From Antedon mediterranea (Eukaryota > Echinodermata > Crinoidea > Comatulida > Antedonidae), in NCBI RefSeq assembly GCF_964355755.1, contig NC_092670.1, forward strand, positions 10,043,201 to 10,107,200: a stretch of 64,000 nt of DNA, written 5' to 3'. A model generated the notes under the pieces. It was given only the letters and a program-made list of their open reading frames with translations. It had not been told where the DNA came from and searched no databases. Every line of letters begins with the position of its first letter. Position 1 is the first letter of the stretch. Position numbers and translations under genes: made by a program. This document shows positions 1 to 64,000 of this stretch, one piece after another.

Positions 1-1273
1 TTGCTTTTCTTCCTTATATCTATATTTTTAAATTTATACTAACAAATATCTTTTTATTAATATAATAATAATAATAATAATATATCAAAAATTTATTAAA
101 TAATATTTATCGCATAATATGCAATCTACGATAATTTAATTAATTGATATAACACATTTATTAAATACATAACATCATTTGAATAAAAAGAACAAATCAC
201 ATATCTACACATAATCATAACATCGTATACTCTATCTCTAACAATTTATTCAATCTTCTATCGACTAAAGCCGAAGTATAGTCGTTATCTCGGGACCGTT
301 CTATGGCCACCACCAGGTAGGCTTACTTCATTAAGGCTTCTATGAATGGATGTACTGGTTGGGAGCAGGAACGCTAGTAGACCAAACCCAGTACCGTTTT
401 GATTACGATCAATCGGGAAATTACCTCACGAGGGTTTTCTACCTCGAGCAGTTATTGGCTATATGGCAGTATTCAAGTAATTAAAGTGTTAAATAGCATT
501 TAATCCAATTTACATTTAGGTAAACTTAGGGTTCAAAGTATCATACAATAAGAAGATCATTACGAATGTTACGAGGTATTTTAAAAATTTATATTATATA
601 AAATTAAAAAAAATTTAATTTCAAATATTATCATTATTATTACTTACTGGTTTTAGTAGAGTTCTTTCAAGTTCTGTCTGAATGTTTGTCTTTTCTTTTT
701 TTAATTTAAATGTACAATTACTGTATACAATGAAGTATAATGATCCCTATTGTTATTTAGGATGTGGATAAAGATAATTATGTTATTATCTAAGTGCTAT
801 TAATTTTATGATGCCGTTCATTTGTGTTGATTATTATATTACTAAAAATAATACTCTAATTGAGCTCGGGTGAGGTCTCTATTCATATCATTACATCTGC
901 AGCTTTATCAGTATTATGAAAACCATTTTTGCCGGCATCCAGTTCTCTTACTAAATGTGGTACTTGGGCCGGTATTATTTCTTGCTCTCATTAATGCCGG
1001 CCCGATTGAAGATTCAAATAATATGCCGACCCACTCTTGGTGAAGTTGTTCCCAGAAACTCTTTACCTATTACGTAGTCCCTTCTGGAAAATTTGAATAA
1101 ATGGTGTTTGCTTATTTAAAAATGGCAAAAGATATACCAAATCCTTTAAAAATTTCCTTCCTTTACTATATGCATTCCCAACTTTATGATTATTTGACAG
1201 CTAAGTTAAATATTCTGAATTAATATCATCAATATGAGTTTCAAAGGTCACTCAACTGCTCATGCTGTCTTCT
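1..1273. other. Intergenic, AT-rich, no gene recognised
   Basis: AT-rich DNA with short A/T runs and a TAA/ATA microsatellite near 60-85. A GC-richer island at about 265-480 contains a stop-free stretch on the + strand (about 340-483) rich in Trp and Tyr, but it has no family I recognise and no clear exon boundaries. Nothing else is supported. Confidence 0.6.
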
Positions 1274-2566
1274 TCTATATATAAATTTACGTAAGGGCAA
1301 AATTCGGTAAATCGCGCGTTATTTCTAGAATGTTTACTCGATGGTATATAAAGTTGGTTCGTACTTTCGGTACTGATTTTAACCACCTGATATGACCCTG
1401 TTTACTAATTAAATTATGTTAGATAATTAGTTATTGACGATTAAAACGAATTTAGGTTCAACGATTTGCCCCAAATAGGGGTGTTTTCCGATCGTGGTAT
1501 ACACTGTCTAATGGATGTCCATCTTGAAAAATACCCGCCACAAAAATGCGAGGAGGCTTCGCATTTTCCTATCTCCTCCTATGATAATTGTTTTTAATAG
1601 CTGAAAACCGGTTGAACAGCTAGAGTACAGCATCATAATGTTGAAGACAGGCCGATTTTCTTTAAAAAATACTATTTTGATTGATTTAATATATGATTAT
1701 ACAAATGTATTGATTTGCGATGAATGGAACATCCCAATCTCTCAGTCTGCCAGAGTTTGGTTTAACACAAGTAGGTAAATTTATGAGCCCTTGGTTTAAC
1801 ACATACGGTAGGTAAATATATTGGCCCTTTGAGAATAAACTTGCAATTTTTGACAATACTGTAAATATCTATTAACTATTTTTGGTCCTCATTTGAATCG
1901 AGCATTTCTTACTGTGAATGTTCGTACTGTTAGATGTAATATAAAAATATATACAAATAAACTTTATTACTGAGATTGTGGATAGGCTCTACTGTTAGAT
2001 ATACAAATAAACTTTATACTGACAGTTCCTTCTCAACGTTTGTATTAATTATTAATTACCAATAATATAAACGTCGTAGTGATGTGTGACATGTACTTTA
2101 ATATTTCAATCGATTATGACAGTGACAGTTTTAACAAAGTGTTAAATCGCAAATGTTTTACTGTATTTAGAGGTATATTATTGTTACTGAGTTGATAACG
2201 AATATAATAAAATAAATAAAATAAAATAAAAATAAATTTAAAATTTGTTCCTCTTGGTACCTATCCGCTTTCCCATCCCTCAACCCTATTACATACAAAA
2301 CACAAATTCCAAAAATTTGGACTCATTTTGTTGTAAGTTTCTCCTTCTGAAGTAATTCCCAGGGTACTAATTTTAGTTGACTACATAAATCATCGTGTCT
2401 ATTTATTCGTTTCTGTAAACGACAATGTATTATAGTCCTGCGGTACGTACATTTGAAATCGGCAGTTTTGTTACGCTGAAATCCCGGCTGAAATTACTGT
2501 GTATTCGAGAACCATCTGTGGGCACGACCTAGATGGTACGCGAGCGAAGCGAGCGTACCATCTAGT
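1274..2566 (+). mobile_element. Helitron/Helentron-like non-autonomous element, copy 1
   Basis: Begins TCTATATATAAATTTACG and ends in a 3' hairpin (arms CTAGATGGTACGC / GCGTACCATCTAG) followed by the terminal CTAGT. Two further copies (28,349-29,273 and 42,251-43,746) share the same left end and the same right-end motif, which fixes the boundaries. No Rep/helicase coding sequence is visible. A TC start, hairpin and CTRR-T end are the Helitron hallmarks; the TATATATAAATTTACGTAAGG-type left end is what I associate with the Helentron branch. Family assignment is by motif only. Confidence 0.6.
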
Positions 2567-3948
2567 AATAATAATACTTCTATTGAACATAGAGCAATAT
2601 TAGCGTGAAAGATCATCTATATTGGTGTATAAATCAAATAATTATTTGATAGAGAAATTTGTTTGATGTAATTAACCATTCTATTTTAAATAAGAAAATG
2701 CGAAAATTATGGTATTAAAGGCACTCCTTTAAGCATTTGCTTCTTGAGTTAGTTGGATGGCAGAAACAATTTTTCTCTATCCAATCATTTAAATAATCGA
2801 CCGAGGATATCACTTGTGGGTGTCTCCTCCCCCCAATTTTATTTTTACGTTAATGACCTGACTAATGTCAGTGAGAAGTGATATCCTTCGCCCACGATAC
2901 TACTATTTTATTTATCTTCTAATGTTGACATTTTATTTAATACTTTTAATTATGAATTGTCTAAATTTAATGACTGGTTTCTTTAAATTCTAAATTCTTT
3001 TAAAGCTCAGGTACAGGCATGAATTTGAAATATAATATCGGGTTAATTGTACATAAATCAAATATTTGTAACAGAAATCTAGATGAAAAAAACAAAGACA
3101 TGACAATTCGGTGCTTATTGATTTTGTATTGTGTTTCTTTTCGGTGTAAAATCGGGTTTTTCTTTGCTTATTCAAATTTTGATGATTATGCTAATAATAC
3201 AATTATAGTTTTGCATAATATAAATCTAAAGTATAAACAGCTAATAATTATACTGTATTTATTTTTGCCTTAATTGTTGTTTTTGCTTTGAAATTAAGTA
3301 GAAAATTAAGACAATTTGATGCTTATGGTATTTTTTTTGTCGATTAAAAATATTATTTGCTAATTATAATTTTGCTGATTATGCTAATTATAATTTTGCT
3401 GATTATGCTAATTATAATTGTGCATAATTAAAAATCTAAATAAATAAGAGTGAGTTAATGGTTTTTACCAATATCATTATCTGTGCATATTTTATGTTCG
3501 CATGGTAATCGAATTTTGCTTGGAATGAGATATTAAAAATCTACCGGAAGAAAATGTTGTAATTTTATGATTTTGAATATAAACAGGTTGTTAAATGTAT
3601 GTTTTCCATGTGTCTTTATTATGAAATATTACAATATAATTATGTCTGGGCATTTTATATCGAAAAGGCATTATTTTTCGCGAATGTTAAATGTATGTTT
3701 TTCGTAGGTATTTTATATTATAAAATATGATTATTTTCGCGAATGATAAATGTGTTTGTTGCATTAATATTTTTTATTTTAACAAAGGTAATTGTTTTTT
3801 GTTTGTTTGTACTTTGTACACTTATTTTATAGTGTTACGGTACTGTAATATCTGTTTGTTCCAAATAATATTGAATTCCGGCATGATTACATTGGTTGTA
3901 TATGGTTTACCAATCTACATATAGTAACACCTTTGGGCCACAGCGAAG
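2567..3948. other. Intergenic, AT-rich, with a short tandem repeat
   Basis: No credible gene. Overlapping open frames on both strands near 2,990-3,273 lie in low-complexity AT-rich DNA and match nothing. At about 3,357-3,422 a 24-25 bp unit (GCTGATTATGCTAATTATAA) is repeated nearly three times. Confidence 0.6.
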
Positions 3949-4185
3949 TGTCCCCTTAATAGGAGTGTCCTTTAAATAGGATTTGGCTAAAATGTTAAAA
4001 ATTTACCTTTCATATTTCACGAGAAATTGTCCCCTTAATAGGAGTGTCCTTTAAATAGGATTTGGCTAAAATGTTAAAAATTTACCTTTCATATTTCACG
4101 AGAAATTGTCCCCTTAATAGGAGTGCCCTTTAAATAGGATTTGGCTAAAATGTTAACATATTGCCATTTATTTATTGCACGAGAA
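3949..4185. repeat. 79-bp tandem repeat, three units
   Basis: Units start at 3,949, 4,028 and 4,107, each opening TGTCCCCTTAATAGGAGTG and running through TTTAAATAGGATTTGGCT. The first two units are almost identical and the third diverges in its second half. A related GTGTCC-rich sequence occurs near 6,580-6,670, which suggests the unit derives from a dispersed repeat. Confidence 0.9.
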
Positions 4186-7100
4186 AGTGTGTTATTAGGG
4201 GTGTTGAAATGGTGGGCGTTCTACTGTAGTATGGTTTCACGTTGAAAGATATAGAAAAAGTGCAGTCCCATATACCTTATCTCGCTTCTAAATGAATAAT
4301 ATCAATAATAATATTTAGAATATGTAAATATCCTTGTAATTTAGCTTTGGCTGCAATGACGATATTTGAAATAAATGAAATGAATGGAAAAAATGAAATG
4401 AATAATGATTTTAAAGCATAAGCCTGCAATATGCCTGTATATGTTACACAAATTAATCCTCTAGTCAATTATAAGGGAATAAATTTCAATTGTAATGAAC
4501 TCTGATTAAATGAACTTCTACATAAAATCAATGTTTTATTTTATGTCAGAGCTACGTGCCGAAAAATAAATTTGCGACTACATAAATTCTAGCAGATCGT
4601 GATTAGATTAGCTCTTTGAGGTAAACAAGTGGAGAAAAGTAACTTGTATTCTCATTCAATAAACCATTATTAAAGTCATGTACGACTATTACAAGACCAA
4701 CTACCAAGAGAAACATAATAACAATCGCCAAATTGTAAACCTGGTTTAATGAATGCCGAGCTGGATGAAGTGATTTTGTCTGTTTTGCGTAAACAAAGAA
4801 TTAAAGATGGTTTTAGTCGCGGATAATGTCTTTATTTTTACTTTGAATTTAAGCATCGAGCAAGGAAAGGCTTAAATAATAAATAGATGTTTTATTTAGA
4901 ACGTCTGCAAGATTGAAAAGTCGGCGAGTCCATTTTAGCCTTAAAGCAACACGTAGAGAAAAGAACAAATTAATGAATAAACCATGGATTATTACATACA
5001 AACCATCATGATTAAAGGTACACTATCAAACTCGTTTGACAAAAAAAGTGTGATGTGCCCAAATATGGCAGAGATATGCCCAAATATGGTAGTGATATGA
5101 CATCATCATGTCCATATATGGTCACATCATCACATTTTGTTGTCACATAAAGACAGAGCTTTAGTCCTACTATGGTATGTTCTAATGTATCTATACCGGT
5201 ACTATACAAGTTTGTTTATTACACCGACGTGGATGTGATGCTGAGACTGAGAATATAATTGTTTTTTGTCCAGAATAAATGTTCATCTTAAATCTTCGTG
5301 TTTAAAATTGCTATTGTTATTATAAAAATATAACCTCTTTGCAACATTAATTTCAAGCTCAGTTGTTTTTTTTTGTTGAAAATATTTATATTTCGTAATA
5401 AATTATATAGAAACTAAACTCGAAGCTACCCTTTAATAAATCGGTGCCTAAAAACATCGCTCATATTTTATTCAAATCAAACAAATTGCGTCATCGGTAT
5501 TATAACAACATCGGTTATTTTTTTCCGAGACTGTTTTATCATAAACCACAAACACGGCATATTGGCTGAGACAATTATTTTGATACTACACAGAGACTTA
5601 AGAATAAGCATACAACATCATTTTCTGGCATGTTGGGAAAGAATGAATGGAACAAAGGTATAGGGTTGCTACTGTCATTCTCGCGTTCAAAAAATCGTTT
5701 TTAATTTCTATGCGCCCGTAAACTATGCCTCCATAATTTAGCGAGGACAACATTTAAAAGACGCGCGCGTTCACATTCTGATGAATTTAATTTACCGCGC
5801 GTGTAAAAGAATTTTACAGACGTGCGCGTTCAAATGCTGATAAAATTCGTTCGTTTGTACGCATGTATCTCCTTCTTGGTGTACAAGTTCACACCGTATA
5901 ATCAGTTTTACTTGTACTGGATTGTATTCTTATGTAGTATAAACATTGCTATGAAACGCTAATTCGGTTTTTTGAAATGATAATAATGTTTTTGTTGTTG
6001 AAACCAGGTTGTTTATGCATATTGCTGTTTCATTGATATTTCTTTAAAGAGTTTCTTTACCTTCTAACATAACATTTTTCATCGTTGATTTCTGTTACGT
6101 AATAAGTTTTATCGTTGAATGAAGGGTTGTCCGCTATGATCTTCCCGAAACAAAGTTTACCTTAGATATGGAAGATGTTTCTTTTTCTCATTTGATGATC
6201 TATTTGTTGATGATCTGTCTCTGATTTCATAAGCTTCAAAATGAGCTCACTTTTTAGGTTGCAGATTCAATTATTTTCTCCGCTTCACGTGATCTACTTG
6301 TTAATGACTCCTTATGAACTACTTTTGAGGAAATTGCTTTACTTACAAAATCCTTGGTGGCGCTATTATTAATTACATGTGATAATATTGAAGAAAATAA
6401 TAGGTGATTTCTTAGATGATTTAGTTTGCGATAGACTGAAGTTAAAATAACACACCTCGGGCAGCAGGTAAGCGATTCATTTATTTTGTACTGTTATAAT
6501 GTATACAGGTGCATACTACTGTAGGCCTCCTAGTTCCCTTTGAAGTGGGCACTCAACAGCAAGTCCATAACAGTTAACCCTTTTTAGAGGACACCCATAT
6601 TGTATGAATTGAAGGGAACACTTCGTTGGTTCCCAAAGGTGTCCTCATAATAGGGGTTCCCCTTATTTGCTATTTCATAACATTCAGTGACTTAACGGGA
6701 GACATAAAGTAGACGCGCGTGTACTAAAGTGACCTTAATTATTTTTGTCAGTTTTTGAGCGCCCGCGTCACATCATGGTTGCCTACAGCTCTTCGTTGGA
6801 TACAGACGTAAAATAGACCTATAATGATAAATTTCAATTCACAGAAACATCGAATGATGTGATGGATGTATCGCAAGCATACTATTTTTATTTGTGCATA
6901 AACCATGAAAACAATGATATATATATTTTTTATGTGTAATTTCTTCACGGTTTAAAGAGTTCCAAGCCGGGATTAGGAATATAGTCTTGGTTTCTCACTA
7001 TGACGCAACGTAAGGACGTAAGCGCAAAAAAAGTAATTCTCACTTTGGCGTTGCGTTCTGTGGGAAACAATTTGTGTATATTAAAAGTTTAGTTTTATAT

Positions 7101-8097
7101 AATATATTTTTAATGTATAGGCCTATATATTTTTGTTTCAAAATCTTCAAATTGAAACTCATTTTAAACTTGGTTTGCCCTTTTTTGTTTACAAAATCAC
7201 TTTATTCGGGTTTATGTATTTATACACTGAGCATTTGAAAATATTTTAATTGGCGCGTAATACTTGTTTGTCCATATTATTATTCAATTATTATTATCCT
7301 AACCACTTATCAGATAGATGCACCCCAAGACACCCCCTTTTCCCATTAACAAAATGTAAAACGTCGTAAGCCCCATTAACCCAAGTCTGACGTGCTTCTA
7401 TGCTAAAAAGAAAGCAGATTTGGCTGATTTTCATCACGAAACACGTTAACACAGGGGACCCCGTAGGCCGGCTACATGAAGAAAAATTGGGTGTGATTTA
7501 AACCGGCCTTAAGCCTACTTTGTAAAGTTTAATCGAAATGAATTTGTACTTAAGGCATTGGATTAATCATATACCCATCCGGTTCCTTGCATCACATCTA
7601 CTGTGTCGATAATTATCACTATCAAGGATTCTACATACTAAGTATATTCTAGTTCTCGGTACTGTGTCTAGATTTCTCCACAGTGTCAGAACAATTCCGT
7701 AATACAGCGGTACATGTTTCACATGGTATCAAACCTACCCATGATACATGCACTAAAATGTGATACACATTGAACTCATCATTTAAGGTTGGTTATTGTT
7801 AAAAGTGATGCTGTATATACGGTATTTAGACCTATATGCCTATTGTGAAAATATCATCGTAATATTAGGATATACAGTAGGCCTACTGGGAATCCGGTCA
7901 CTACGAGTCTCTTTAAATCATTTTCTGATTTATTCCACAACATATTGGTGTACTGAATAATGATGTCGACTCTCTCATCCTATAATTAGGTACCTCAGTT
8001 GATTGCATATAATTCTCTATGGACAGTACATCAATTTCAAGCACTATAGATTAAAATTATTCTTATAATATTATTATTTCTAACTTCCAATCATTAA
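4186..8097. other. Intergenic, no gene recognised
   Basis: About 3.9 kb without a supportable coding region. It contains a CCAAATATGG short repeat at about 5,050-5,140, a pair of similar ACGCGCGYGTTCA-type motifs at 5,760-5,840, a GTGTCC-type repeat relic at about 6,500-6,680, and at 6,985-7,071 a decayed relative of the fold-back MITE family described at 8,098. All open frames here are short and lack recognisable domains. Confidence 0.6.
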
Positions 8098-8258
8098 AGC
8101 TTGGTTCCCACTAGGACGCAACACAAGGACCTAGACCCAACGCAAGCGAGTTGATGACCAATCACACGCGACTATTCGAATAATTCATCGCTTGAGATTG
8201 GTCAAATCACTTGCGTTGCGTTACGTCTTAGCGTTGCGTCCTAGTGTGAACCAAGCTT
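8098..8258. mobile_element. Fold-back MITE, 'CTTGGTTCCCACTAGGACGC' family
   Basis: The two ends are long imperfect inverted repeats: AAGCTTGGTTCCCACTAGG on the left and CCTAGTGTGAACCAAGCTT on the right, with an inner CGCAACGCAAG / CTTGCGTTGCG pairing, so nearly the whole 160 bp can fold back. It has no coding capacity. Relatives lie at 6,985-7,071, 9,243-9,345, 10,914-11,093 and 11,096-11,242, all in the 5 kb around the GPCR. The transposase superfamily is not determinable; TA is a possible target duplication. Confidence 0.75.
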
Positions 8259-8517
8259 ACTAGGCCTAATATTGGTTTTTTGGGACCTTAGGGATAACAG
8301 TATGATAATGTATTTATTTATGATTAGGGTTGTATGCAAACGTTTCTCTTCTTGCAAGATCGACATTTCACGGAATTTTCCAGATACTAGAATCCAGCAA
8401 ACTTCGTCATTGCAAGTTTTGGTAGAGTTTTTACATGTTGTAGAATAGACTTCGGGAAAACAAACAGATTATGTGAGAATTGTGAATGATACCAAAATCA
8501 AATCTCTGGCATAAAGG

Positions 8518-8690
8518 CTGATTTAAACAGACGAGCGGTAACGGTAAGCGGACAAAACCGCGTAGCTTGTCCCACGTAGAATATGTATCTATCCTGAGCG
8601 GAAATCGCTCGTCCGCTCCGCGTTGTGTGTAAATGATCATAATGAATAACATAGATTCTATATTTTTATTATCGTTACCGCTCGTTTAAA
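8518..8690. mobile_element. Fold-back MITE, GAGCGGTAACG ends
   Basis: Inverted ends ATTTAAACAGACGAGCGGTAACG-like (left, about 8,521-8,543) and CGTTACCGCTCGTTTAAAT (right, about 8,673-8,691) enclose about 130 bp with internal palindromic CGCTCGTCCGCTC. The open frame antisense through this interval follows from the repeat and is not a gene. Confidence 0.6.
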
Positions 8691-9604
8691 TGTGTAAGTG
8701 TAAATTGGCATTAAGGGACATACACACACACAGCGCTGGTTTTACAATGATTGGGACTGATGGTGATACGGATGATAAGAATGATGACAACGGCGACTAC
8801 TGCAACCAATAGAAAACTCGGTTGCTCGTTTATGAGACGATTAATCGTGTTCCGTAGATTACATGATCAGTGCAAGATTTATGACGGATTTTGAAGCTTT
8901 CGATAGTGATCCGATAATCAACGTTGAACTACGCGGATGGTTTTATTTCGTAGTTTAAACAAACATAATTGAGCTCAAGTCCACGAAAAGATAATCTCAT
9001 CGATATGCAAAATAAAGTGTTTTCAGTGCAGGGGCGTAACGACTAGCGCTCACTGGCTAAACCCAGGGGCTCCGGAGCTTATGGGGCCGGGGGACCATGA
9101 GCAGTGCCAAGAAGAAGAAAGAGTTTCTAAACCAGGGGCCTCAGGCCTCTGCCTTACGTCTCTGGTTCAGTGCGTACGTAAATGAACGTGCGTACAGTAG
9201 TATTTCAATGACGCCGTAATGTCTACGTAGCAAACTACTCTGCTTTGAGCTTTGTTTCCACTGCCTGAGACGCAACGCAAGTGTGTCATCGCTTGTGATT
9301 GGCCAAACATTTATGCTGCGCTTACGTTCTTGCTTTGCTCTAGGATAGTTAAATAAAGCATTACTATTTAAACTTAGGTGTAATTTGCCCTGACGTAATG
9401 ATACGTCTTCAAATTTCGCATACGTAATGAACCGTTTTGCTCTTTAGAAAGCCGCCCACTACAAAATTACGAATATTAATTAACTAAACTTAAAGTAGAT
9501 GAAAAGTGACACTAGACAGCTAGAAGTTTACCGTATGTATTTGTGTAGTTAACAGTAATTTAGATTGTAAACAAAGAATTACTGGTTATATTTTACAAAG
9601 TTTA
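8691..9604. other. Intergenic with a decayed MITE
   Basis: No gene seen. At about 9,243-9,345 lies a shortened, degenerate member of the CTTGGTTCCCAC / ACGCAACGCAAG fold-back family. Confidence 0.5.
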
Positions 9605-9833
9605 GAGAGTGATATGATGAGGCATGGGTTCGAGCCTGCCTGTGCCATATTGATTGCATCCTTAAGATACTTTACTCTCGTTGCCTTGTCATTCAGATCG
9701 GACGTAAAGTAGTTGGTCCCGTGTAAATATTATGTGCACGGAAAGAGTAGTGGATCGTCATCCTCTGCACTGTGACTGCCGTGGGTTCACGTAGGGACCT
9801 CAAGTAAGCTTGAGGACGATTATATTTACATTT
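9605..9833 (+). mobile_element. tRNA-derived SINE, diverged copy
   Basis: Shares with the better copy at 41,081-41,305 the B-box-like GGGTTCGAGCC, the following TTGCATC...TTTACTCTCGTTGCC block, the CTGCCGTGGGT block and the 3' AAGCTTGAGGACGA end. It lacks the 5S-like head and has a short internal insertion. The family is described at the 41-kb copy. Confidence 0.65.
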
Positions 9834-10433
9834 TAGAACGTTGATGAGCAGTTTCATAAATAGGCATATTTAATATGCAAGAAAAAAACAATAGACGTGC
9901 TTTCAATACGTGTATCTACTTCCTTCATAAACAATGTTTTTCAGCAAGAACGGTATTAGTAGCCTAATGACATGCTCGTTATCACTTCGTATCTAATGTG
10001 TATACATTTCAGTATTTAGTTTTATACACAGACGTACTTTTGATGTATATTGAAAATGATACTGGGATTTATCCGAGACAACAATATCGTTGTATCTGCT
10101 TTTTTTAGAAAAGCTTAATTTTCCATCAAATTATTTTTACGTTTCTTGTTCTGAAGGTACTATTTTCTCCTTTTCACACTCGGCGTCTACTTAAAAAAAT
10201 CTGCACATATTTAAAATAACATAAGGACTAAATTTGGCAAAATCAAAGTAAACTCAGTGAATCTACATGAATCGTTCTTTTTTTTAAACAAACCACAGAC
10301 AAGCAAAGCAATCAGATTTAGACGATACACGTTTATTTTGATTTTCCAAACTTAATATGCGTTACGTACTGTAAATCTGTCTTTAAAGTCAGTAGGTGCG
10401 TTTTTACTTTCATATTAATTTTGTTATTATAGA
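9834..10433. other. GPCR 5' flank, no separate feature
   Basis: AT-rich sequence upstream of the receptor start codon. No clear TATA/initiator arrangement or additional 5' exon could be assigned by eye. An acceptor-like TTGTTATTATAG lies immediately before 10,433, so the start codon may sit at the beginning of a second exon with a non-coding first exon further upstream (inference). Confidence 0.45.
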
Positions 10434-10778
10434 ATGGACGATAATGCTACCTTTCCAGCCGCTGGAATCAACGACTATGACATTTCGTACGGGAACGATT
10501 ATTACGACATAGTAAACATGTTAGACGTCGAACAGATCGCCATACCGTTTACGTGGACGTTGTTCATTGTGGTTGGTTTAGGCTGTAACAGTCTTATCAT
10601 TTACGTGGTGTGTAGGTTCGGTACAATGAGAACTGTTACTAACTGCTACATTGTCAATATCTCAGTTACGGATATTATGTTTCTGGTGTTGTGTGCTCCC
10701 TTCACTATCTTCACGTATACAAAACATGTGTGGATCTTTGGAAACGCGCTGTGTCGTATCGTTATGTATCTCATGCAG
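10434..10778 (+). CDS. KISS1R-like: GPCR exon 1 (residues 1-115)
   Basis: Encodes the N-terminus, TM1, TM2 and the start of TM3 (TM3 Cys107). It ends ATGCAG|GTGTGT, phase 0, directly before the VSVHAT block. The start is the first ATG after the acceptor-like TATAG, and the frame closes two codons past the donor. Confidence 0.88.
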
Positions 10779-13669
10779 GTGTGTTAATTCATTGTGCATA
10801 TAACTTTTTTCCTACTTGGACCAACATGGTAATTTGACCAATCACTAGGCGATGGATCTTCTGAATTTAATTACTTGTATCGGTAAACTCACTTGCGTTG
10901 TTGCGTCCAAGCTGAAGCGTGGTTCCCACTAGCGCCGCAACACAAGGACGTAACGCAACGAAAGTGAATTGACCAATCACAAGCGATGGCTTATTCGCTT
11001 GTGATTGCTAACTGTCTATAACTTCGCTTGTCATTGGTTAAAACGCTTGCGTTGCGTTTACGTCCTTGCATTACGTTCTAGTGAGAACCAAGCTTTAGTC
11101 TTGGTTCGTACTAGGACGTAACGCAAGGACGTGAATGCAACGCAAGCGAACCGACCAATGATAAGCGACAGTTTCGTATAATTATGATTGGTCAAATTGC
11201 CATACTTTGCTCTTACGTCGTTTCGTCGCGTCCTAGTGGGTTATATGCGGCCGGGGAGCGATATTTCTTTTCCTACATAAGTTGGGGGCCACTCATGAAA
11301 CGTCACAAAATAAACATGACTACTATTCATTAGTCATCATTAAGGTGTGACGTAAGAATTGATCTAACTACAATTCAATAACAACAATACAAATGAAAAC
11401 GCTTTCTGTCGAGCCGTCAAATGGATTAGAATATGAACTTTACATGTCAATGTATCGGGTTCGAATCCCACGAGCAACTTATTTTTACTTTATAGTGAGA
11501 GAAATTATTTAGAGGGCTAGGTTCAGTTATTAGGAAGTAGTTTGGCTATCTTTCACATAAGGGGTTCCCCAAATTATGTACGAAAAGAAAAATCGCGGCC
11601 GGGACGTGTTTCCTCGACATGATTTAGTGGTTTATAGGAGGTCGTCTAGGCGAGGCTCACCGACGAAACGTCAGTCAATCGAATTGATAGAACCGTCTAA
11701 CACAAAATTGAATGATGGAATACGTCACACATGATTGTGTTCAATTTTGGAATGCCATGTTATATTTAATTTTAGTTTGTGCCTTCCATACCTGTCACTT
11801 TCTCTTGATGTAAAAAAGTGAAAATGATCACTCTTTTGTATTCCACTTTTAAAACAATTTACTCTTATAACGAGTGAAATATCCACTCGCTCTGTTTTCA
11901 ATTATGTAGCTGGCCGGCTGATTCGTGTCGCACGAATATTTCAGGCATGGCAGCAGATGGTAATACTCTTTATTTCATTATTATATTGCTGGGTATCTAT
12001 ATTATCAAAATGTAGTTATTTTTTAAGGTGTCTGTCCACGCGACGTCACTGACGTTAATGGCAATGAACATCGACCGATATTTTGCCATCGTGTATCCAC
12101 TGAAATCCATCCGATATCGGACGCCTACCCTGGCACTCACTATCAACATATCAATCTGGATCAGTAAGTACATATTTTATATGGAATTATATCGGACGAA
12201 GACATGGCTAATTTTGAATACCGTTTATTCTTAGCCATTTTGTCCTGGAACCTATACACTCGTCTTAATGGGAGGACAAGTCTGAGGGTAAAGACTATAG
12301 GAACCGTATGTTCACTGTCCACAATTGCTAGTGTTAATTGCTTGTGTGCACTAGTACTATAATAAGTATTCGTGACACTTGTGAATGCGGCATAGTTTGT
12401 TAATAGTTCAACCGTGGCGTACGGTCTAGTTTTTTTAATACTTTGTAATAATTTAGGTTATTGATAGATATAGACAGTATTAGTTTCAAGATTAATTTGA
12501 TAATGAAAAAAGTATTGAATTAGTGTATGAGAGGAATGACACTGACTACAAGCGATGATCGTAATAAGATGGTTATATCAAGATGTCATTAGGTAAAGTG
12601 TGACTGACTATCGACAGTCATCTAGATACAAAAGTCCTAGGTATAGGTGTAATAAGCATGGTGACGATGAAATTATACATTCACATAATATACAGCATCT
12701 AATTTATCACATGTGGAGGGTTAGGGTTAGGTTACTACACTAAATACACATGTGATCTATTCCCAATATTCCTATGATACTTTGGAAATATAGATACAGT
12801 ACCGAGAATCGGCTGGTATAGACCTACTAACCCGAAAGAAAGTTTTCGTTAAATAACCATTTATGCTGTCTTTGATAAAAATAATATTTATAAAATTCCA
12901 ATAAATTTACGTCATGATAAATATAAAATCGTTGTATTATCACGATGTTATTGCTCTTACTGATCATGACGTCATTTGATTGGACGTGTGAAAATATCAT
13001 TTTCATAAAAGGAAGCATAGATGGTTATTCTATATTTCTGGAATAAAAATTGCTATTTATTTAATACTTTTTACATGAATTTTCTTCCATTTAGTTTCAT
13101 CGCTTTTATCGATTCCAATTTCCATATTTTCAACGGTTATGGATTTCAACGGAAGACATTACTGTGTTGAAGAGTTCAACGAACAAGGGTTGTTAGCGCA
13201 CTACATTTACGTTGTGTTCAGTACCTACATAATCCCGCTCTCCGTCCTCGTTGTCTGCAACGTCAACATGTTGCGTCAACTGTGGAAGACGCGGGAACAG
13301 CTCCGAGACACAACATTAAGCCTGCACTCGATACAACAACGAAAGAAAGTTACCAAGATGATACTGCTGGTTGTTGTCTTTTTCTTTATTTGTTGGTTAC
13401 CGATACACGTGATAAATCTGTGGCAAAGACTCGGTAATAGTATCAACAATAACTTGGCCATTTCAAAGCTCAGGATTTTTGCTCTAACACTGGCGTACAG
13501 TAACTCGTGCGTAAACCCATTTGTGTACGCGTTCATGGGCGAGAATTTTCGCGCGTGTTTTAGAAGAGCATTCCCGATGTGTACAAAAGTGAACCGAGTG
13601 AGGAATAGTAGTATGTTATTAAACAACAATCGGACAAGAGAAACACAGGTACAAAAGGACACGGTTTAA
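10434..13669 (+). CDS. KISS1R-like: Kisspeptin-receptor-like class A GPCR (3 coding exons, 351 aa)
   Basis: Exons 10,434-10,778, 12,028-12,163 and 13,095-13,669 join in frame through consensus GT-AG sites to give 351 aa. It is a seven-helix plasma-membrane peptide receptor signalling through G proteins. Seen: N-terminal acidic/Tyr-rich ectodomain with N4 glycosylation sequon; TM1 with N52; TM2 with D80; TM3 Cys107; DRY at 131-133; a YPLKSIRYRTP second loop; Cys184 in ECL2; CWLP at 260-263 in TM6; NPFVY at 301-305 in TM7; a short tail ending TV. The block QVSVHAT...DRY...YPLKS.R.RTP..A closely resembles kisspeptin receptors (GPR54), with galanin and allatostatin-A receptors the next candidates. 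Class A membership is near certain; the ligand is inference. Intron 1 is filled with MITEs. An orphan second copy of exon 3 lies at 46,187. Confidence 0.88.
10806..11242. mobile_element. Cluster of fold-back MITEs in GPCR intron 1
   Basis: Three members of the family seen at 8,098 lie nearly end to end: a decayed one (about 10,806-10,912), a full fold-back (about 10,914-11,093, ends GTGGTTCCCACTAG / CTAGTGAGAACCAAGC) and another (about 11,096-11,242, ends CTTGGTTCGTACTAGGACG / CGTCCTAGTGG). Each contains the ACGCAACGCAAG / CTTGCGTTGCGT inner arms around a GACCAATCACAAGCGA-type centre. Confidence 0.7.
11247..11605. mobile_element. Inverted-repeat element in GPCR intron 1
   Basis: Left arm GCGGCCGGGGAGCGATATTT (about 11,247) and right arm with TCGCGGCCGGG near 11,595 are imperfect inverted repeats about 40 bp long, including TTCTTTTCCTACATAAGTTGG and its complement. 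A B-box-like GGGTTCGAATCCCACG at 11,457-11,472 lies between them and may be a separate SINE relic. It has no coding content. Confidence 0.5.
12028..12163 (+). CDS. KISS1R-like: GPCR exon 2 (residues 116-160)
   Basis: Starts after TTTTTTAAG with VSVHAT and contains the DRY motif (131-133), ICL2 and the first half of TM4. It ends ATCTGGATCA|GTAAGT, leaving one base that forms Ile161 with exon 3. The exon has no counterpart in the second copy of the duplication. Confidence 0.88.
13095..13669 (+). CDS. KISS1R-like: GPCR exon 3 (residues 161-351)
   Basis: The acceptor CTTCCATTTAG precedes 13,095. It encodes the rest of TM4, ECL2 with Cys184, TM5-TM7 and the cytoplasmic tail, ending ACGGTTTAA. The 128-codon open frame antisense to it is a shadow. 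Confidence 0.9.
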
Positions 13670-14634
13670 GCTATAAGATCTTAATACCTTTCCATTTCAC
13701 GGAATGAAATACATCGTTTTAGAAGCAGGTTGAATACAAAAACAGCGACGTTTCCGTTCCAAATAGAATAAGCGTTGAATGCAGAGATTTATTATGTCCT
13801 TCCGTAACCTGCGTACGGTACCATACTGAATAACGGCAAGTCGATTTTAATACTTTTTAATATATATATATATGTATATATTAAAAAAAATGGCAACTAT
13901 TAATAATATCTTAAACTATCATCAATTTTTTTCTGACGAAGGAATAGTGTTTGCAGGCTCATAGGCCTAATTCTTGGTGATTCTTCATTTTCGCTTATTT
14001 TATTTTGCATTACCATTGCGATCCAATAGTGGCCGTATTATATTCACACAATTGAGATATTTCCCTAGTGTTTAATAAAATTATTATCACATTCACAATA
14101 TAACTTTATAAAATTGTGTGTAACGTCTCTGTCTACGGGTGACATGTCAACCACAAAATCCCGTGATTACGTTTCTATAATATATTTTTCCTGACAACTA
14201 TTAAAATGAACAAAGTGCACCTTTTATAACATTCTGATGACCTGTTTGCAGTAGGCTCTACTTTTGAATGAGCGCACTTGAGTGGTGTTAAAGACTACAA
14301 TACAGTATCTTTAACTTCAACATGTGCGTGCTCTAAGCGATCGCATTACACTGTTTGTGTCGGACAATTACTCCGCGAAAAATATGTACAGGCTGTACGC
14401 GCGCCCTCTCTGAGGAGGATACAGAAGGTATCAGGTCAAGTCAGGTAGGGCTGTTGGTCCCGGTCTGTCTGGGCCTACTTATAGAGGATAATTATAATAA
14501 AAGCAAAATTACCTTATTCTTTTAGTTAGGTGGCCTTGCAATAACTCTAGGCTAGCATAGGCCTACTTTACTTAAGTAAGTTGTATATAGGCCTACACTA
14601 TTCTCAGAGGGGAAGTAGGCCCTACGGTCGCGTC
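13670..14634. other. GPCR 3' region and spacer
   Basis: Probable 3' UTR and intergenic DNA. A TA microsatellite lies at about 13,859-13,882 and candidate AATAAA signals near 14,073. No further gene is seen. Confidence 0.5.
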
Positions 14635-16075
14635 TGAAATCGGTCGCGTTTGAAATCGGTCGCGATAAAATCAACTTCCGGTATTTTGTATGGCGCGCCG
14701 CTAGAGCTATATTTAATTGATATTTTTTAGGAACTAGATTATTTATGTGGATATTTTTTACTTGGTTAATACATATTTATTATCAATCATTAAATTATTT
14801 TTTTTTAATATTTCACAGGTCTCGGAGAAGGACTGCGTCTTTTCAAAATGGCCATTTCTAAAACACGTTTAAATATTATATTAGGCATAATGTTATATTA
14901 GGCATATAATAATTTACCTCTATTTATATGTACTGTTGTAATTAATATATTATTATATAGAGAATATACGTCTGTCGTGTCTTTTATTATGCAAACAATT
15001 ATGTAAAAGAGAACAATTTATTTAAAAACAATAATTTTTACAATATAGCCCGTAAAGCCAGCGTATCCATTTTTATACTTATGCATACTGTGGCAGATTA
15101 TATCATATCCATGTCGTTAACAACATACTATTCGATCACCTTATTTTATTTCTATCCGTTATATGTAGGATAATATTAAGTGTATAATGATTATAGGTCT
15201 TTTGTTATTTAAACTTTGACCCTTGGCTTGTGTTATTTAATTAGTTGTTTTTTAAAAATTTTATTCATTGGACTTGATAATGACTCCATGATGTAGTCGA
15301 AACATCGTTCTTTTTTTAAGCGTTATTTTTCTATTATGTATTTATATTGATTATTGTTGAGGCAAATCACGTGTATATTTTTATTTCTAATGTTTCAAAT
15401 AGTTTTTAGTAAAATGATCATTATATGCGGATGGTTATAAGGCGAGTTACTGAAATAAACCCCCGAATAAGCCATATTGTGGAGATGCGCCTTCTATGAT
15501 CGTGCAGCTGTTTCCCCTAACAATACATTTTATTTTGCTGACGGGGTTTCCCCATTTTTAAAAAACATGCACTTGTTAGTGTTAAATCATGGACAAAACA
15601 CGTACGATCGTTGTCCATGGCGAGGTAAAGATGACGTCTATTACTAATAACCATACGTTTGAAACGTCTATAGGCCTCCTGCATGTGTTTTTGTGAAACG
15701 ATCCAATGAGCTATAGATGCTCGACGCGATTATGAGATCATGTTCATTCATTCATTCATTCTTTATTTAGCCTCTAAAATCGAAATATTAAAACGTAGGT
15801 AACAAAATCAAGACACGTGGAAATCTAAGGAGGCAAGGATAAGCAAAAGCAATTAAAATCGCTGTAGCTCACAGGCTTGCTTATCCATAATAATTCCGAA
15901 TAATACACTGTTTCTATAATTTGACAGTATGATTTATATATAATTTACGTATATACGTCGGCGATAGGCCTACTATAGATTTTAATTTGAATATCTTTTA
16001 TTTCTTCATTTATAATAATCATCCGGCTCGATCCATACAAAATAGCGCGACCGATTTCAAACGCGACCGATTTCA
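14635..16075. mobile_element. 1.4-kb DNA transposon-like element with repeated-motif TIRs
   Basis: The left end reads TGAAATCGGTCGCG twice in tandem (14,635 onward) and the right end is the inverted equivalent, CGCGACCGATTTCA twice (to 16,075). The TIRs are about 35 bp, and the inverted match continues into ATAAAAT / ATTTTGTATGG-like flanks. No transposase reading frame is visible. A LINE 3' tail is nested at 15,739-15,890. The second copy (47,726-52,591) is split by a 3.4-kb insertion. Superfamily unknown. Confidence 0.65.
15739..15890 (-). mobile_element. LINE/SINE 3' tail with (CATT)n, minus strand
   Basis: CATTCATTCATTCATTCTTT followed by a block ending CAGGCTTGCTTATCC. The complement, GGATAAGCAAGCCTG...TTTAAAGGCTAAATAAAGAATGAATG, is present in + orientation at 21,350-21,508, so both are copies of one 3' end with an AATAAA signal and a GAAT/ATGA tail, typical of CR1-like LINE ends. 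The corresponding second copies are at about 52,260-52,405 and 58,325-58,480. Confidence 0.6.
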
Positions 16076-16545
16076 AAAGGCACTCTTTTTCGGGCCTCCG
16101 TCCCTCGTAACCTAAATTAAAACAGCATTACATTGTGAGACTCGGGCACTACCCATTATTGACCATTCAGCCATCTAACCGGATTACAATGCATTGATAT
16201 AACACATTAGTACAATAGCCATAGAGGGCGCTATATAGGATCTACAGTACGACTAGGTGTAGAGAGGCAGACAGTTCGTATTTAGTAAAGGCCTACTTTA
16301 TACCAGGGAGTTGTAACTCCCTGTCTATACTAGAGTGGTATAGGCTATCACAAGTTTATTAATATTTGTTATATGTTTTTAATCAGATTATTTTTTTATT
16401 TCTCTCATTTTTTTACAGCAAAGTCAATGCATGAAGTAAAGGTCAATGGTTACACCATGCTATACATGACATCAAAATACATCTTTATAATAATTAATTG
16501 AGGATCTTTTGTTAGTTGACGTATTATGACACGAAAGTTGTAAAG
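16076..16545. other. GTDC1 5' flank, copy 1
   Basis: Spacer with no recognisable core promoter. It contains an inverted repeat GGGAGTTGTAACTCCC at about 16,306-16,321 and an in-frame upstream ATG at 16,516, ten codons before the preferred GTDC1 start. Confidence 0.45.
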
Positions 16546-16730
16546 ATGTCAAGGGTATTGTTGATTGAGGCGTTCTATGCTGGCTCCCACTCTCAGTTGA
16601 TCGACACTCTTCAGAAAGGCCTAGAAGGATGCGCTGTCAAATACACTTTGCCAGGGAAGAAGTGGCATTGGAGAGCACGGACATCAGCTCTATATTTTTC
16701 CGAAGTAATTTCACCTAGCCAAGAATACAG
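16546..16730 (+). CDS. GTDC1: GTDC1 copy 1 exon A (residues 1-62)
   Basis: N-terminal Rossmann-type start [15 protein letters not shown] with the conserved [15 protein letters not shown] block; donor ATACAG|GTTAAG. Residue 24 is Lys within TLQKGLE; copy 2 reads TLEKGLE. Confidence 0.88.
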
Positions 16731-17529
16731 GTTAAGAGTTGTGCATTATATTTTGACAGCAAAGGTCATAATCTTTATTTTTTTATCAATACCCTTTCTG
16801 TTGTAATAACAGAGGTGCCAACTTCAAAAAGTAAAAATCGAGGAAACAATTTTGAAGATACCCAAACAATAGAGGTTACCATAAAAGTTGGAAAATATTC
16901 ATCGGAATATAATAGAGGGCGCTATTAAAAACAATCATCAGCATTTGCATAATTAAAATATTTTTAAAAATAGTATTGTATTTACCCTATATGCTATATG
17001 TAAAAGTACACCAGATATTCGCCTACCTGGGAAATTCTTTCCCACTTGGGGCAAATCCAATGTATATATATATATCCCGTATCAATAATATAGTACTTGC
17101 TTATAATAGCCGTCTATATTGTCACCATGGCAAAACTGCCCTGATTTCAGGTTTCTCCCAACCATCTGCGCATGCCCCAGACGTCCATATGTCATGCATA
17201 CTAAATCAAGGCGCCCGTAGATGGTTGGTATGTTCAGGTCATTCATTCATTGGCCAGCCCCCTGGGATCGATACTACAATATTAAACAATGGATATGCCA
17301 GAGGTTACCGGACTCTGCAAACTGGGAAAATTTGTTACTAAAATCCAGTTTTACCTATATTTAACAAACAAGCTACTAGTAGAGTACTGTAGTAGTAACC
17401 TAAATATTAAATCATTCATTTAGATGTTTTTTCCATGTAATAATAATAATCTGGAGAAATTGTCCTTATTAGCAGGAAGTAAGAGATGACTCAAAATATC
17501 GGGGAACTGTAATAAACAATATTATACAG

Positions 17530-18640
17530 ATTATTACTTGACAAAGGTGTCCCACGCATTGATATTGTTGCACTGGCCTATAGTCGTGCATTTGATTCCA
17601 TTTCGCACTCTACAATGATTTCCAAACTGAAAAGAACCTATGGAATTGGTGGTTCCATGTTGCCTTGGTTGGAATCATTTTTAACTGAACGTAAGCAACA
17701 AGTTGTTTTTAACGGAAAGATGTCCGGCAAGAGTTGCGTAATATCAGGGGTTCCTCAGGGGTCTGTGCTTGGACCCCTGTTATTTAACATATATGTTAAT
17801 GATCTACATATGCACCTACGTGCAAAACCATATCAATATACAGAGACGACACTTGCATTGCTAAATGTATAATGACGGAGGAAGATAGTTTATCTCTGCA
17901 ACAGGACATTGACACGATCTCCTGGTGGTCAGCACTTAATTCACTTTCCATTAACCCTAATAAATGTCAAGTGCTGTCATTGTCCAGAAAACGAGATCCC
18001 GTTGTTCCATCTTGCATTCTAAATGGACATGAACTCATGAACGTTAATGACATTACGTTACTTGGTGTGGTAATATCCCATAATTTGTCATGGGCACATC
18101 AGGTAGATAATGTAACTTTGAAATGCAATAGGATGTTAGGTTTTATACGATCAATTGCCACAGGTTGTTCTACATCTGTTTTACTTAAACTTTATAAATG
18201 TCTTGTTCTTCCCCATATTCAATATTGCTCCCCTGTTTGGTATCCTTATCGTCAATGTCATATTAATAAGATAGAGAAAATTCAAAGAAGGGCAAGTCGA
18301 TTTATCCTTCATCAACGAATCTTAGATCAGCCATATTCTGACCGATTAACTAGACTGAATTTGATGACAGCTGAATCAAATCGAGATTATTTTACCGTTA
18401 TTTTTGTTACAAATATATTGTATAAATTACAGAATAGTTTTATTTTAAATATGTTGACTATCAATTGTAGGCATTTGGATGTTCTAACTTTTAAACATCT
18501 TGCATCCAAAACTGATAGGAAAGCATTGTATCCCAACCAGATTTATTCGTTTGTGGAATTCACTACCGGTCAATATTAAAGATGCCTTTGTTTGCGGAAG
18601 TTGGGTACAATTTAAAAATTGTTAATGGACCATTTTAAAA
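17530..18640 (+). mobile_element. Dead non-LTR retrotransposon (LINE) RT fragment in GTDC1 intron A-B
   Basis: In three adjoining frames the DNA reads a reverse-transcriptase core: GVPRIDIVALAYSRAFDSIS (motif A region), GVPQGSVLGPLLFNIYVNDL (motif B), then the C-terminal RT region with KCQVLSLSR, TLLGVVISHNLSWAHQV, LYKCLVLPHIQYCSPVWYP and LWNSLPVNIKDA. It is a CR1/Jockey/Rex-type LINE. Broken: the YADD catalytic box reads YTETT, a frame change follows at 17,872, and the motif A Asp seen in copy 2 (VALDYSRAFD) is Ala here. The 5' half of the element is absent. Confidence 0.9.
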
Positions 18641-18865
18641 ACACTATGCCTCTTTAATGTATATAATTATGGTATTAATATTACATATTTACATTGTTTT
18701 ATGTTTTAATGTATGCTTTGAGTGCTGGTGTGGCACACCTTATGACGACAGTGGTCCTTTGACCTCTTTTGCCACTCCTTGGCACACTCAAAGTTTATGT
18801 ATTGTTTTAATGTTGCTAAAATTAGATAAAATAAAATTATTAACTGTTCACTTTTCTTCCCTTAG

Positions 18866-19033
18866 AATTTTGTTTACCAGTTCAGTATTAAATTTAGCAG
18901 AGTTGGTAGCACTGCGACCTGATTTGTCTCGGCTGACCAAGATTGTTTACTTCCATGAAAACCAGCTGGTTTACCCTGTCCGAAAACAAAAAGACAGAGA
19001 TTTTCAATATGGATATAATCAAATAATAACATG
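18866..19033 (+). CDS. GTDC1: GTDC1 copy 1 exon B (residues 62-118)
   Basis: Acceptor TTCTTCCCTTAG. It encodes ILFTSSVLNLAELVALRPDL, KIVYFHENQLVYP and RDFQYGYNQIIT; donor ACATG|GTACTG. The frame is intact here, whereas copy 2 has lost one base in the GYN codons. Confidence 0.9.
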
Positions 19034-19251
19034 GTACTGTACATTTATTGTTAGTTTTTAAATTTATAGTAGGGAATTGAGAAGGATAGCAGGGGTGGAT
19101 CCACGATTTTGAAATATAGGGGTGGGGAGAAGGAGGCTCAGACACAAGCATTTGAGCGTTCGGTAAATACGACCCCTAGATAGTCAGAAAAGGTACTCGC
19201 ACATAAAATTTATGATAAAATGGCACCTCTCACTAATCTAGTTGGCCCGGG

Positions 19252-19330
19252 AGTGTGTTTTTTTTCCAGGACGAACGTGGGCAGAAGTCATGATTTCTGC
19301 CCACGTTCGTCCTGGAAAAAAAAATTACGC
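19252..19330. mobile_element. 79-bp hairpin MITE with 8-bp target duplication
   Basis: Two arms (CCAGGACGAACGTGGGCAGA and its complement, extended by T8/A9 runs) flank a seven-base centre. The insert is bounded by GGCCCGGG at 19,244-19,251 and 19,331-19,338, while copy 2 of the duplication has a single GGCCCGGG at this site, so the empty allele is visible. An 8-bp TSD is typical of hAT-type elements; no transposase is present. Confidence 0.85.
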
Positions 19331-19753
19331 GGCCCGGGAAGGACGTTTGTATCATGCGCAGAAAACAGCAAAACGATCATACTTTTTCTGGCTGGTAAAA
19401 CACAGTGACGTAACATTTTTTGCATATGTTGCGCATGTTCTGTGTGTAGGTAACTGCTGATTGTTTGATCGTACTTTACACAGTGTTGTGTTTTAATGGT
19501 AATTTTAAAGTTGTCATCCTGAATACTTACAGACTATTCCCCTTGATTTTCAGAAAAATCAACAATATTGTTGACGTCCCAAATGCTTATTTTAATCTGC
19601 AGTTATCTTTATCTCTCTTTATTTTGAAAAGTATTTTGCTCAGTCCATAATTTATTCTTCTATCTATGCCCAGATGAGGTCAATATTTATATGCAAAGGA
19701 AAACTTTATACTGTATAAAATTTATTTAATGTTAATTTACATTTTTCTTTTAG

Positions 19754-20119
19754 TTTAACTGCTGACATTGTTTTATTCAACTCAAAATACAACATGGAAT
19801 CTTTCTTGTCATCAATTGGGACATTTTTAAAACTTATGCCTGACTTCCGTCCTAAAGGCCTCGCTGAAAAGATACGACCAAAATCAAAAGTGTTGTATTT
19901 TCCAATAGAATTTCCAATAATGAATGATCCAATAGCAGATGTTATGGAAGGACTGACGTTAGCGGAACAGGCCAGTTCATTACATGAAAGTCAGGAGGTG
20001 TTTGAAAAATCCAAAGACAGGGCTATTAAATCAGGTGTCACCGGAGAACAGACAGTTAGCTGCAGTTCAGTTTTATCACAATTGTCATCCCCATTAAAAA
20101 TAGTATGGGCTCATAGATG
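19754..20119 (+). CDS. GTDC1: GTDC1 copy 1 exon C (residues 118-240)
   Basis: Acceptor TTTCTTTTAG. It encodes [40 protein letters not shown], a low-conservation Ser/Glu-rich linker and IVWAHRW; donor AGATG|GTACAG. The translation is identical to copy 2 as far as I compared. Confidence 0.9.
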
Positions 20120-20165
20120 GTACAGTCCTAGTGCATGTTTTGACTGCATCACTTATTTAGACTGC

Positions 20166-20630
20166 TATAATCATTTGAGTGCTATGCTTATTTAGTCTGC
20201 TATACTTATTGACACTGCTATACTTATTTACAGTGCTGTACTTATTTGACTGCTATACTTATTTGACTGCTATACTTATTTGACTGCTATACTTATTTAC
20301 ACTGCTGTACTTATTTACACTGCTATACTTATTTACACTGCTATACTTATTGACACTGCTGTACTTATTTACACTGCCATACTTATTTACACTGCTGTAC
20401 TTATTTGACTGCTATACTTATTGACACTGCTGTACTTATTTACACTGCTATACTTATTGACACTGCTATACTTATTTACACTGCTGTACTTATTTACACT
20501 GCTATACTTATTGACACTGCTGTACTTATTTACACTGCTGTACTTATTTACACTGCTGTACTTATTTACACTGCTATACTTATTGACACTGCTGTACTTA
20601 TTTACACTGCTGTACTTATTTACACTGTCT
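20166..20630. repeat. 17-18 bp minisatellite in GTDC1 intron C-D, short allele
   Basis: About 26 units of ACTGCTRTACTTATTTAC with TTGAC and TTTGAC variants, beginning about 50 bp after the exon C donor. Because 18 is a multiple of three, all frames stay open; the resulting repetitive 'proteins' are artefacts. The homologous array in copy 2 is about twice as long. Confidence 0.95.
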
Positions 20631-20706
20631 GAATTTTTACTATTTTGTGCCTAGTTTACCTGGATTTTTTAGTAGTGGTACTTATTCACATTTTTTTCTT
20701 TTGTAG

Positions 20707-20816
20707 GGAATACGACAAGAATCCTGACCTTTTTTTTAGAACACTTTATAAACTTCTAGATAGTGGAGAAGACTTCAGGATTTCTGTTCTTGGGGAACAT
20801 TACTAAGAAATTCCAG
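20707..20816 (+). pseudogene. GTDC1: GTDC1 copy 1 exon D with in-frame stop
   Basis: Acceptor TTTTGTAG. It reads EYDKNPDLFFRTLYKLL and ISVLGEHY, then TAA at 20,804-20,806, then EIP. Copy 2 reads SEIP at this point, matching the T/S-D-P/I pattern of homologues, so one C-to-A change explains the stop. EYDKN is also a private change (copy 2 EHDKN, as in vertebrate HRWEHDK). Confidence 0.9.
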
Positions 20817-20869
20817 GTAATTATAAAGTCAGTAGAGGGCAGTGTTAAAAAATATTGTCTGCGATTTAA

Positions 20870-22631
20870 AGGGGGATTCTGGGTTTAAAATTGCTTTTAA
20901 ATATCGTTTATTTATTAAATAAAAAATATTATAACAATATAGACATGTCAGAATGAAGAAGTAATAACGGGAAATTAAAAAAATTTAATTTCATATACAT
21001 TTTAGGGTAAATTCATGGAAAGTCTGTTTTTCAGCAGCTTAGGGAAGTCCATAAATATTCATGAGATATTCACAAAATCACGTCATCAGTGGATTCCAAA
21101 CTCGCGACGTCAAGCTTGTACGTTGTGTTCTCTCTCCCCGGTCAAACGACGACCACCCGATCATTGTGAAATACATTTTTTGTAGATTTTCTAAGCTAGG
21201 CCTAAAGTGTAATAATAACAGTAGTAGCATATATTTATTTGACATTTAATGAAATACAAAATTTAGTACAGATTACGGAGTCATAAATTATACTATTTTT
21301 ATACCTCGAATAGTACAGATCGTATATCGGCTTCACGTACTAGGCTAGGCCTGGATAAGCAAGCCTGCGAGCTACAGCGATTTTAATGGTTTTTGCTTTA
21401 ATATCCTTGCCTCCTTAGATTTTCACCTGTCTTGTTTTTGTTACCTTGTTTTAAATGTATTTCGATTTTAAAGGCTAAATAAAGAATGAATGAATGAATG
21501 AAGGCCTAGCCTAAATCATTTTATTCATGGGTGAGAGTCATTTCTGACTAGGGATTCCATGCCACGATGGCTACGTTAAAACATTGGGGCCATCATTCAT
21601 GGGCCTAGCTAGCCTATTACTAAACGATTGGCCCATAAATAACAAAAGTCAGTGGATTCCAAACCCATCCTATCAACCAAACTCCTAAACAATCTAAACC
21701 TAAAACGTTCTACAAAAATCGGCTGTAAATATTGAGGCAAAACAAGGTCCGATCGCCGTCCGCACGTATGGTGTCCCGATCGTCTAATAAGTAGGCCTGA
21801 AATAGGCCTAGTTTACTCTCCAAAAAAGCGGATACTGCATCAAGCAAGTAGACCGGTAGTAGGAAGGAGAGCTAGCCTATCCGGCCCAGTTAAAAATTGA
21901 GCTAGCTAGTGTAGTAGACCCTATGCGAATTGATACTACCAGGCCTTTTACTATAGGCTACACTTGTTAAAATTAGCAATACTGTACTTATGTTTACAAA
22001 TATTCCAACTCTCTCATTCGAGCTATATTATCTATACCATTCCGGTAGGTCGAGTCGACCTTCAATCAAATACTGTACATCGTTCATGTTGTAATTTAGA
22101 CCGGGTATACTCGACCCGACCAGTTTGGTATTGTAAACTGTATCTGCTTATCACGTGACGATGCCAGGCATGGGCAGAGAGAGCACGTGTATCGTCGTCT
22201 CGCTCTCCTCGCTCAGCAGGAATGTATACGTTACGCTTCATTGATTTTGAAGGCTTTCCCTAAGTCAGTGCGAAAATCGGCAAACGTAAAGTGCAAACTT
22301 ATCTAATTTTTCACTGTTTTGATGGATTTTCATAGAAAATTGACTTTATAAATGGGAAGACCGACTAAAATTACATCAGATAAGTATAATTTTACAAAAG
22401 TAATTGATATGGTTAATGATAACGAGTCGTCGGAAGATTGACCATTTCACGAATTTCCTATTCTGTAACCACATTGTGATTTTGCCGTAGCTGCACTTGT
22501 AATCTGGCCTCATTTCACAGCCTTCGTTCTGCTTCACTGGGCGCTTATATAAATTGAAACTTTTACTGTTCAAGAGACAAACAAATATATTTTACATTTT
22601 TTACTATTCATTTTAAACCCGGAACCCCCCT
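20870..22631. mobile_element. 1.76-kb piggyBac-like (TTAA) non-autonomous element
   Basis: Ends AGGGGGATTCTGGGTTTAAA and TTTAAACCCGGAACCCCCCT form inverted repeats immediately inside TTAA duplicates (20,866-20,869 and 22,632-22,635). The flanking unit CAGTAGAGGGCAGTG...GCGATTTAAAAAT...TACTGCCACTGTTTAACATT is present uninterrupted right next door at about 22,729-22,850, giving the empty site. TTAA specificity points to piggyBac-type transposition. There is no transposase; a LINE 3' tail (21,350-21,508) is nested inside. Copy 2 equivalent: 57,846-59,609. Confidence 0.8.
21350..21508 (+). mobile_element. LINE/SINE 3' tail, plus strand, nested in TTAA element
   Basis: GGATAAGCAAGCCTGCGAGC through AAAGGCTAAATAAAGAATGAATGAATGAATGA, the complement of the tail at 15,739-15,890. 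It has an AATAAA signal and ends in tetranucleotide repeats. Confidence 0.6.
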
Positions 22632-22992
22632 TTAAAAACATTAAATATCATTTATTTGTACTGCCACTGTTTAACATTCCTAAAGAAGCTAGAATAAATT
22701 ATTGTATTCTTCAAATTCGATAAAATCAGTAGAGGGCAGTGTTAAAAAATATTGTCTGCGATTTAAAAATATTATAAAATATATCATTTATTTGTACTGC
22801 CACTGTTTAACATTCCCAAAGAAGCTAGAATAAATCATAGTATTGTTCAAATTTGATTGAATAGCGACTCTGTGTAGTACGGCGGAACAGCACTAGTCCC
22901 TGAATTACACATGTGCACTAGAGATCAGATTGATACGCCCTCATCTTTCAGTATTTTAATTCACAAAGTGGGATCTACCTGTTTTTATATAG

Positions 22993-23137
22993 ATATTTTC
23001 ACTGAGGCTTATGAGAGTCTGAAAGATAATATAGTTCATTGGGGTTATCAGCAGTCAAAAGAGGACTACTATCAAGTATTGATAGAGGGCGATGTTGCTG
23101 TATCAACGGCCAAGCACGAGTTTTACGGTGTTGCAAT
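22993..23137 (+). CDS. GTDC1: GTDC1 copy 1 exon E (residues 277-325)
   Basis: Acceptor TTTTTATATAG. It encodes [40 protein letters not shown] and HEFYGVAM; donor GCAAT|GTGAGT splits the Met codon. It lies downstream of the exon D stop. The next conserved segment in homologues (LEAV.CGC.P) was not found between here and 45 kb. Confidence 0.88.
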
Positions 23138-23732
23138 GTGAGTAGTTTTAATTATTGTTTAACAGTTCGATTAGGCCCTCTACAGACACACAGAAGCCAT
23201 GGTCCAGATGCCTATCATAAACGACAGGAGCTGAAATGGACCAGTACATTGGGGTAACCCCCTAAACTCTACCGTAAGATGTTTTTTTTTAATGTACACA
23301 AGGCCTATGGACTCCAGTTTTAAGTTTTTTCCAAGATGTCTTGTTGTAGCACCAGAATAATATTCAAGGAGAGCCTGGAACCTGTACTAATATGGAATAG
23401 CCACTCTATAATTTCTTTGCGTTCACCATTATAGCTTTACTCTGATTATAAATTTTGAAATAGTTACTGGAAGCCTGATGTATATTTATTACGTCAGAAT
23501 GTATAAACAAAATATTCAAAAATTCTATCAACTAAAAGTTGAAGTAAATCACGTCTCTGGTCCATTCTCAGTTGCCACACTTGTGTTGTTTACTCTGAAA
23601 TAGCCGTTCCATAATCTCTTTGCTTTCTCATGTCCATTCTACAGTTATCACAGATTGATTAGTTTAGTCATACCCAGTATTGTTTTGGTTTTACAATTAA
23701 TTGAGAATATACCTCATGCAAGTATTTAATTA

Positions 23733-24554
23733 GGCCCTGTTTCTGCTGCCAACTAAATACCGTATATTATACGGTATTTTTTGAATACCGTTATATACGG
23801 TATATTTTTGGCAGCAGAAACTGCGCTCATAAAAAATATACCGTATTTTGTATACCGTATTTTCCCCACAAAATTTGTGGATAAAATATGGTATTTACAA
23901 ATTTATACCGTATTTTTTGTACCCGTTTCTGCTGCCAATAAAAAATACCGTATTTTTTTTTTACATGACAAAAGGTCAACATTCGTATTTTTATTTTCTG
24001 TCGCTGTCAGCTGTTTTACACACGTGTATATATATATTCGGCAAAAATGTGGAGCGAAGACGTCACAGTTTTACTAAATAAATTTGTGTGGGGAAGCTAA
24101 AATGTCTGGCCAACTAAAAGGTAATAAAAGGGACAACCACATTTATAAAGACATTTCTAAAAAAATAAAGCAGGAGTATGGAATAGACTTGTCTCCAAAG
24201 CAAGTAAACTCAAAGCTGAAGAGCCTGCGAAAGCAGTACAACATTGCAAAATACAATAACTCGGGGAGGGAACGAATTAATTGTCCCCATTACGATGTTT
24301 TCTGTGCTCTCACAACATCTCTTTCACTAGGGCTAGGCTGTTGAAAGTGAGACGTAAAACTTCCTTTATTGCAACTTTTAATTATCGATCAAATAAATGA
24401 ATGGCAATTTGGGTAAAAAAGATGAAATTTAACACGACCACCCAAGAAGTATTGTTAGCAGAAACGGGGTACTAAAAAATACGGTATAAAAAATACCGTA
24501 TTTTATACCGTATTTTTATACCGTATTTTGAGCAGTTGCAGCAGAAACAGGCCC
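23733..24554 (+). mobile_element. PIF/Harbinger-like element with Myb/SANT relic and ATACCGTAT arrays
   Basis: TIRs GGCCCTGTTTCTGCTGCC and (inverted) GGGCCTGTTTCTGCTGCAAC are flanked by TTA duplicates (23,730-23,732; 24,555-24,557), the 3-bp TSD of PIF/Harbinger. Both subterminal zones are packed with ATACCGTAT / ATACGGTAT, a plausible transposase-binding array. Internally, MWSEDVTVLLNKF (from 24,047), a stop, then ISKKIKQEYGIDLSPKQVNS and CPHYDVF form a Myb/SANT-like DNA-binding domain of the kind carried by Harbinger elements. No DDE nuclease is present. Other copies: 44,891-45,463 (inverted, truncated) and 63,256 to the window end. Confidence 0.8.
24084..24344 (+). pseudogene. Myb/SANT-like DNA-binding domain fragment of Harbinger element
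   Basis: The 86-codon frame holds the second and third helices of a Myb/SANT-like (MSANTD-type) domain: KDISKKIKQEYG, SPKQVNSKLKSLRKQYN and CPHYDVF. The first helix with its Trp (MWSEDVTVLL) is in the same region at 24,047 but separated by a stop at the junction, so the domain is split. It is TE-derived and not a host gene. Nearly identical frames exist at 45,101-45,361 (-) and 63,611-63,871 (+). Confidence 0.75.
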
Positions 24555-24557
24555 TTA

Positions 24558-26586
24558 GAATTATTTCAGTTTGTTTTATTTTTGTTCAGTTACTTTTGTC
24601 ATTAAACGTAGTAACATTCAATAAATATACAACATGGCATATGTTGATATTTAAGGTGCTGCAAGGTCCTAAGTATGAACTCCTAAAGATTGGTGTTCTC
24701 TTTATTACTGCCCTCTTGTAACCGTACTTTCTTTTGTTGCTATAGCAACTGATGCTTTTATTAGAACATTTAGGGGTTAAAGATGTATTGTCCCCCTGAA
24801 AAAATAATTCTTAACAACATTTTTATTGAATATGCCATTTTAATGTAACATAATAGTTATCGACTTTGACCAAAAATTGGATTGAAAAAAAATGTATTTA
24901 TCCGAAAAAAACTGTAATTTAAAGCAAAGAATGGCCAAATTGACCAGCCAGTGGGTTTTTGGTTGAATTTAACCATTTATTTAATCAATTTGTAGGTGAA
25001 AACATTTTTTTTTCTATATGGAACTGATTAACTTTTTTAAAACCACAAAATAACATATTCAAAGTCTGATTTAATTAACCTTTTTTTTTCATGTTTTTGG
25101 GGGACAATACATCTTTAATAGGTCAAACCCCTTTATGTTTTTTTTTGTTTTAGCTGAAAGTGATTTTTTACACTAATACATTCAAAGCTTTAGATTTAGA
25201 TCTTAAATTTTGTTTGATACTTTCACTTTACCTTGGAAAATACATCAACATTCATCTTGTGTTTGCTTATGTCACCAATTTCTTAGATCAAAACCAATAT
25301 AATAAGATATATGTAGCTACATGTACATTTTTATTTCATTTTTAATCAATTCAAAACAAGATTCAATTTAAAAACTTCAGCAAACATCATTACAAATACT
25401 CCTAAAACTACTAGAATATATTTAATTAGAATATCATTAATTAAAATATAGGAAATACTGATTTATGATTAGATATCAATTTGATTTTATTAATTAAAAA
25501 GCAATAATAATAATTCAATTCAAATTCAATTACTTTCACTTTACCTTGGAAAATAGATAAACATTCATCTTGTGTTGCTTATGTCACTAATTTCTATAAA
25601 AACCAATATAATAAGATATATAATATGTAGGCCTACATTCATTGTAAGTTTTTATTTCATTTTTAATCATTTCAAAACGAGATTCAATTTAAGAACTTCA
25701 GCAAATATTAGATTAAAACACTACTAATTATTAATGAAAATATAGGAAATACTGATTTATGATTAGATATCAATTTGTTATTATTATATTAAAACAATAA
25801 TAATGTTACTATTATGTATGTATTAGCATAGTTTTAAATAATAAAATAAGATTTTTTTACAGAATTAATTGATTAAATTATTTGGTATTACTATAATATT
25901 TAAAAATGATTAATAATAAAACATCCATTGTTACTAACTAATAAAAAATTCCCAAAAAAATAAATTACAGTTGATATGACAATATATTTTATTATTGATG
26001 TTATAAAATGTGGATTATTATAATAAATAATCATTTAATGATAAGGCAAAATTTTACTTAATAATTAGTAGTTTATTTTTTAATTAATTTATATCCAATA
26101 TTACTTTGCAAAATTCCAAAATAAAAGATTGAATGAATGAATTATAAAGAATATAACCAATTAACACCAGATAACCTTTTAATTAAATTAGTAAAACTAA
26201 AATAAATACCAATATTATGATTTACTAAACATTATAACACATCCAAGTACAGTAGTATCTTTTAATAATAATGGAATTTGATATTACTATGTAGTATTAT
26301 AATATAGTGGCATATATTTTTAACAATTCTGACAATACTATAATTATTATTTAATAAATTATCGTAATCATAAACTTATGTACTGTATGTGATTAAATTA
26401 AGACACTGTATATTCAAATTAATTTTATTTCGTCATTATGTTATTAAACCAAGGTTTAACACGAAAAGTATGATAACCAAACATGATTTTTGATCTCACT
26501 GCATCTTTAATAAAATCAATATTTTTCCATTTTTTATATTTATGAGCCAAATTAAAGTCAAATTACTAAAGTTATAATTAATTTTC
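24558..26586. other. AT-rich spacer / lectin 3' flank
   Basis: No gene found, including no candidate for the missing GTDC1 C-terminal exons. It holds a diverged direct duplication: a unit starting ACTTTCACTTTACCTTGG at 25,219 recurs at 25,532 (period about 313), and again at 43,867. Confidence 0.6.
25219..25830. repeat. Two diverged 313-bp direct repeats downstream of lectin gene
   Basis: Both units run ACTTTCACTTTACCTTGGAA, then CATTCATCTTGTGTT, TTATGTCAC, AACCAATATAATAAGATATA, GATTCAATTTAA and GATTTATGATTAGATATCAA. A third, further-diverged unit lies at 43,867-44,200, next to lectin exon relics, so the unit is old lectin 3' flanking DNA. Confidence 0.8.
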
Positions 26587-26831
26587 TTATGGTGCTCTTT
26601 TAACCATCATCACTGTCTTCTTGAGACTCTCCCACGTCTTGAAATGATACCAGCGGATGCCTTTACCATCAGCTGTACCTGGTGTAAGGTAAAGGCCATT
26701 CAGGTTTGAATCACCACACCTATTGTACCACCAAGCACCTTTGCGTAGCTTAGCACAGTTACCACTGTGCTTATCATTGTCTCTGTCTTTGGTTGTAAAT
26801 TGTTGACCATTGTGTAATGCCAAAGAATCAC
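26587..26831 (-). CDS. Lectin exon 5: C-terminal half of fibrinogen domain
   Basis: Acceptor TTTGTTTAG. It encodes DSLALHNGQQFTTKDRDNDK to VMMVKRAP and TAA, including the Ca-binding DRDND, the two Cys of the C-terminal disulfide and GIRWYHFKTW. Relics of this exon lie at 44,287-44,545. Confidence 0.9.
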
Positions 26832-29800
26832 CTAAACAAACAAAACATATCATCTTTAGTTTACTGGATACATGCAGTTTTTTTAATACAATTGTTTTAT
26901 TTAAACATGGAAAAAATTAATATATGCTATGTAAAATGATGCATACCTAATGAGTGTTTTAATTAATTTATGTTTTTTTGAGATTCACATCCTGTTTTAG
27001 GGGATTTTTTATTTGTTTAAAATCAAAAAACTTTTTTTTTTTTCAAAAATAGTGTTCTTGTCTTTTTTTATTCTATAAATTATACAATATGGTTTATTTA
27101 TTTTACTATATTATAATTATAATTTGTTGCTCATTCAATGTTTGCTTATTATTTTACTTGTTTTCCTTTTAATATATATGAACCATATTAATTCATATAA
27201 TAATATTTATTCGGTCATCAATGTAAAAATAACCAGGAATGAGAATAGGCTAAAGCCCAAACAGATTCTGCACTCACTCCATACAACATAAACAGTTAAG
27301 ATAAAACCATATACAAGAAAAATACAAATAAACTATACTACAGTATATTACATACAACATGAAATTATGAAAATATGATAAAATTGACATTAATAAAACA
27401 TTAATATAATTTTTATATTTTAACTGAAATATACTTTCAATACAAATGTACTGATTTAAAAAAAACAATGGAAGCGAAAACTAATTTCCAAAGTGTTTAG
27501 TAACTACAACATTTAAAATAATAACATTTTTAAATGTTAAATTGAAATGTTGTTAAATGTTGGAGCTAATCCATTGAACATTTTGATATCATTTTTAGAA
27601 TTGTTAGTTTGATTAATTAATTTTAGTTGGTTGTGTATATAGTAGCTTTTCTTTAATATTGGTCCAATTTCTTTCAGATTTGATATCATGTTGCCTTTTT
27701 ATCTTTGGGTAGCATATTGTTAAGTTTAACCTAAATCAATTTCAAATTTCTTTTTTTTCTTTTTCTATATTTTTCACATAATACATGATTTGTAAATAAA
27801 ACAAGGCCATACATGGCTGCGGTCACGTGCTCAAATTTGAGTTAGTGTTTACCAACCAACCGAGTGAGCTGTAGAGTCGCGTTTGCACATGACTAAAAAT
27901 TAATTAATTATTAAACACAACTGTTTTTATAGCTTATATTATACAGTACCAAAGGAAAACTTCATTATACCTGACCTACCGTAGTCAGTGCAGTGAACAT
28001 TTCCGAACTTGATTTAATACTATTAGAACATTTTTTCCTCATTTTCTATTTCATTTGTGGTAAGTGTTCCATTTTTAATCATTTCGTTGGCAAGCTAACA
28101 TCTTTTGTATCTCAAATCTATCTAAAATATGGTGTAGTACTTTAAAATTAAATTGGAACATTGGCCATGTATGAGTCATTATGTCCCAGTCAATATTCCA
28201 GTGACTATTTATAAATGCTGGTACATAACTAGATGCAACATGGGATTCTTGTGATGAAGACATATAAATGTGTGAACATTAAGGTATGCTAAATTTACTG
28301 TTCTGTAAGCTTGTTTAAACCGTTTAATCCCAATCAATGTTCTTATCATCTATATATAAATTTACGTAAGGGCAAAATTCGGTAAATCACGCGTTATTTC
28401 TAGAATGTTTTCTCGATGGTATATAAAGTTGGTTCGTACTTTCGGTATGGATTTAAACCACCTGATGTAACCCTGTTTACTAATTAAATTGAGTTCGATA
28501 ATTAGTTATTGACAATTAAAACGAATTTAGGTTCAACGATTTGCCCCAAATAGGGGTGTTTTTCGATCGTGGTATACACTGTCTAATGGATGTCCATCTT
28601 GAAAAATACCCGCAGACAATATTACGAGAATGCTTCGCATTTTCCTATCTCCTCCTACGATAATTGTTTTTAATGACTGAAAACCGGTTGAACAGTTCGA
28701 GTACAGCATCATAATGTTGAAGACAGGCCGATTTTCTTTTTTTTCTAAAAAAATAGGCCTACTATTTTGATAGATTTAATATATGTTTATACAAGTGTAT
28801 TGATTTGTGATGAATGGAACATTCCAATCTCTGTTCCACAAGTGTCTATTCCCTCAGGCGTCGTAAAGGCAAGTACTGTATACTCATAACAGAAACTTGA
28901 TCCATTTTTTTTTTCAATATGTGCTGCAGAGGTTGGATATAGATTGTTTTTAAATGGAATGAGCTAGCGTTTTCAGTCGCTGTATTTTATGTACAATCAG
29001 TTAAACCACCCACATCATCACCCTTTCCTCACTGGCATGAGCGTTGTAAAGCCAGTAGAGGATAGGCCTACGGTGCATCACATGCCCTAAACGCAGAAAA
29101 ACTGGGTAGGGTAGGAACCGACTTAAAGTATGAATTTGGCTCTAAGAAACAATTGAAAACAATTAGGCCTACTAATTAAGTTGAGTTAGATAATTTACTA
29201 TTTATTGACGATTAAATCAAATTCATGATTTGCCACGAATAGAGGTGGTTTTCGAACGAGCGTACCATCTAGTTTAAACTCAATTATAGGTAGTCATAAT
29301 TGGTTTGAAAATTCAGTTTTTAATACTCTTAAAGTGATAAATGCAACAACAACAAAAGTGCACCGTGTGTATTTTTAATGCAAGGTACAAAGGTGAGGCC
29401 TATAAAGAAAAATAATACTTTTAATTCTTTGTTTACTTGAAATGTGTTTTTTAGTGTAAAAATTGATTGAATGTACTAACCTGCCGTTCCTGTGTATCCA
29501 CTGATTTTCAAAGCATAGTTAGAGTCCTCAGTATCAATACGAAAGTGAGAATATCTTGCAAACTTCATGTCATCCAAGCGGTCAGTCATCTCTATTAGAA
29601 GCTCAAAACTGCCATCAGCTGTTAAACGGTTGATTTGTTCATTACCAAGCCAGAACTCTGTGTTCACATTTCCAAAACCCTCTTTGTATTCTGCCCAATT
29701 ACGGTAGAAATCAACTGATCCATCTTGTCTTCTCTGTATCACCTGATAATGAAAGGATAGTAATCTATACTCTACAGTCTTACTAAAACAGTGATGTCAA

Positions 29801-32800
29801 GCCCATCAACTTGAGTAAATAGAAGTAAATGAATTAAGAATCTGACCAGTAATATTACGATTAAGGTACGTCAATATTTTACAATTTAATTTTGATGTTC
29901 CTCATTTTCTACAATTTGGTTACACTCATTTTACAATAATTATGCAAGTTTTTGAACATTTAGTGTGATTGTTCTTGCGTTATGTTTAGAACATAGTTTT
30001 GTTGTGACCTCCAGACAACACTTCAACAAATCGCTCTGCGTGTGCGCAGGTATAGTTATGTGTGGGTCGAGAACCCTATTTCTGAAAAGTAACGTTAGTA
30101 AAAAATGTGGAAGAATCATTAATTTCTGTTGAACAAAATGATAAATCTAAAGTTATGTTTTTAATAAAGCCAAATACTGTATTATTAGGAATTGTTCATT
30201 GCAATAAGCTATTTATCCATATGCAAGTTTTAAACATTCCTAAACAACTGTTCGCTTAACTATGTTGTGTAAATGAGTAGAATGTTGATGTCATTCGTTA
30301 AAGTCTACATGCTCGTGCGAAAGCTACTTATTTCATTCATGCCATCATCTGTAAGTCAACATTGCCCTCTATCTATTTTCAAGATGTAAGGAGTGGAGAG
30401 TGCGACGTCATATGTGAATGGAATCTCCTTTCCGTTTAAATTAATTATGAGAGATGCTTGTACAGTGGCTTGAATATCGTAAATTTGAAAGTCCTTGTAC
30501 TTCTGGAACGGATTCTATCTGAAATCATACCATTGAAGTTAAAAAAACGGGAGTTACCATAGTTTTTTTTAGGTCAACTATCTATTTTTGAGACGTAAGG
30601 AATACAGGATCTGATGTCATATGAAATACGGAATCCCCTTTCCGTTCATAAAAAAAACCAAGAAATTATGACCGAGATGGTCGTACAATGGCTTAAATAT
30701 CCTAAATTTTCTTGTGTGTGCGCCTTTTAGTTGTATTTTAATGCAAAAAAGAACATGCATCAAAATTCAGTTATCTTTGTAATCCGGGAGAAAATGTGGA
30801 AAGTGAGACGAGTATAAAATAGCCTACGGGCCAGAACAGGAGTGTTGGCATGTATGCTATTATATCAGCCTGTAAACTCCTTGTACTTCTGGCACGGATT
30901 CTATCTCAAATCATGCAATCGTTCTCTATATTCAGGGTTTTGCTGGTGTCTCTATTGCTGACAGTAACGTATTGTGATGTGTGTTTTAGTAATGAATTAG
31001 TAAGCTGTGGCAATAGAGAGTTTTCACAACCTTACGAATACGATAATGAAAACGGATACATCACACATTTGTGAAACTTTAGAGCTGATCCCCATTTCAT
31101 ATTCGTAAAGCGTTTTCGTGTTGACCAATATCACCAGTCATATTCGTAACTACAAAACGAGTATAGTTTTTAATCTATTTTGCACATTTTGCATTTGAAT
31201 CCGGAATAATTCATGATTATAATATAATTATACTTTTATTGAAAGTAATTTACTAAAATGCCAGGTCAATTTTGATAAATAGCAGTTTTTAAAGTCCTCA
31301 CTCGCTTTGATGTTACGCTAGGCCTAGGCAGCCAAGCACTAAGCAACACGTACATGCGCTTCGCTCAAATTTACCGCAGTCATATTTTGGACGGCGCCCT
31401 CAATATTTCGTTGCCATGCGAAACATATTTTTACTGGCTTACGAAAAACTAATATCTTCAAATAAATTGTAAGTGTCTTTCAAGAATACAAGAAAATTTC
31501 ATTTTTTTTCAAGTAATAAGCTAGTATGTTATAATGTGCTCCTTCAGATATATTTACATAAATAGTTACTGATACTTACTGTCCATCCTGCATCACTCCT
31601 CATGTCACAGTACACAGTAAACTCTGGTTTTCCATCACATGGCTGTATCACATATTCACCACTCACAGCAGAAGGATTATTTTGTAAAATGTTACTACAC
31701 TCCCTCATAAAACACTCTAAAATTACAAAGTTTGAAGATCACATATTAGATATAACATTCATATAAGCCTTATACATTGAGTGAAACGTCCATTTGGTTA
31801 TAAGATTGATTTTATAGTAGGTCGACAATACAAGTGAAAGTACTTTAAGAATATTAAAGAGAACATTTCCTAAGATTCAGATTCAGCAACAAAATGTCAC
31901 TACCAGGATCAATCACTAATAATAAATGTAAACCTCCATATGAGAAATAAATTTATTTAATAACTAGAGGGTACTCCGAGAGTACAAACCTCCGCCAACT
32001 GTAAATTTCCCCTACATAAAATGTCCACGGAAAATATTTATATTTTTTTAAAATTTTTTTTTATTAGTTCTAAGTGGCTAACTGCACACTACAAAGTTGT
32101 GGATGAGCGTTTGGTGTAATGGTTATGTATCCAGCTTCTCACAGTTGAGATCGCTGGTTTAAGTCCCGCTGAGGGTTTTTTTTAATTATTATTATTGTTA
32201 TTTCTTTTTTTTTGTGGACCTTGATCTTTGACCCTGACTCTGGTTAAATTTAACCACAAGTATATGATGATTCATTGATCATTGTGGCTAAGTTTGGTGA
32301 GAATCGGATAAAAACTGTGGTCTCTAGGTATTAAAATTCAAACTCGTCCGAGCTTTTGGGGCATAGATCATTGTGACCAAATTTGGTGAGAATCGGCTAA
32401 AAACTGTGGCCTCCAGGCTGTTCACAGACACACACAAAAACACACAAACATACAGGGGTAAAAATATAACCTCCTTGGCGGAGGTAATAAATTGTATACT
32501 TACTCGTTTTGGAATCAGTAGCCAGGACCTGAAGAAAAAGGAAATATAAAATAATTAACATAATGACAGTATATAGATATAGAATGCCGCTATTACTGTA
32601 ATTTAATAACTACAGACTATAGTTTTGGAGAGAGAGAGAGAAGAGGAACAGCATTTGACAGTAGTTGAAATAGTGAACTTCCTATTGAGAGTGACCACAC
32701 GATAATGTAGGTGCATCACATTGGCCAATTGGTGTAGATATGCTAGTTTAAAGTCGCATCCAAAGACATTAATTTTGATCATACGTCCACTACACAGTCA

Positions 32801-34901
32801 TGCATTATGCCTGCGTAGAAATGTATTCTGATCAAGAATGTATAAATTTATGACTTTTGAGCCCATTATTATTTATAATTTATTTAAACGATATTGATTT
32901 TTGTGCTGATAGTTTCTCATTTATTTATACGCAGATTACACCAATATAGTAGTCTCACCATGACAGTAAATCAAGAACTAAATAAAGTTTCTTTTTTCAA
33001 ATAATTTTTTTCTTTTGGATGATCCAAAATATTTGAATCCAGATGAACCTTTTTACTACTTTTTGCTTAAATCTAATAACGTATCACCCAATATACTTAC
33101 AACAAATGATATCATGTGTAGTAGACAACACATAACAATATTCAAATTATGATTGACAATATTGCTATTTCACAGGTTTCTCATTCAAATTACATGGGGG
33201 CATTCCAAAGTATATTTTTTTGTGACGGACGGAACATTTTTGAGAATATAACTAGCCATATCTTAGAAATAAAAAAGAATACAGGATTCAAGTAAAAAAA
33301 TATGGCCATGAATGTTAATTATGAAAGTCAAACAAATTTATAAGACTGTACAAAAAAAGGTGTATTATTAAAATTGTATACGTCGCATACAATGCGTAAT
33401 TGACATTACGTATTGTAATTTTTCTCCTCATTTAAAAGAAATTTTAAAATTTGTTTTGTATTATGATGTTACCAGATAGTTGTTTTAGATGACTGAATGT
33501 TAATTATAAAATTTTAACTGCAAATTTATTAATAAATATGATTTATATGTTTTTACGGACGGGATTTTTCCTATGTCCACTTTTGTCCAGGTTAAAAAAT
33601 TGTATAATTTTGCTATTGAAAAAACTAGAAAAATAAATTTGTTTACATCAATTTAGTCTTTTATTTACAAATCAAAATATTATTCAACCTTTGAAACACT
33701 GTTAAAGTTTAGGTAAAGTGAAAATATTAAAATTCATAAAATAATATAAAATATTATTTATGAAATTAATTATTCAAAGAGTTATAAAGAGAAGCAATAA
33801 TTGTTAAATGTTATCAAAGTAATTTATTTATTTAAAAAAAGTTATGTTTCGTATAGATAAATCTTCAAGCTGTTAACACATTTAAGGCGAATCTTTAAAA
33901 ATTGACATTGGCATTTGACATCTGAATTTCTTAGTGGATCCAAGTTGAAACTGAAATTTTCTTCTATCTTTTTTTTGTCTTAATAATTTTGCATCTGATT
34001 TATAAAGGTTCACAAAGAATGAAATCTACCAAGTGAAAAAAAAACTTGTTTAAATCTATTGCAATTTAATATCTTTAAGAACAGTTGAAAAGTAAGTTTT
34101 TGAAAATTCAGATTAGGAATCATTATTTCAGTAAACACTAAAATGAGGAAGGAAACCCAACCAAAATTTCTCAGAAGTGACAATTATGAATTTTTAAATA
34201 AAAATTATGTATGAATATGAATATGAAATTAATAAACGAACAATTTTAATAAAATATTTGAATATGAACAAACTCGCCATTTCTTGAAGTGCCCTTTTAA
34301 ACTATACTAGGCTAGTCCTAGGAAAAATCCATACCAGCATTTGTTATTTATCCTTTATGAATTGGTAAAATAAATTGATACTTGACTTTCTTTATATATT
34401 GATAGAAATATTTTTCTATTTTATATATGGATTTAATTTATATTTGGATTTAAGTGATTCCTCATAATATTTTAGTTCATTACTTTTATGTACTAAACAC
34501 CTTCAGGAGCCAACAAAATTCAATAGGCTTTTTCCTCTAAACCATGTTTTGTTGAATATTACGTAAGTTGTTCATTCCATCAGTACACTAAATCAGAAAA
34601 TTTAACTCACCTTTTCGATGTAACAAAACTCGGGCTTTTGAATTATGTTGTTTTCAACTGATGCTTCTTCCAGTATTTGCATACTGATTTGACAAACACG
34701 ATCTTTCTGGTTATAGTTGACCGACAAGCAGTATGATTTGTCGGAACATTCCAGCAAGCAATTTACACGGCTTATATTCTTCAACTCGTAACTCCAACCC
34801 TTAAGAGCCTGCCCCTGGATAACTGTATAGAATGAATTGGTCGAAAGAACGACAATAGGCAGAAGGTTAAGAACGACAACCAAAGTTGCAAACGTATGCA
34901 T
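26587..34901 (-). CDS. Secreted PAN + fibrinogen-related-domain lectin (ficolin-like, 5 exons, 319 aa)
   Basis: Exons in transcript order: 34,901-34,611, 32,528-32,504, 31,716-31,580, 29,742-29,481 and 26,831-26,587; all junctions are GT-AG and in frame. Residues 1-20 form a signal peptide (MHTFATLVVVLNLLPIVVLS). Residues about 30-95 look like a PAN/apple module (GWSYEL, NCLLEC, C58, Y63, C70, C93). Residues about 111-319 are a fibrinogen-related domain: SGEYVIQP, VYCDMRSDAGWTVIQRR, FWLGNEQINRL, the calcium-loop residues DRDND (254-258), CAKLRKGAWWYNRC (264-277), NGLYL and GIRWYHFKTW. Such proteins are secreted recognition lectins in invertebrate innate immunity or adhesion; the ligand is unknown. 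An upstream in-frame ATG (35,012) would bury the signal peptide, so 34,901 is preferred. It lies antisense, possibly inside the last GTDC1 intron. Confidence 0.88.
26832..29480 (-). other. Lectin intron 4
   Basis: 2.65-kb AT-rich intron. It contains a poorly preserved LINE C-terminal-like stretch (antisense, about 27,540-27,600, NGLAPTF) and the Helentron-like copy 2 at 28,349-29,273. The open frame antisense at 28,075-28,263 has no recognised domain. Confidence 0.55.
28349..29273 (+). mobile_element. Helitron/Helentron-like element, copy 2 (in lectin intron)
   Basis: Same left end as copy 1 (TCTATATATAAATTTACGTA) and a shortened right end GAGCGTACCATCTAGT that keeps only one hairpin arm. 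About 925 bp; internal deletions relative to copies 1 and 3. Shares with copy 3 a stretch around TCTGTTCCACAAGTGTCTAT. Confidence 0.6.
29481..29742 (-). CDS. Lectin exon 4: central fibrinogen domain
   Basis: Residues 152-238, VIQRRQDGSVDFYRNWAEYK to ALKISGYTGTAG, with FWLGNEQI. Acceptor TTCATTATCAG, donor GGCAG|GTTAGT. Starts in phase 0 directly after GWT of exon 3, giving the canonical GWTVIQRR. Confidence 0.92.
31580..31716 (-). CDS. Lectin exon 3: start of fibrinogen domain
   Basis: Residues 106-151; CFMRECSNILQNNPSAVSGE to VYCDMRSDAGWT. Acceptor GTAATTTTAG, donor TGGACA|GTAAGT. Too short an open frame to stand out alone; found by looking for the SGxYxI / VYCDM signature between exon 4 and the PAN exon. 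Confidence 0.9.
31965..32487. mobile_element. Repeat with CCTCCGCCAA ends and a tRNA-like head
   Basis: Ends AAACCTCCGCCAACTG (about 31,988) and CCTTGGCGGAGGTAATAA (to 32,490) are inverted. Inside, TTTGGTGTAATGGTTATG (A-box-like) and GGTTTAAGTCCCGC (B-box-like, about 32,155) form a tRNA-type Pol III promoter relic, followed by a duplicated segment AAATTTGGTGAGAATCGG. It sits in a lectin intron. Likely a SINE or composite; family unknown. Confidence 0.5.
32504..32528 (-). CDS. Lectin micro-exon 2 (25 nt)
   Basis: Reads VLATDSKT plus one base, between acceptor TTTTTCTTCAG and donor ACGA|GTAAGTATAC. It is the only segment that joins the PAN exon (phase 0) to exon 3 (needs one base) in frame with strong splice sites. 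It forms the linker between PAN and fibrinogen domains. EST support would settle it. Confidence 0.75.
32529..34610 (-). other. Lectin intron 1
   Basis: 2.1-kb AT-rich intron. A short GA microsatellite lies at about 32,626-32,643, and a decayed LINE RT motif-B/C relic (LF.IYLNDIDFCADSF-like, + strand) at about 32,870-32,945. Nothing else recognised. Confidence 0.55.
34611..34901 (-). CDS. Lectin exon 1: signal peptide and PAN/apple-like module
   Basis: Residues 1-97. Hydrophobic MHTFATLVVVLNLLPIVVLS, then TNSFYTVIQGQALKGWSYEL and a Cys pattern C48-C52-C58-C70-C93 typical of PAN. Donor GAAAAG|GTGAGT. The frame is open upstream to ATG 35,012, but those 37 residues are not signal-like. Confidence 0.85.
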
Positions 34902-35282
34902 TGCAACGTTTTGTAAATACGTATTGACAAAATAAACTGTTTGATGTGCCTTCAAATGCAACTTGTCGTACACCAATATTTGTGGTAATAAGGAACTACT
35001 GTATGTTTTCATCTTCTGATGTGCGTATTATAGATGTTCCATCCAAGTATAATACAATAGAACTTTGTCTGCACCAATCAAAAACGTGTTAGTAATAATA
35101 AGGTGTAATTACATAACAATGTATGAACAAACTTGATGCTTTTTTTCTAATAGCCTATCAAATTGAACCATCAAATGCATGGAGTTATTGTTTTTTAATT
35201 ATTATTATTAAATAAATTAAAGAAATTATCATTAAATCATACACTTAATTAAAGCAAAAGAGGACACTTTTATCAGTTGACA

Positions 35283-35680
35283 TAGAGTTCTGCGATGCTG
35301 ACGTCACAACAGTAGGTGGCGCTGCATGGTTGCTAGCCAACCATGCAGCGCCACCTACTGTTGTGTTGTGTTGCTAGCCAACCAAAAAATGCATTCAACC
35401 TGCCTGACTTTAAGGTCACCAATGGTTTGGTGTAGGCTTTTTGAAGTAGTCATTTTAAAACTTAATAATTTTCAATAAAACAAACTAAAATTTCAAAATA
35501 TCACTAAACATTTGTTTTTAATAATCTATTTTTTTTCAACTAGAGTTTAAGTCAAGCTAAGATACATAATTTGATAGAAATACAGATCTATACAGTTTAT
35601 CAACATAGTAGCGTTGAACGCATTTTTTGGTTGGCTAGCAACCATGCAGCGCCATCTAACGTCACACTGCAGAACTCTAT
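35283..35680. mobile_element. Fold-back MITE with an internal 28-bp hairpin
   Basis: Terminal inverted repeats TAGAGTTCTGC / GCAGAACTCTA continue inward through GTCA, TGGCGCTGCATGGTTGCTAG and CAACCAAAAAATGC for about 100 bp. At the left end a nearly perfect hairpin (35,305-35,332 and 35,338-35,365, 28-bp arms) looks like a local fold-back duplication of the TIR. TA is the likely target site. No coding content. Confidence 0.75.
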
Positions 35681-36984
35681 AGGGTCAAAGTCAAACATTT
35701 AATAAATATACGATAGTATAGGCCCCAATAGTTATCTGAAATAGATGATCATAAAAGTAATCACAATATTTGACCAGTTAATTTTAATGGTATTCTGATA
35801 ATTATGTCTATAGTGCAAAATAAATAATTTATTACATAAATTGCGACAAAAAAACATGACTTTCTCTTCAAATGGTCAAATACAGTATTTGACTGCTATA
35901 AAAACAAGTCAGACATTTTTTTTCAGTAAAAAATTCTTTTATTAATGCAATAATGCACTTTTATATTCTATATGCATAAAACATGTTTAAAAAATAATTT
36001 ATCAACAAAAATGTCTTGCCAGTTGGGTTGCACATATACTAGCAATGGTAGTTAGTAGTTTTTGTTTGGATAAAATAAGGAGCGATACTTTTAGCTTGAG
36101 CGATTCTTAAGTTTCATTTATAAACATCCCAGGGTTTACCATTGTTAATACTGTACATAATTATTTACTTTTTTAAGATGCAAAATTGAATTAACCATGT
36201 AGCCTACTGTAGCTGGATTATAACATCTGATCAATTTTTTTTTTAAATAAATTTTGAACAAATTTAGTGTTTTGGTTCAAGTTTCTCTAGTTATAGCCTA
36301 GGCCTAGTAAGAAATGTATGCTAACCTAGCGTTGCATTGGGTGATTGGAAAAATGATAAAAGGGTGGCTCAAGCTTGCTTCGTAGAAGCGGTGTGCATGA
36401 GGTAGAACTATGAACAAGAATACTGTACTTACCATCTGTTCGATAATCGTTTTTGGAATGCTGTCTTGACCTCTAAGTGACCTGATTCTGTTTTCAGAGT
36501 TCTCAACTTTCTACAATTATTTCCTTAGTTTGGATAAAAAATTCTGTAGTAATTACAAAATAGTTGAATGTAGAATGATATTCAGAAAAACCATCACACT
36601 GTGATTGTGTTTTGACAAATTGTAATCCAGAAATGGAAATCCAGAAAAAGTGCTTTTCGTGGATTGTGGGTCCATCATAATTTTGTGTTTTATTTTGGGT
36701 TTCTCATAATTTTAAGTCATATCATAAATTTGCCTAGTATGTATTTCCATAGTATTTATCTCCATTTCCAACAAACATTACATGGCAGCACTGAAATAAG
36801 TAATTAAATATTCCAATAAAAATTGGCTTGGTAATCATCAGGAATAGTCCTTAACAGGGAGATGAGTGCCTCTGCCCACCGATGAGTTTCGGGATTCCTT
36901 TGACCCGGAGGGAGAGTACTCGTCAGGGTCCCTACCTAGGGTTACAGGTCTCAGATTTTTAGTTCTTTTAATTAATTAGTGTTC
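35681..36984. other. Intergenic, no gene recognised
   Basis: AT-rich with one GC-richer patch (about 36,850-36,955, CTCTGCCCACCGATGAG ... CCTAGGGTTACAGG) that I could not assign. No coding region supported. Confidence 0.5.
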
Positions 36985-37659
36985 CATGACCTTCTCATCA
37001 AAATTAATGTCTCTTATTGTTGTGCTATGTCAACATAATGTCAATGACGGCGAAATGTCACCAATAATGGGGATAGCTATGCAAACAAGTAAGTAACAAG
37101 TAAGTAATATTGAATTATCTCAACTCGAATCTATTTTATTATATTATGGTGATGCTATTAAATGACATAAAATGTAAACATAAAATGGATTATTGTCCTT
37201 TACTGAATTTTCCTCTTTCAATCTTTATAATATTATATAGTATTATATGGTGATGCTATTAAAAAAATTCAAATATATTGTAATGTTTGTCTTCCACTTG
37301 TCTCTATTCTTAGATATTATTATTTAAAACACGTTCTCTGCATGTAAAATAATAGCATCTGCATAATTTAGTATCTTGTTTGAAAATGAAGGTTAACATC
37401 AATTAATTTTCCATATGTTGTTTTCACATAGCTACCACAGTATTACTTAATACACTGCACTCTCCTCACCTGCTGGCTTGATGATAACTTGAGCAAAAAA
37501 AACCAACCACCTGACATGTTTTAACTTCAGATGTTGATTTGTCCAATGGCATTGTCTAGTTAGGAATCAAAAAGTAATATAATACAATGTTGTATATATG
37601 ATCTAGAAAGGGATATACAGTATATATAGCTTTTTTAAGTTTTCAAGTTTAGTTTATTG

Positions 37660-39215
37660 TTTCACACAATACAATACAATACAATACAATATGAACAGAA
37701 ACAAAAATTAATAAATACAATTGTGTGAGGAGGACGCATTAAGCCAAGGCTTTAAGTTTGGTCCTCCAGATAAGTAATATATTTAATTATTTAATTTAAG
37801 TGAGAGAACAAAAAAAAACTTCTTTCTTTCGTCAAATTGACAAATAAAATTAAACAAAAAGGCACAAAAAAGAAAAAAAAAACAGTCTTAAGGCATTTGT
37901 GAATTACTAATGTTCTAAATAGTTTGAAATAAGTGTTTGTTTGTATTTTGTTTTAAATGTATTTATGATGGTTATTGCTTTTAGATTTAGCGGTAAGTTG
38001 TTCCATATATACGGTCCATTGTAAATAAAAGATGTTCTTCTAAGTAATATGGTATGCTTTTCGTATAGATTTTTTGCAGTTGAAGATCTGGTGTTGTAAG
38101 AATGATTACAATTTTGAAAATAGGAGTAAAATTGAGTTGGTAATTTATTATGATTTAGGCGGAACATGAATAAAGCTGTTTGGAGTTTATTTATATCAAA
38201 TATATATAAAGTATTGAGAGAATAAAAAAGTGGTTTAGTATGAGATTTTTGAGGTGCTCCCGAACAGATTCAGAGAGAATTAATTTTTGTGTTATCAGAA
38301 CCTGTCCAGGGGCAGCATCCAGTAAATTTATCTACAGTTGTAGCCCAAGCAACATTGCAGTATGATAAATAGGGTAAAATAAGAGTATTGTACAGGGAAA
38401 ATAAGATGTTTAAAGGAAGTATGTACTTCAATTTACTTAAAGCCCCATTCCCTACGTTTTTTAGATCTAATTTAAGATCACAAACTATATTTAATGTAAA
38501 AATAATACTATATGGTCCTATTGCGATAACTTTTTTCGTCTTTAAACGGTTAAAAATGTGAAAAATAAATCGATTCTAATAATTATAGCGGCCCGCTATA
38601 AATCCCAAAATGCATTGCGCGCGGATTGATAAGTTTTGTTTTTCACCTGTAATTCGCCCACTTTTCGATCGATCGTGAAGCCAAAACAAATGGAAGACTC
38701 CTAACTTTTCAGCGAAAATACTGGGTTTTCCCCAATTTGTATCAACGGAGTCTGGCAAAAATAGAAAGACAATTAATGCAGCAACTATACAACGTCAGGC
38801 TAGGTATATAGCTAGCTTACGATGTTCGTACGTTATCGTTGTTTACCAGCTAGGCCTACAAAACTAAGCCTAAGACCGTCCACGAGAGGTCGATCGCCGC
38901 GAGCTACTTAGGTAGTGCATTGTTTCTCACTTTTTATCATAATTTACCATAAAACGTACATTTAAGACAAGGAATGACATGGTTTAATGTTTTTAAAGTG
39001 ATATATATGTATTATTTTCCAAAAAACGTCCAAAATTGCAGGGAAGGGGTCTTTAAAATTCCAACGTTTCTCAAGATAATTTTAGTTAAATATGTTATGT
39101 GAGGTTTCCAATTTAGTTCAAGAGTCAAATCAATATTTGACTCTTGAGTGTCTATTTTGTTTTCATTAATTCTAAAAGCCAGCAAAACTTCTTTTATCTT
39201 GTTTAAAAATTTCAA
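37660..39215 (-). mobile_element. LINE RT C-terminal fragment, split by a TTAA MITE
   Basis: Reading the minus strand: LELNWKPHITYLTKIILRNV (39,215 downward), [MITE 39,052-38,441], LYNTLILPYLSYCNVAWATT, then the C-terminal NHSYNTRSSTAKNLY and GPYIWNNLPLNLKAITIINT of 37,907-38,167, and a 3' UTR ending in AATAAACTAAACTTGAAAAC with an ATTGT microsatellite. Typical CR1-like LINE 3' end, 5'-truncated and inactive. Confidence 0.85.
38441..39052. mobile_element. 612-bp piggyBac-like (TTAA) MITE inserted in a LINE
   Basis: TTAA at 38,437-38,440 and 39,053-39,056 flank ends AGCCCCATTCCCTACGTTTT and (inverted) AGACCCCTTCCCTGC...ACGTTTTTTGG. Removing the element and one TTAA restores the interrupted LINE reading frame (..NVGIL-SKLKYILP..), which proves the insertion boundaries. 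The 60-codon open frame inside the MITE has no recognised domain. Confidence 0.88.
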
Positions 39216-39592
39216 TTATTTCTGTTTTTACCTTTAAATGTACTTACTTTAATTGTGTTAATTTGATTTTGATAATTTTAGGTTTAATTTTATATTTTCT
39301 TTTGTCCATTTATATACTGTATTTTGTTTATATTTATGTAGTTAAGAACTGAACCACTTTGGAAATCAGTACATTGTATTGAAAGTGTATTTCAGAATAA
39401 AGAAAGATTAAATAAATAAATTAAAATACAAAATTGAAGAGTCAAGGAATATAGTGTGCAATGTAAAATGAACCTTTGAAGCTAGACTTGCCCCAAGTCT
39501 GTATTTATTGTCTTTTTTTTTTATTTATTTGTTTTTATTTCGACCGCGATTTTTGTCTGAAAATACAGACTTGTGAAACACGTATAGAAATC

Positions 39593-40903
39593 CATGACCT
39601 TCTCATCAAAATTAATGTCTCTAACAAGTAATATTGAATTATCTCAACTCGAATCTATTTTATTATATTATGGTGATGCTATTAAATGACATAAAATGTA
39701 AACATAAAAAGGATTATTGTCCTTTACTGAATTTTCCTCTTTCAAACTTTATAATATTATATAGTATTATATGGTGATGCTATTAAAATTCAAATATATT
39801 GTAATGTTTGTCTTCCACTTGTCTCTATTCTTAGATATTATTATTTAAAACACGTTCTCTGCATGTAAAATAATAGCATCTGCATAATTTAGTATCTTGT
39901 TTGAAAATGAAGGTTAACATCAATTAATTTTTCATATGTTGTTTTCACATAGCTACCACAGTATTACTTAATACACTGCACTCTCCTCACCTCTGCTGGC
40001 TTGATGATAACTTGAACAAAAAAAAACCAACCACATGTTTTAACTTCAGATGTTGACTTGTCCAATGGCATTGTCTAGTTAGGAATCAAAAAGTAATATA
40101 GTACAATGTTGTATATATGATCTAGAAATGGATATACAGTATATATAGCTTTTTCAAGTTTTCAAGTTTAGTTTATTGTTTCACACAATACAATACAATA
40201 CAATACAATATGAACAGAAACATAAATTAATAATAAATACAATTGTGTGAGGAGGACGCATTAAGCCAAGGCTTTAAGTTTGGTCCTCCAGATAAGTAAT
40301 ATATTTAATTATTTAATTTAAGTGAGAGAACAAAAACAAACTTCTTTCTTTCGTCAAATTGACAAATAAAATTAAACAAAAAGGCACAAAAAAGAAAAAA
40401 AAAACAGTCTTAAGGCATTTGTGAATTACTAATGTTCTAAATAGTTTGAAATAAGTGTTTGTTTGTATTTAAAAAAAAATGTATTTATGATGGTTATTGC
40501 TTTTAGATTGAGCGGTAAGTTGTTCCATATATACGGTCCATTGTAAATAAAAGATGTTCTTCTAAGTAATATGGTATGCTTTTCGTATAGATTTTTTGCA
40601 GTTGAAGATCTGGTGTTGTAAGAATGATTAAAATTTTGAAAATAGGAGTAAAATTGAGTTGGTAATTTATTATGATTTAGGCGGAACATGAATAAAGCTG
40701 TTTGGAGTTTATTTATATCAAATAAGTATTGAGAGAATAAAAAAGTGGTTTAGTATGAGATTTTGGAGGAACTGAACCACTTTGGAAATCAGTACATTGT
40801 ATTGAAAGTGTATTTCAGAATAAAGAAAGATTAAATAAATAAATTAAAATACAAAATTAAAGAGTCAAGGAATATATTGTGCACTGTAACATGAACCTTT
40901 GAA
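39593..40903. repeat. Local direct duplication, unit 2 (internally deleted LINE)
   Basis: Carries the LINE C-terminal frame again (40,429-40,689, minus; differs by C20F and FFF for the K-T near the end) plus the same ACAAT microsatellite. It jumps at 40,768 straight to the AACTGAACCACTTTGG block, omitting the MITE and upstream RT part present in unit 1. Confidence 0.85.
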
Positions 40904-40970
40904 GCATGCAGTCACAAATGAAAAAGAAAACAGAATCTTGTTAATATATTTAAATATACATACTGTTTAC

Positions 40971-41305
40971 TGAGTACGGCCATACTGCGTTGAGACACTG
41001 GTTCGAAGTTAAGCAACGTTGGGCCCGGTTGCGTTCTGGATGGGAGACCGTCTAGAAATTGCTGCGGGTGCTGTATATACTGGAGAGTGATGGTGTAATG
41101 GTAATATCGGACTAGCATGTGATAGGCATGGGTTTGAGGTTATCTGTACCATACTAATTGCATCTTTAGGCAAGATGCTTTACTCTCATTGCCTCATCCT
41201 TCGGTAGGCGCTGCACTGCTGGCTGCCGTGGGTCCGTGGAGGGCCTAATCCGAATTTCCTCAGTTTCCAGTTAAGCTTGAGGACAAACCTTTACCTTTAC
41301 CTTTT
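40971..41305 (+). mobile_element. Composite SINE: 5S rRNA-like head + tRNA-like + CORE-like body
   Basis: 40,971-41,077 is a recognisable 5S rRNA relative: GAGTACGGCCATACTG at the start, GAAGTTAAGCAACGTTGGGC, then TGGATGGGAGACCG and GCGGGTGCTGTA at the end. It is followed at once by a tRNA-type promoter (TGGTGTAATGG A box; GGGTTTGAGGTTA B box) and TTAGGCAAGATGCTTTACTC ... GCCTCATC, resembling the CORE-SINE GGGCAAGTCACTTAACC...GCCTC block. The tail is (ACCTTT)n-like. The centre of the 5S part is diverged, so this is not a functional 5S gene. Confidence 0.75.
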
Positions 41306-42250
41306 ACTGTTTCTTCATTCTTGTTTTGTTTGTGTATTTAATATTTAAAATTATAGACGTTTATTGTGTTACTGTTTAATATTTTTTAATGTCCCCTAGT
41401 CGCTTATTTGCTATCATATTTTTGTACATTTATGCATTTCATTGTCGTCTGGGGAATTGTCTTCTTTTGTAAAGCTTCAAAAGCATCTTAGTAACAGTTC
41501 CGACTGGAGAACAACGACTTAGTTAAATATTCTTGCAGTCTTCTGTTGTTCAATTTTTGTAATATTTTGATTTGTGGTGAAAAGAATGTTTAAAATCTTT
41601 GTTTACTTTCTTGCGACAATTTTCCAGATGAAATGTAATCAAATTAATTTACCTGTTAATTACGTAAACTTGTTGTTTTTGGCTCAAATTTTTGACCTAA
41701 AGTGAATAACTTTAAGGTTTGAGACGTTTCTAATATAAATTATATTGAGCCATACATCACTTCCAACCCATAACCCCTCAGTGACAGTTTTTTTTAAATA
41801 TAGTTTAAAACAGTTCCAGTAGAGTTTCAGCCATGTTGATAGGCCTACGACCCACCCCAAACTTAAAATTCAATTCAAATTGAGAGCCTACTACCCTTAG
41901 CCCAAGCAAAAATCCCCACTACTCCCTTTACCGCAACTCCCCCCTACCCTCCTGACTTTGTGAATTTTTTAAATGTAGTTTAAAACCTTCACAGTACAAT
42001 TGCAGTCATTTTGATACCCATATGTATGGTTACGTGCAGAAACAGAAATTTGTATAACGAACAGAAAAACACAAAAAGTGGAAAAAAGGTTGGGAATTTT
42101 GACCCATAACTTGTATTCAAGATGGCGGATGATGTTCAATATAGTTTAGAACATTCCGGTACCATTACGGTCATTTTGATACCCCATATGTGTGCAGTAA
42201 CAAAAATGTGTATAACTAACATACAAACATCAAAGTATCAAGCAGATTCA
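41306..42250. repeat. Spacer with a three-fold degenerate repeat
   Basis: No gene. Between about 41,790 and 42,220 a unit with TATAGTTTAAAACAGTTCC, TCATTTTGATACCC(C)ATATG and ATTTGTATAACGAACA-like blocks is repeated three times with a period near 170 bp and strong divergence. Confidence 0.6.
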
Positions 42251-43746
42251 TCTATAGTATATATAAATTTACGTAAGGGCAAAATTCGATAAATCTCGGT
42301 TTATTTATAGAATTTTTACTCGATGGTATATAAAGTTGGTTCATACTGTCAGTACTGATTTTAAACATCTGATGTAACCCTGTTTACTAATTAAATTGAG
42401 TTTGGTAATTAGTTATTGATGATTAAAACGAATTTAGGTTCAACGATTGGCCCCAAATAGGGGTGTTTTCCAATCGTGGTATACACTGTCTAATGAATGT
42501 CCATGGAAAAATACCCGAACACAATAATAGGAGGATGCTTCGCATTTTCCTATCTCCTCCTACGATACTTATTTTTAATAGCTAAAAACCGGTTGAACAG
42601 CTCGAGTACAGTATCATAATGTTGAAGACACGCCGATTTTTTAAAAAAAAAATACTATTTTGATAGATTTAATATACATTTATACAACTGTTTTGATCTG
42701 CTATAAATGGAACATTCCAATCTCTGTTCCACAAGCGTCTATTCCCTCAGGCGTCGTAAAGACAAGTACCGTACAGTCATAACAGAAATTCGATCCATTT
42801 TATCCAATCTGTGTGCTGCAGAGGTTGGATATAGGTTTTTTTTTACGGATAATGAGCTAGCCCGTGAGCTACCCTTTCCTCAGTCGCCGTCTATTAAATA
42901 ATCATCTTTATTATTGCAGTTAAACCACCACCCACACCACCACCCTCCCTCTCACTGGCATGAGTAGCGTTGTAAAGCCAGTAGAGGACAGGCCTACAGT
43001 ACAAAGGATCACATGCCTTAAACGCAGAACAACTTTGGTGGTTAGGAACCAACTTAAGTATGAATTGGCTCTAAGAAACAATTGAAAACCATTAGACCTA
43101 CTAATTAAGTTTAGTTAGATAATTATTTATTGACGATTAAAGCAAATTTACGATTTTCCCAGAATATAGAGGTGTTTACTTTATTACTGACAGTTCCTTC
43201 TGAACGTTTATATTAATTAATAATGTAATTACAGTACAAAAAATATAAACGTCGTATTAGTGATGTATCGTTACATGTACTCTACTATTTCAATCGACTA
43301 TACGGTGACAGTTTCAACAAAGTATTAACTAGCAATGTTTTACTGGGTTTAGTCATGGAGGTATAATACCTCCATGGTTTAGTGGTATATTATTTGTAAA
43401 ACATGAAAACAATTAATATTTCGTTACTAAATGGATAAAGAATATATTTAAAAATTGTTCGTCTTTGCACCCATCCTCTTCCCCATCCCTCAACCCTCAT
43501 GTTGCATACAAAACACAAATTCAGTTTGTTTCAAAACAATTGGTCTTATTTTGTGACAAGTTTCTCTTTCGGAAGTAATTCTCAGGGTGCTAATTTTAGT
43601 TGAGTACATAAATCACCGTGTCTATTTATTCGTTCCTGAAAACGACGTGTCCTGCATGCACATTTGAAGTCGCCAGTTTTTTAACGCTGAAATTACTATG
43701 TGTTCGAGAACCATCTGTGGGCACGACCTAGATGGTACCATCTAGT
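42251..43746 (+). mobile_element. Helitron/Helentron-like element, copy 3
   Basis: Left end TCTATAGTATATATAAATTT, right end CTAGATGGTACCATCTAGT, in which the hairpin loop is deleted, leaving a perfect 18-bp palindrome. Longest of the three copies (1.5 kb). A 64-codon frame at 42,707-42,901 has counterparts in copy 2 but no known domain and no Rep/helicase motifs. Confidence 0.6.
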
Positions 43747-44286
43747 AAGTTAAATTCATACAAAAAGAATTGATCAAAGTTTTGTTTTTTGCTGAAAGTG
43801 ATTTTTTGACGTTAAAAAATTCAAAGTTGAATTTTGTAGTAGTTTATTTGCTCTTTAATGTTTAATACTTTCACTTTACCTTGGAAAATACATTAGCTTT
43901 TATCTTGTGTTTCCTTATGTCACTAATTTCTTAGATCAAATCCAATATAATAAGATATATAATACTGTATGTAGGCCTACATTCATTGTAATTTTTTAAT
44001 TTTTAATCATTTCAAAACAAGATTCAATTTAAAAACTACAGCAAATATCCATTGAAAATACTCCTAAAACTACTAGAATATAATTAATTAGAATATCATT
44101 AATTAAAATATAGAAAATACTGATTTATGATTAGATATCAATTTGATTTTATTATTTAAAAAGCAATAATAATAATGTTACTATTATGTATGTATTAGCA
44201 TAGTTTTAAATAATACAATTAATATTGTTTATATTGTAAAAGAAACAAAGAAGAATTTAAATTATTAAATAATTACAGATTCTGAT
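43747..44286. repeat. Diverged copy of lectin 3' flanking DNA
   Basis: Matches 25,150-25,860 in patches: GCTGAAAGTGATTTTTTGAC, ACTTTCACTTTACCTTGGAA (43,867), CAATATAATAAGATATA, GATTTATGATTAGATATCAA. It sits immediately upstream (+ strand) of lectin exon 5 relics in the same relative order as at the intact gene. Confidence 0.75.
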
Positions 44287-44545
44287 TTGCTATGGTGGTC
44301 TTATAACCATCATCACTGTTGTCTTAAAAGATCAAAATAGTGATCTCAGTTGATGCCATTGCAATGAGCTGTACCTGGTGTCAGACAAGCCCATTCAGGT
44401 ATGAATCATGAACATTCTCTTATGGTGCTCTTTCAACCATCATCACTGTTGTCTTAAAAGATCAAAATAGCTATCCCAGTTGATGCCATTGTAATCAGCT
44501 GTACCTAGTGTGAGGCAAAGCCCATTCAGGTCTGAATCATGAACA
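44287..44545 (-). pseudogene. Two tandem relics of fibrinogen-domain lectin exon 5
   Basis: 44,410-44,545 and 44,287-44,409 both match the complement of exon 5: TTATGGTGCTCTTTCAACCA (stop and KRAP end), then GCTGTACCTAGTGTGAGGCA and GCCCATTCAGGTCTGAATCA, translating on the minus strand to fragments such as DSDLNGLCLTLGTAD. Both contain shifts and stops and lack the first half of the exon. This is evidence of a former second lectin gene. Confidence 0.8.
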
Positions 44546-44547
44546 TT

Positions 44548-44889
44548 GATTTGATTTGATTTGATTTATTCAATATCGGCTCATTACAATTACAACAGAA
44601 TACATAAAAAATATAATGAAACAAAAAGCCAGGATTGTCACAAGCGAACCCAATCACTGTTTAAAGACTTTCCTTTAACATAAATAAAATATAATATAAA
44701 TATAAAATAACTGACGAGAAAAAAAAAATTAATAAAAATCTAAGACATGTAAAAAAAAATACAGCAGGGACCAGGTAAAATCAAAAGAAATAGTGTTGGC
44801 GAAGACTAGTCTCGAATTCTCGAAACCTGCCAAGGAGAGTAAGCTCACTTAATTCAGAGGGAAGACCATTCCAAAGTTTACAGAATCTA
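44548..44889 (-). mobile_element. LINE 3' end with (ATCAA)n tail
   Basis: The minus strand reads FCKLWNGLPSELSELTLLGR near 44,880-44,815 (RT C-terminus, LWNxLP motif), a short 3' UTR, and ends in a TTGATTTGATTTGATTT pentanucleotide tail at 44,548-44,566. Confidence 0.7.
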
Positions 44890-44890
44890 G

Positions 44891-45463
44891 GGGCCTGTTT
44901 CTGCTGCAACTGCTCAAAATACGGTATAAAAATACGGTATAAAATACGGTATTTTTTATACCGTATTTTTTATTACCCCGTTTCTGCTAACAATACTTCT
45001 TGGGTGGTCGTGTTAAATTTCATCTTTTTTACCCAAATTGCCATTAATTTATTTGATCGATAATTAAAAGTCGCAATAAAGGAAGTTTTACGTCTCACTT
45101 TCAACAGCCTAGCCCTTGTGATAGAGATGTTGTGAGAGTACAGAAAACATCGTAATGGGGACAATTAATTCGTTCCCTCCCCGAGTTATTGTATTTTGCA
45201 ATGTTGTACTGCTTTCGCAGGCTCTTCAGCTTTGAGTTTACTTGCTTTGGAGACAAGTCTATTCCATACTCCTGCTTTATTTTTTTAGAAATGTCTTTAT
45301 AAATGTGGTTGTCCCTTTTATTACCTTTTAGTTGGCCAGACATTTTAGCTTCCCCACACACATTTATTTAGTAAAACTGTGACGTCTTCGCTCCACATTT
45401 TCGCCGAATATATCTATACACGTGTGTAAAGCAGCTGACAGCGACAGAAAATAAAAATATAAA
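44891..45463 (-). mobile_element. Inverted, truncated PIF/Harbinger-like copy at duplication junction
   Basis: Starts with the intact right TIR GGGCCTGTTTCTGCTGCAAC and its ATACGGTAT array, includes the Myb/SANT frame (45,101-45,361, minus), and stops within the region equivalent to about 23,980 of the first copy, exactly where the second copy of the 33-kb unit begins. The far TIR is missing. Confidence 0.85.
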
Positions 45464-46186
45464 TATATTATTCGTGACACTTGTGAATGCGGCATAGTTT
45501 GTTAATAGTTCAACCGTGGCGTACGGTCTAGTTTTTTTAATACTTTGTAATAATTTAGGTTATTGATAGATATAGACAGTATTAGTTTCAAGATTAATTT
45601 GATAATGAAAAAAATATTGAATTAGTGTATGAGAGGAATGACACTGACTACAAGCGATGATCGTAATAAGATGGTTATATCAAGATGTCATTAGGTAAAG
45701 TGTGACTGACTATCGACAGTCATCTAGATACAAAAGTCCTAGGTATAGGTGTAATAAGCATGGTGACGATTAAATTATACATTCACATAATATACAGCAT
45801 CTAATTTATCACATGTGGAGCCTGTATCATGTAAGGTTAAGTTAAAGGTTAGGTTACTACACTAAATACACATGTGATCTATTACCAAATATTCCTATGA
45901 TACTTTGGAAATAGATACAGTACCGAGAATCGGCTGGTATAGACCTACTAAGCCGAAAGAAAGTTTTCGTTAAATAACCATTTATGCTGTCTTTGATAAA
46001 AATAATATTTTTAAAATTCCAATAAATTTACGTCATGATAAATATAAAATCGTTGTATTATCGTCATTTGATTGGACGTGTGAAAATATCATTTTCATAA
46101 AAGGAAGCATAGATGGTTATTCTATATTTCTGGAATAAAAATTGCTATTTATTTAATACTTTTTACATGAATTTTTTTCCATTTAG

Positions 46187-46761
46187 TTTCATCGCTTTTA
46201 TCGATTCCAATTTCCATATTTTCAACGGTTATGGATTTCAACGGAAGACATTACTGTGTTGAAGAGTTCCACGAACAAGGGTTGTTAGCGCACTACATTT
46301 ACGTTGTGTTCAGTACCTACATAATCCCGCTCTCCGTCCTCGTTGTCTGCAACGTCAACATGTTGCGTCAACTGTGGAAGACGCGGGAACAGCTCCGAGA
46401 CACAACATTAAGCCTGCACTCGATACAACAACGAAAGAAAGTTACCAAGATGATACTGCTGGTTGTTGTCTTTTTCTTTATTTGTTGGTTACCGATACAC
46501 GTGATAAATCTGTGGCAAAGACTCGGTAATAGTATCAACAATAACTTGGCCATTTCAAAGCTCAGGATTTTTGCTCTGACACTGGCGTACAGTAACTCGT
46601 GCGTAAACCCATTTGTGTACGCGTTCATGGGCGAGAATTTTCGCGCGTGTTTTAGAAGAGCATTCCCGATGTGTACAAAAGTGAACCGAGTGAGGAATAG
46701 TAGTATGTTATTAAACAACAATCGGACAAGAGAAACACAGGTACAAAAGGACACGGTTTAA
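46187..46761 (+). pseudogene. KISS1R-like: Orphan GPCR exon 3 (second copy)
   Basis: Acceptor and full open frame preserved (TM4 end to stop), with CWLP and NPFVY intact. It differs from the first copy by one amino acid (N189 to H) and one silent change. The preceding DNA starts in intron 2, so exons 1 and 2, TM1-TM3 and the DRY motif are absent and no receptor can be made unless an upstream exon is spliced in. Under the haplotype-artefact reading this would instead be the other allele's exon 3. Confidence 0.9.
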
Positions 46762-47725
46762 GCTATAAGATCTTAATACCTTTCCATTTCACGGAATGAA
46801 ATACATCGTTTTAGAAGCAGGTTGAATACAAAAACAGCGACGTTTCCGTTCCAAATAGAATAAGCGTTGAATGCAGAGATTTATTATGTCCTTCCGTAAC
46901 CTGAGTACGGTACCATACTGAATAACGACAAGTCGATTTTAATACTTTTTAATATATATATATATATGTATATATTTAAAAAAATGGCAACTAATAATAA
47001 TATCTTAAACTATCATCAATTTCTTTCTGACGAAGGAATAGTGTTTGCAGGCTCATAGGCCTAATTCTTGCTGATTCTTCATTTTCGCTTATTTTATTTT
47101 GCATTACCATTGCGATCCAATAGTGGCCGTATTATATTCACACAATTGAGATATTTCCCTAGTGTTTAATAAAATTATTATCACAATATCACTTTATAAA
47201 ATTGTGTGTAACGTCTCTGTCTACGGGTGACATGTCAACCACAAAATCCCGTGATTACGTTTCTATAATATATTTTTCCTGACAACTATTAAAATGAACA
47301 AAGTGCACCTTTTATAACATTCTGATGACTAGCTGTTTGCAGTAGGCTCTACTTTTGAATGAGCGCACTTGAGTGGTGTTAAAGACTACAATACAGTATC
47401 TTTAACTTCAACATGTGCGTGCTCTAAGCGATCGCATTACACTGTTTGTGTCGGACAATTACTCCGCGAAAAATATGTACAGGCTGTACGCGCGCCCTCT
47501 CTGAGGAGGATACAGAAGGTATCAGGTCAAGTCAGGTAGGGCTGTTGGTCCCGGTCTGTCTGGGCCTACTTATAGAGGATAATTATAATAAAAGCAAAAT
47601 TACCTTATTCTTTTAGTTAGGTGGCCTTGCAATAACTCTAGGCTAGCATAGGCCTACTTTACTTAAGTAAGTTGTATATAGGCCTACACTATTCTAAGAG
47701 GGGAAGTAGGCCCTACGGTCGCGTC
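46762..47725. other. Spacer, second copy
   Basis: Matches 13,670-14,634 with small differences, including a longer TA microsatellite near 46,951. No gene. Confidence 0.6.
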
Positions 47726-48337
47726 TGAAATCGGTCGCGTTTGAAATCGGTCGCGATAAAATCAACTTCCGGTATTTTGTATGGCGCGCCGCTAGAGCTA
47801 TATTTAATTGATATTTTTTAGGAACTAGATTATTTATGTGGATATTTTTTACTTGGTTAATAAATATTTATTATCAATCATTAAATTATTTTTTTTAAAT
47901 ATTTCACAGGTCTCGGAGAAGGACTGCGTCTTTTCAAAATGGCCATTTCTAAAACACGTTTAAATATTATATTAGGCATTAATAGGCTATGGGGCATGCC
48001 CTTCTATCGTTTCATTTCGTGATCCCCTATCGGAGGGGAGAATAAAATTGCTATGACAATTATAACAAAAATATAGATAACCTTAAACTGGCCGGTCCCG
48101 CTTGTAAATTTTACGCGTCAACGAAATATGTTTGTTTTTATATGTATTTTATTGCGATGTAGAAGATTTGTGTAGGTCAGTACAGGTCGCACAATTGACC
48201 AATCAAAAAATTTGTCTTTTAACTCATGGAGCTGTGCAACAGTAACTGTCCAATCAGATTCCCTTACACAGCGGGATAGGCTACTAGACGATCGTAAACA
48301 AACATGTGTTGTTCTTCTGGAGCGCGGAGCAGGAAGA

Positions 48338-48660
48338 TGTCATCTTCTGATGATCAAAAACGTTGTTATTGACACAATACATCTAATTCTCGGACAATAT
48401 TAACATTCACAGAAACCAAATGGAAAACTTTTTTAATGTGTACAAAAAGTTGGTGCAATCTAAGCGGCAATCAAAAGGAGTTTTGTAGCCGCAAATCCTT
48501 TTGAAAATATTTAGAGGAGCTTACCAATACTTGTTACCAATTCCTGGCGACGCTGGATGTCATAAAATGATGCTATCAATATTTCACTGATTGTAGCAAA
48601 CAAAGGCGAGCAGTAAAATATGAAATAGAGGATGTTAATTCATCCAACAATGAAGAAGGT
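48338..48660 (+). pseudogene. Decayed first exon of TE-encoded gene
   Basis: ATG at 48,338 reads MSSSDDQKRCY then a TGA; a nearby frame reads LTFTETKWKTF (a phrase I associate with the N-terminal region of the same TE-borne family) and a donor-like AAG|GTAAAT near 48,660. Several stops and shifts. Weak on its own; placed here by its position upstream of the main exon in the same element. Confidence 0.4.
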
Positions 48661-49525
48661 AAATTCTATTTGTTTTAATGATAGGTCTAGCCTAGGCCCC
48701 TAGCTAGTAGGCCTAGTAATTAGTTCATATCATATCTGCCTTGCTAAAAAAAGCCTAGCTAGGTAGGTTGGCGGTGGGTAGTCTACAAAGTTTATTTTTT
48801 TAATATGTATTAAGCCTACGTAGAGTAGGCTAGGCCTAGTATATAATTTTTTTTAAATATCTGGGCCAACAAAAATGAACCCATAATTACAATATGAATT
48901 AGGCCTAGCTAGGGTGGCCCCAGTATTATTGTGTAGTGGACCTAGTTTGATGGTAGGCCTACCTCCATCTTGGGAAAAAACATTTGCATTTTATTATTCA
49001 ATGTGGTAATGCATGCAAACCTTGGCTTGGTAGCCTCAGGCAAGGAGAGAATAGACCAACCTGATGCTTTATGTTGTTATTTGAGACATATTATTTGAAT
49101 TATTGTACTGCAATATTAAATAGTGTATAGATGAACTGATTATATTATTATATTTATTACACAAACATTTAGAATCATAAATATTAATTAGTATTCTTTT
49201 TTTTTACTGAAGAATTTCAAGGATTAGAGTCAACAGAAGAGTCAACAGCAGAACCTGTTACTAAACGAAGGAGAGTTCTGCGATCACATGTAGCAATTAC
49301 ACAAACTGCATAAAAAATGCTGAACGAAGTCGAAGAGCAGCCATCGGCTCACAAACAATTAAAATACCAAAAGCCGAACAGCAAATTCCAGAACAGTTGA
49401 AAACATTTTTATCTGCATCTGCTAATCAAGTTCTTCTTTCAGATATGAAGCATGTGTGAAGCAGATCACCTCAAGGGAATAAATGTATTCATAACATCAT
49501 CATTATTATGCCATTCTATTTCAGA

Positions 49526-50141
49526 ATCAAATGGAAAAGTTTTAATCAAGAAGAGGCAGACACCAGAATGTTTCTGTATGCGAAGTATGCTGCACACCAT
49601 GGTGGTAAAGATATTGTTACAATCAGCCCTGACACTGATGATGTTTTTATTATTGGATTGGCATTTTGCAAAAGTCTGCATGGCTCTCACCTATATTTCA
49701 ATACTGGAAAAGATGCTAATCTCCGAACAATTCATCTGCAGGCTATTCAGGAACATATTGGAAATGATGTTTCAAATGCATTAATTAGACTACATTGCTT
49801 CACAGGATGCGATTCAGTCAGCGCTTTTTTTGGGAACGGTAAAGTGAAGGCAATGAAACTCGTAATGGAAAACTCTAATTTATGCATTCTTTTTATTGGG
49901 CAATTCTACCAGCGAACTTTCAGATGAATTACTTTGTGATCTAGAAACATTTGTATGTAGGCTGTATGGTCAGCAACCTGCTCTACACAGCATTCTCGAA
50001 TTGTCATCCTGGTCATGTAAAAAGTCAAAATGCAATGAAGGGGTTGCAAATGAAAAATGCTGTGTATCCTTAGGATTCTCTTGTACAGAATTATGCTCCT
50101 GCAAAAACTGTAACAATCTTCTTCATACATCAGATGTTTGA
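49526..50141 (+). pseudogene. TE-encoded protein with FEN1/PIN-like acidic motifs and Cys-rich tail (frameshifted)
   Basis: Follows an acceptor TTCTATTTCAG. Frame 1 reads NQEEADTRMFLYAKYAA, VTISPDTDDVFIIGL and LHCFTGCDSVSAFFGNGKVK; near 49,890 the frame shifts and continues as LSDELLCDLETFVCRLYG and a Cys-rich end CCVSLGFSCTELCSCKNCNN. A protein family with this EEADTR / SPDTD / TGCD-SAF-GKGK / LYG / Cys-tail order is widespread in invertebrate genomes. The order of acidic residues (EExD, DxD, GCD before a GxGK helix-hairpin-like turn) resembles FEN1/XPG-type PIN nucleases; that link is my inference. Broken by at least one shift, so not expressed intact. Confidence 0.65.
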
Positions 50142-50279
50142 AATTGATGGAGATGATAGCGATGATGAGGAAGAGGGAGATGAATTTGAGCAGGAAGAAC
50201 TTTTTAGTGTAGTTTAAGTGTAATTTATGGTTTACAAATGTTCATTTTACTTGGTCTACATGATTTTAATGTAATAGGC

Positions 50280-50895
50280 CTATAATATGTGAATTTAGGT
50301 TAAACTATTTTGTAACTTAACTATTTTGTAACGTAACGGATGAACCATGAGAAAGTATAAATAAAGAACCCATGAGATGATAAGCAATATTAAGACACAG
50401 GAGTATTATAAGAAACTTTCTACTTTGATGTTTACAATACATTAATATGCCTATAATATGTAAATTTATATTAAACTATTTTGTAACTTAACTATTTTGT
50501 AACGTAACGGATGAACCATGAGAAAGTATAAAATAAAAACCCATGAGATGATAAGCGATATTAAGACACAGGAGTATTATAAGAAACTTTCTACTTTAAT
50601 GTTTACATTTTTTTCTATAGTTTGGTGTACATGTAAATTTATATTAAACTGTTTTGTAACTTAACTACAGTATTTTGTAACGTAACGGATGAACCATGAG
50701 AAAGTATAAAATAAAGAACCCATGAGATGATAAGCAATATTAAGAAACAGGAGTATTATAAGAAACTTTGCTGTAATAATTTCATTTATTTGTTACTAAT
50801 TGATTATAATTCTATGTTATACATCTACAATGAAAACAATAATGCAACATTTGATTTATTACTAATTGATTATAATTCTATGTTATGCATCCAAT
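50280..50895. repeat. 171-173 bp tandem repeat, about three units, inside the TE
   Basis: Units begin TTAAACTATTTTGTAACTTA at about 50,300, 50,471 and 50,644 and include GTAACGTAACGGATGAACCA and CACAGGAGTATTATAAGAAA. They are followed by a 75-bp doublet (TACTAATTGATTATAATTCT) at about 50,795-50,895. Confidence 0.9.
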
Positions 50896-52591
50896 GAAAA
50901 CAAAAAGTTGCAATTATATAGGAGAGATAATATTAATAAATATTTTGTGACAGCATAGTCATGAATTATAAAGATTGAAAATGCATCTTCTTTTCAGTGT
51001 GCTTAAATAAATATTAATTAAGGTTTACTAACAGATACATTTCTTACAAGGACTACAATATTAATGTCAAAATTATGATAAAAATATTGCATGTTAAATG
51101 TGAAAGAAAGATACAGTATAAGTTATTCCAATGGAACGATTGTATTTTATCCAGTAATAACACTAACAGAAAATATACAAAATAGAGGGCGCTATTTCTA
51201 TGTATTTCTTTATGTTGAGAAATTCGATTTTTTTACACCTAAAATTACACTTATTGCGTAACTTTTGAAAGCGGGACCGGCTGAATTTGTGTTAATCTAA
51301 TTATTAACTATAAACTGTGTGAATATCTTCCTCCCCCCCGTTAGGAGATCACGAAATTCGTTTTCTAGGCCTCTTTTTGGCTCATGCCCCATAGCCTATA
51401 ATGTTATATTAGGCATATAATAATTTACCTCTATTTATATGTACTGTAATTAATATATTATTATATAGAGAATATACGTCTGTCGTGTCTTTTATTATGC
51501 AATGCAGCAAACAATTACGTAAAAGAGAACAATTTATTTAAAAACAATAATTTTTACAATATAGCCCGTAAAGCCAGCGTATCCATTTTTATACTTATGC
51601 ATACTGTGCCAGATTATATCATATCCATGTCGTACTATTCGATCACCTTATTTTATTTCTATTTTATTTCTATCCGTTATGTAGGATAATATTAAGTGTA
51701 TAATGATTATAGGTCTTTTGTTATTTAAACTTTGACCCTTGGCTTGTGTTATTTAATTAGTTGTTTTTTAAAAATTTTATTCATTGGACTTGATAATGAC
51801 TCCATGATGTAGTCGAAACATCGTTCTTTTTTTAAGCGTTATTTTTCTATTATGTATTTATATTGATTATTGTTGAGGCAAATCACGTGTATATTTTTAT
51901 TTCTAATGTTTCAAATAGTTTTTAGTAAAATGATCATTATATGCGGATGGTTAAAAGGCGAGTTACTGAAATAAACCCCCGAATAAGCCATATTGTGGAG
52001 ATGCGCCTTCTATGATCGTGCAGCTGTTTCCCCTAACAATACATTTTATTTGGCTGACGGGGTTTCCCCATTTTTAAAAAACATGCACTTGTTAGTGTTA
52101 AATCATGGACAAAACACGTACGATCGTTGTCCATGGCGAGGTAAAGATGACGTCTATTACGAATAACCATACGTTTAAAACGTCTATAGGCCTCCTGCAT
52201 GTGTTTTTGTGAAACGATCCAATGAGCTATAGATGCTCGACGCGATTATGAGATCATGTTCATTCATTCATTCATTCTTTATTTAGCCTCTAAAATCGAA
52301 ATATTAAAACGTAGGTAACAAAATCAAGACACGTGGAAATCTAAGGAGGCAAGGATAAGCAAAAGCAATTAAAATCGCTGTAGCTCACAGGCTTGCTTAT
52401 CCATAATAATTCCGAATAATACACTGTTTCTATAATTTGACAGTATGATTTATATATAATTTACGTATATACGTCGGCGATAGGCCTACTATAGATTTTA
52501 ATTTGAATATCTTTTATTTCTTCATTTATAATAATCATCCGGCTCGATCCATACAAAATAGCGCGACCGATTTCAAACGCGACTGATTTCA

Positions 52592-53059
52592 AAAGGCACT
52601 CTTTTTCGGGCCTCCGTCCCTCGTAACCTAAATTAAAACAGCATTACATTGTGAGACTCGGGCACTACCCATTATTGACCATTCAGCCATCTAACCGGAT
52701 TACAATGCATTGATATAAAACATTAGTACAATAGCCATAGAGGGCGCTATATAGGATCTACAGTACGACTAGGTGTAGAGAGGCAGACAGTTCGTATTTA
52801 GTAAAGGCCTACTTTATACCAGGGAGTTGTAACTCCCTGTCTATACTAGAGTGGTATAGGCTCACAAGTTTATTAATATTTGTTATATGTTTTTAATCAG
52901 ATTATTTTTTTATTTCTCTCATTTTTTTACAGCATAGTCAATGCATGGAGTAAAGGTCAATGGTTACACCATGCTATACATGACATCAAAATACATCTTT
53001 ATTATAATTAATTGAGGATCTTTTGTTAGTTGACGTATTATGACACGAAAGTTGTAAAG
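52592..53059. other. GTDC1 5' flank, copy 2
   Basis: Equivalent to 16,076-16,545, with the same GGGAGTTGTAACTCCC palindrome and upstream in-frame ATG (53,030). No promoter assigned. Confidence 0.5.
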
Positions 53060-53244
53060 ATGTCAAGGGTATTGTTGATTGAGGCGTTCTATGCTGGCTC
53101 CCACTCTCAGTTGATCGACACTCTTGAGAAAGGCCTAGAAGGATGCGCTGTCAAATACACTTTGCCAGGGAAGAAGTGGCATTGGAGAGCACGGACATCA
53201 GCTCTATATTTTTCCGAAGTAATTTCACCTAGCCAAGAATACAG
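53060..53244 (+). CDS. GTDC1: GTDC1 copy 2 exon A
   Basis: Same as the first copy except Glu at position 23 (TLEKGLE). Intact frame, donor ATACAG|GTTAAG. Confidence 0.88.
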
Positions 53245-54041
53245 GTTAAGAGTTGTGCATTATATTTTGACAGCAAAGGTCATAATCTTTATTTTTTTAT
53301 CAATACCCTTTCTGTTGTAATAACAGAGGTGCCAACTTCAAAAAGTAAAAATCGAGGAAACAATTTTGAAGATACCCAAACAATAAAGGTTACCATAAAA
53401 GTTGGAAAATATTCATCGGAATATAATAGAGGGCGCTATTAAAAACAATCATCAGCATTTGCATAATTAAAATATTTATTAAAATAGTATTGTATTTACC
53501 CTATATGCTATATGTAAAAGTACACCAGATATTCGCCTACCTGGGAAATTCTTTCCCACTTGGGGCAAATCCAATGTATATATATATATCCCGTATCAAT
53601 AATATAGTACTTGCTTATAATAGCCGTCTATATTGTCACCATGGCAAAACTGCCCTGATTTCAGGTTTCTCCCAACCATCTGCGCATGCCCCAGACGTCC
53701 ATATGTCATGCATACTAAATCAAGGCGCCCGTAGATGGTTGGTATGTTCAGGTCATTCATTCATTGGCCAGCCCCCTGGGGTCGATACTACAATATTAAA
53801 CAATGGATATGCCAGAGGTTACCGGACTCTGCAAACTGGGAAGATTTGTTACTAAAATCCAGTTTTACCTATATTTAACAAACAAGCTACTAGTAGAGTA
53901 GTAGTAACCTAAATATTAAATCATTCATTTAGATGTTTTTTCCATGTAATAATAATAATCTGGAGAAATTGTCCTTATTAGCAGGAAGTAAGAGATGACT
54001 CAAAATATCGGGGAACTGTAATAAACAATATTATTATACAG

Positions 54042-55150
54042 ATTATTACTTGACGAAGGTGTCCCACGCATTGATATTGTTGCACTGGACTATAGTCGTG
54101 CATTTGATTCCATTTCGCACTCTACAATGATTTCCAAACTGAAAAGAACCTATGGAATTGGTGGTTCCATGTTGCCTTGGTTGGAATCATTTTTAACTGA
54201 ACGTAAGCAACAAGTTGTTTTTAACGGAAAGATGTCCGGCAAGAGTTGCGTAATATCAGGGGTTCCTCAGGGGTCTGTGCTTGGACCCCTGTTATTTAAC
54301 ATATATGTTAATGATCTACATATGCACCTACGTGCAAAACCATATCAATATACAGAGACGACACTTGCATTGCTAAATGTATAATGACGGAGGAAGATAG
54401 TTTATCTCTGCAACAGGACATTGACACGATCTCCTGGTGGTCAGCACTTAATTCACTTTCCATTAACCCTAATAAATGTCAAGTGCTGTCATTGTCCAGA
54501 AAACGAGATCCCGTTGTTCCATCTTGCATTCTAAATGGACATGAACTCATGAACGTTAATGACATTACGTTACTTGGTGTGGTAATATCCCATAATTTGT
54601 CATGGGCACATCAGGTAGATAATGTAACTTTGAAATGCAATAGGATGTTAGGTTTTATACGATCAATTGCCACAGGTTGTTCTACATCTGTTTTACTTAA
54701 ACTTTATAAATGTCTTGTTCTTCCCCATATTCAATATTGCTCCCCTGTTTGGTATCCTTATCGTCAATGTCATATTAATAAGATAGAGAAAATTCAAAGA
54801 AGGGCAAGTCGATTTATCCTTCATCAACGAATCTTAGATCAGCCATATTCTGACCGATTAACTAGACTGAATTTGATGACAGCTGAATCAAATCGAGATT
54901 ATTTTACCGTTATTTTTGTTACAAATATATTGTATAAATTACAGAATAGTTTTATTTTAAATATGTTGACTATCAATTGTAGGCATTTGGATGTTCTAAC
55001 TTTTAAACATCTTGCATCCAAAACTGATAGGAAAGCATTGTATCCCAATCAGATTTATTCGTTTGTGGAATTCACTACCGGTCAATATTAAAGACGCCTT
55101 TGTATGCGGAAGTTGGGTACAATTTAAAAACATGTTAATGGACCACTTTA
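54042..55150 (+). mobile_element. Dead LINE RT fragment, second copy
   Basis: Duplicate of 17,530-18,640. It retains the motif A Asp (VALDYSRAFDSIS) lost in the first copy; the YADD box is destroyed in both (YTETT), so the LINE was dead before the copies separated. Confidence 0.9.
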
Positions 55151-55377
55151 AAAACACTATGCCTCTTTAATGTATATAATTATGGTATTAATATTACATA
55201 TTTACATTGTTTTATGTTTTAATGTATGCTTTGAGTGCTGGTGTGGCACGCCTTATGGCGACAGTGGTCCTTTGACCTCTTTTGCCACTCCTTGGCACAC
55301 TCAAAGTTTATGTATTGTTTTAATGTTGCTAAAATTGATAAAATAAAATTATTAACTGTTCACTTTTCTTCCCTTAG

Positions 55378-55544
55378 AATTTTGTTTACCAGTTCAGTAT
55401 TAAATTTAGCAGAGTTGGTAGCACTGCGACCTGATTTGTCTCGGCTGACCAAGATTGTTTACTTCCATGAAAACCAGCTGGTTTACCCTGTCCGAAAACA
55501 AAAAGACAGAGATTTTCAATATGGTTTAATCAAATAATAACATG
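55378..55544 (+). pseudogene. GTDC1: GTDC1 copy 2 exon B, frameshifted
   Basis: 167 nt against 168 in copy 1. The frame is intact through KDRDFQYG and then shifts (LIK, stop at 55,535-55,537). The lesion combines a one-base loss with a substitution outside any homopolymer, so it does not look like a simple base-caller error. Confidence 0.9.
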
Positions 55545-56166
55545 GTACTGTATATTTATTGTTAGTTTTTAAATTTATAATAGGGAATTGAGAAGGACAG
55601 CAGGGGTGGATCCACGATTTTGAAATATAGGGGTGGGGAGAGGGAGGCTCAGACACAAGCATTTGAGCGTTCGGTAAATACGACCCCTAGATAGTCAGAA
55701 ATGGTACTCGCACACAAAATTTATGATAAAATGGCACCTCCCACTAATCTAGTTGGCCCGGGAAGGACGTTTGTATCATGCGCAGAAAACAGCAAAACGA
55801 TCATACTTTTTCTGGCTGGTAAACACAGTGACGTAACATTTTTTGCATATGTTGCGCATGTTCTGTGTGTAGGTAACTGCTGATTGTTTGATCGTACTTT
55901 ACACAGTGTTGTGTTTTAATGGTAATTTTAAAGTTGTCATCCTGAATACTTACATACTATTCCCCTTGATTTTCAGAAAAATCAATATATTGTTGACGTC
56001 CCAAATGCTTATTTTAATCTGCAGTTATCTTTATCTCTCTTTATTTTGAAAAGTATTTTGCTCAGTCCATAATTTATTCTTCTATCTATGCCCAGATGAG
56101 GTCAATATTTATATGCAAAGGAAAACTTTAAAATTTATTTAATGTTAATTTGCATTTTTCTTTTAG

Positions 56167-56532
56167 TTTAACTGCTGACATTGTTTTATTCAACTCAAAA
56201 TACAACATGGAATCTTTCTTGTCATCAATTGGGACATTTTTAAAACTTATGCCTGACTTCCGTCCTAAAGGCCTCGCTGAAAAGATACGACCAAAATCAA
56301 AAGTGTTGTATTTTCCAATAGAATTTCCAATAATGAATGATCCAATAGCAGATGTTATGGAAGGACTGACGTTAGCGGAACAGGCCAGTTCATTACATGA
56401 AAGTCAGGAGGTGTTTGAAAAATCCAAAGACAGGGCTATTAAATCAGGTGTCACCGGAGAACAGACAGTTAGCTGCAGTTCAGTTTTATCACAATTGTCA
56501 TCCCCATTAAAAATAGTATGGGCTCATAGATG
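56167..56532 (+). CDS. GTDC1: GTDC1 copy 2 exon C
   Basis: Same length and translation as the first copy, [20 protein letters not shown] to IVWAHRW; donor AGATG|GTACAG. Confidence 0.9.
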
Positions 56533-56577
56533 GTACAGTCCTAGTGCATGTTTTGACTGCATCACTTATTTAGACTG

Positions 56578-57600
56578 CTATAATCATTTGAGTGCTATGC
56601 TTATTTAGTCTGCTATACTTATTGACACTGCTATACTTATTTACAGTGCTGTACTTATTTGACTGCTATACTTATTTGACTGCTATACTTATTTGACTGC
56701 TATACTTATTTACACTGCTGTACTTATTTACACTGCTATACTTATTTACACTGCTATACTTATTGACACTGCTGTACTTATTTACACTGCTATACTTATT
56801 TACACTGCTGTACTTATTTACATTGCTATACTTATTTACACTGCTATACTTATTGACACTGCTGTACTTATTTACACTGCTATACTTATTTACACTGCTG
56901 TACTTATTTGACTGCTATACTTATTTACTCTGCTGTACTTATTTACACTGCTATACTGTACTTATTTACACTGCTATACTTATTGACACTGCTGTACTTA
57001 TTTACACTGCTATACTTATTGACACTGCTATACTTATTTACACTGCTATACTTATTTACACTGCTATACTTATTGACACTGCTGTACTTATTTACACTGC
57101 TATACTTATTTACACTGCTGTACTTATTTGACTGCTATACTTATTTACTCTGCTGTACTTATTTACACTGCTATACTTATTTACACTGCTATACTTATTG
57201 ACACTGCTGTACTTATTTACACTGCTATACTTATTGACACTGCTATACTTATTTACACTGCTGTACTTATTTACACTGCTATACTTATTGACACTGCTGT
57301 ACTTATTTACACTGCTGTACTTATTTACACTGCTGTACTTATTGACACTGCTGTACTTATTTACACTGCTATACTTATTTACACTGCTGTACTTATTTAC
57401 ACTGCTGTACTTATTTACACTGCTGTACTTATTTACACTGCTGTACTTATTGACACTGCTGTACTTATTTACACTGCTATACTTATTGACACTGCTATAC
57501 TTATTTACACTGCTGTACTTATTTACACTGCTATACTTATTGACACTGCTATACTTATTGACACTGCTGTACTTATTTACACTGCTGTACTTATTTACAC
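56578..57600. repeat. 17-18 bp minisatellite in GTDC1 intron C-D, long allele
   Basis: About 57 units of ACTGCTRTACTTATTTAC with TTGAC variants, against about 26 in the first copy. Higher-order blocks (for example the GACTGCTATACTTATTTACTCTG variant at about 56,911 and 57,131) repeat with a period near 220 bp, indicating block duplication. Open frames across it are artefacts. Confidence 0.95.
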
Positions 57601-57682
57601 TGTCTGAATTTTTACTATTTTGTGCCTAGTTTACCTGGATTTTTTAGTAGTGGTACTTATTCACATTTTTTTCCTTTTGTAG

Positions 57683-57792
57683 GGAACACGACAAGAATCC
57701 TGACCTTTTTTTTAGAACACTTTATAAACTTCTAGATAGTGGGGAAGACTTCAGGATTTCTGTTCTTGGGGAACATTACTCAGAAATTCCAG
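57683..57792 (+). CDS. GTDC1: GTDC1 copy 2 exon D, without the stop
   Basis: Reads EHDKNPDLFFRTLYKLL and ISVLGEHYSEIP; donor TTCCAG|GTAATT. It provides the ancestral state for the nonsense codon in copy 1. Confidence 0.9.
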
Positions 57793-57845
57793 GTAATTAT
57801 AAAGTCAGTAGAGGGCAGTGTTAAAAAATATTGTCTGCGATTTAA

Positions 57846-59609
57846 AGGGGGATTCTGGGTTTAAAATTGCTTTTAAATATCGTTTATTTATTAAATAAAA
57901 AATACAGATATTATAACAATATAGACATGTCAGAATGAAGAAGTAATGACGAGAAATTAAAAAAATTAAATTTCATATACATTTTAGGGTAAATTCATGG
58001 AAAGTCTGTTTTTCAGCAGCTTAGGGAAGTCCATTAATATTCATGAGATATTCACAAAATCACGTCATCAGTGGATTCCAAACTTGCGACGTCAAGCTTG
58101 TACGTTGTGTTCTCTCTCCCCTGTCAAACGACGACCACCCGATCATTGTGAAATACATTTTTTTTAGATTTTCTAAGCTAGGCCTAAAGTGTAATAATAA
58201 CAGTAGTAGCATATATTTATTTGACATTTAATGAAATACAAAATTTAGTACAGATTACGGAGTCATAAATTATACTATTTTTATACCTCGAATAGTACAG
58301 ATCGTATATCGGCTTCACGTACTAGGCTAGGCCTGGATAAGCAAGCCTGCGAGCTACAGCGATTTTAATTGTTTTTGCTTATCCTTGCCTCCTTAGATTT
58401 TCACCTGTCTTGTTTTTGTTACCTTGTTTTAAATGTATTTCAATTTTAAAGGCTAAATAAAGAATGAATGAATGAATGAAGGCCTAGCCTAAATCATTTT
58501 ATTCATGGGTGAGAGCCATTTCTGACTAGGGATTCCATGCCACGATGGCTACGTTAAAACATTGGGGCCATCATTCATGGGCCTAGCTAGCCTATTACTA
58601 AACGATTGGCCCATAAATAACAAAAGTCAGTGGATTCCAAACCCATCCTATCAACCAAACTCCTAAACAATCTAAACCTAAAACGTTCTACAAAAATCGG
58701 CTGTAAATATTGAGGCAAAACAAGGTCCGATCGCCGTCCGCACGTATGGTGTCCCGATCGTCTAATAAGTAGGCCTGAAATAGGCCTAGTTTACTCTCCA
58801 AAAAAGCGGATACTGCATCAAGCAAGTAGACCGGTAGTAGGAAGGAGACCTAGCCTATCCGGCCCAGTTAAAAATTGAGCTAGCTAGTGTAGTAGACCCT
58901 ATGCGAATTGATACTACTAGGCCTTTTACTATAGGCTACACTTGTTAAAATTAGCAATACTGTACTTATGTTTACAAATATTCCAACTCTCTCATTCGAG
59001 CTATATTATCTATACCATTCCGGTAGGTCGAGTCGACCTTCAATCAAATACTGTACATCGTTCATGTTGTAATTTAGACGGGGTATACTCGACCCGACCA
59101 GTTTGGTATTGTATACTGTATCTGCTTATCACGTGACGATGCCAGGCATGGGCAGAGAGAGCACGTGTATCGTCGTCTCGCTCTCCTCGCTCAGCAGGAA
59201 TGTATACGTTACGCTTCATTGATTTTGAAGGCTTTCCCTAAGTCAGTGCGAAAATCGGCAAACGTAAAGTGCAAACTTATCTAATTTTTCACTGTTTTGA
59301 TGGATTTTCATAGAAAATTGACTTTATAAATGGGAAGACCGACTAAAATTACATCAGATAAGTATAATTTTACAAAAGTAATTGATATGGTTAATGATAA
59401 CGAGTCGTCGGAAGATTGACCATTTCACGAATTTCCTATTCTGTAACCATATTGTGATTTTGCCGTAGCTGCACTTGTAATCTGGCCTCATTTCACAGCC
59501 TTCGTTCTGCTTCACTGGGCGCTTATATAAATTGAAACTTTTACCGTTCAAGAGACAAACAAATATATTTTACATTTTTTACTATTCATTTTAAACCCGG
59601 AACCCCTCT
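57846..59609. mobile_element. piggyBac-like (TTAA) element, second copy
   Basis: Counterpart of 20,870-22,631 with TTAA at both ends and the same neighbouring empty-site repeat (about 59,704-59,830). It contains the LINE tail at about 58,325-58,480. Confidence 0.8.
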
Positions 59610-59970
59610 TTAAAAACATTAAATATCATTTATTTGTACTGCCACTGTTTAACATTCCTAAAGAAGCTAGAATAAATTATGGTATTGTTCAAATTCGATA
59701 AAATCAGTAGAGGGCAGTGTTAAAAAATATTGTCTGCGATTTAAAAATATTATAAAATATATCATTTATTTGTACTGCCACTGTTTAACATTCCCAAAGA
59801 AGCTAGAATAAATCATAGTATTGTTCAAATTTGATTGAATAGCGACTCTGTTTAGTACGGCGGAACAGCACTAGTCCCTGAATTACACATGTGCACTAGA
59901 GATCAGATTGATACGCCCTCATCTTTCAGTATTTTAATTCACAAAGTGGGATCTACCTGTTTTTATATAG

Positions 59971-60115
59971 ATATTTTCACTGAGGCTTATGAGAGTCTGA
60001 AAGATAATATAGTTCATTGGGGTTATCAGCAGTCAAAAGAGGACTACTATCAAGTATTGATAGAGGGCGATGTTGCTGTATCAACGGCCAAGCACGAGTT
60101 TTACGGTGTTGCAAT
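59971..60115 (+). CDS. GTDC1: GTDC1 copy 2 exon E
   Basis: Identical translation to the first copy's exon E, ending HEFYGVA with the split Met codon at GCAAT|GTGAGT. Confidence 0.88.
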
Positions 60116-60560
60116 GTGAGTAGTTTTAATTATTGTTTAACAGTTCGATTAGGCCCTCTACAGACACAGAAGCCATGGTCCAGATGCCTATCATAAACGA
60201 CAGGAGCTGAAATGGACCAGTACATTGGGGTAACCCCCTAAACTCTACCGTAAGATGTTTTTTTTTAATGTACACAAGGCCCATGGACTCCAGTTTTAAG
60301 TTTTTTCCAAGATGTCTTGTTGTAGCACCAGAATAATATTCAAGGAGAGCCTGGAACCTGTACTGATGTTATGGCTTTATTTTTTGGCGCCCCTAAACCA
60401 AAAGACAAGATCACCTAAAATTTAAGTATTTAAAGTTTACAATACTTGGTGTTGTATAATATGGAATAGCCACTCTCTAATTTCTTTGCGTTCACCATTA
60501 TAGCTTTACTCCGATTATAAATTTTGAAATAGTTACTGGAAGCCTGATGTATATTTATTA
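60116..60560. other. GTDC1 intron after exon E, copy 2
   Basis: As in copy 1 up to about 60,364, then about 94 bp (GGCTTTATTTTTTGGCGCCC ...) not present in copy 1, then homologous again. No gene. Confidence 0.5.
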
Positions 60561-63011
60561 GGCGTCATCTAAAAATTATTTCAGACCACAGAGACACGTC
60601 TGAAAACTTGCAACCCATCAGACGCGTCTGTCCAATGCTGAACCTCATTAACGATCTATTATGAATATTCATGAGCTACCCAATCGCGGCGAAGACGCGT
60701 CTGTGTGATTAAAACCCGTCTTCGCTGTTTAGTAGGTAAAACAATAGAAAACGCGTCTGAGTGATTAAAACCCGTCTGTATTGCTTGTATGGTGAAACAA
60801 CATTGGTATCATTTCACAGAACCAACAAATCTGAGACTAGGCCTAGGTTATCCTAATTTGGACGGAAATTCGCCGATGAGACGACATCGGGCCTGTGGAC
60901 CTCAGCTCATGCAGAGAGAAAGAAAGTCTAGGCTAGCCTAGTTTCGGCGGCCTACACACTAGCTAGGCCTATAAATTATTTAATGCTCCTACCTTGGGTT
61001 AGCGAATTATAAAAACAACGACGCCTAGGCTAGGATATGAAAAATAAATATATTTTCCATATTAAGATAAAACATGAGCAGTTTAGAGCTAGAGAGAGAG
61101 TATTATGTTTCATGTCATGTGACACAAAATCCAGGTACACGATCTTAATTACTGTTTTATCGTCGTCCAGACGGCAGCCGCCAGAGTATCGCCTTTCATG
61201 CCATGTGACCAAAAAAACTAGGTCTGTATTTATTACGGTCTTCTGTCGGCAGTCTTTTTGAGCGACCGACTGAAAACGTTCAGATTCTATATTTAGAATG
61301 AATAGTTTACGATCTTTTTTTCTCGGCATCGTTCTGGATGGACTGGACGTTCGCTATAATATGTTTATTAAGCCCCTTTCTCACAGATGTGCCTGCAATA
61401 TACCGGTACAGTGCTGGCGTCGTGCCGGTATCGTTACCGGCATATACCCATTCTCATCGGACTATCGTGCCGGAAATATAACCGGTATATACCGGCTTTC
61501 TGTGAGAAAGGAGTCGGGCATATTCGGCCAATAAAAAGTCTCTGACAAAATAATTATTGAGGGCGTCCTTTATTGTTATTATTTTTGTCTAGCGATGATA
61601 TGGCGGCGAATGTTAAGTTACAGATTATTATCTTCCTTTATAGCATATTTATGCAATACATGCTATGTACAGTATATTGTGCATATATTATACAGGTATA
61701 GCAATTAATTTGCCGTCATCGGCAATCTGTAAAACACCTTAGAAGGCTGTAGGCCTACAATTTACAAGGCGACGAAAGGTCAGGCACCAACAAACAAAGA
61801 GCTAATAATGGCCTAGCCTAGCGGCCTATATAGATTATGCTACAAATTTCTTCTTGTCCCCTTATTTTAAGCAGCTCTCTTATCTCATTATCCCTCCAGT
61901 TCCACATTATTATTGTTAATTGAATTGAATAGGCGCCAAAGTGATACACTTGACTGCGCAAGGTGTCAAAGCCTCGACGGGGAACCCCGGAATATAACGG
62001 CAATACGTTCTCACAGAATGCCCGTCTGGCATTGCGGGGAATATCCCTAGAATATTACTAGGTCTAAAGCAGGTCATGTCGATGCCGGCATGGTGCCGGC
62101 ATGATGCCAAGACGACCCGTTCTCACAGAAAACCATACCGGCATGGTAATGGTATATTCCCGCAATATTCCTGGCACACAACTCTGTGAGAAAGGGGCTT
62201 TAGTTGGCCTGTTCGTTGAGGTTCACTTGTGTTGGATCGCGTGTCTCTACGTTTACATCGTGGGAAATTTATATTTATATTCGCCGTTGAGTAGGTAAAG
62301 ACGCACGAAGGAAACGATTACGATTAAAAAATATTATATATTTACAACTTGGTCCTCCGCCAGTTAAATTTAACACATTAATTTCACACCTTCTTACTTC
62401 ACTAATATCGTATAGGGTTGTTTATTTAGGTTACGAACTCCCTACAAAGTTCAGAACGTAGCTCATTGAGGTTACGAAGCCAAACAATGGAACCTACGAA
62501 GCCAACAAAGTAGCCTACGAAGCTACTTCGTAGGTAAAGTTGCAGTATTTTCTTTCTGTACTGTAGGTCAATAGTTTTAGTAATTCCATGTTCCAAAAGT
62601 TAACTTTAACGTTTTTGCATGTGGTAAATTCACTCTTTAGCACAAGAAAAATAAAATCGCAAAAATAAAAGGTCGCGAATAAATAGAAACGAAAATTTGC
62701 GCTTTACAGTATACTCTGTCGGCGGTAAAAGGGTATACCTGTACTGATTTGTTTGTCTTATACTGCCGGTTGTAAATAATAATTTAATATCACGCTCTCA
62801 ATGAATTCACTTGTATGTAGCGCGTTTAACACCAGTACACAGTATAACAATGTGCAGTCAGCCGTATATAGGGGCGGGGCCATAGTCGAACATGCATATT
62901 GGCGTCTAGACGCAGCCAAATCAGACGGGCTTTGAGACGCGTTTTTGGGTAAACAATAGAAAACGCGTCTGGACGCTGATTTGTGGTCTGAAATAATTTG
63001 TAGATGACGCC
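60561..63011. mobile_element. 2.45-kb TTA-flanked (PIF/Harbinger-like) element, copy-2-specific
   Basis: TIRs of about 30 bp, GGCGTCATCTAAAAATTATT and its complement ending AGATGACGCC, lie between TTA at 60,558-60,560 and 63,012-63,014; copy 1 has the uninterrupted TTTATTACGTCAG. Subterminal ACGCGTCTG motifs recur at both ends. No transposase frame. A second TTA-flanked element (61,371-62,199) is nested inside. Small hairpins such as CCTACGAAGCTACTTCGTAGG lie at about 62,514. Confidence 0.85.
61371..62199. mobile_element. 829-bp TTA-flanked MITE nested in the 2.45-kb element
   Basis: Ends AGCCCCTTTCTCACAGA and TCTGTGAGAAAGGGGCT are perfect inverted repeats flanked by TTA (61,368-61,370; 62,200-62,202). 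The interior is rich in ACCGGCA / TGCCGGT and a second internal TTCTGTGAGAA pair. The TSD and TIR style fit PIF/Harbinger. No coding domain. Confidence 0.85.
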
Positions 63012-63255
63012 TTACGTCAGAATGTATAAACAAAATTTTCAAAAATTCTATCAACTAAAAGTTGAAGTAAATCACGTCTCTAGTCCATTCTCAGTTGCCA
63101 CACTTGTGTTGTTTACTCTGAAATAACCGTTTAATAATCTCTTTGCTTTCTCATGTCCATTCTACAGTTATCACAGATTGACTAGTTTAGTCATACCCAG
63201 TATCGTTTTGGTTTTACAATTAATTGAGAATATACCTCATGCAAGTATTTAATTA
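63012..63255. other. GTDC1 intron, copy 2
   Basis: Homologous to about 23,490-23,732; no additional feature. Confidence 0.5.
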
Positions 63256-64000
63256 GGCCCTGTTTCTGCTTCCAACTAAATACCGTATATTATACGGTAT
63301 TTTTTGAATACCGTATATATACGGTATATTTTTGGCAGCAGAAACTGCGCTCATAAAAAATATACCGTATTTTTTATACCGTATTTTCCCCACAAAATTT
63401 GTGGATAAAATACGGTATTTACAAATTTATACCGTATTTTTTGTACCCGTTTCTGCTGCCAATAAAAAATACCGTATTTTTTTTTTACATGACAAAAGGT
63501 CAACATTTGTATTTTTATTTTCTGTCGCTGTCAGCTGTTTTACACACGTGTATATATAATATATTCGGCGAAAATGTGGAGCGAAGACGTCACAGTTTTA
63601 CTAAATAAATTTGTGTGGGGAAGCTAAAATGTCTGGCCAACTAAAAGGTAATAAAAGGGACAACCACATTTATAAAGACATTTCTAAAAAACTAAAGCAG
63701 GAGTATGGAATAGACTTGTCTCCAAAGCAAGTAAACTCAAAGCTAAAGAGCCTGCGAAAGCAGTACAACATTGCAAAATACAATAACTCGGGGAGGGAAC
63801 GAATTAATTGTCCCCATTACGATGTTTTCTGTGCTCTCACAACATCTCTTTCACTAGGGCTAGGCTGTTGAAAGTGAGACGTAAAACTTCCTTTATTGCA
63901 ACTTTTAATTATCGATCAAATAAATGAATGGCAATTTGGGTAAAAAAGATGAAATTTAACACGACCACCCAAGAAGTATTGTTAGCAGAAACGGGGTACT
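63256..64000 (+). mobile_element. PIF/Harbinger-like element, second full-orientation copy (cut by window end)
   Basis: TTA then GGCCCTGTTTCTGCTTCC, the ATACCGTAT array, the Myb/SANT frame (63,611-63,871) and the start of the right subterminal zone. Orthologous in position to 23,733-24,554, so the insertion predates the separation of the two copies. Confidence 0.85.

Follow-up and report, generated by a model that had tools for sequence, protein, structure and literature searches.

Our data indicate that the 64,000-nucleotide stretch of contig C1 analysed here (the window) very probably comprises two adjacent units, each damaged in its own way, of a segmental-duplication array about a megabase long. 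The best reading of this array is a fast-turnover cluster of FReD (fibrinogen-domain) genes – genes that we assume to have an immune role – with two passengers, a GPCR gene and the enzyme gene GTDC1. The features of the window are these:

10,434–13,669, + strand: kisspeptin-receptor-like GPCR gene of the 5′ unit (exons 10,434–10,778, 12,028–12,163 and 13,095–13,669), with an intact 351-amino-acid frame
12,367–30,535, + strand: 5′ copy of the duplicated stretch
16,546–23,140 (end approximate), + strand: GTDC1/QTMAN exons A to E of the 5′ unit, with a premature stop in exon D
20,151–20,627, + strand: 18-bp minisatellite, 26.8 units in the 5′ copy (57.8 units at 56,564–57,602 in the 3′ copy)
26,590–35,027, − strand: Fibrinogen_C exons (26,590–26,916; 29,479–29,796) and a PAN exon (34,605–35,027)
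30,535–30,536: class-switch scar between two FReD gene classes
33,597–44,547, + strand: B module, a FReD cluster unit
38,213–64,000, + strand: window part of a block of ~165 kb (traced by samples) that recurs from C1:10,572,239 onward, 490.8 kb away
44,886–45,459, + strand: short, multi-copy, MITE-like inverted-repeat element, cut by the junction
45,455–45,470: junction of the interior of that element, about 10 bp of AT-rich filler and GPCR intron 2
45,469–64,000, + strand: 3′ copy of the duplicated stretch, running past the window to about 70,041 (window numbering)
46,187–46,761, + strand: GPCR exon 3 of the 3′ unit, the gene being 5′-truncated
47,980–51,397: private 3.4-kb transposon-like insert with inverted ends

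Evidence for an array came from a genome-wide copy search, which recovered eight GPCR–GTDC1 units (c1 to c8), all on one strand and within ~0.97 Mb of C1, together with two further copies of GTDC1 only (g9 and g10) near 3 Mb of the same contig. The array spans about 9.95–11.0 Mb and FReD exons are strewn along 9.98–11.25 Mb. GPCR exon 3 occurs at eight loci (exons 1 and 2 and the upstream region at six of these), GTDC1 exons B and C at ten and exon A at nine, all on the + strand of C1. The full layout, exemplified by c1, runs from the GPCR through GTDC1 exons A to E, a nested antisense FReD gene (in c1 within the GTDC1 E–F intron) and GTDC1 exons F and G to the FReD genes of module B, and thence to the next GPCR. 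Copies diverge by 0–2.7% in the blocks compared, mostly by ~1%, these being pairwise distances rather than a tree; the GTDC_A block omits c8, the ‘down’ block c5 and the GPCR block both g9 and g10. Incompatible sites are clustered along the sequence of the eight array copies (0.139 versus 0.207 in shuffles, P = 0.0005, near-identical c3 and c7 being counted separately); a second recombination test, on eight sequences including g9 and g10, gave P = 0.051. What C1 holds, then, is several same-strand copies with mosaic identity in one region, the pattern of a direct segmental-duplication array. A literature search, which carries little weight, returned no paper that we recognised as describing it.

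Within the window, the restart of the sequence from 12,367/12,368 at 45,469/45,470 on the same strand, described in an earlier note on this DNA, is borne out, as is the presence of all three GPCR exons in the 5′ copy and of exon 3 alone in the 3′ copy. The extent of the duplication was overestimated: that note took ~33 kb to be duplicated, but the common DNA (12,367–30,535 versus 45,469–70,041) makes up about 18 kb of the 33-kb spacing; high colinear identity is confined to 12,367–30,535, and 30,536–45,468 differs from what follows the 3′ copy. Substitutions separate the two copies at about 1% of sites, in addition to indels and inserts. An exon identity near 99.6% had been proposed, close to what we find (GPCR exon 3 shows 2 differences in 575 bases; across the 829 bases of GTDC1 exons A to D there are 5 substitutions, and one base is missing), and both the twofold difference in minisatellite length and the transposable-element difference are real, the latter taking the form of the private insert in the 3′ copy, of which no counterpart was seen at the equivalent position in the other seven units. 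Absent from the earlier note are the other genomic copies and two lesions of GTDC1, the premature stop in exon D (5′ copy) and a frameshift in exon B (3′ copy).

A critical issue is whether the duplication is real or consists of two joined haplotypes. Of the two models that had been set against each other, real duplication is favoured by the eight to ten copies, the lack of N bases and the recurrence of the junction, yet neither fits as it was framed. If two haplotypes of one locus had been assembled in succession, the window duplication would be false; the ~1% divergence with its indels and inserts is such as alleles of a heterozygous animal could show, and false duplications are common in assemblies (PMC9516828). 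Eight to ten copies, however, are more than two per locus, and so two haplotypes cannot account for them; colinearity is limited to the one shared stretch, and the same junction recurs at a second place. Moreover, there is no N in the window or in any of the 33 fetched loci (most of the ~1-Mb array lies outside these loci), whereas most false pairs are gap-separated (PMC9516828). Copy number and non-colinearity thus rule out the joining of two haplotypes as the main model, and we regard it as extremely improbable.

A single tandem duplication of 12,367–45,459, with breakpoints in GPCR intron 2 and in a GTDC1 intron as the earlier note envisaged, would place the downstream end onto GPCR intron 2 in direct orientation, precisely as the junction does. 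But the copies diverge at 30,535, the left module precedes three-exon GPCR genes elsewhere, and many more copies exist. In addition, within the sequence read, which ends at C1:10,126,500, no copy of 30,536–45,459 comes after copy 2, nor does a repeat of the interval to 45,468, and the model was rejected on this ground. As it stands the model is contradicted, except in the case that copy 1 underwent its class switch at a later time, and we consider it very unlikely.

The point at which the copies part is itself informative. To the left of the switch the Fibrinogen_C exons are of the nested class; to the right the PAN exon is B-class-like. Among the 40 of 1504 candidates that were scored, the switch is spanned in the 5′ unit only. 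Homology of the B module to B copies occurs in parts (33.6–35.3, about 37.1–37.4, 39.7–39.9 and 41.0–44.5 kb); from 31.45 to 32.84 kb, similarity to the nested and B classes is about equal (87–91%), and a preference for B is clear only from about 32.95 kb (80–90% versus 89–93%). Since that segment is ambiguous and the B copies are near-identical (98.7–99.3% alike in the pairs compared), no single donor is picked out to the right of 30,535.

The scar would account for the lack of 3′ exons in the GTDC1 gene of the 5′ unit. No match to exon F or G was found anywhere in the window; beyond its end, the 3′ copy has exon F/G matches at C1:10,118,679 (E = 5e-9) and 10,124,325 (weak, E = 0.006), in agreement with the proposal that the 5′ gene lacks its 3′ end and that its counterpart continues. 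Matches to exons F and G lie downstream of c1 and c3 to c8 and are absent downstream of c2, the query being provisional in its C-terminal half and its exon G matches weak (E = 0.003–0.01). Exon F-like matches occur also at places without exons A to E, and the PF00534 profile detected nothing of the GTDC1 C-terminus in the cluster. The N-terminal identification is firmer: QTMAN_N (PF12038) scored above cut-off in 29 of the 29 exon matches listed, and on this profile evidence GTDC1 is QTMAN, presumably the tRNA-queuosine mannosyltransferase. No solved structure was found for it, the sole match being an exonuclease (E = 0.029) that we take as chance. Exons A to D are open in 6 of 10 copies; both window copies are broken, the 3′ one by a shift of 1 nt.

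The receptor, to judge from its sequence, is a class A GPCR whose nearest relative is KISS1R, and thus kisspeptin-receptor-like: it matches the 7tm_1 profile at 8.5e-60, and the closest among solved structures is the KiSS-1 receptor (2e-62, 215 bits), the next kind being somatostatin receptor 5 (172 bits). Frames are intact in four of the eight copies and damaged in four, c4 being a three-exon gene with a frameshift.

Whether GPCR exons 1 and 2 were lost from the 3′ unit turns on the junction, which among the 40 of 429 candidates scored is fully matched at two places (100% over 601 bp), the second being C1:10,578,906–10,579,506. Its left flank has six strong B matches (98–99% over 593 bp): three, at 10,033.9, 10,292.3 and 10,892.6 kb, lie 18–20 kb ahead of the three-exon GPCRs c2, c4 and c8, two (10,173.8 and 11,021.5 kb) are followed by no GPCR match, and one precedes c7. 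B homology stops at 44,547; ahead of c2, 17.7 kb separate the B end from GPCR intron 2, against 0.92 kb at the window junction; the 339 bp at 44,548–44,885 match neither upstream reference. Because the left module elsewhere precedes three-exon GPCR genes (three of the six strong matches), the most natural reading of the junction is a deletion of ~17.7 kb within an older array, by which GPCR exons 1 and 2 disappeared, and not the edge of a duplication, although either event would produce an identical join. The interrupted element, which we take to be MITE-like, is about 0.7 kb elsewhere and here is short of its final ~105 bp at the least. We considered homologous recombination between copies of this element and dropped the idea, since the element breaks off prematurely and runs into other sequence.

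The ~165-kb block and its partner differ by ~0.03% substitutions (8 over some 27.4 kb of samples). At a distance of 490.8 kb the 3′ unit appears a second time together with its junction, 2 substitutions separating the two over 16.6 kb, and the unit and its partner each carry a private transposon-like insert of ~3.4 kb. It is possible, though on balance unlikely, that the array is real but that the block at 10.081–10.246 Mb and its partner at 10.572–10.822 Mb – perhaps, more widely, c1–c3–c4 and c6–c7–c8 – are one region counted twice as end-to-end haplotypes. Such double counting is compatible with the array explanation. It would account for the few substitutions alongside differing inserts. 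The order of the units, roughly parallel between the two series, is what a doubled haplotype would give; it favours double counting, and counts against the array reading. Set against this, the c1/c6 and c4/c8 pairs, which complete the parallel order, are ~0.4–1.4% apart, and a single level of allelic divergence would not produce this; going by equal FReD scores, additional steps of 45–47 kb seem to be present in the second block only, and the fetched parts contain no N.

Under the array reading, misaligned FReD-rich units would have undergone unequal exchange and gene conversion, which multiplied the units and kept them alike. Exchange involving two FReD genes may have cost the 5′ unit its GTDC1 exons F and G. 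In an ancestor of the 3′ unit, a break in the MITE-like element, closed with ~10 bp of filler, would have removed ~17.7 kb including GPCR exons 1 and 2; the damaged unit would later have been copied along with surrounding DNA of some 165 kb or more. More speculatively, because two private inserts stand against the 2 substitutions in the 3′ unit and its partner, transposon insertion might keep pace with point mutation in the FReD cluster, with the receptor and enzyme genes dragged through copy-number change and the dosage of the kisspeptin-type receptor varying among individuals; we think this doubtful and offer it tentatively.

Most of the dilemma between real duplication and artefact is settled without reads. 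With half of the GPCR copies damaged and neither window GTDC1 whole, the locus would inflate gene counts. Should depth confirm the array, it would offer a natural example of a cluster that rearranges rapidly and takes unrelated genes with it, the scars of deletion, gene fusion and fresh insertion being legible base by base.

Comparison with known systems is instructive. False haplotypic (heterotype) duplications (PMC9516828) likewise present a near-identical repeated stretch in an assembly; here, in contrast, there are 8–10 copies, no N gap between the window copies, and non-colinear ends. In the starfish Asterias rubens kisspeptin-type receptor genes are also multiplied, some of them clustered on one chromosome, but those receptors form a set of distinct paralogs, for several of which ligands have been identified (PMC9400282), whereas the present copies are almost the same in sequence and sit among FReD genes. 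A further parallel is with the Sp185/333 (SpTransformer) clusters of the purple sea urchin, immune genes with direct segmental duplications of 4.2–4.6 kb (PMC5103432). Both systems have clustered genes, direct segmental duplications, deletions and repeats at duplication edges; also reported there are clusters, putatively alleles, that differ in gene number, and misassembly of a locus (PMC5103432). The array differs from that system in that unit spacing is about 33–125 kb between most neighbours, and in that the gene family is of PAN/fibrinogen-domain type, with unrelated receptor and enzyme genes travelling along.

We read the window as holding two adjacent units of a megabase segmental-duplication array at ~9.95-11.0 Mb on contig NC_092670.1 (C1), of which the window spans 10,043,201-10,107,200. 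Across the assembly searched (354 Mb, 18 contigs), a 3-kb probe taken where the repeat begins matched eight loci, all on the same strand, between 9,963,024 and 10,914,933 of C1; these GPCR-GTDC1 units are numbered c1 to c8 by position, c2 and c3 being the 5′ and 3′ copies in the window. Searches with the PF12038 profile placed GTDC1 exons B and C at ten loci and exon A at nine, exon E matches fall at ten loci, and GPCR exons 1-2 occur at six of the eight units – the same six at which the region upstream of the gene was found. A diploid carries two haplotypes, so four units or more would remain even if everything had been assembled twice. Reading of the array itself covered ~0.2 Mb. The two GTDC1 loci outside c1-c8 (g9 and g10, C1 2.95 and 3.00 Mb) lie in a region, C1:2.946-3.011 Mb, where GTDC1 stands without the GPCR and homology begins just before exon A; they may be copies that have dispersed, or else array sequence from a haplotype that was misplaced.

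The restart of the repeated sequence, proposed in the earlier note, was borne out by blastn of the window against itself: 12,367-14,888 recurs at 45,469-47,979 (96.8%), 14,887-19,252 at 51,398-55,763 (98.2%), and further matches continue to the window end. With DNA past the window included, the last shared block is 23,489-30,535 versus 63,012-70,041 (96.4%), where high identity ends. The duplication had been put at ~33 kb; only ~18 kb proved common to both copies, the remaining ~15 kb left of the junction differing from the DNA 3′ of the second copy. The exons of c2 and c3 are close: GPCR exon 3 (575 bases) shows 2 differences, and GTDC1 exons A-D (829 bases) show five substitutions and one missing base. 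Both copies also carry a reverse-transcriptase-like fragment (17,516-18,576 and 54,025-55,088; RVT_1 at E 0.0002, short of the curated cut-off) within the intron that follows GTDC1 exon A, so the fragment predates their split.

A near-identical block lies 490 kb away: c7 (C1:10,575,600-10,595,599) differs from window 41,574-61,561 by two substitutions and a few short gaps over ~16,580 aligned bases that include the junction. Both c3 and c7 carry a ~3.4-kb insert of their own with inverted ends; neither is present in the other units, whose alignments run uninterrupted through both sites. Near-identity begins abruptly at 38,213 (3 mismatches in 3,361 bp), at the edge of a direct repeat (37,102-38,254 / 39,626-40,769, 96.5%), and three samples out to C1:10,246,000 still show one mismatch for each 2.5 kb, with gaps no longer than 17 bp; a fourth sample, at C1:10,284,500, gives 98.65% over 1.6 kb. 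The order of the units is also compatible with one haplotype's array having been assembled behind the other's, and the block may be an allele pair; we regard this as possible but rather doubtful. Such a double count is compatible with two adjacent units of an array, and would change how many copies there are without altering what the window is. The positions of FReD (fibrinogen-domain) genes point to a second block that exceeds the first by two steps of 45-47 kb. Inside the block's second copy, equal-scoring further FReD exons stand in 45-47-kb steps (C1:10,689,959-10,763,813), perhaps another recent tandem step.

Pairwise substitution differences in the six blocks compared range from 0 to 2.7%, mostly ~1%, and by pairwise distance the nearest relative shifts from place to place along the module. 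Shuffle tests found incompatible sites clustered among the eight array copies (54 sites, P=0.0005, near-identical c3 and c7 entered separately), which supports recombination among them; a second set that contained g9 and g10 gave a borderline result (49 sites, P=0.051).

At the junction (~45,469) a short inverted-repeat element of ~0.7 kb, common genome-wide, breaks off with at least its last ~105 bp missing, and ~10 bp of AT-rich filler separates it from GPCR intron 2; among the best 40 of 429 candidates, the match runs across the join at c3 and c7 only. The left flank (41.0-44.5 kb) is part of a FReD cluster module, B, whose copies elsewhere match it at 95-99% over the first 1.25 kb and at 87-93% over the last part, with a dispersed element sitting between the two; the first 593 bp of the flank recur at 98-99% at six places. 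These six matches are arranged on C1 as follows.

10,033.9 kb: 18-20 kb upstream of the three-exon GPCR gene of c2
10,292.3 kb: 18-20 kb upstream of the three-exon GPCR gene of c4
10,892.6 kb: 18-20 kb upstream of the three-exon GPCR gene of c8
10,562.7 kb: precedes c7
10,173.8 kb: no GPCR match after it
11,021.5 kb: no GPCR match after it

The suggestion that the junction is a duplication edge is thus less favoured, the left module preceding three-exon GPCR genes in c2, c4 and c8. Given this placement, and a spacing between the B end and GPCR intron 2 that measures 17.7 kb upstream of c2 and 0.92 kb at the junction, a deletion within the existing array would be the simpler account, although a duplication edge would leave an identical join. 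A stretch of 339 bp (44,548-44,885) found no match in either upstream reference. Upstream of c2 there is a long minisatellite (~50-bp period, C1:10,039,000-10,042,300), much shorter at the homologous place upstream of c8.

A second scar lies at 30,535. To its left c2 is 96-98% identical to seven FReD copies of the nested class (antisense genes inside the GTDC1 E-F intron), among 40 of 1504 candidates scored, and ~81% identical to B; to its right, c2 resembles the nested copy in c3 less closely, at 80-90%. Nested and B classes are about equally close to c2 at 31.45-32.84 kb, and beyond ~32.95 kb c2 clearly resembles B more (89-93% versus 80-90% for nested), the match to B reaching 98-99% by 41 kb. 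Immediately right of the scar, 30,534-31,315 is 95% identical to C1:2,995,760, again among 40 of 1504 candidates scored. These similarities suggest that two FReD classes exchanged sequence at the scar, which would explain why c2 has lost GTDC1 exons F-G.

Candidate exon F and G matches for c3 lie past the window at C1:10,118,679 and 10,124,325, and others lie downstream of c1 and c4-c8, those to exon G being weak (E 0.003-0.01). Exon F-like matches without exons A-E lie near FReD exons in the array, at C1:10,175,201, 10,244,709 and 10,293,657, and at C6:19.00-19.04 Mb, and exon F seems to travel with FReD genes. Along C1 9.98-11.25 Mb, among the best 150 of 370 candidates, Fibrinogen_C exon matches are on the minus strand to ~11.14 Mb and then on the plus. 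Other FReD exon groups among the matches listed lie at C10:12.73-12.92 Mb and at C1:1.14-1.16, 9.11-9.15, 18.43, 29.49 and 40.29-40.35 Mb.

The GPCR is a class A receptor of 351 aa whose nearest relative among solved structures is the KiSS-1 receptor. Its frame is intact in c1, c2, c5 and c8 and shifted in c4 and c6; c3 and c7 are without exons 1-2. GTDC1 exons A-D are open in c1, c4, c5, c6, c7 and g9, with damage elsewhere: a stop in exon D (c2), a frameshift in exon B (c3), no donor after exon A (c8) and deletions in exons A and C (g10). For comparison with known systems we refer to papers on false duplications (PMC9516828), Sp185/333 (PMC5103432) and starfish kisspeptin (PMC9400282).
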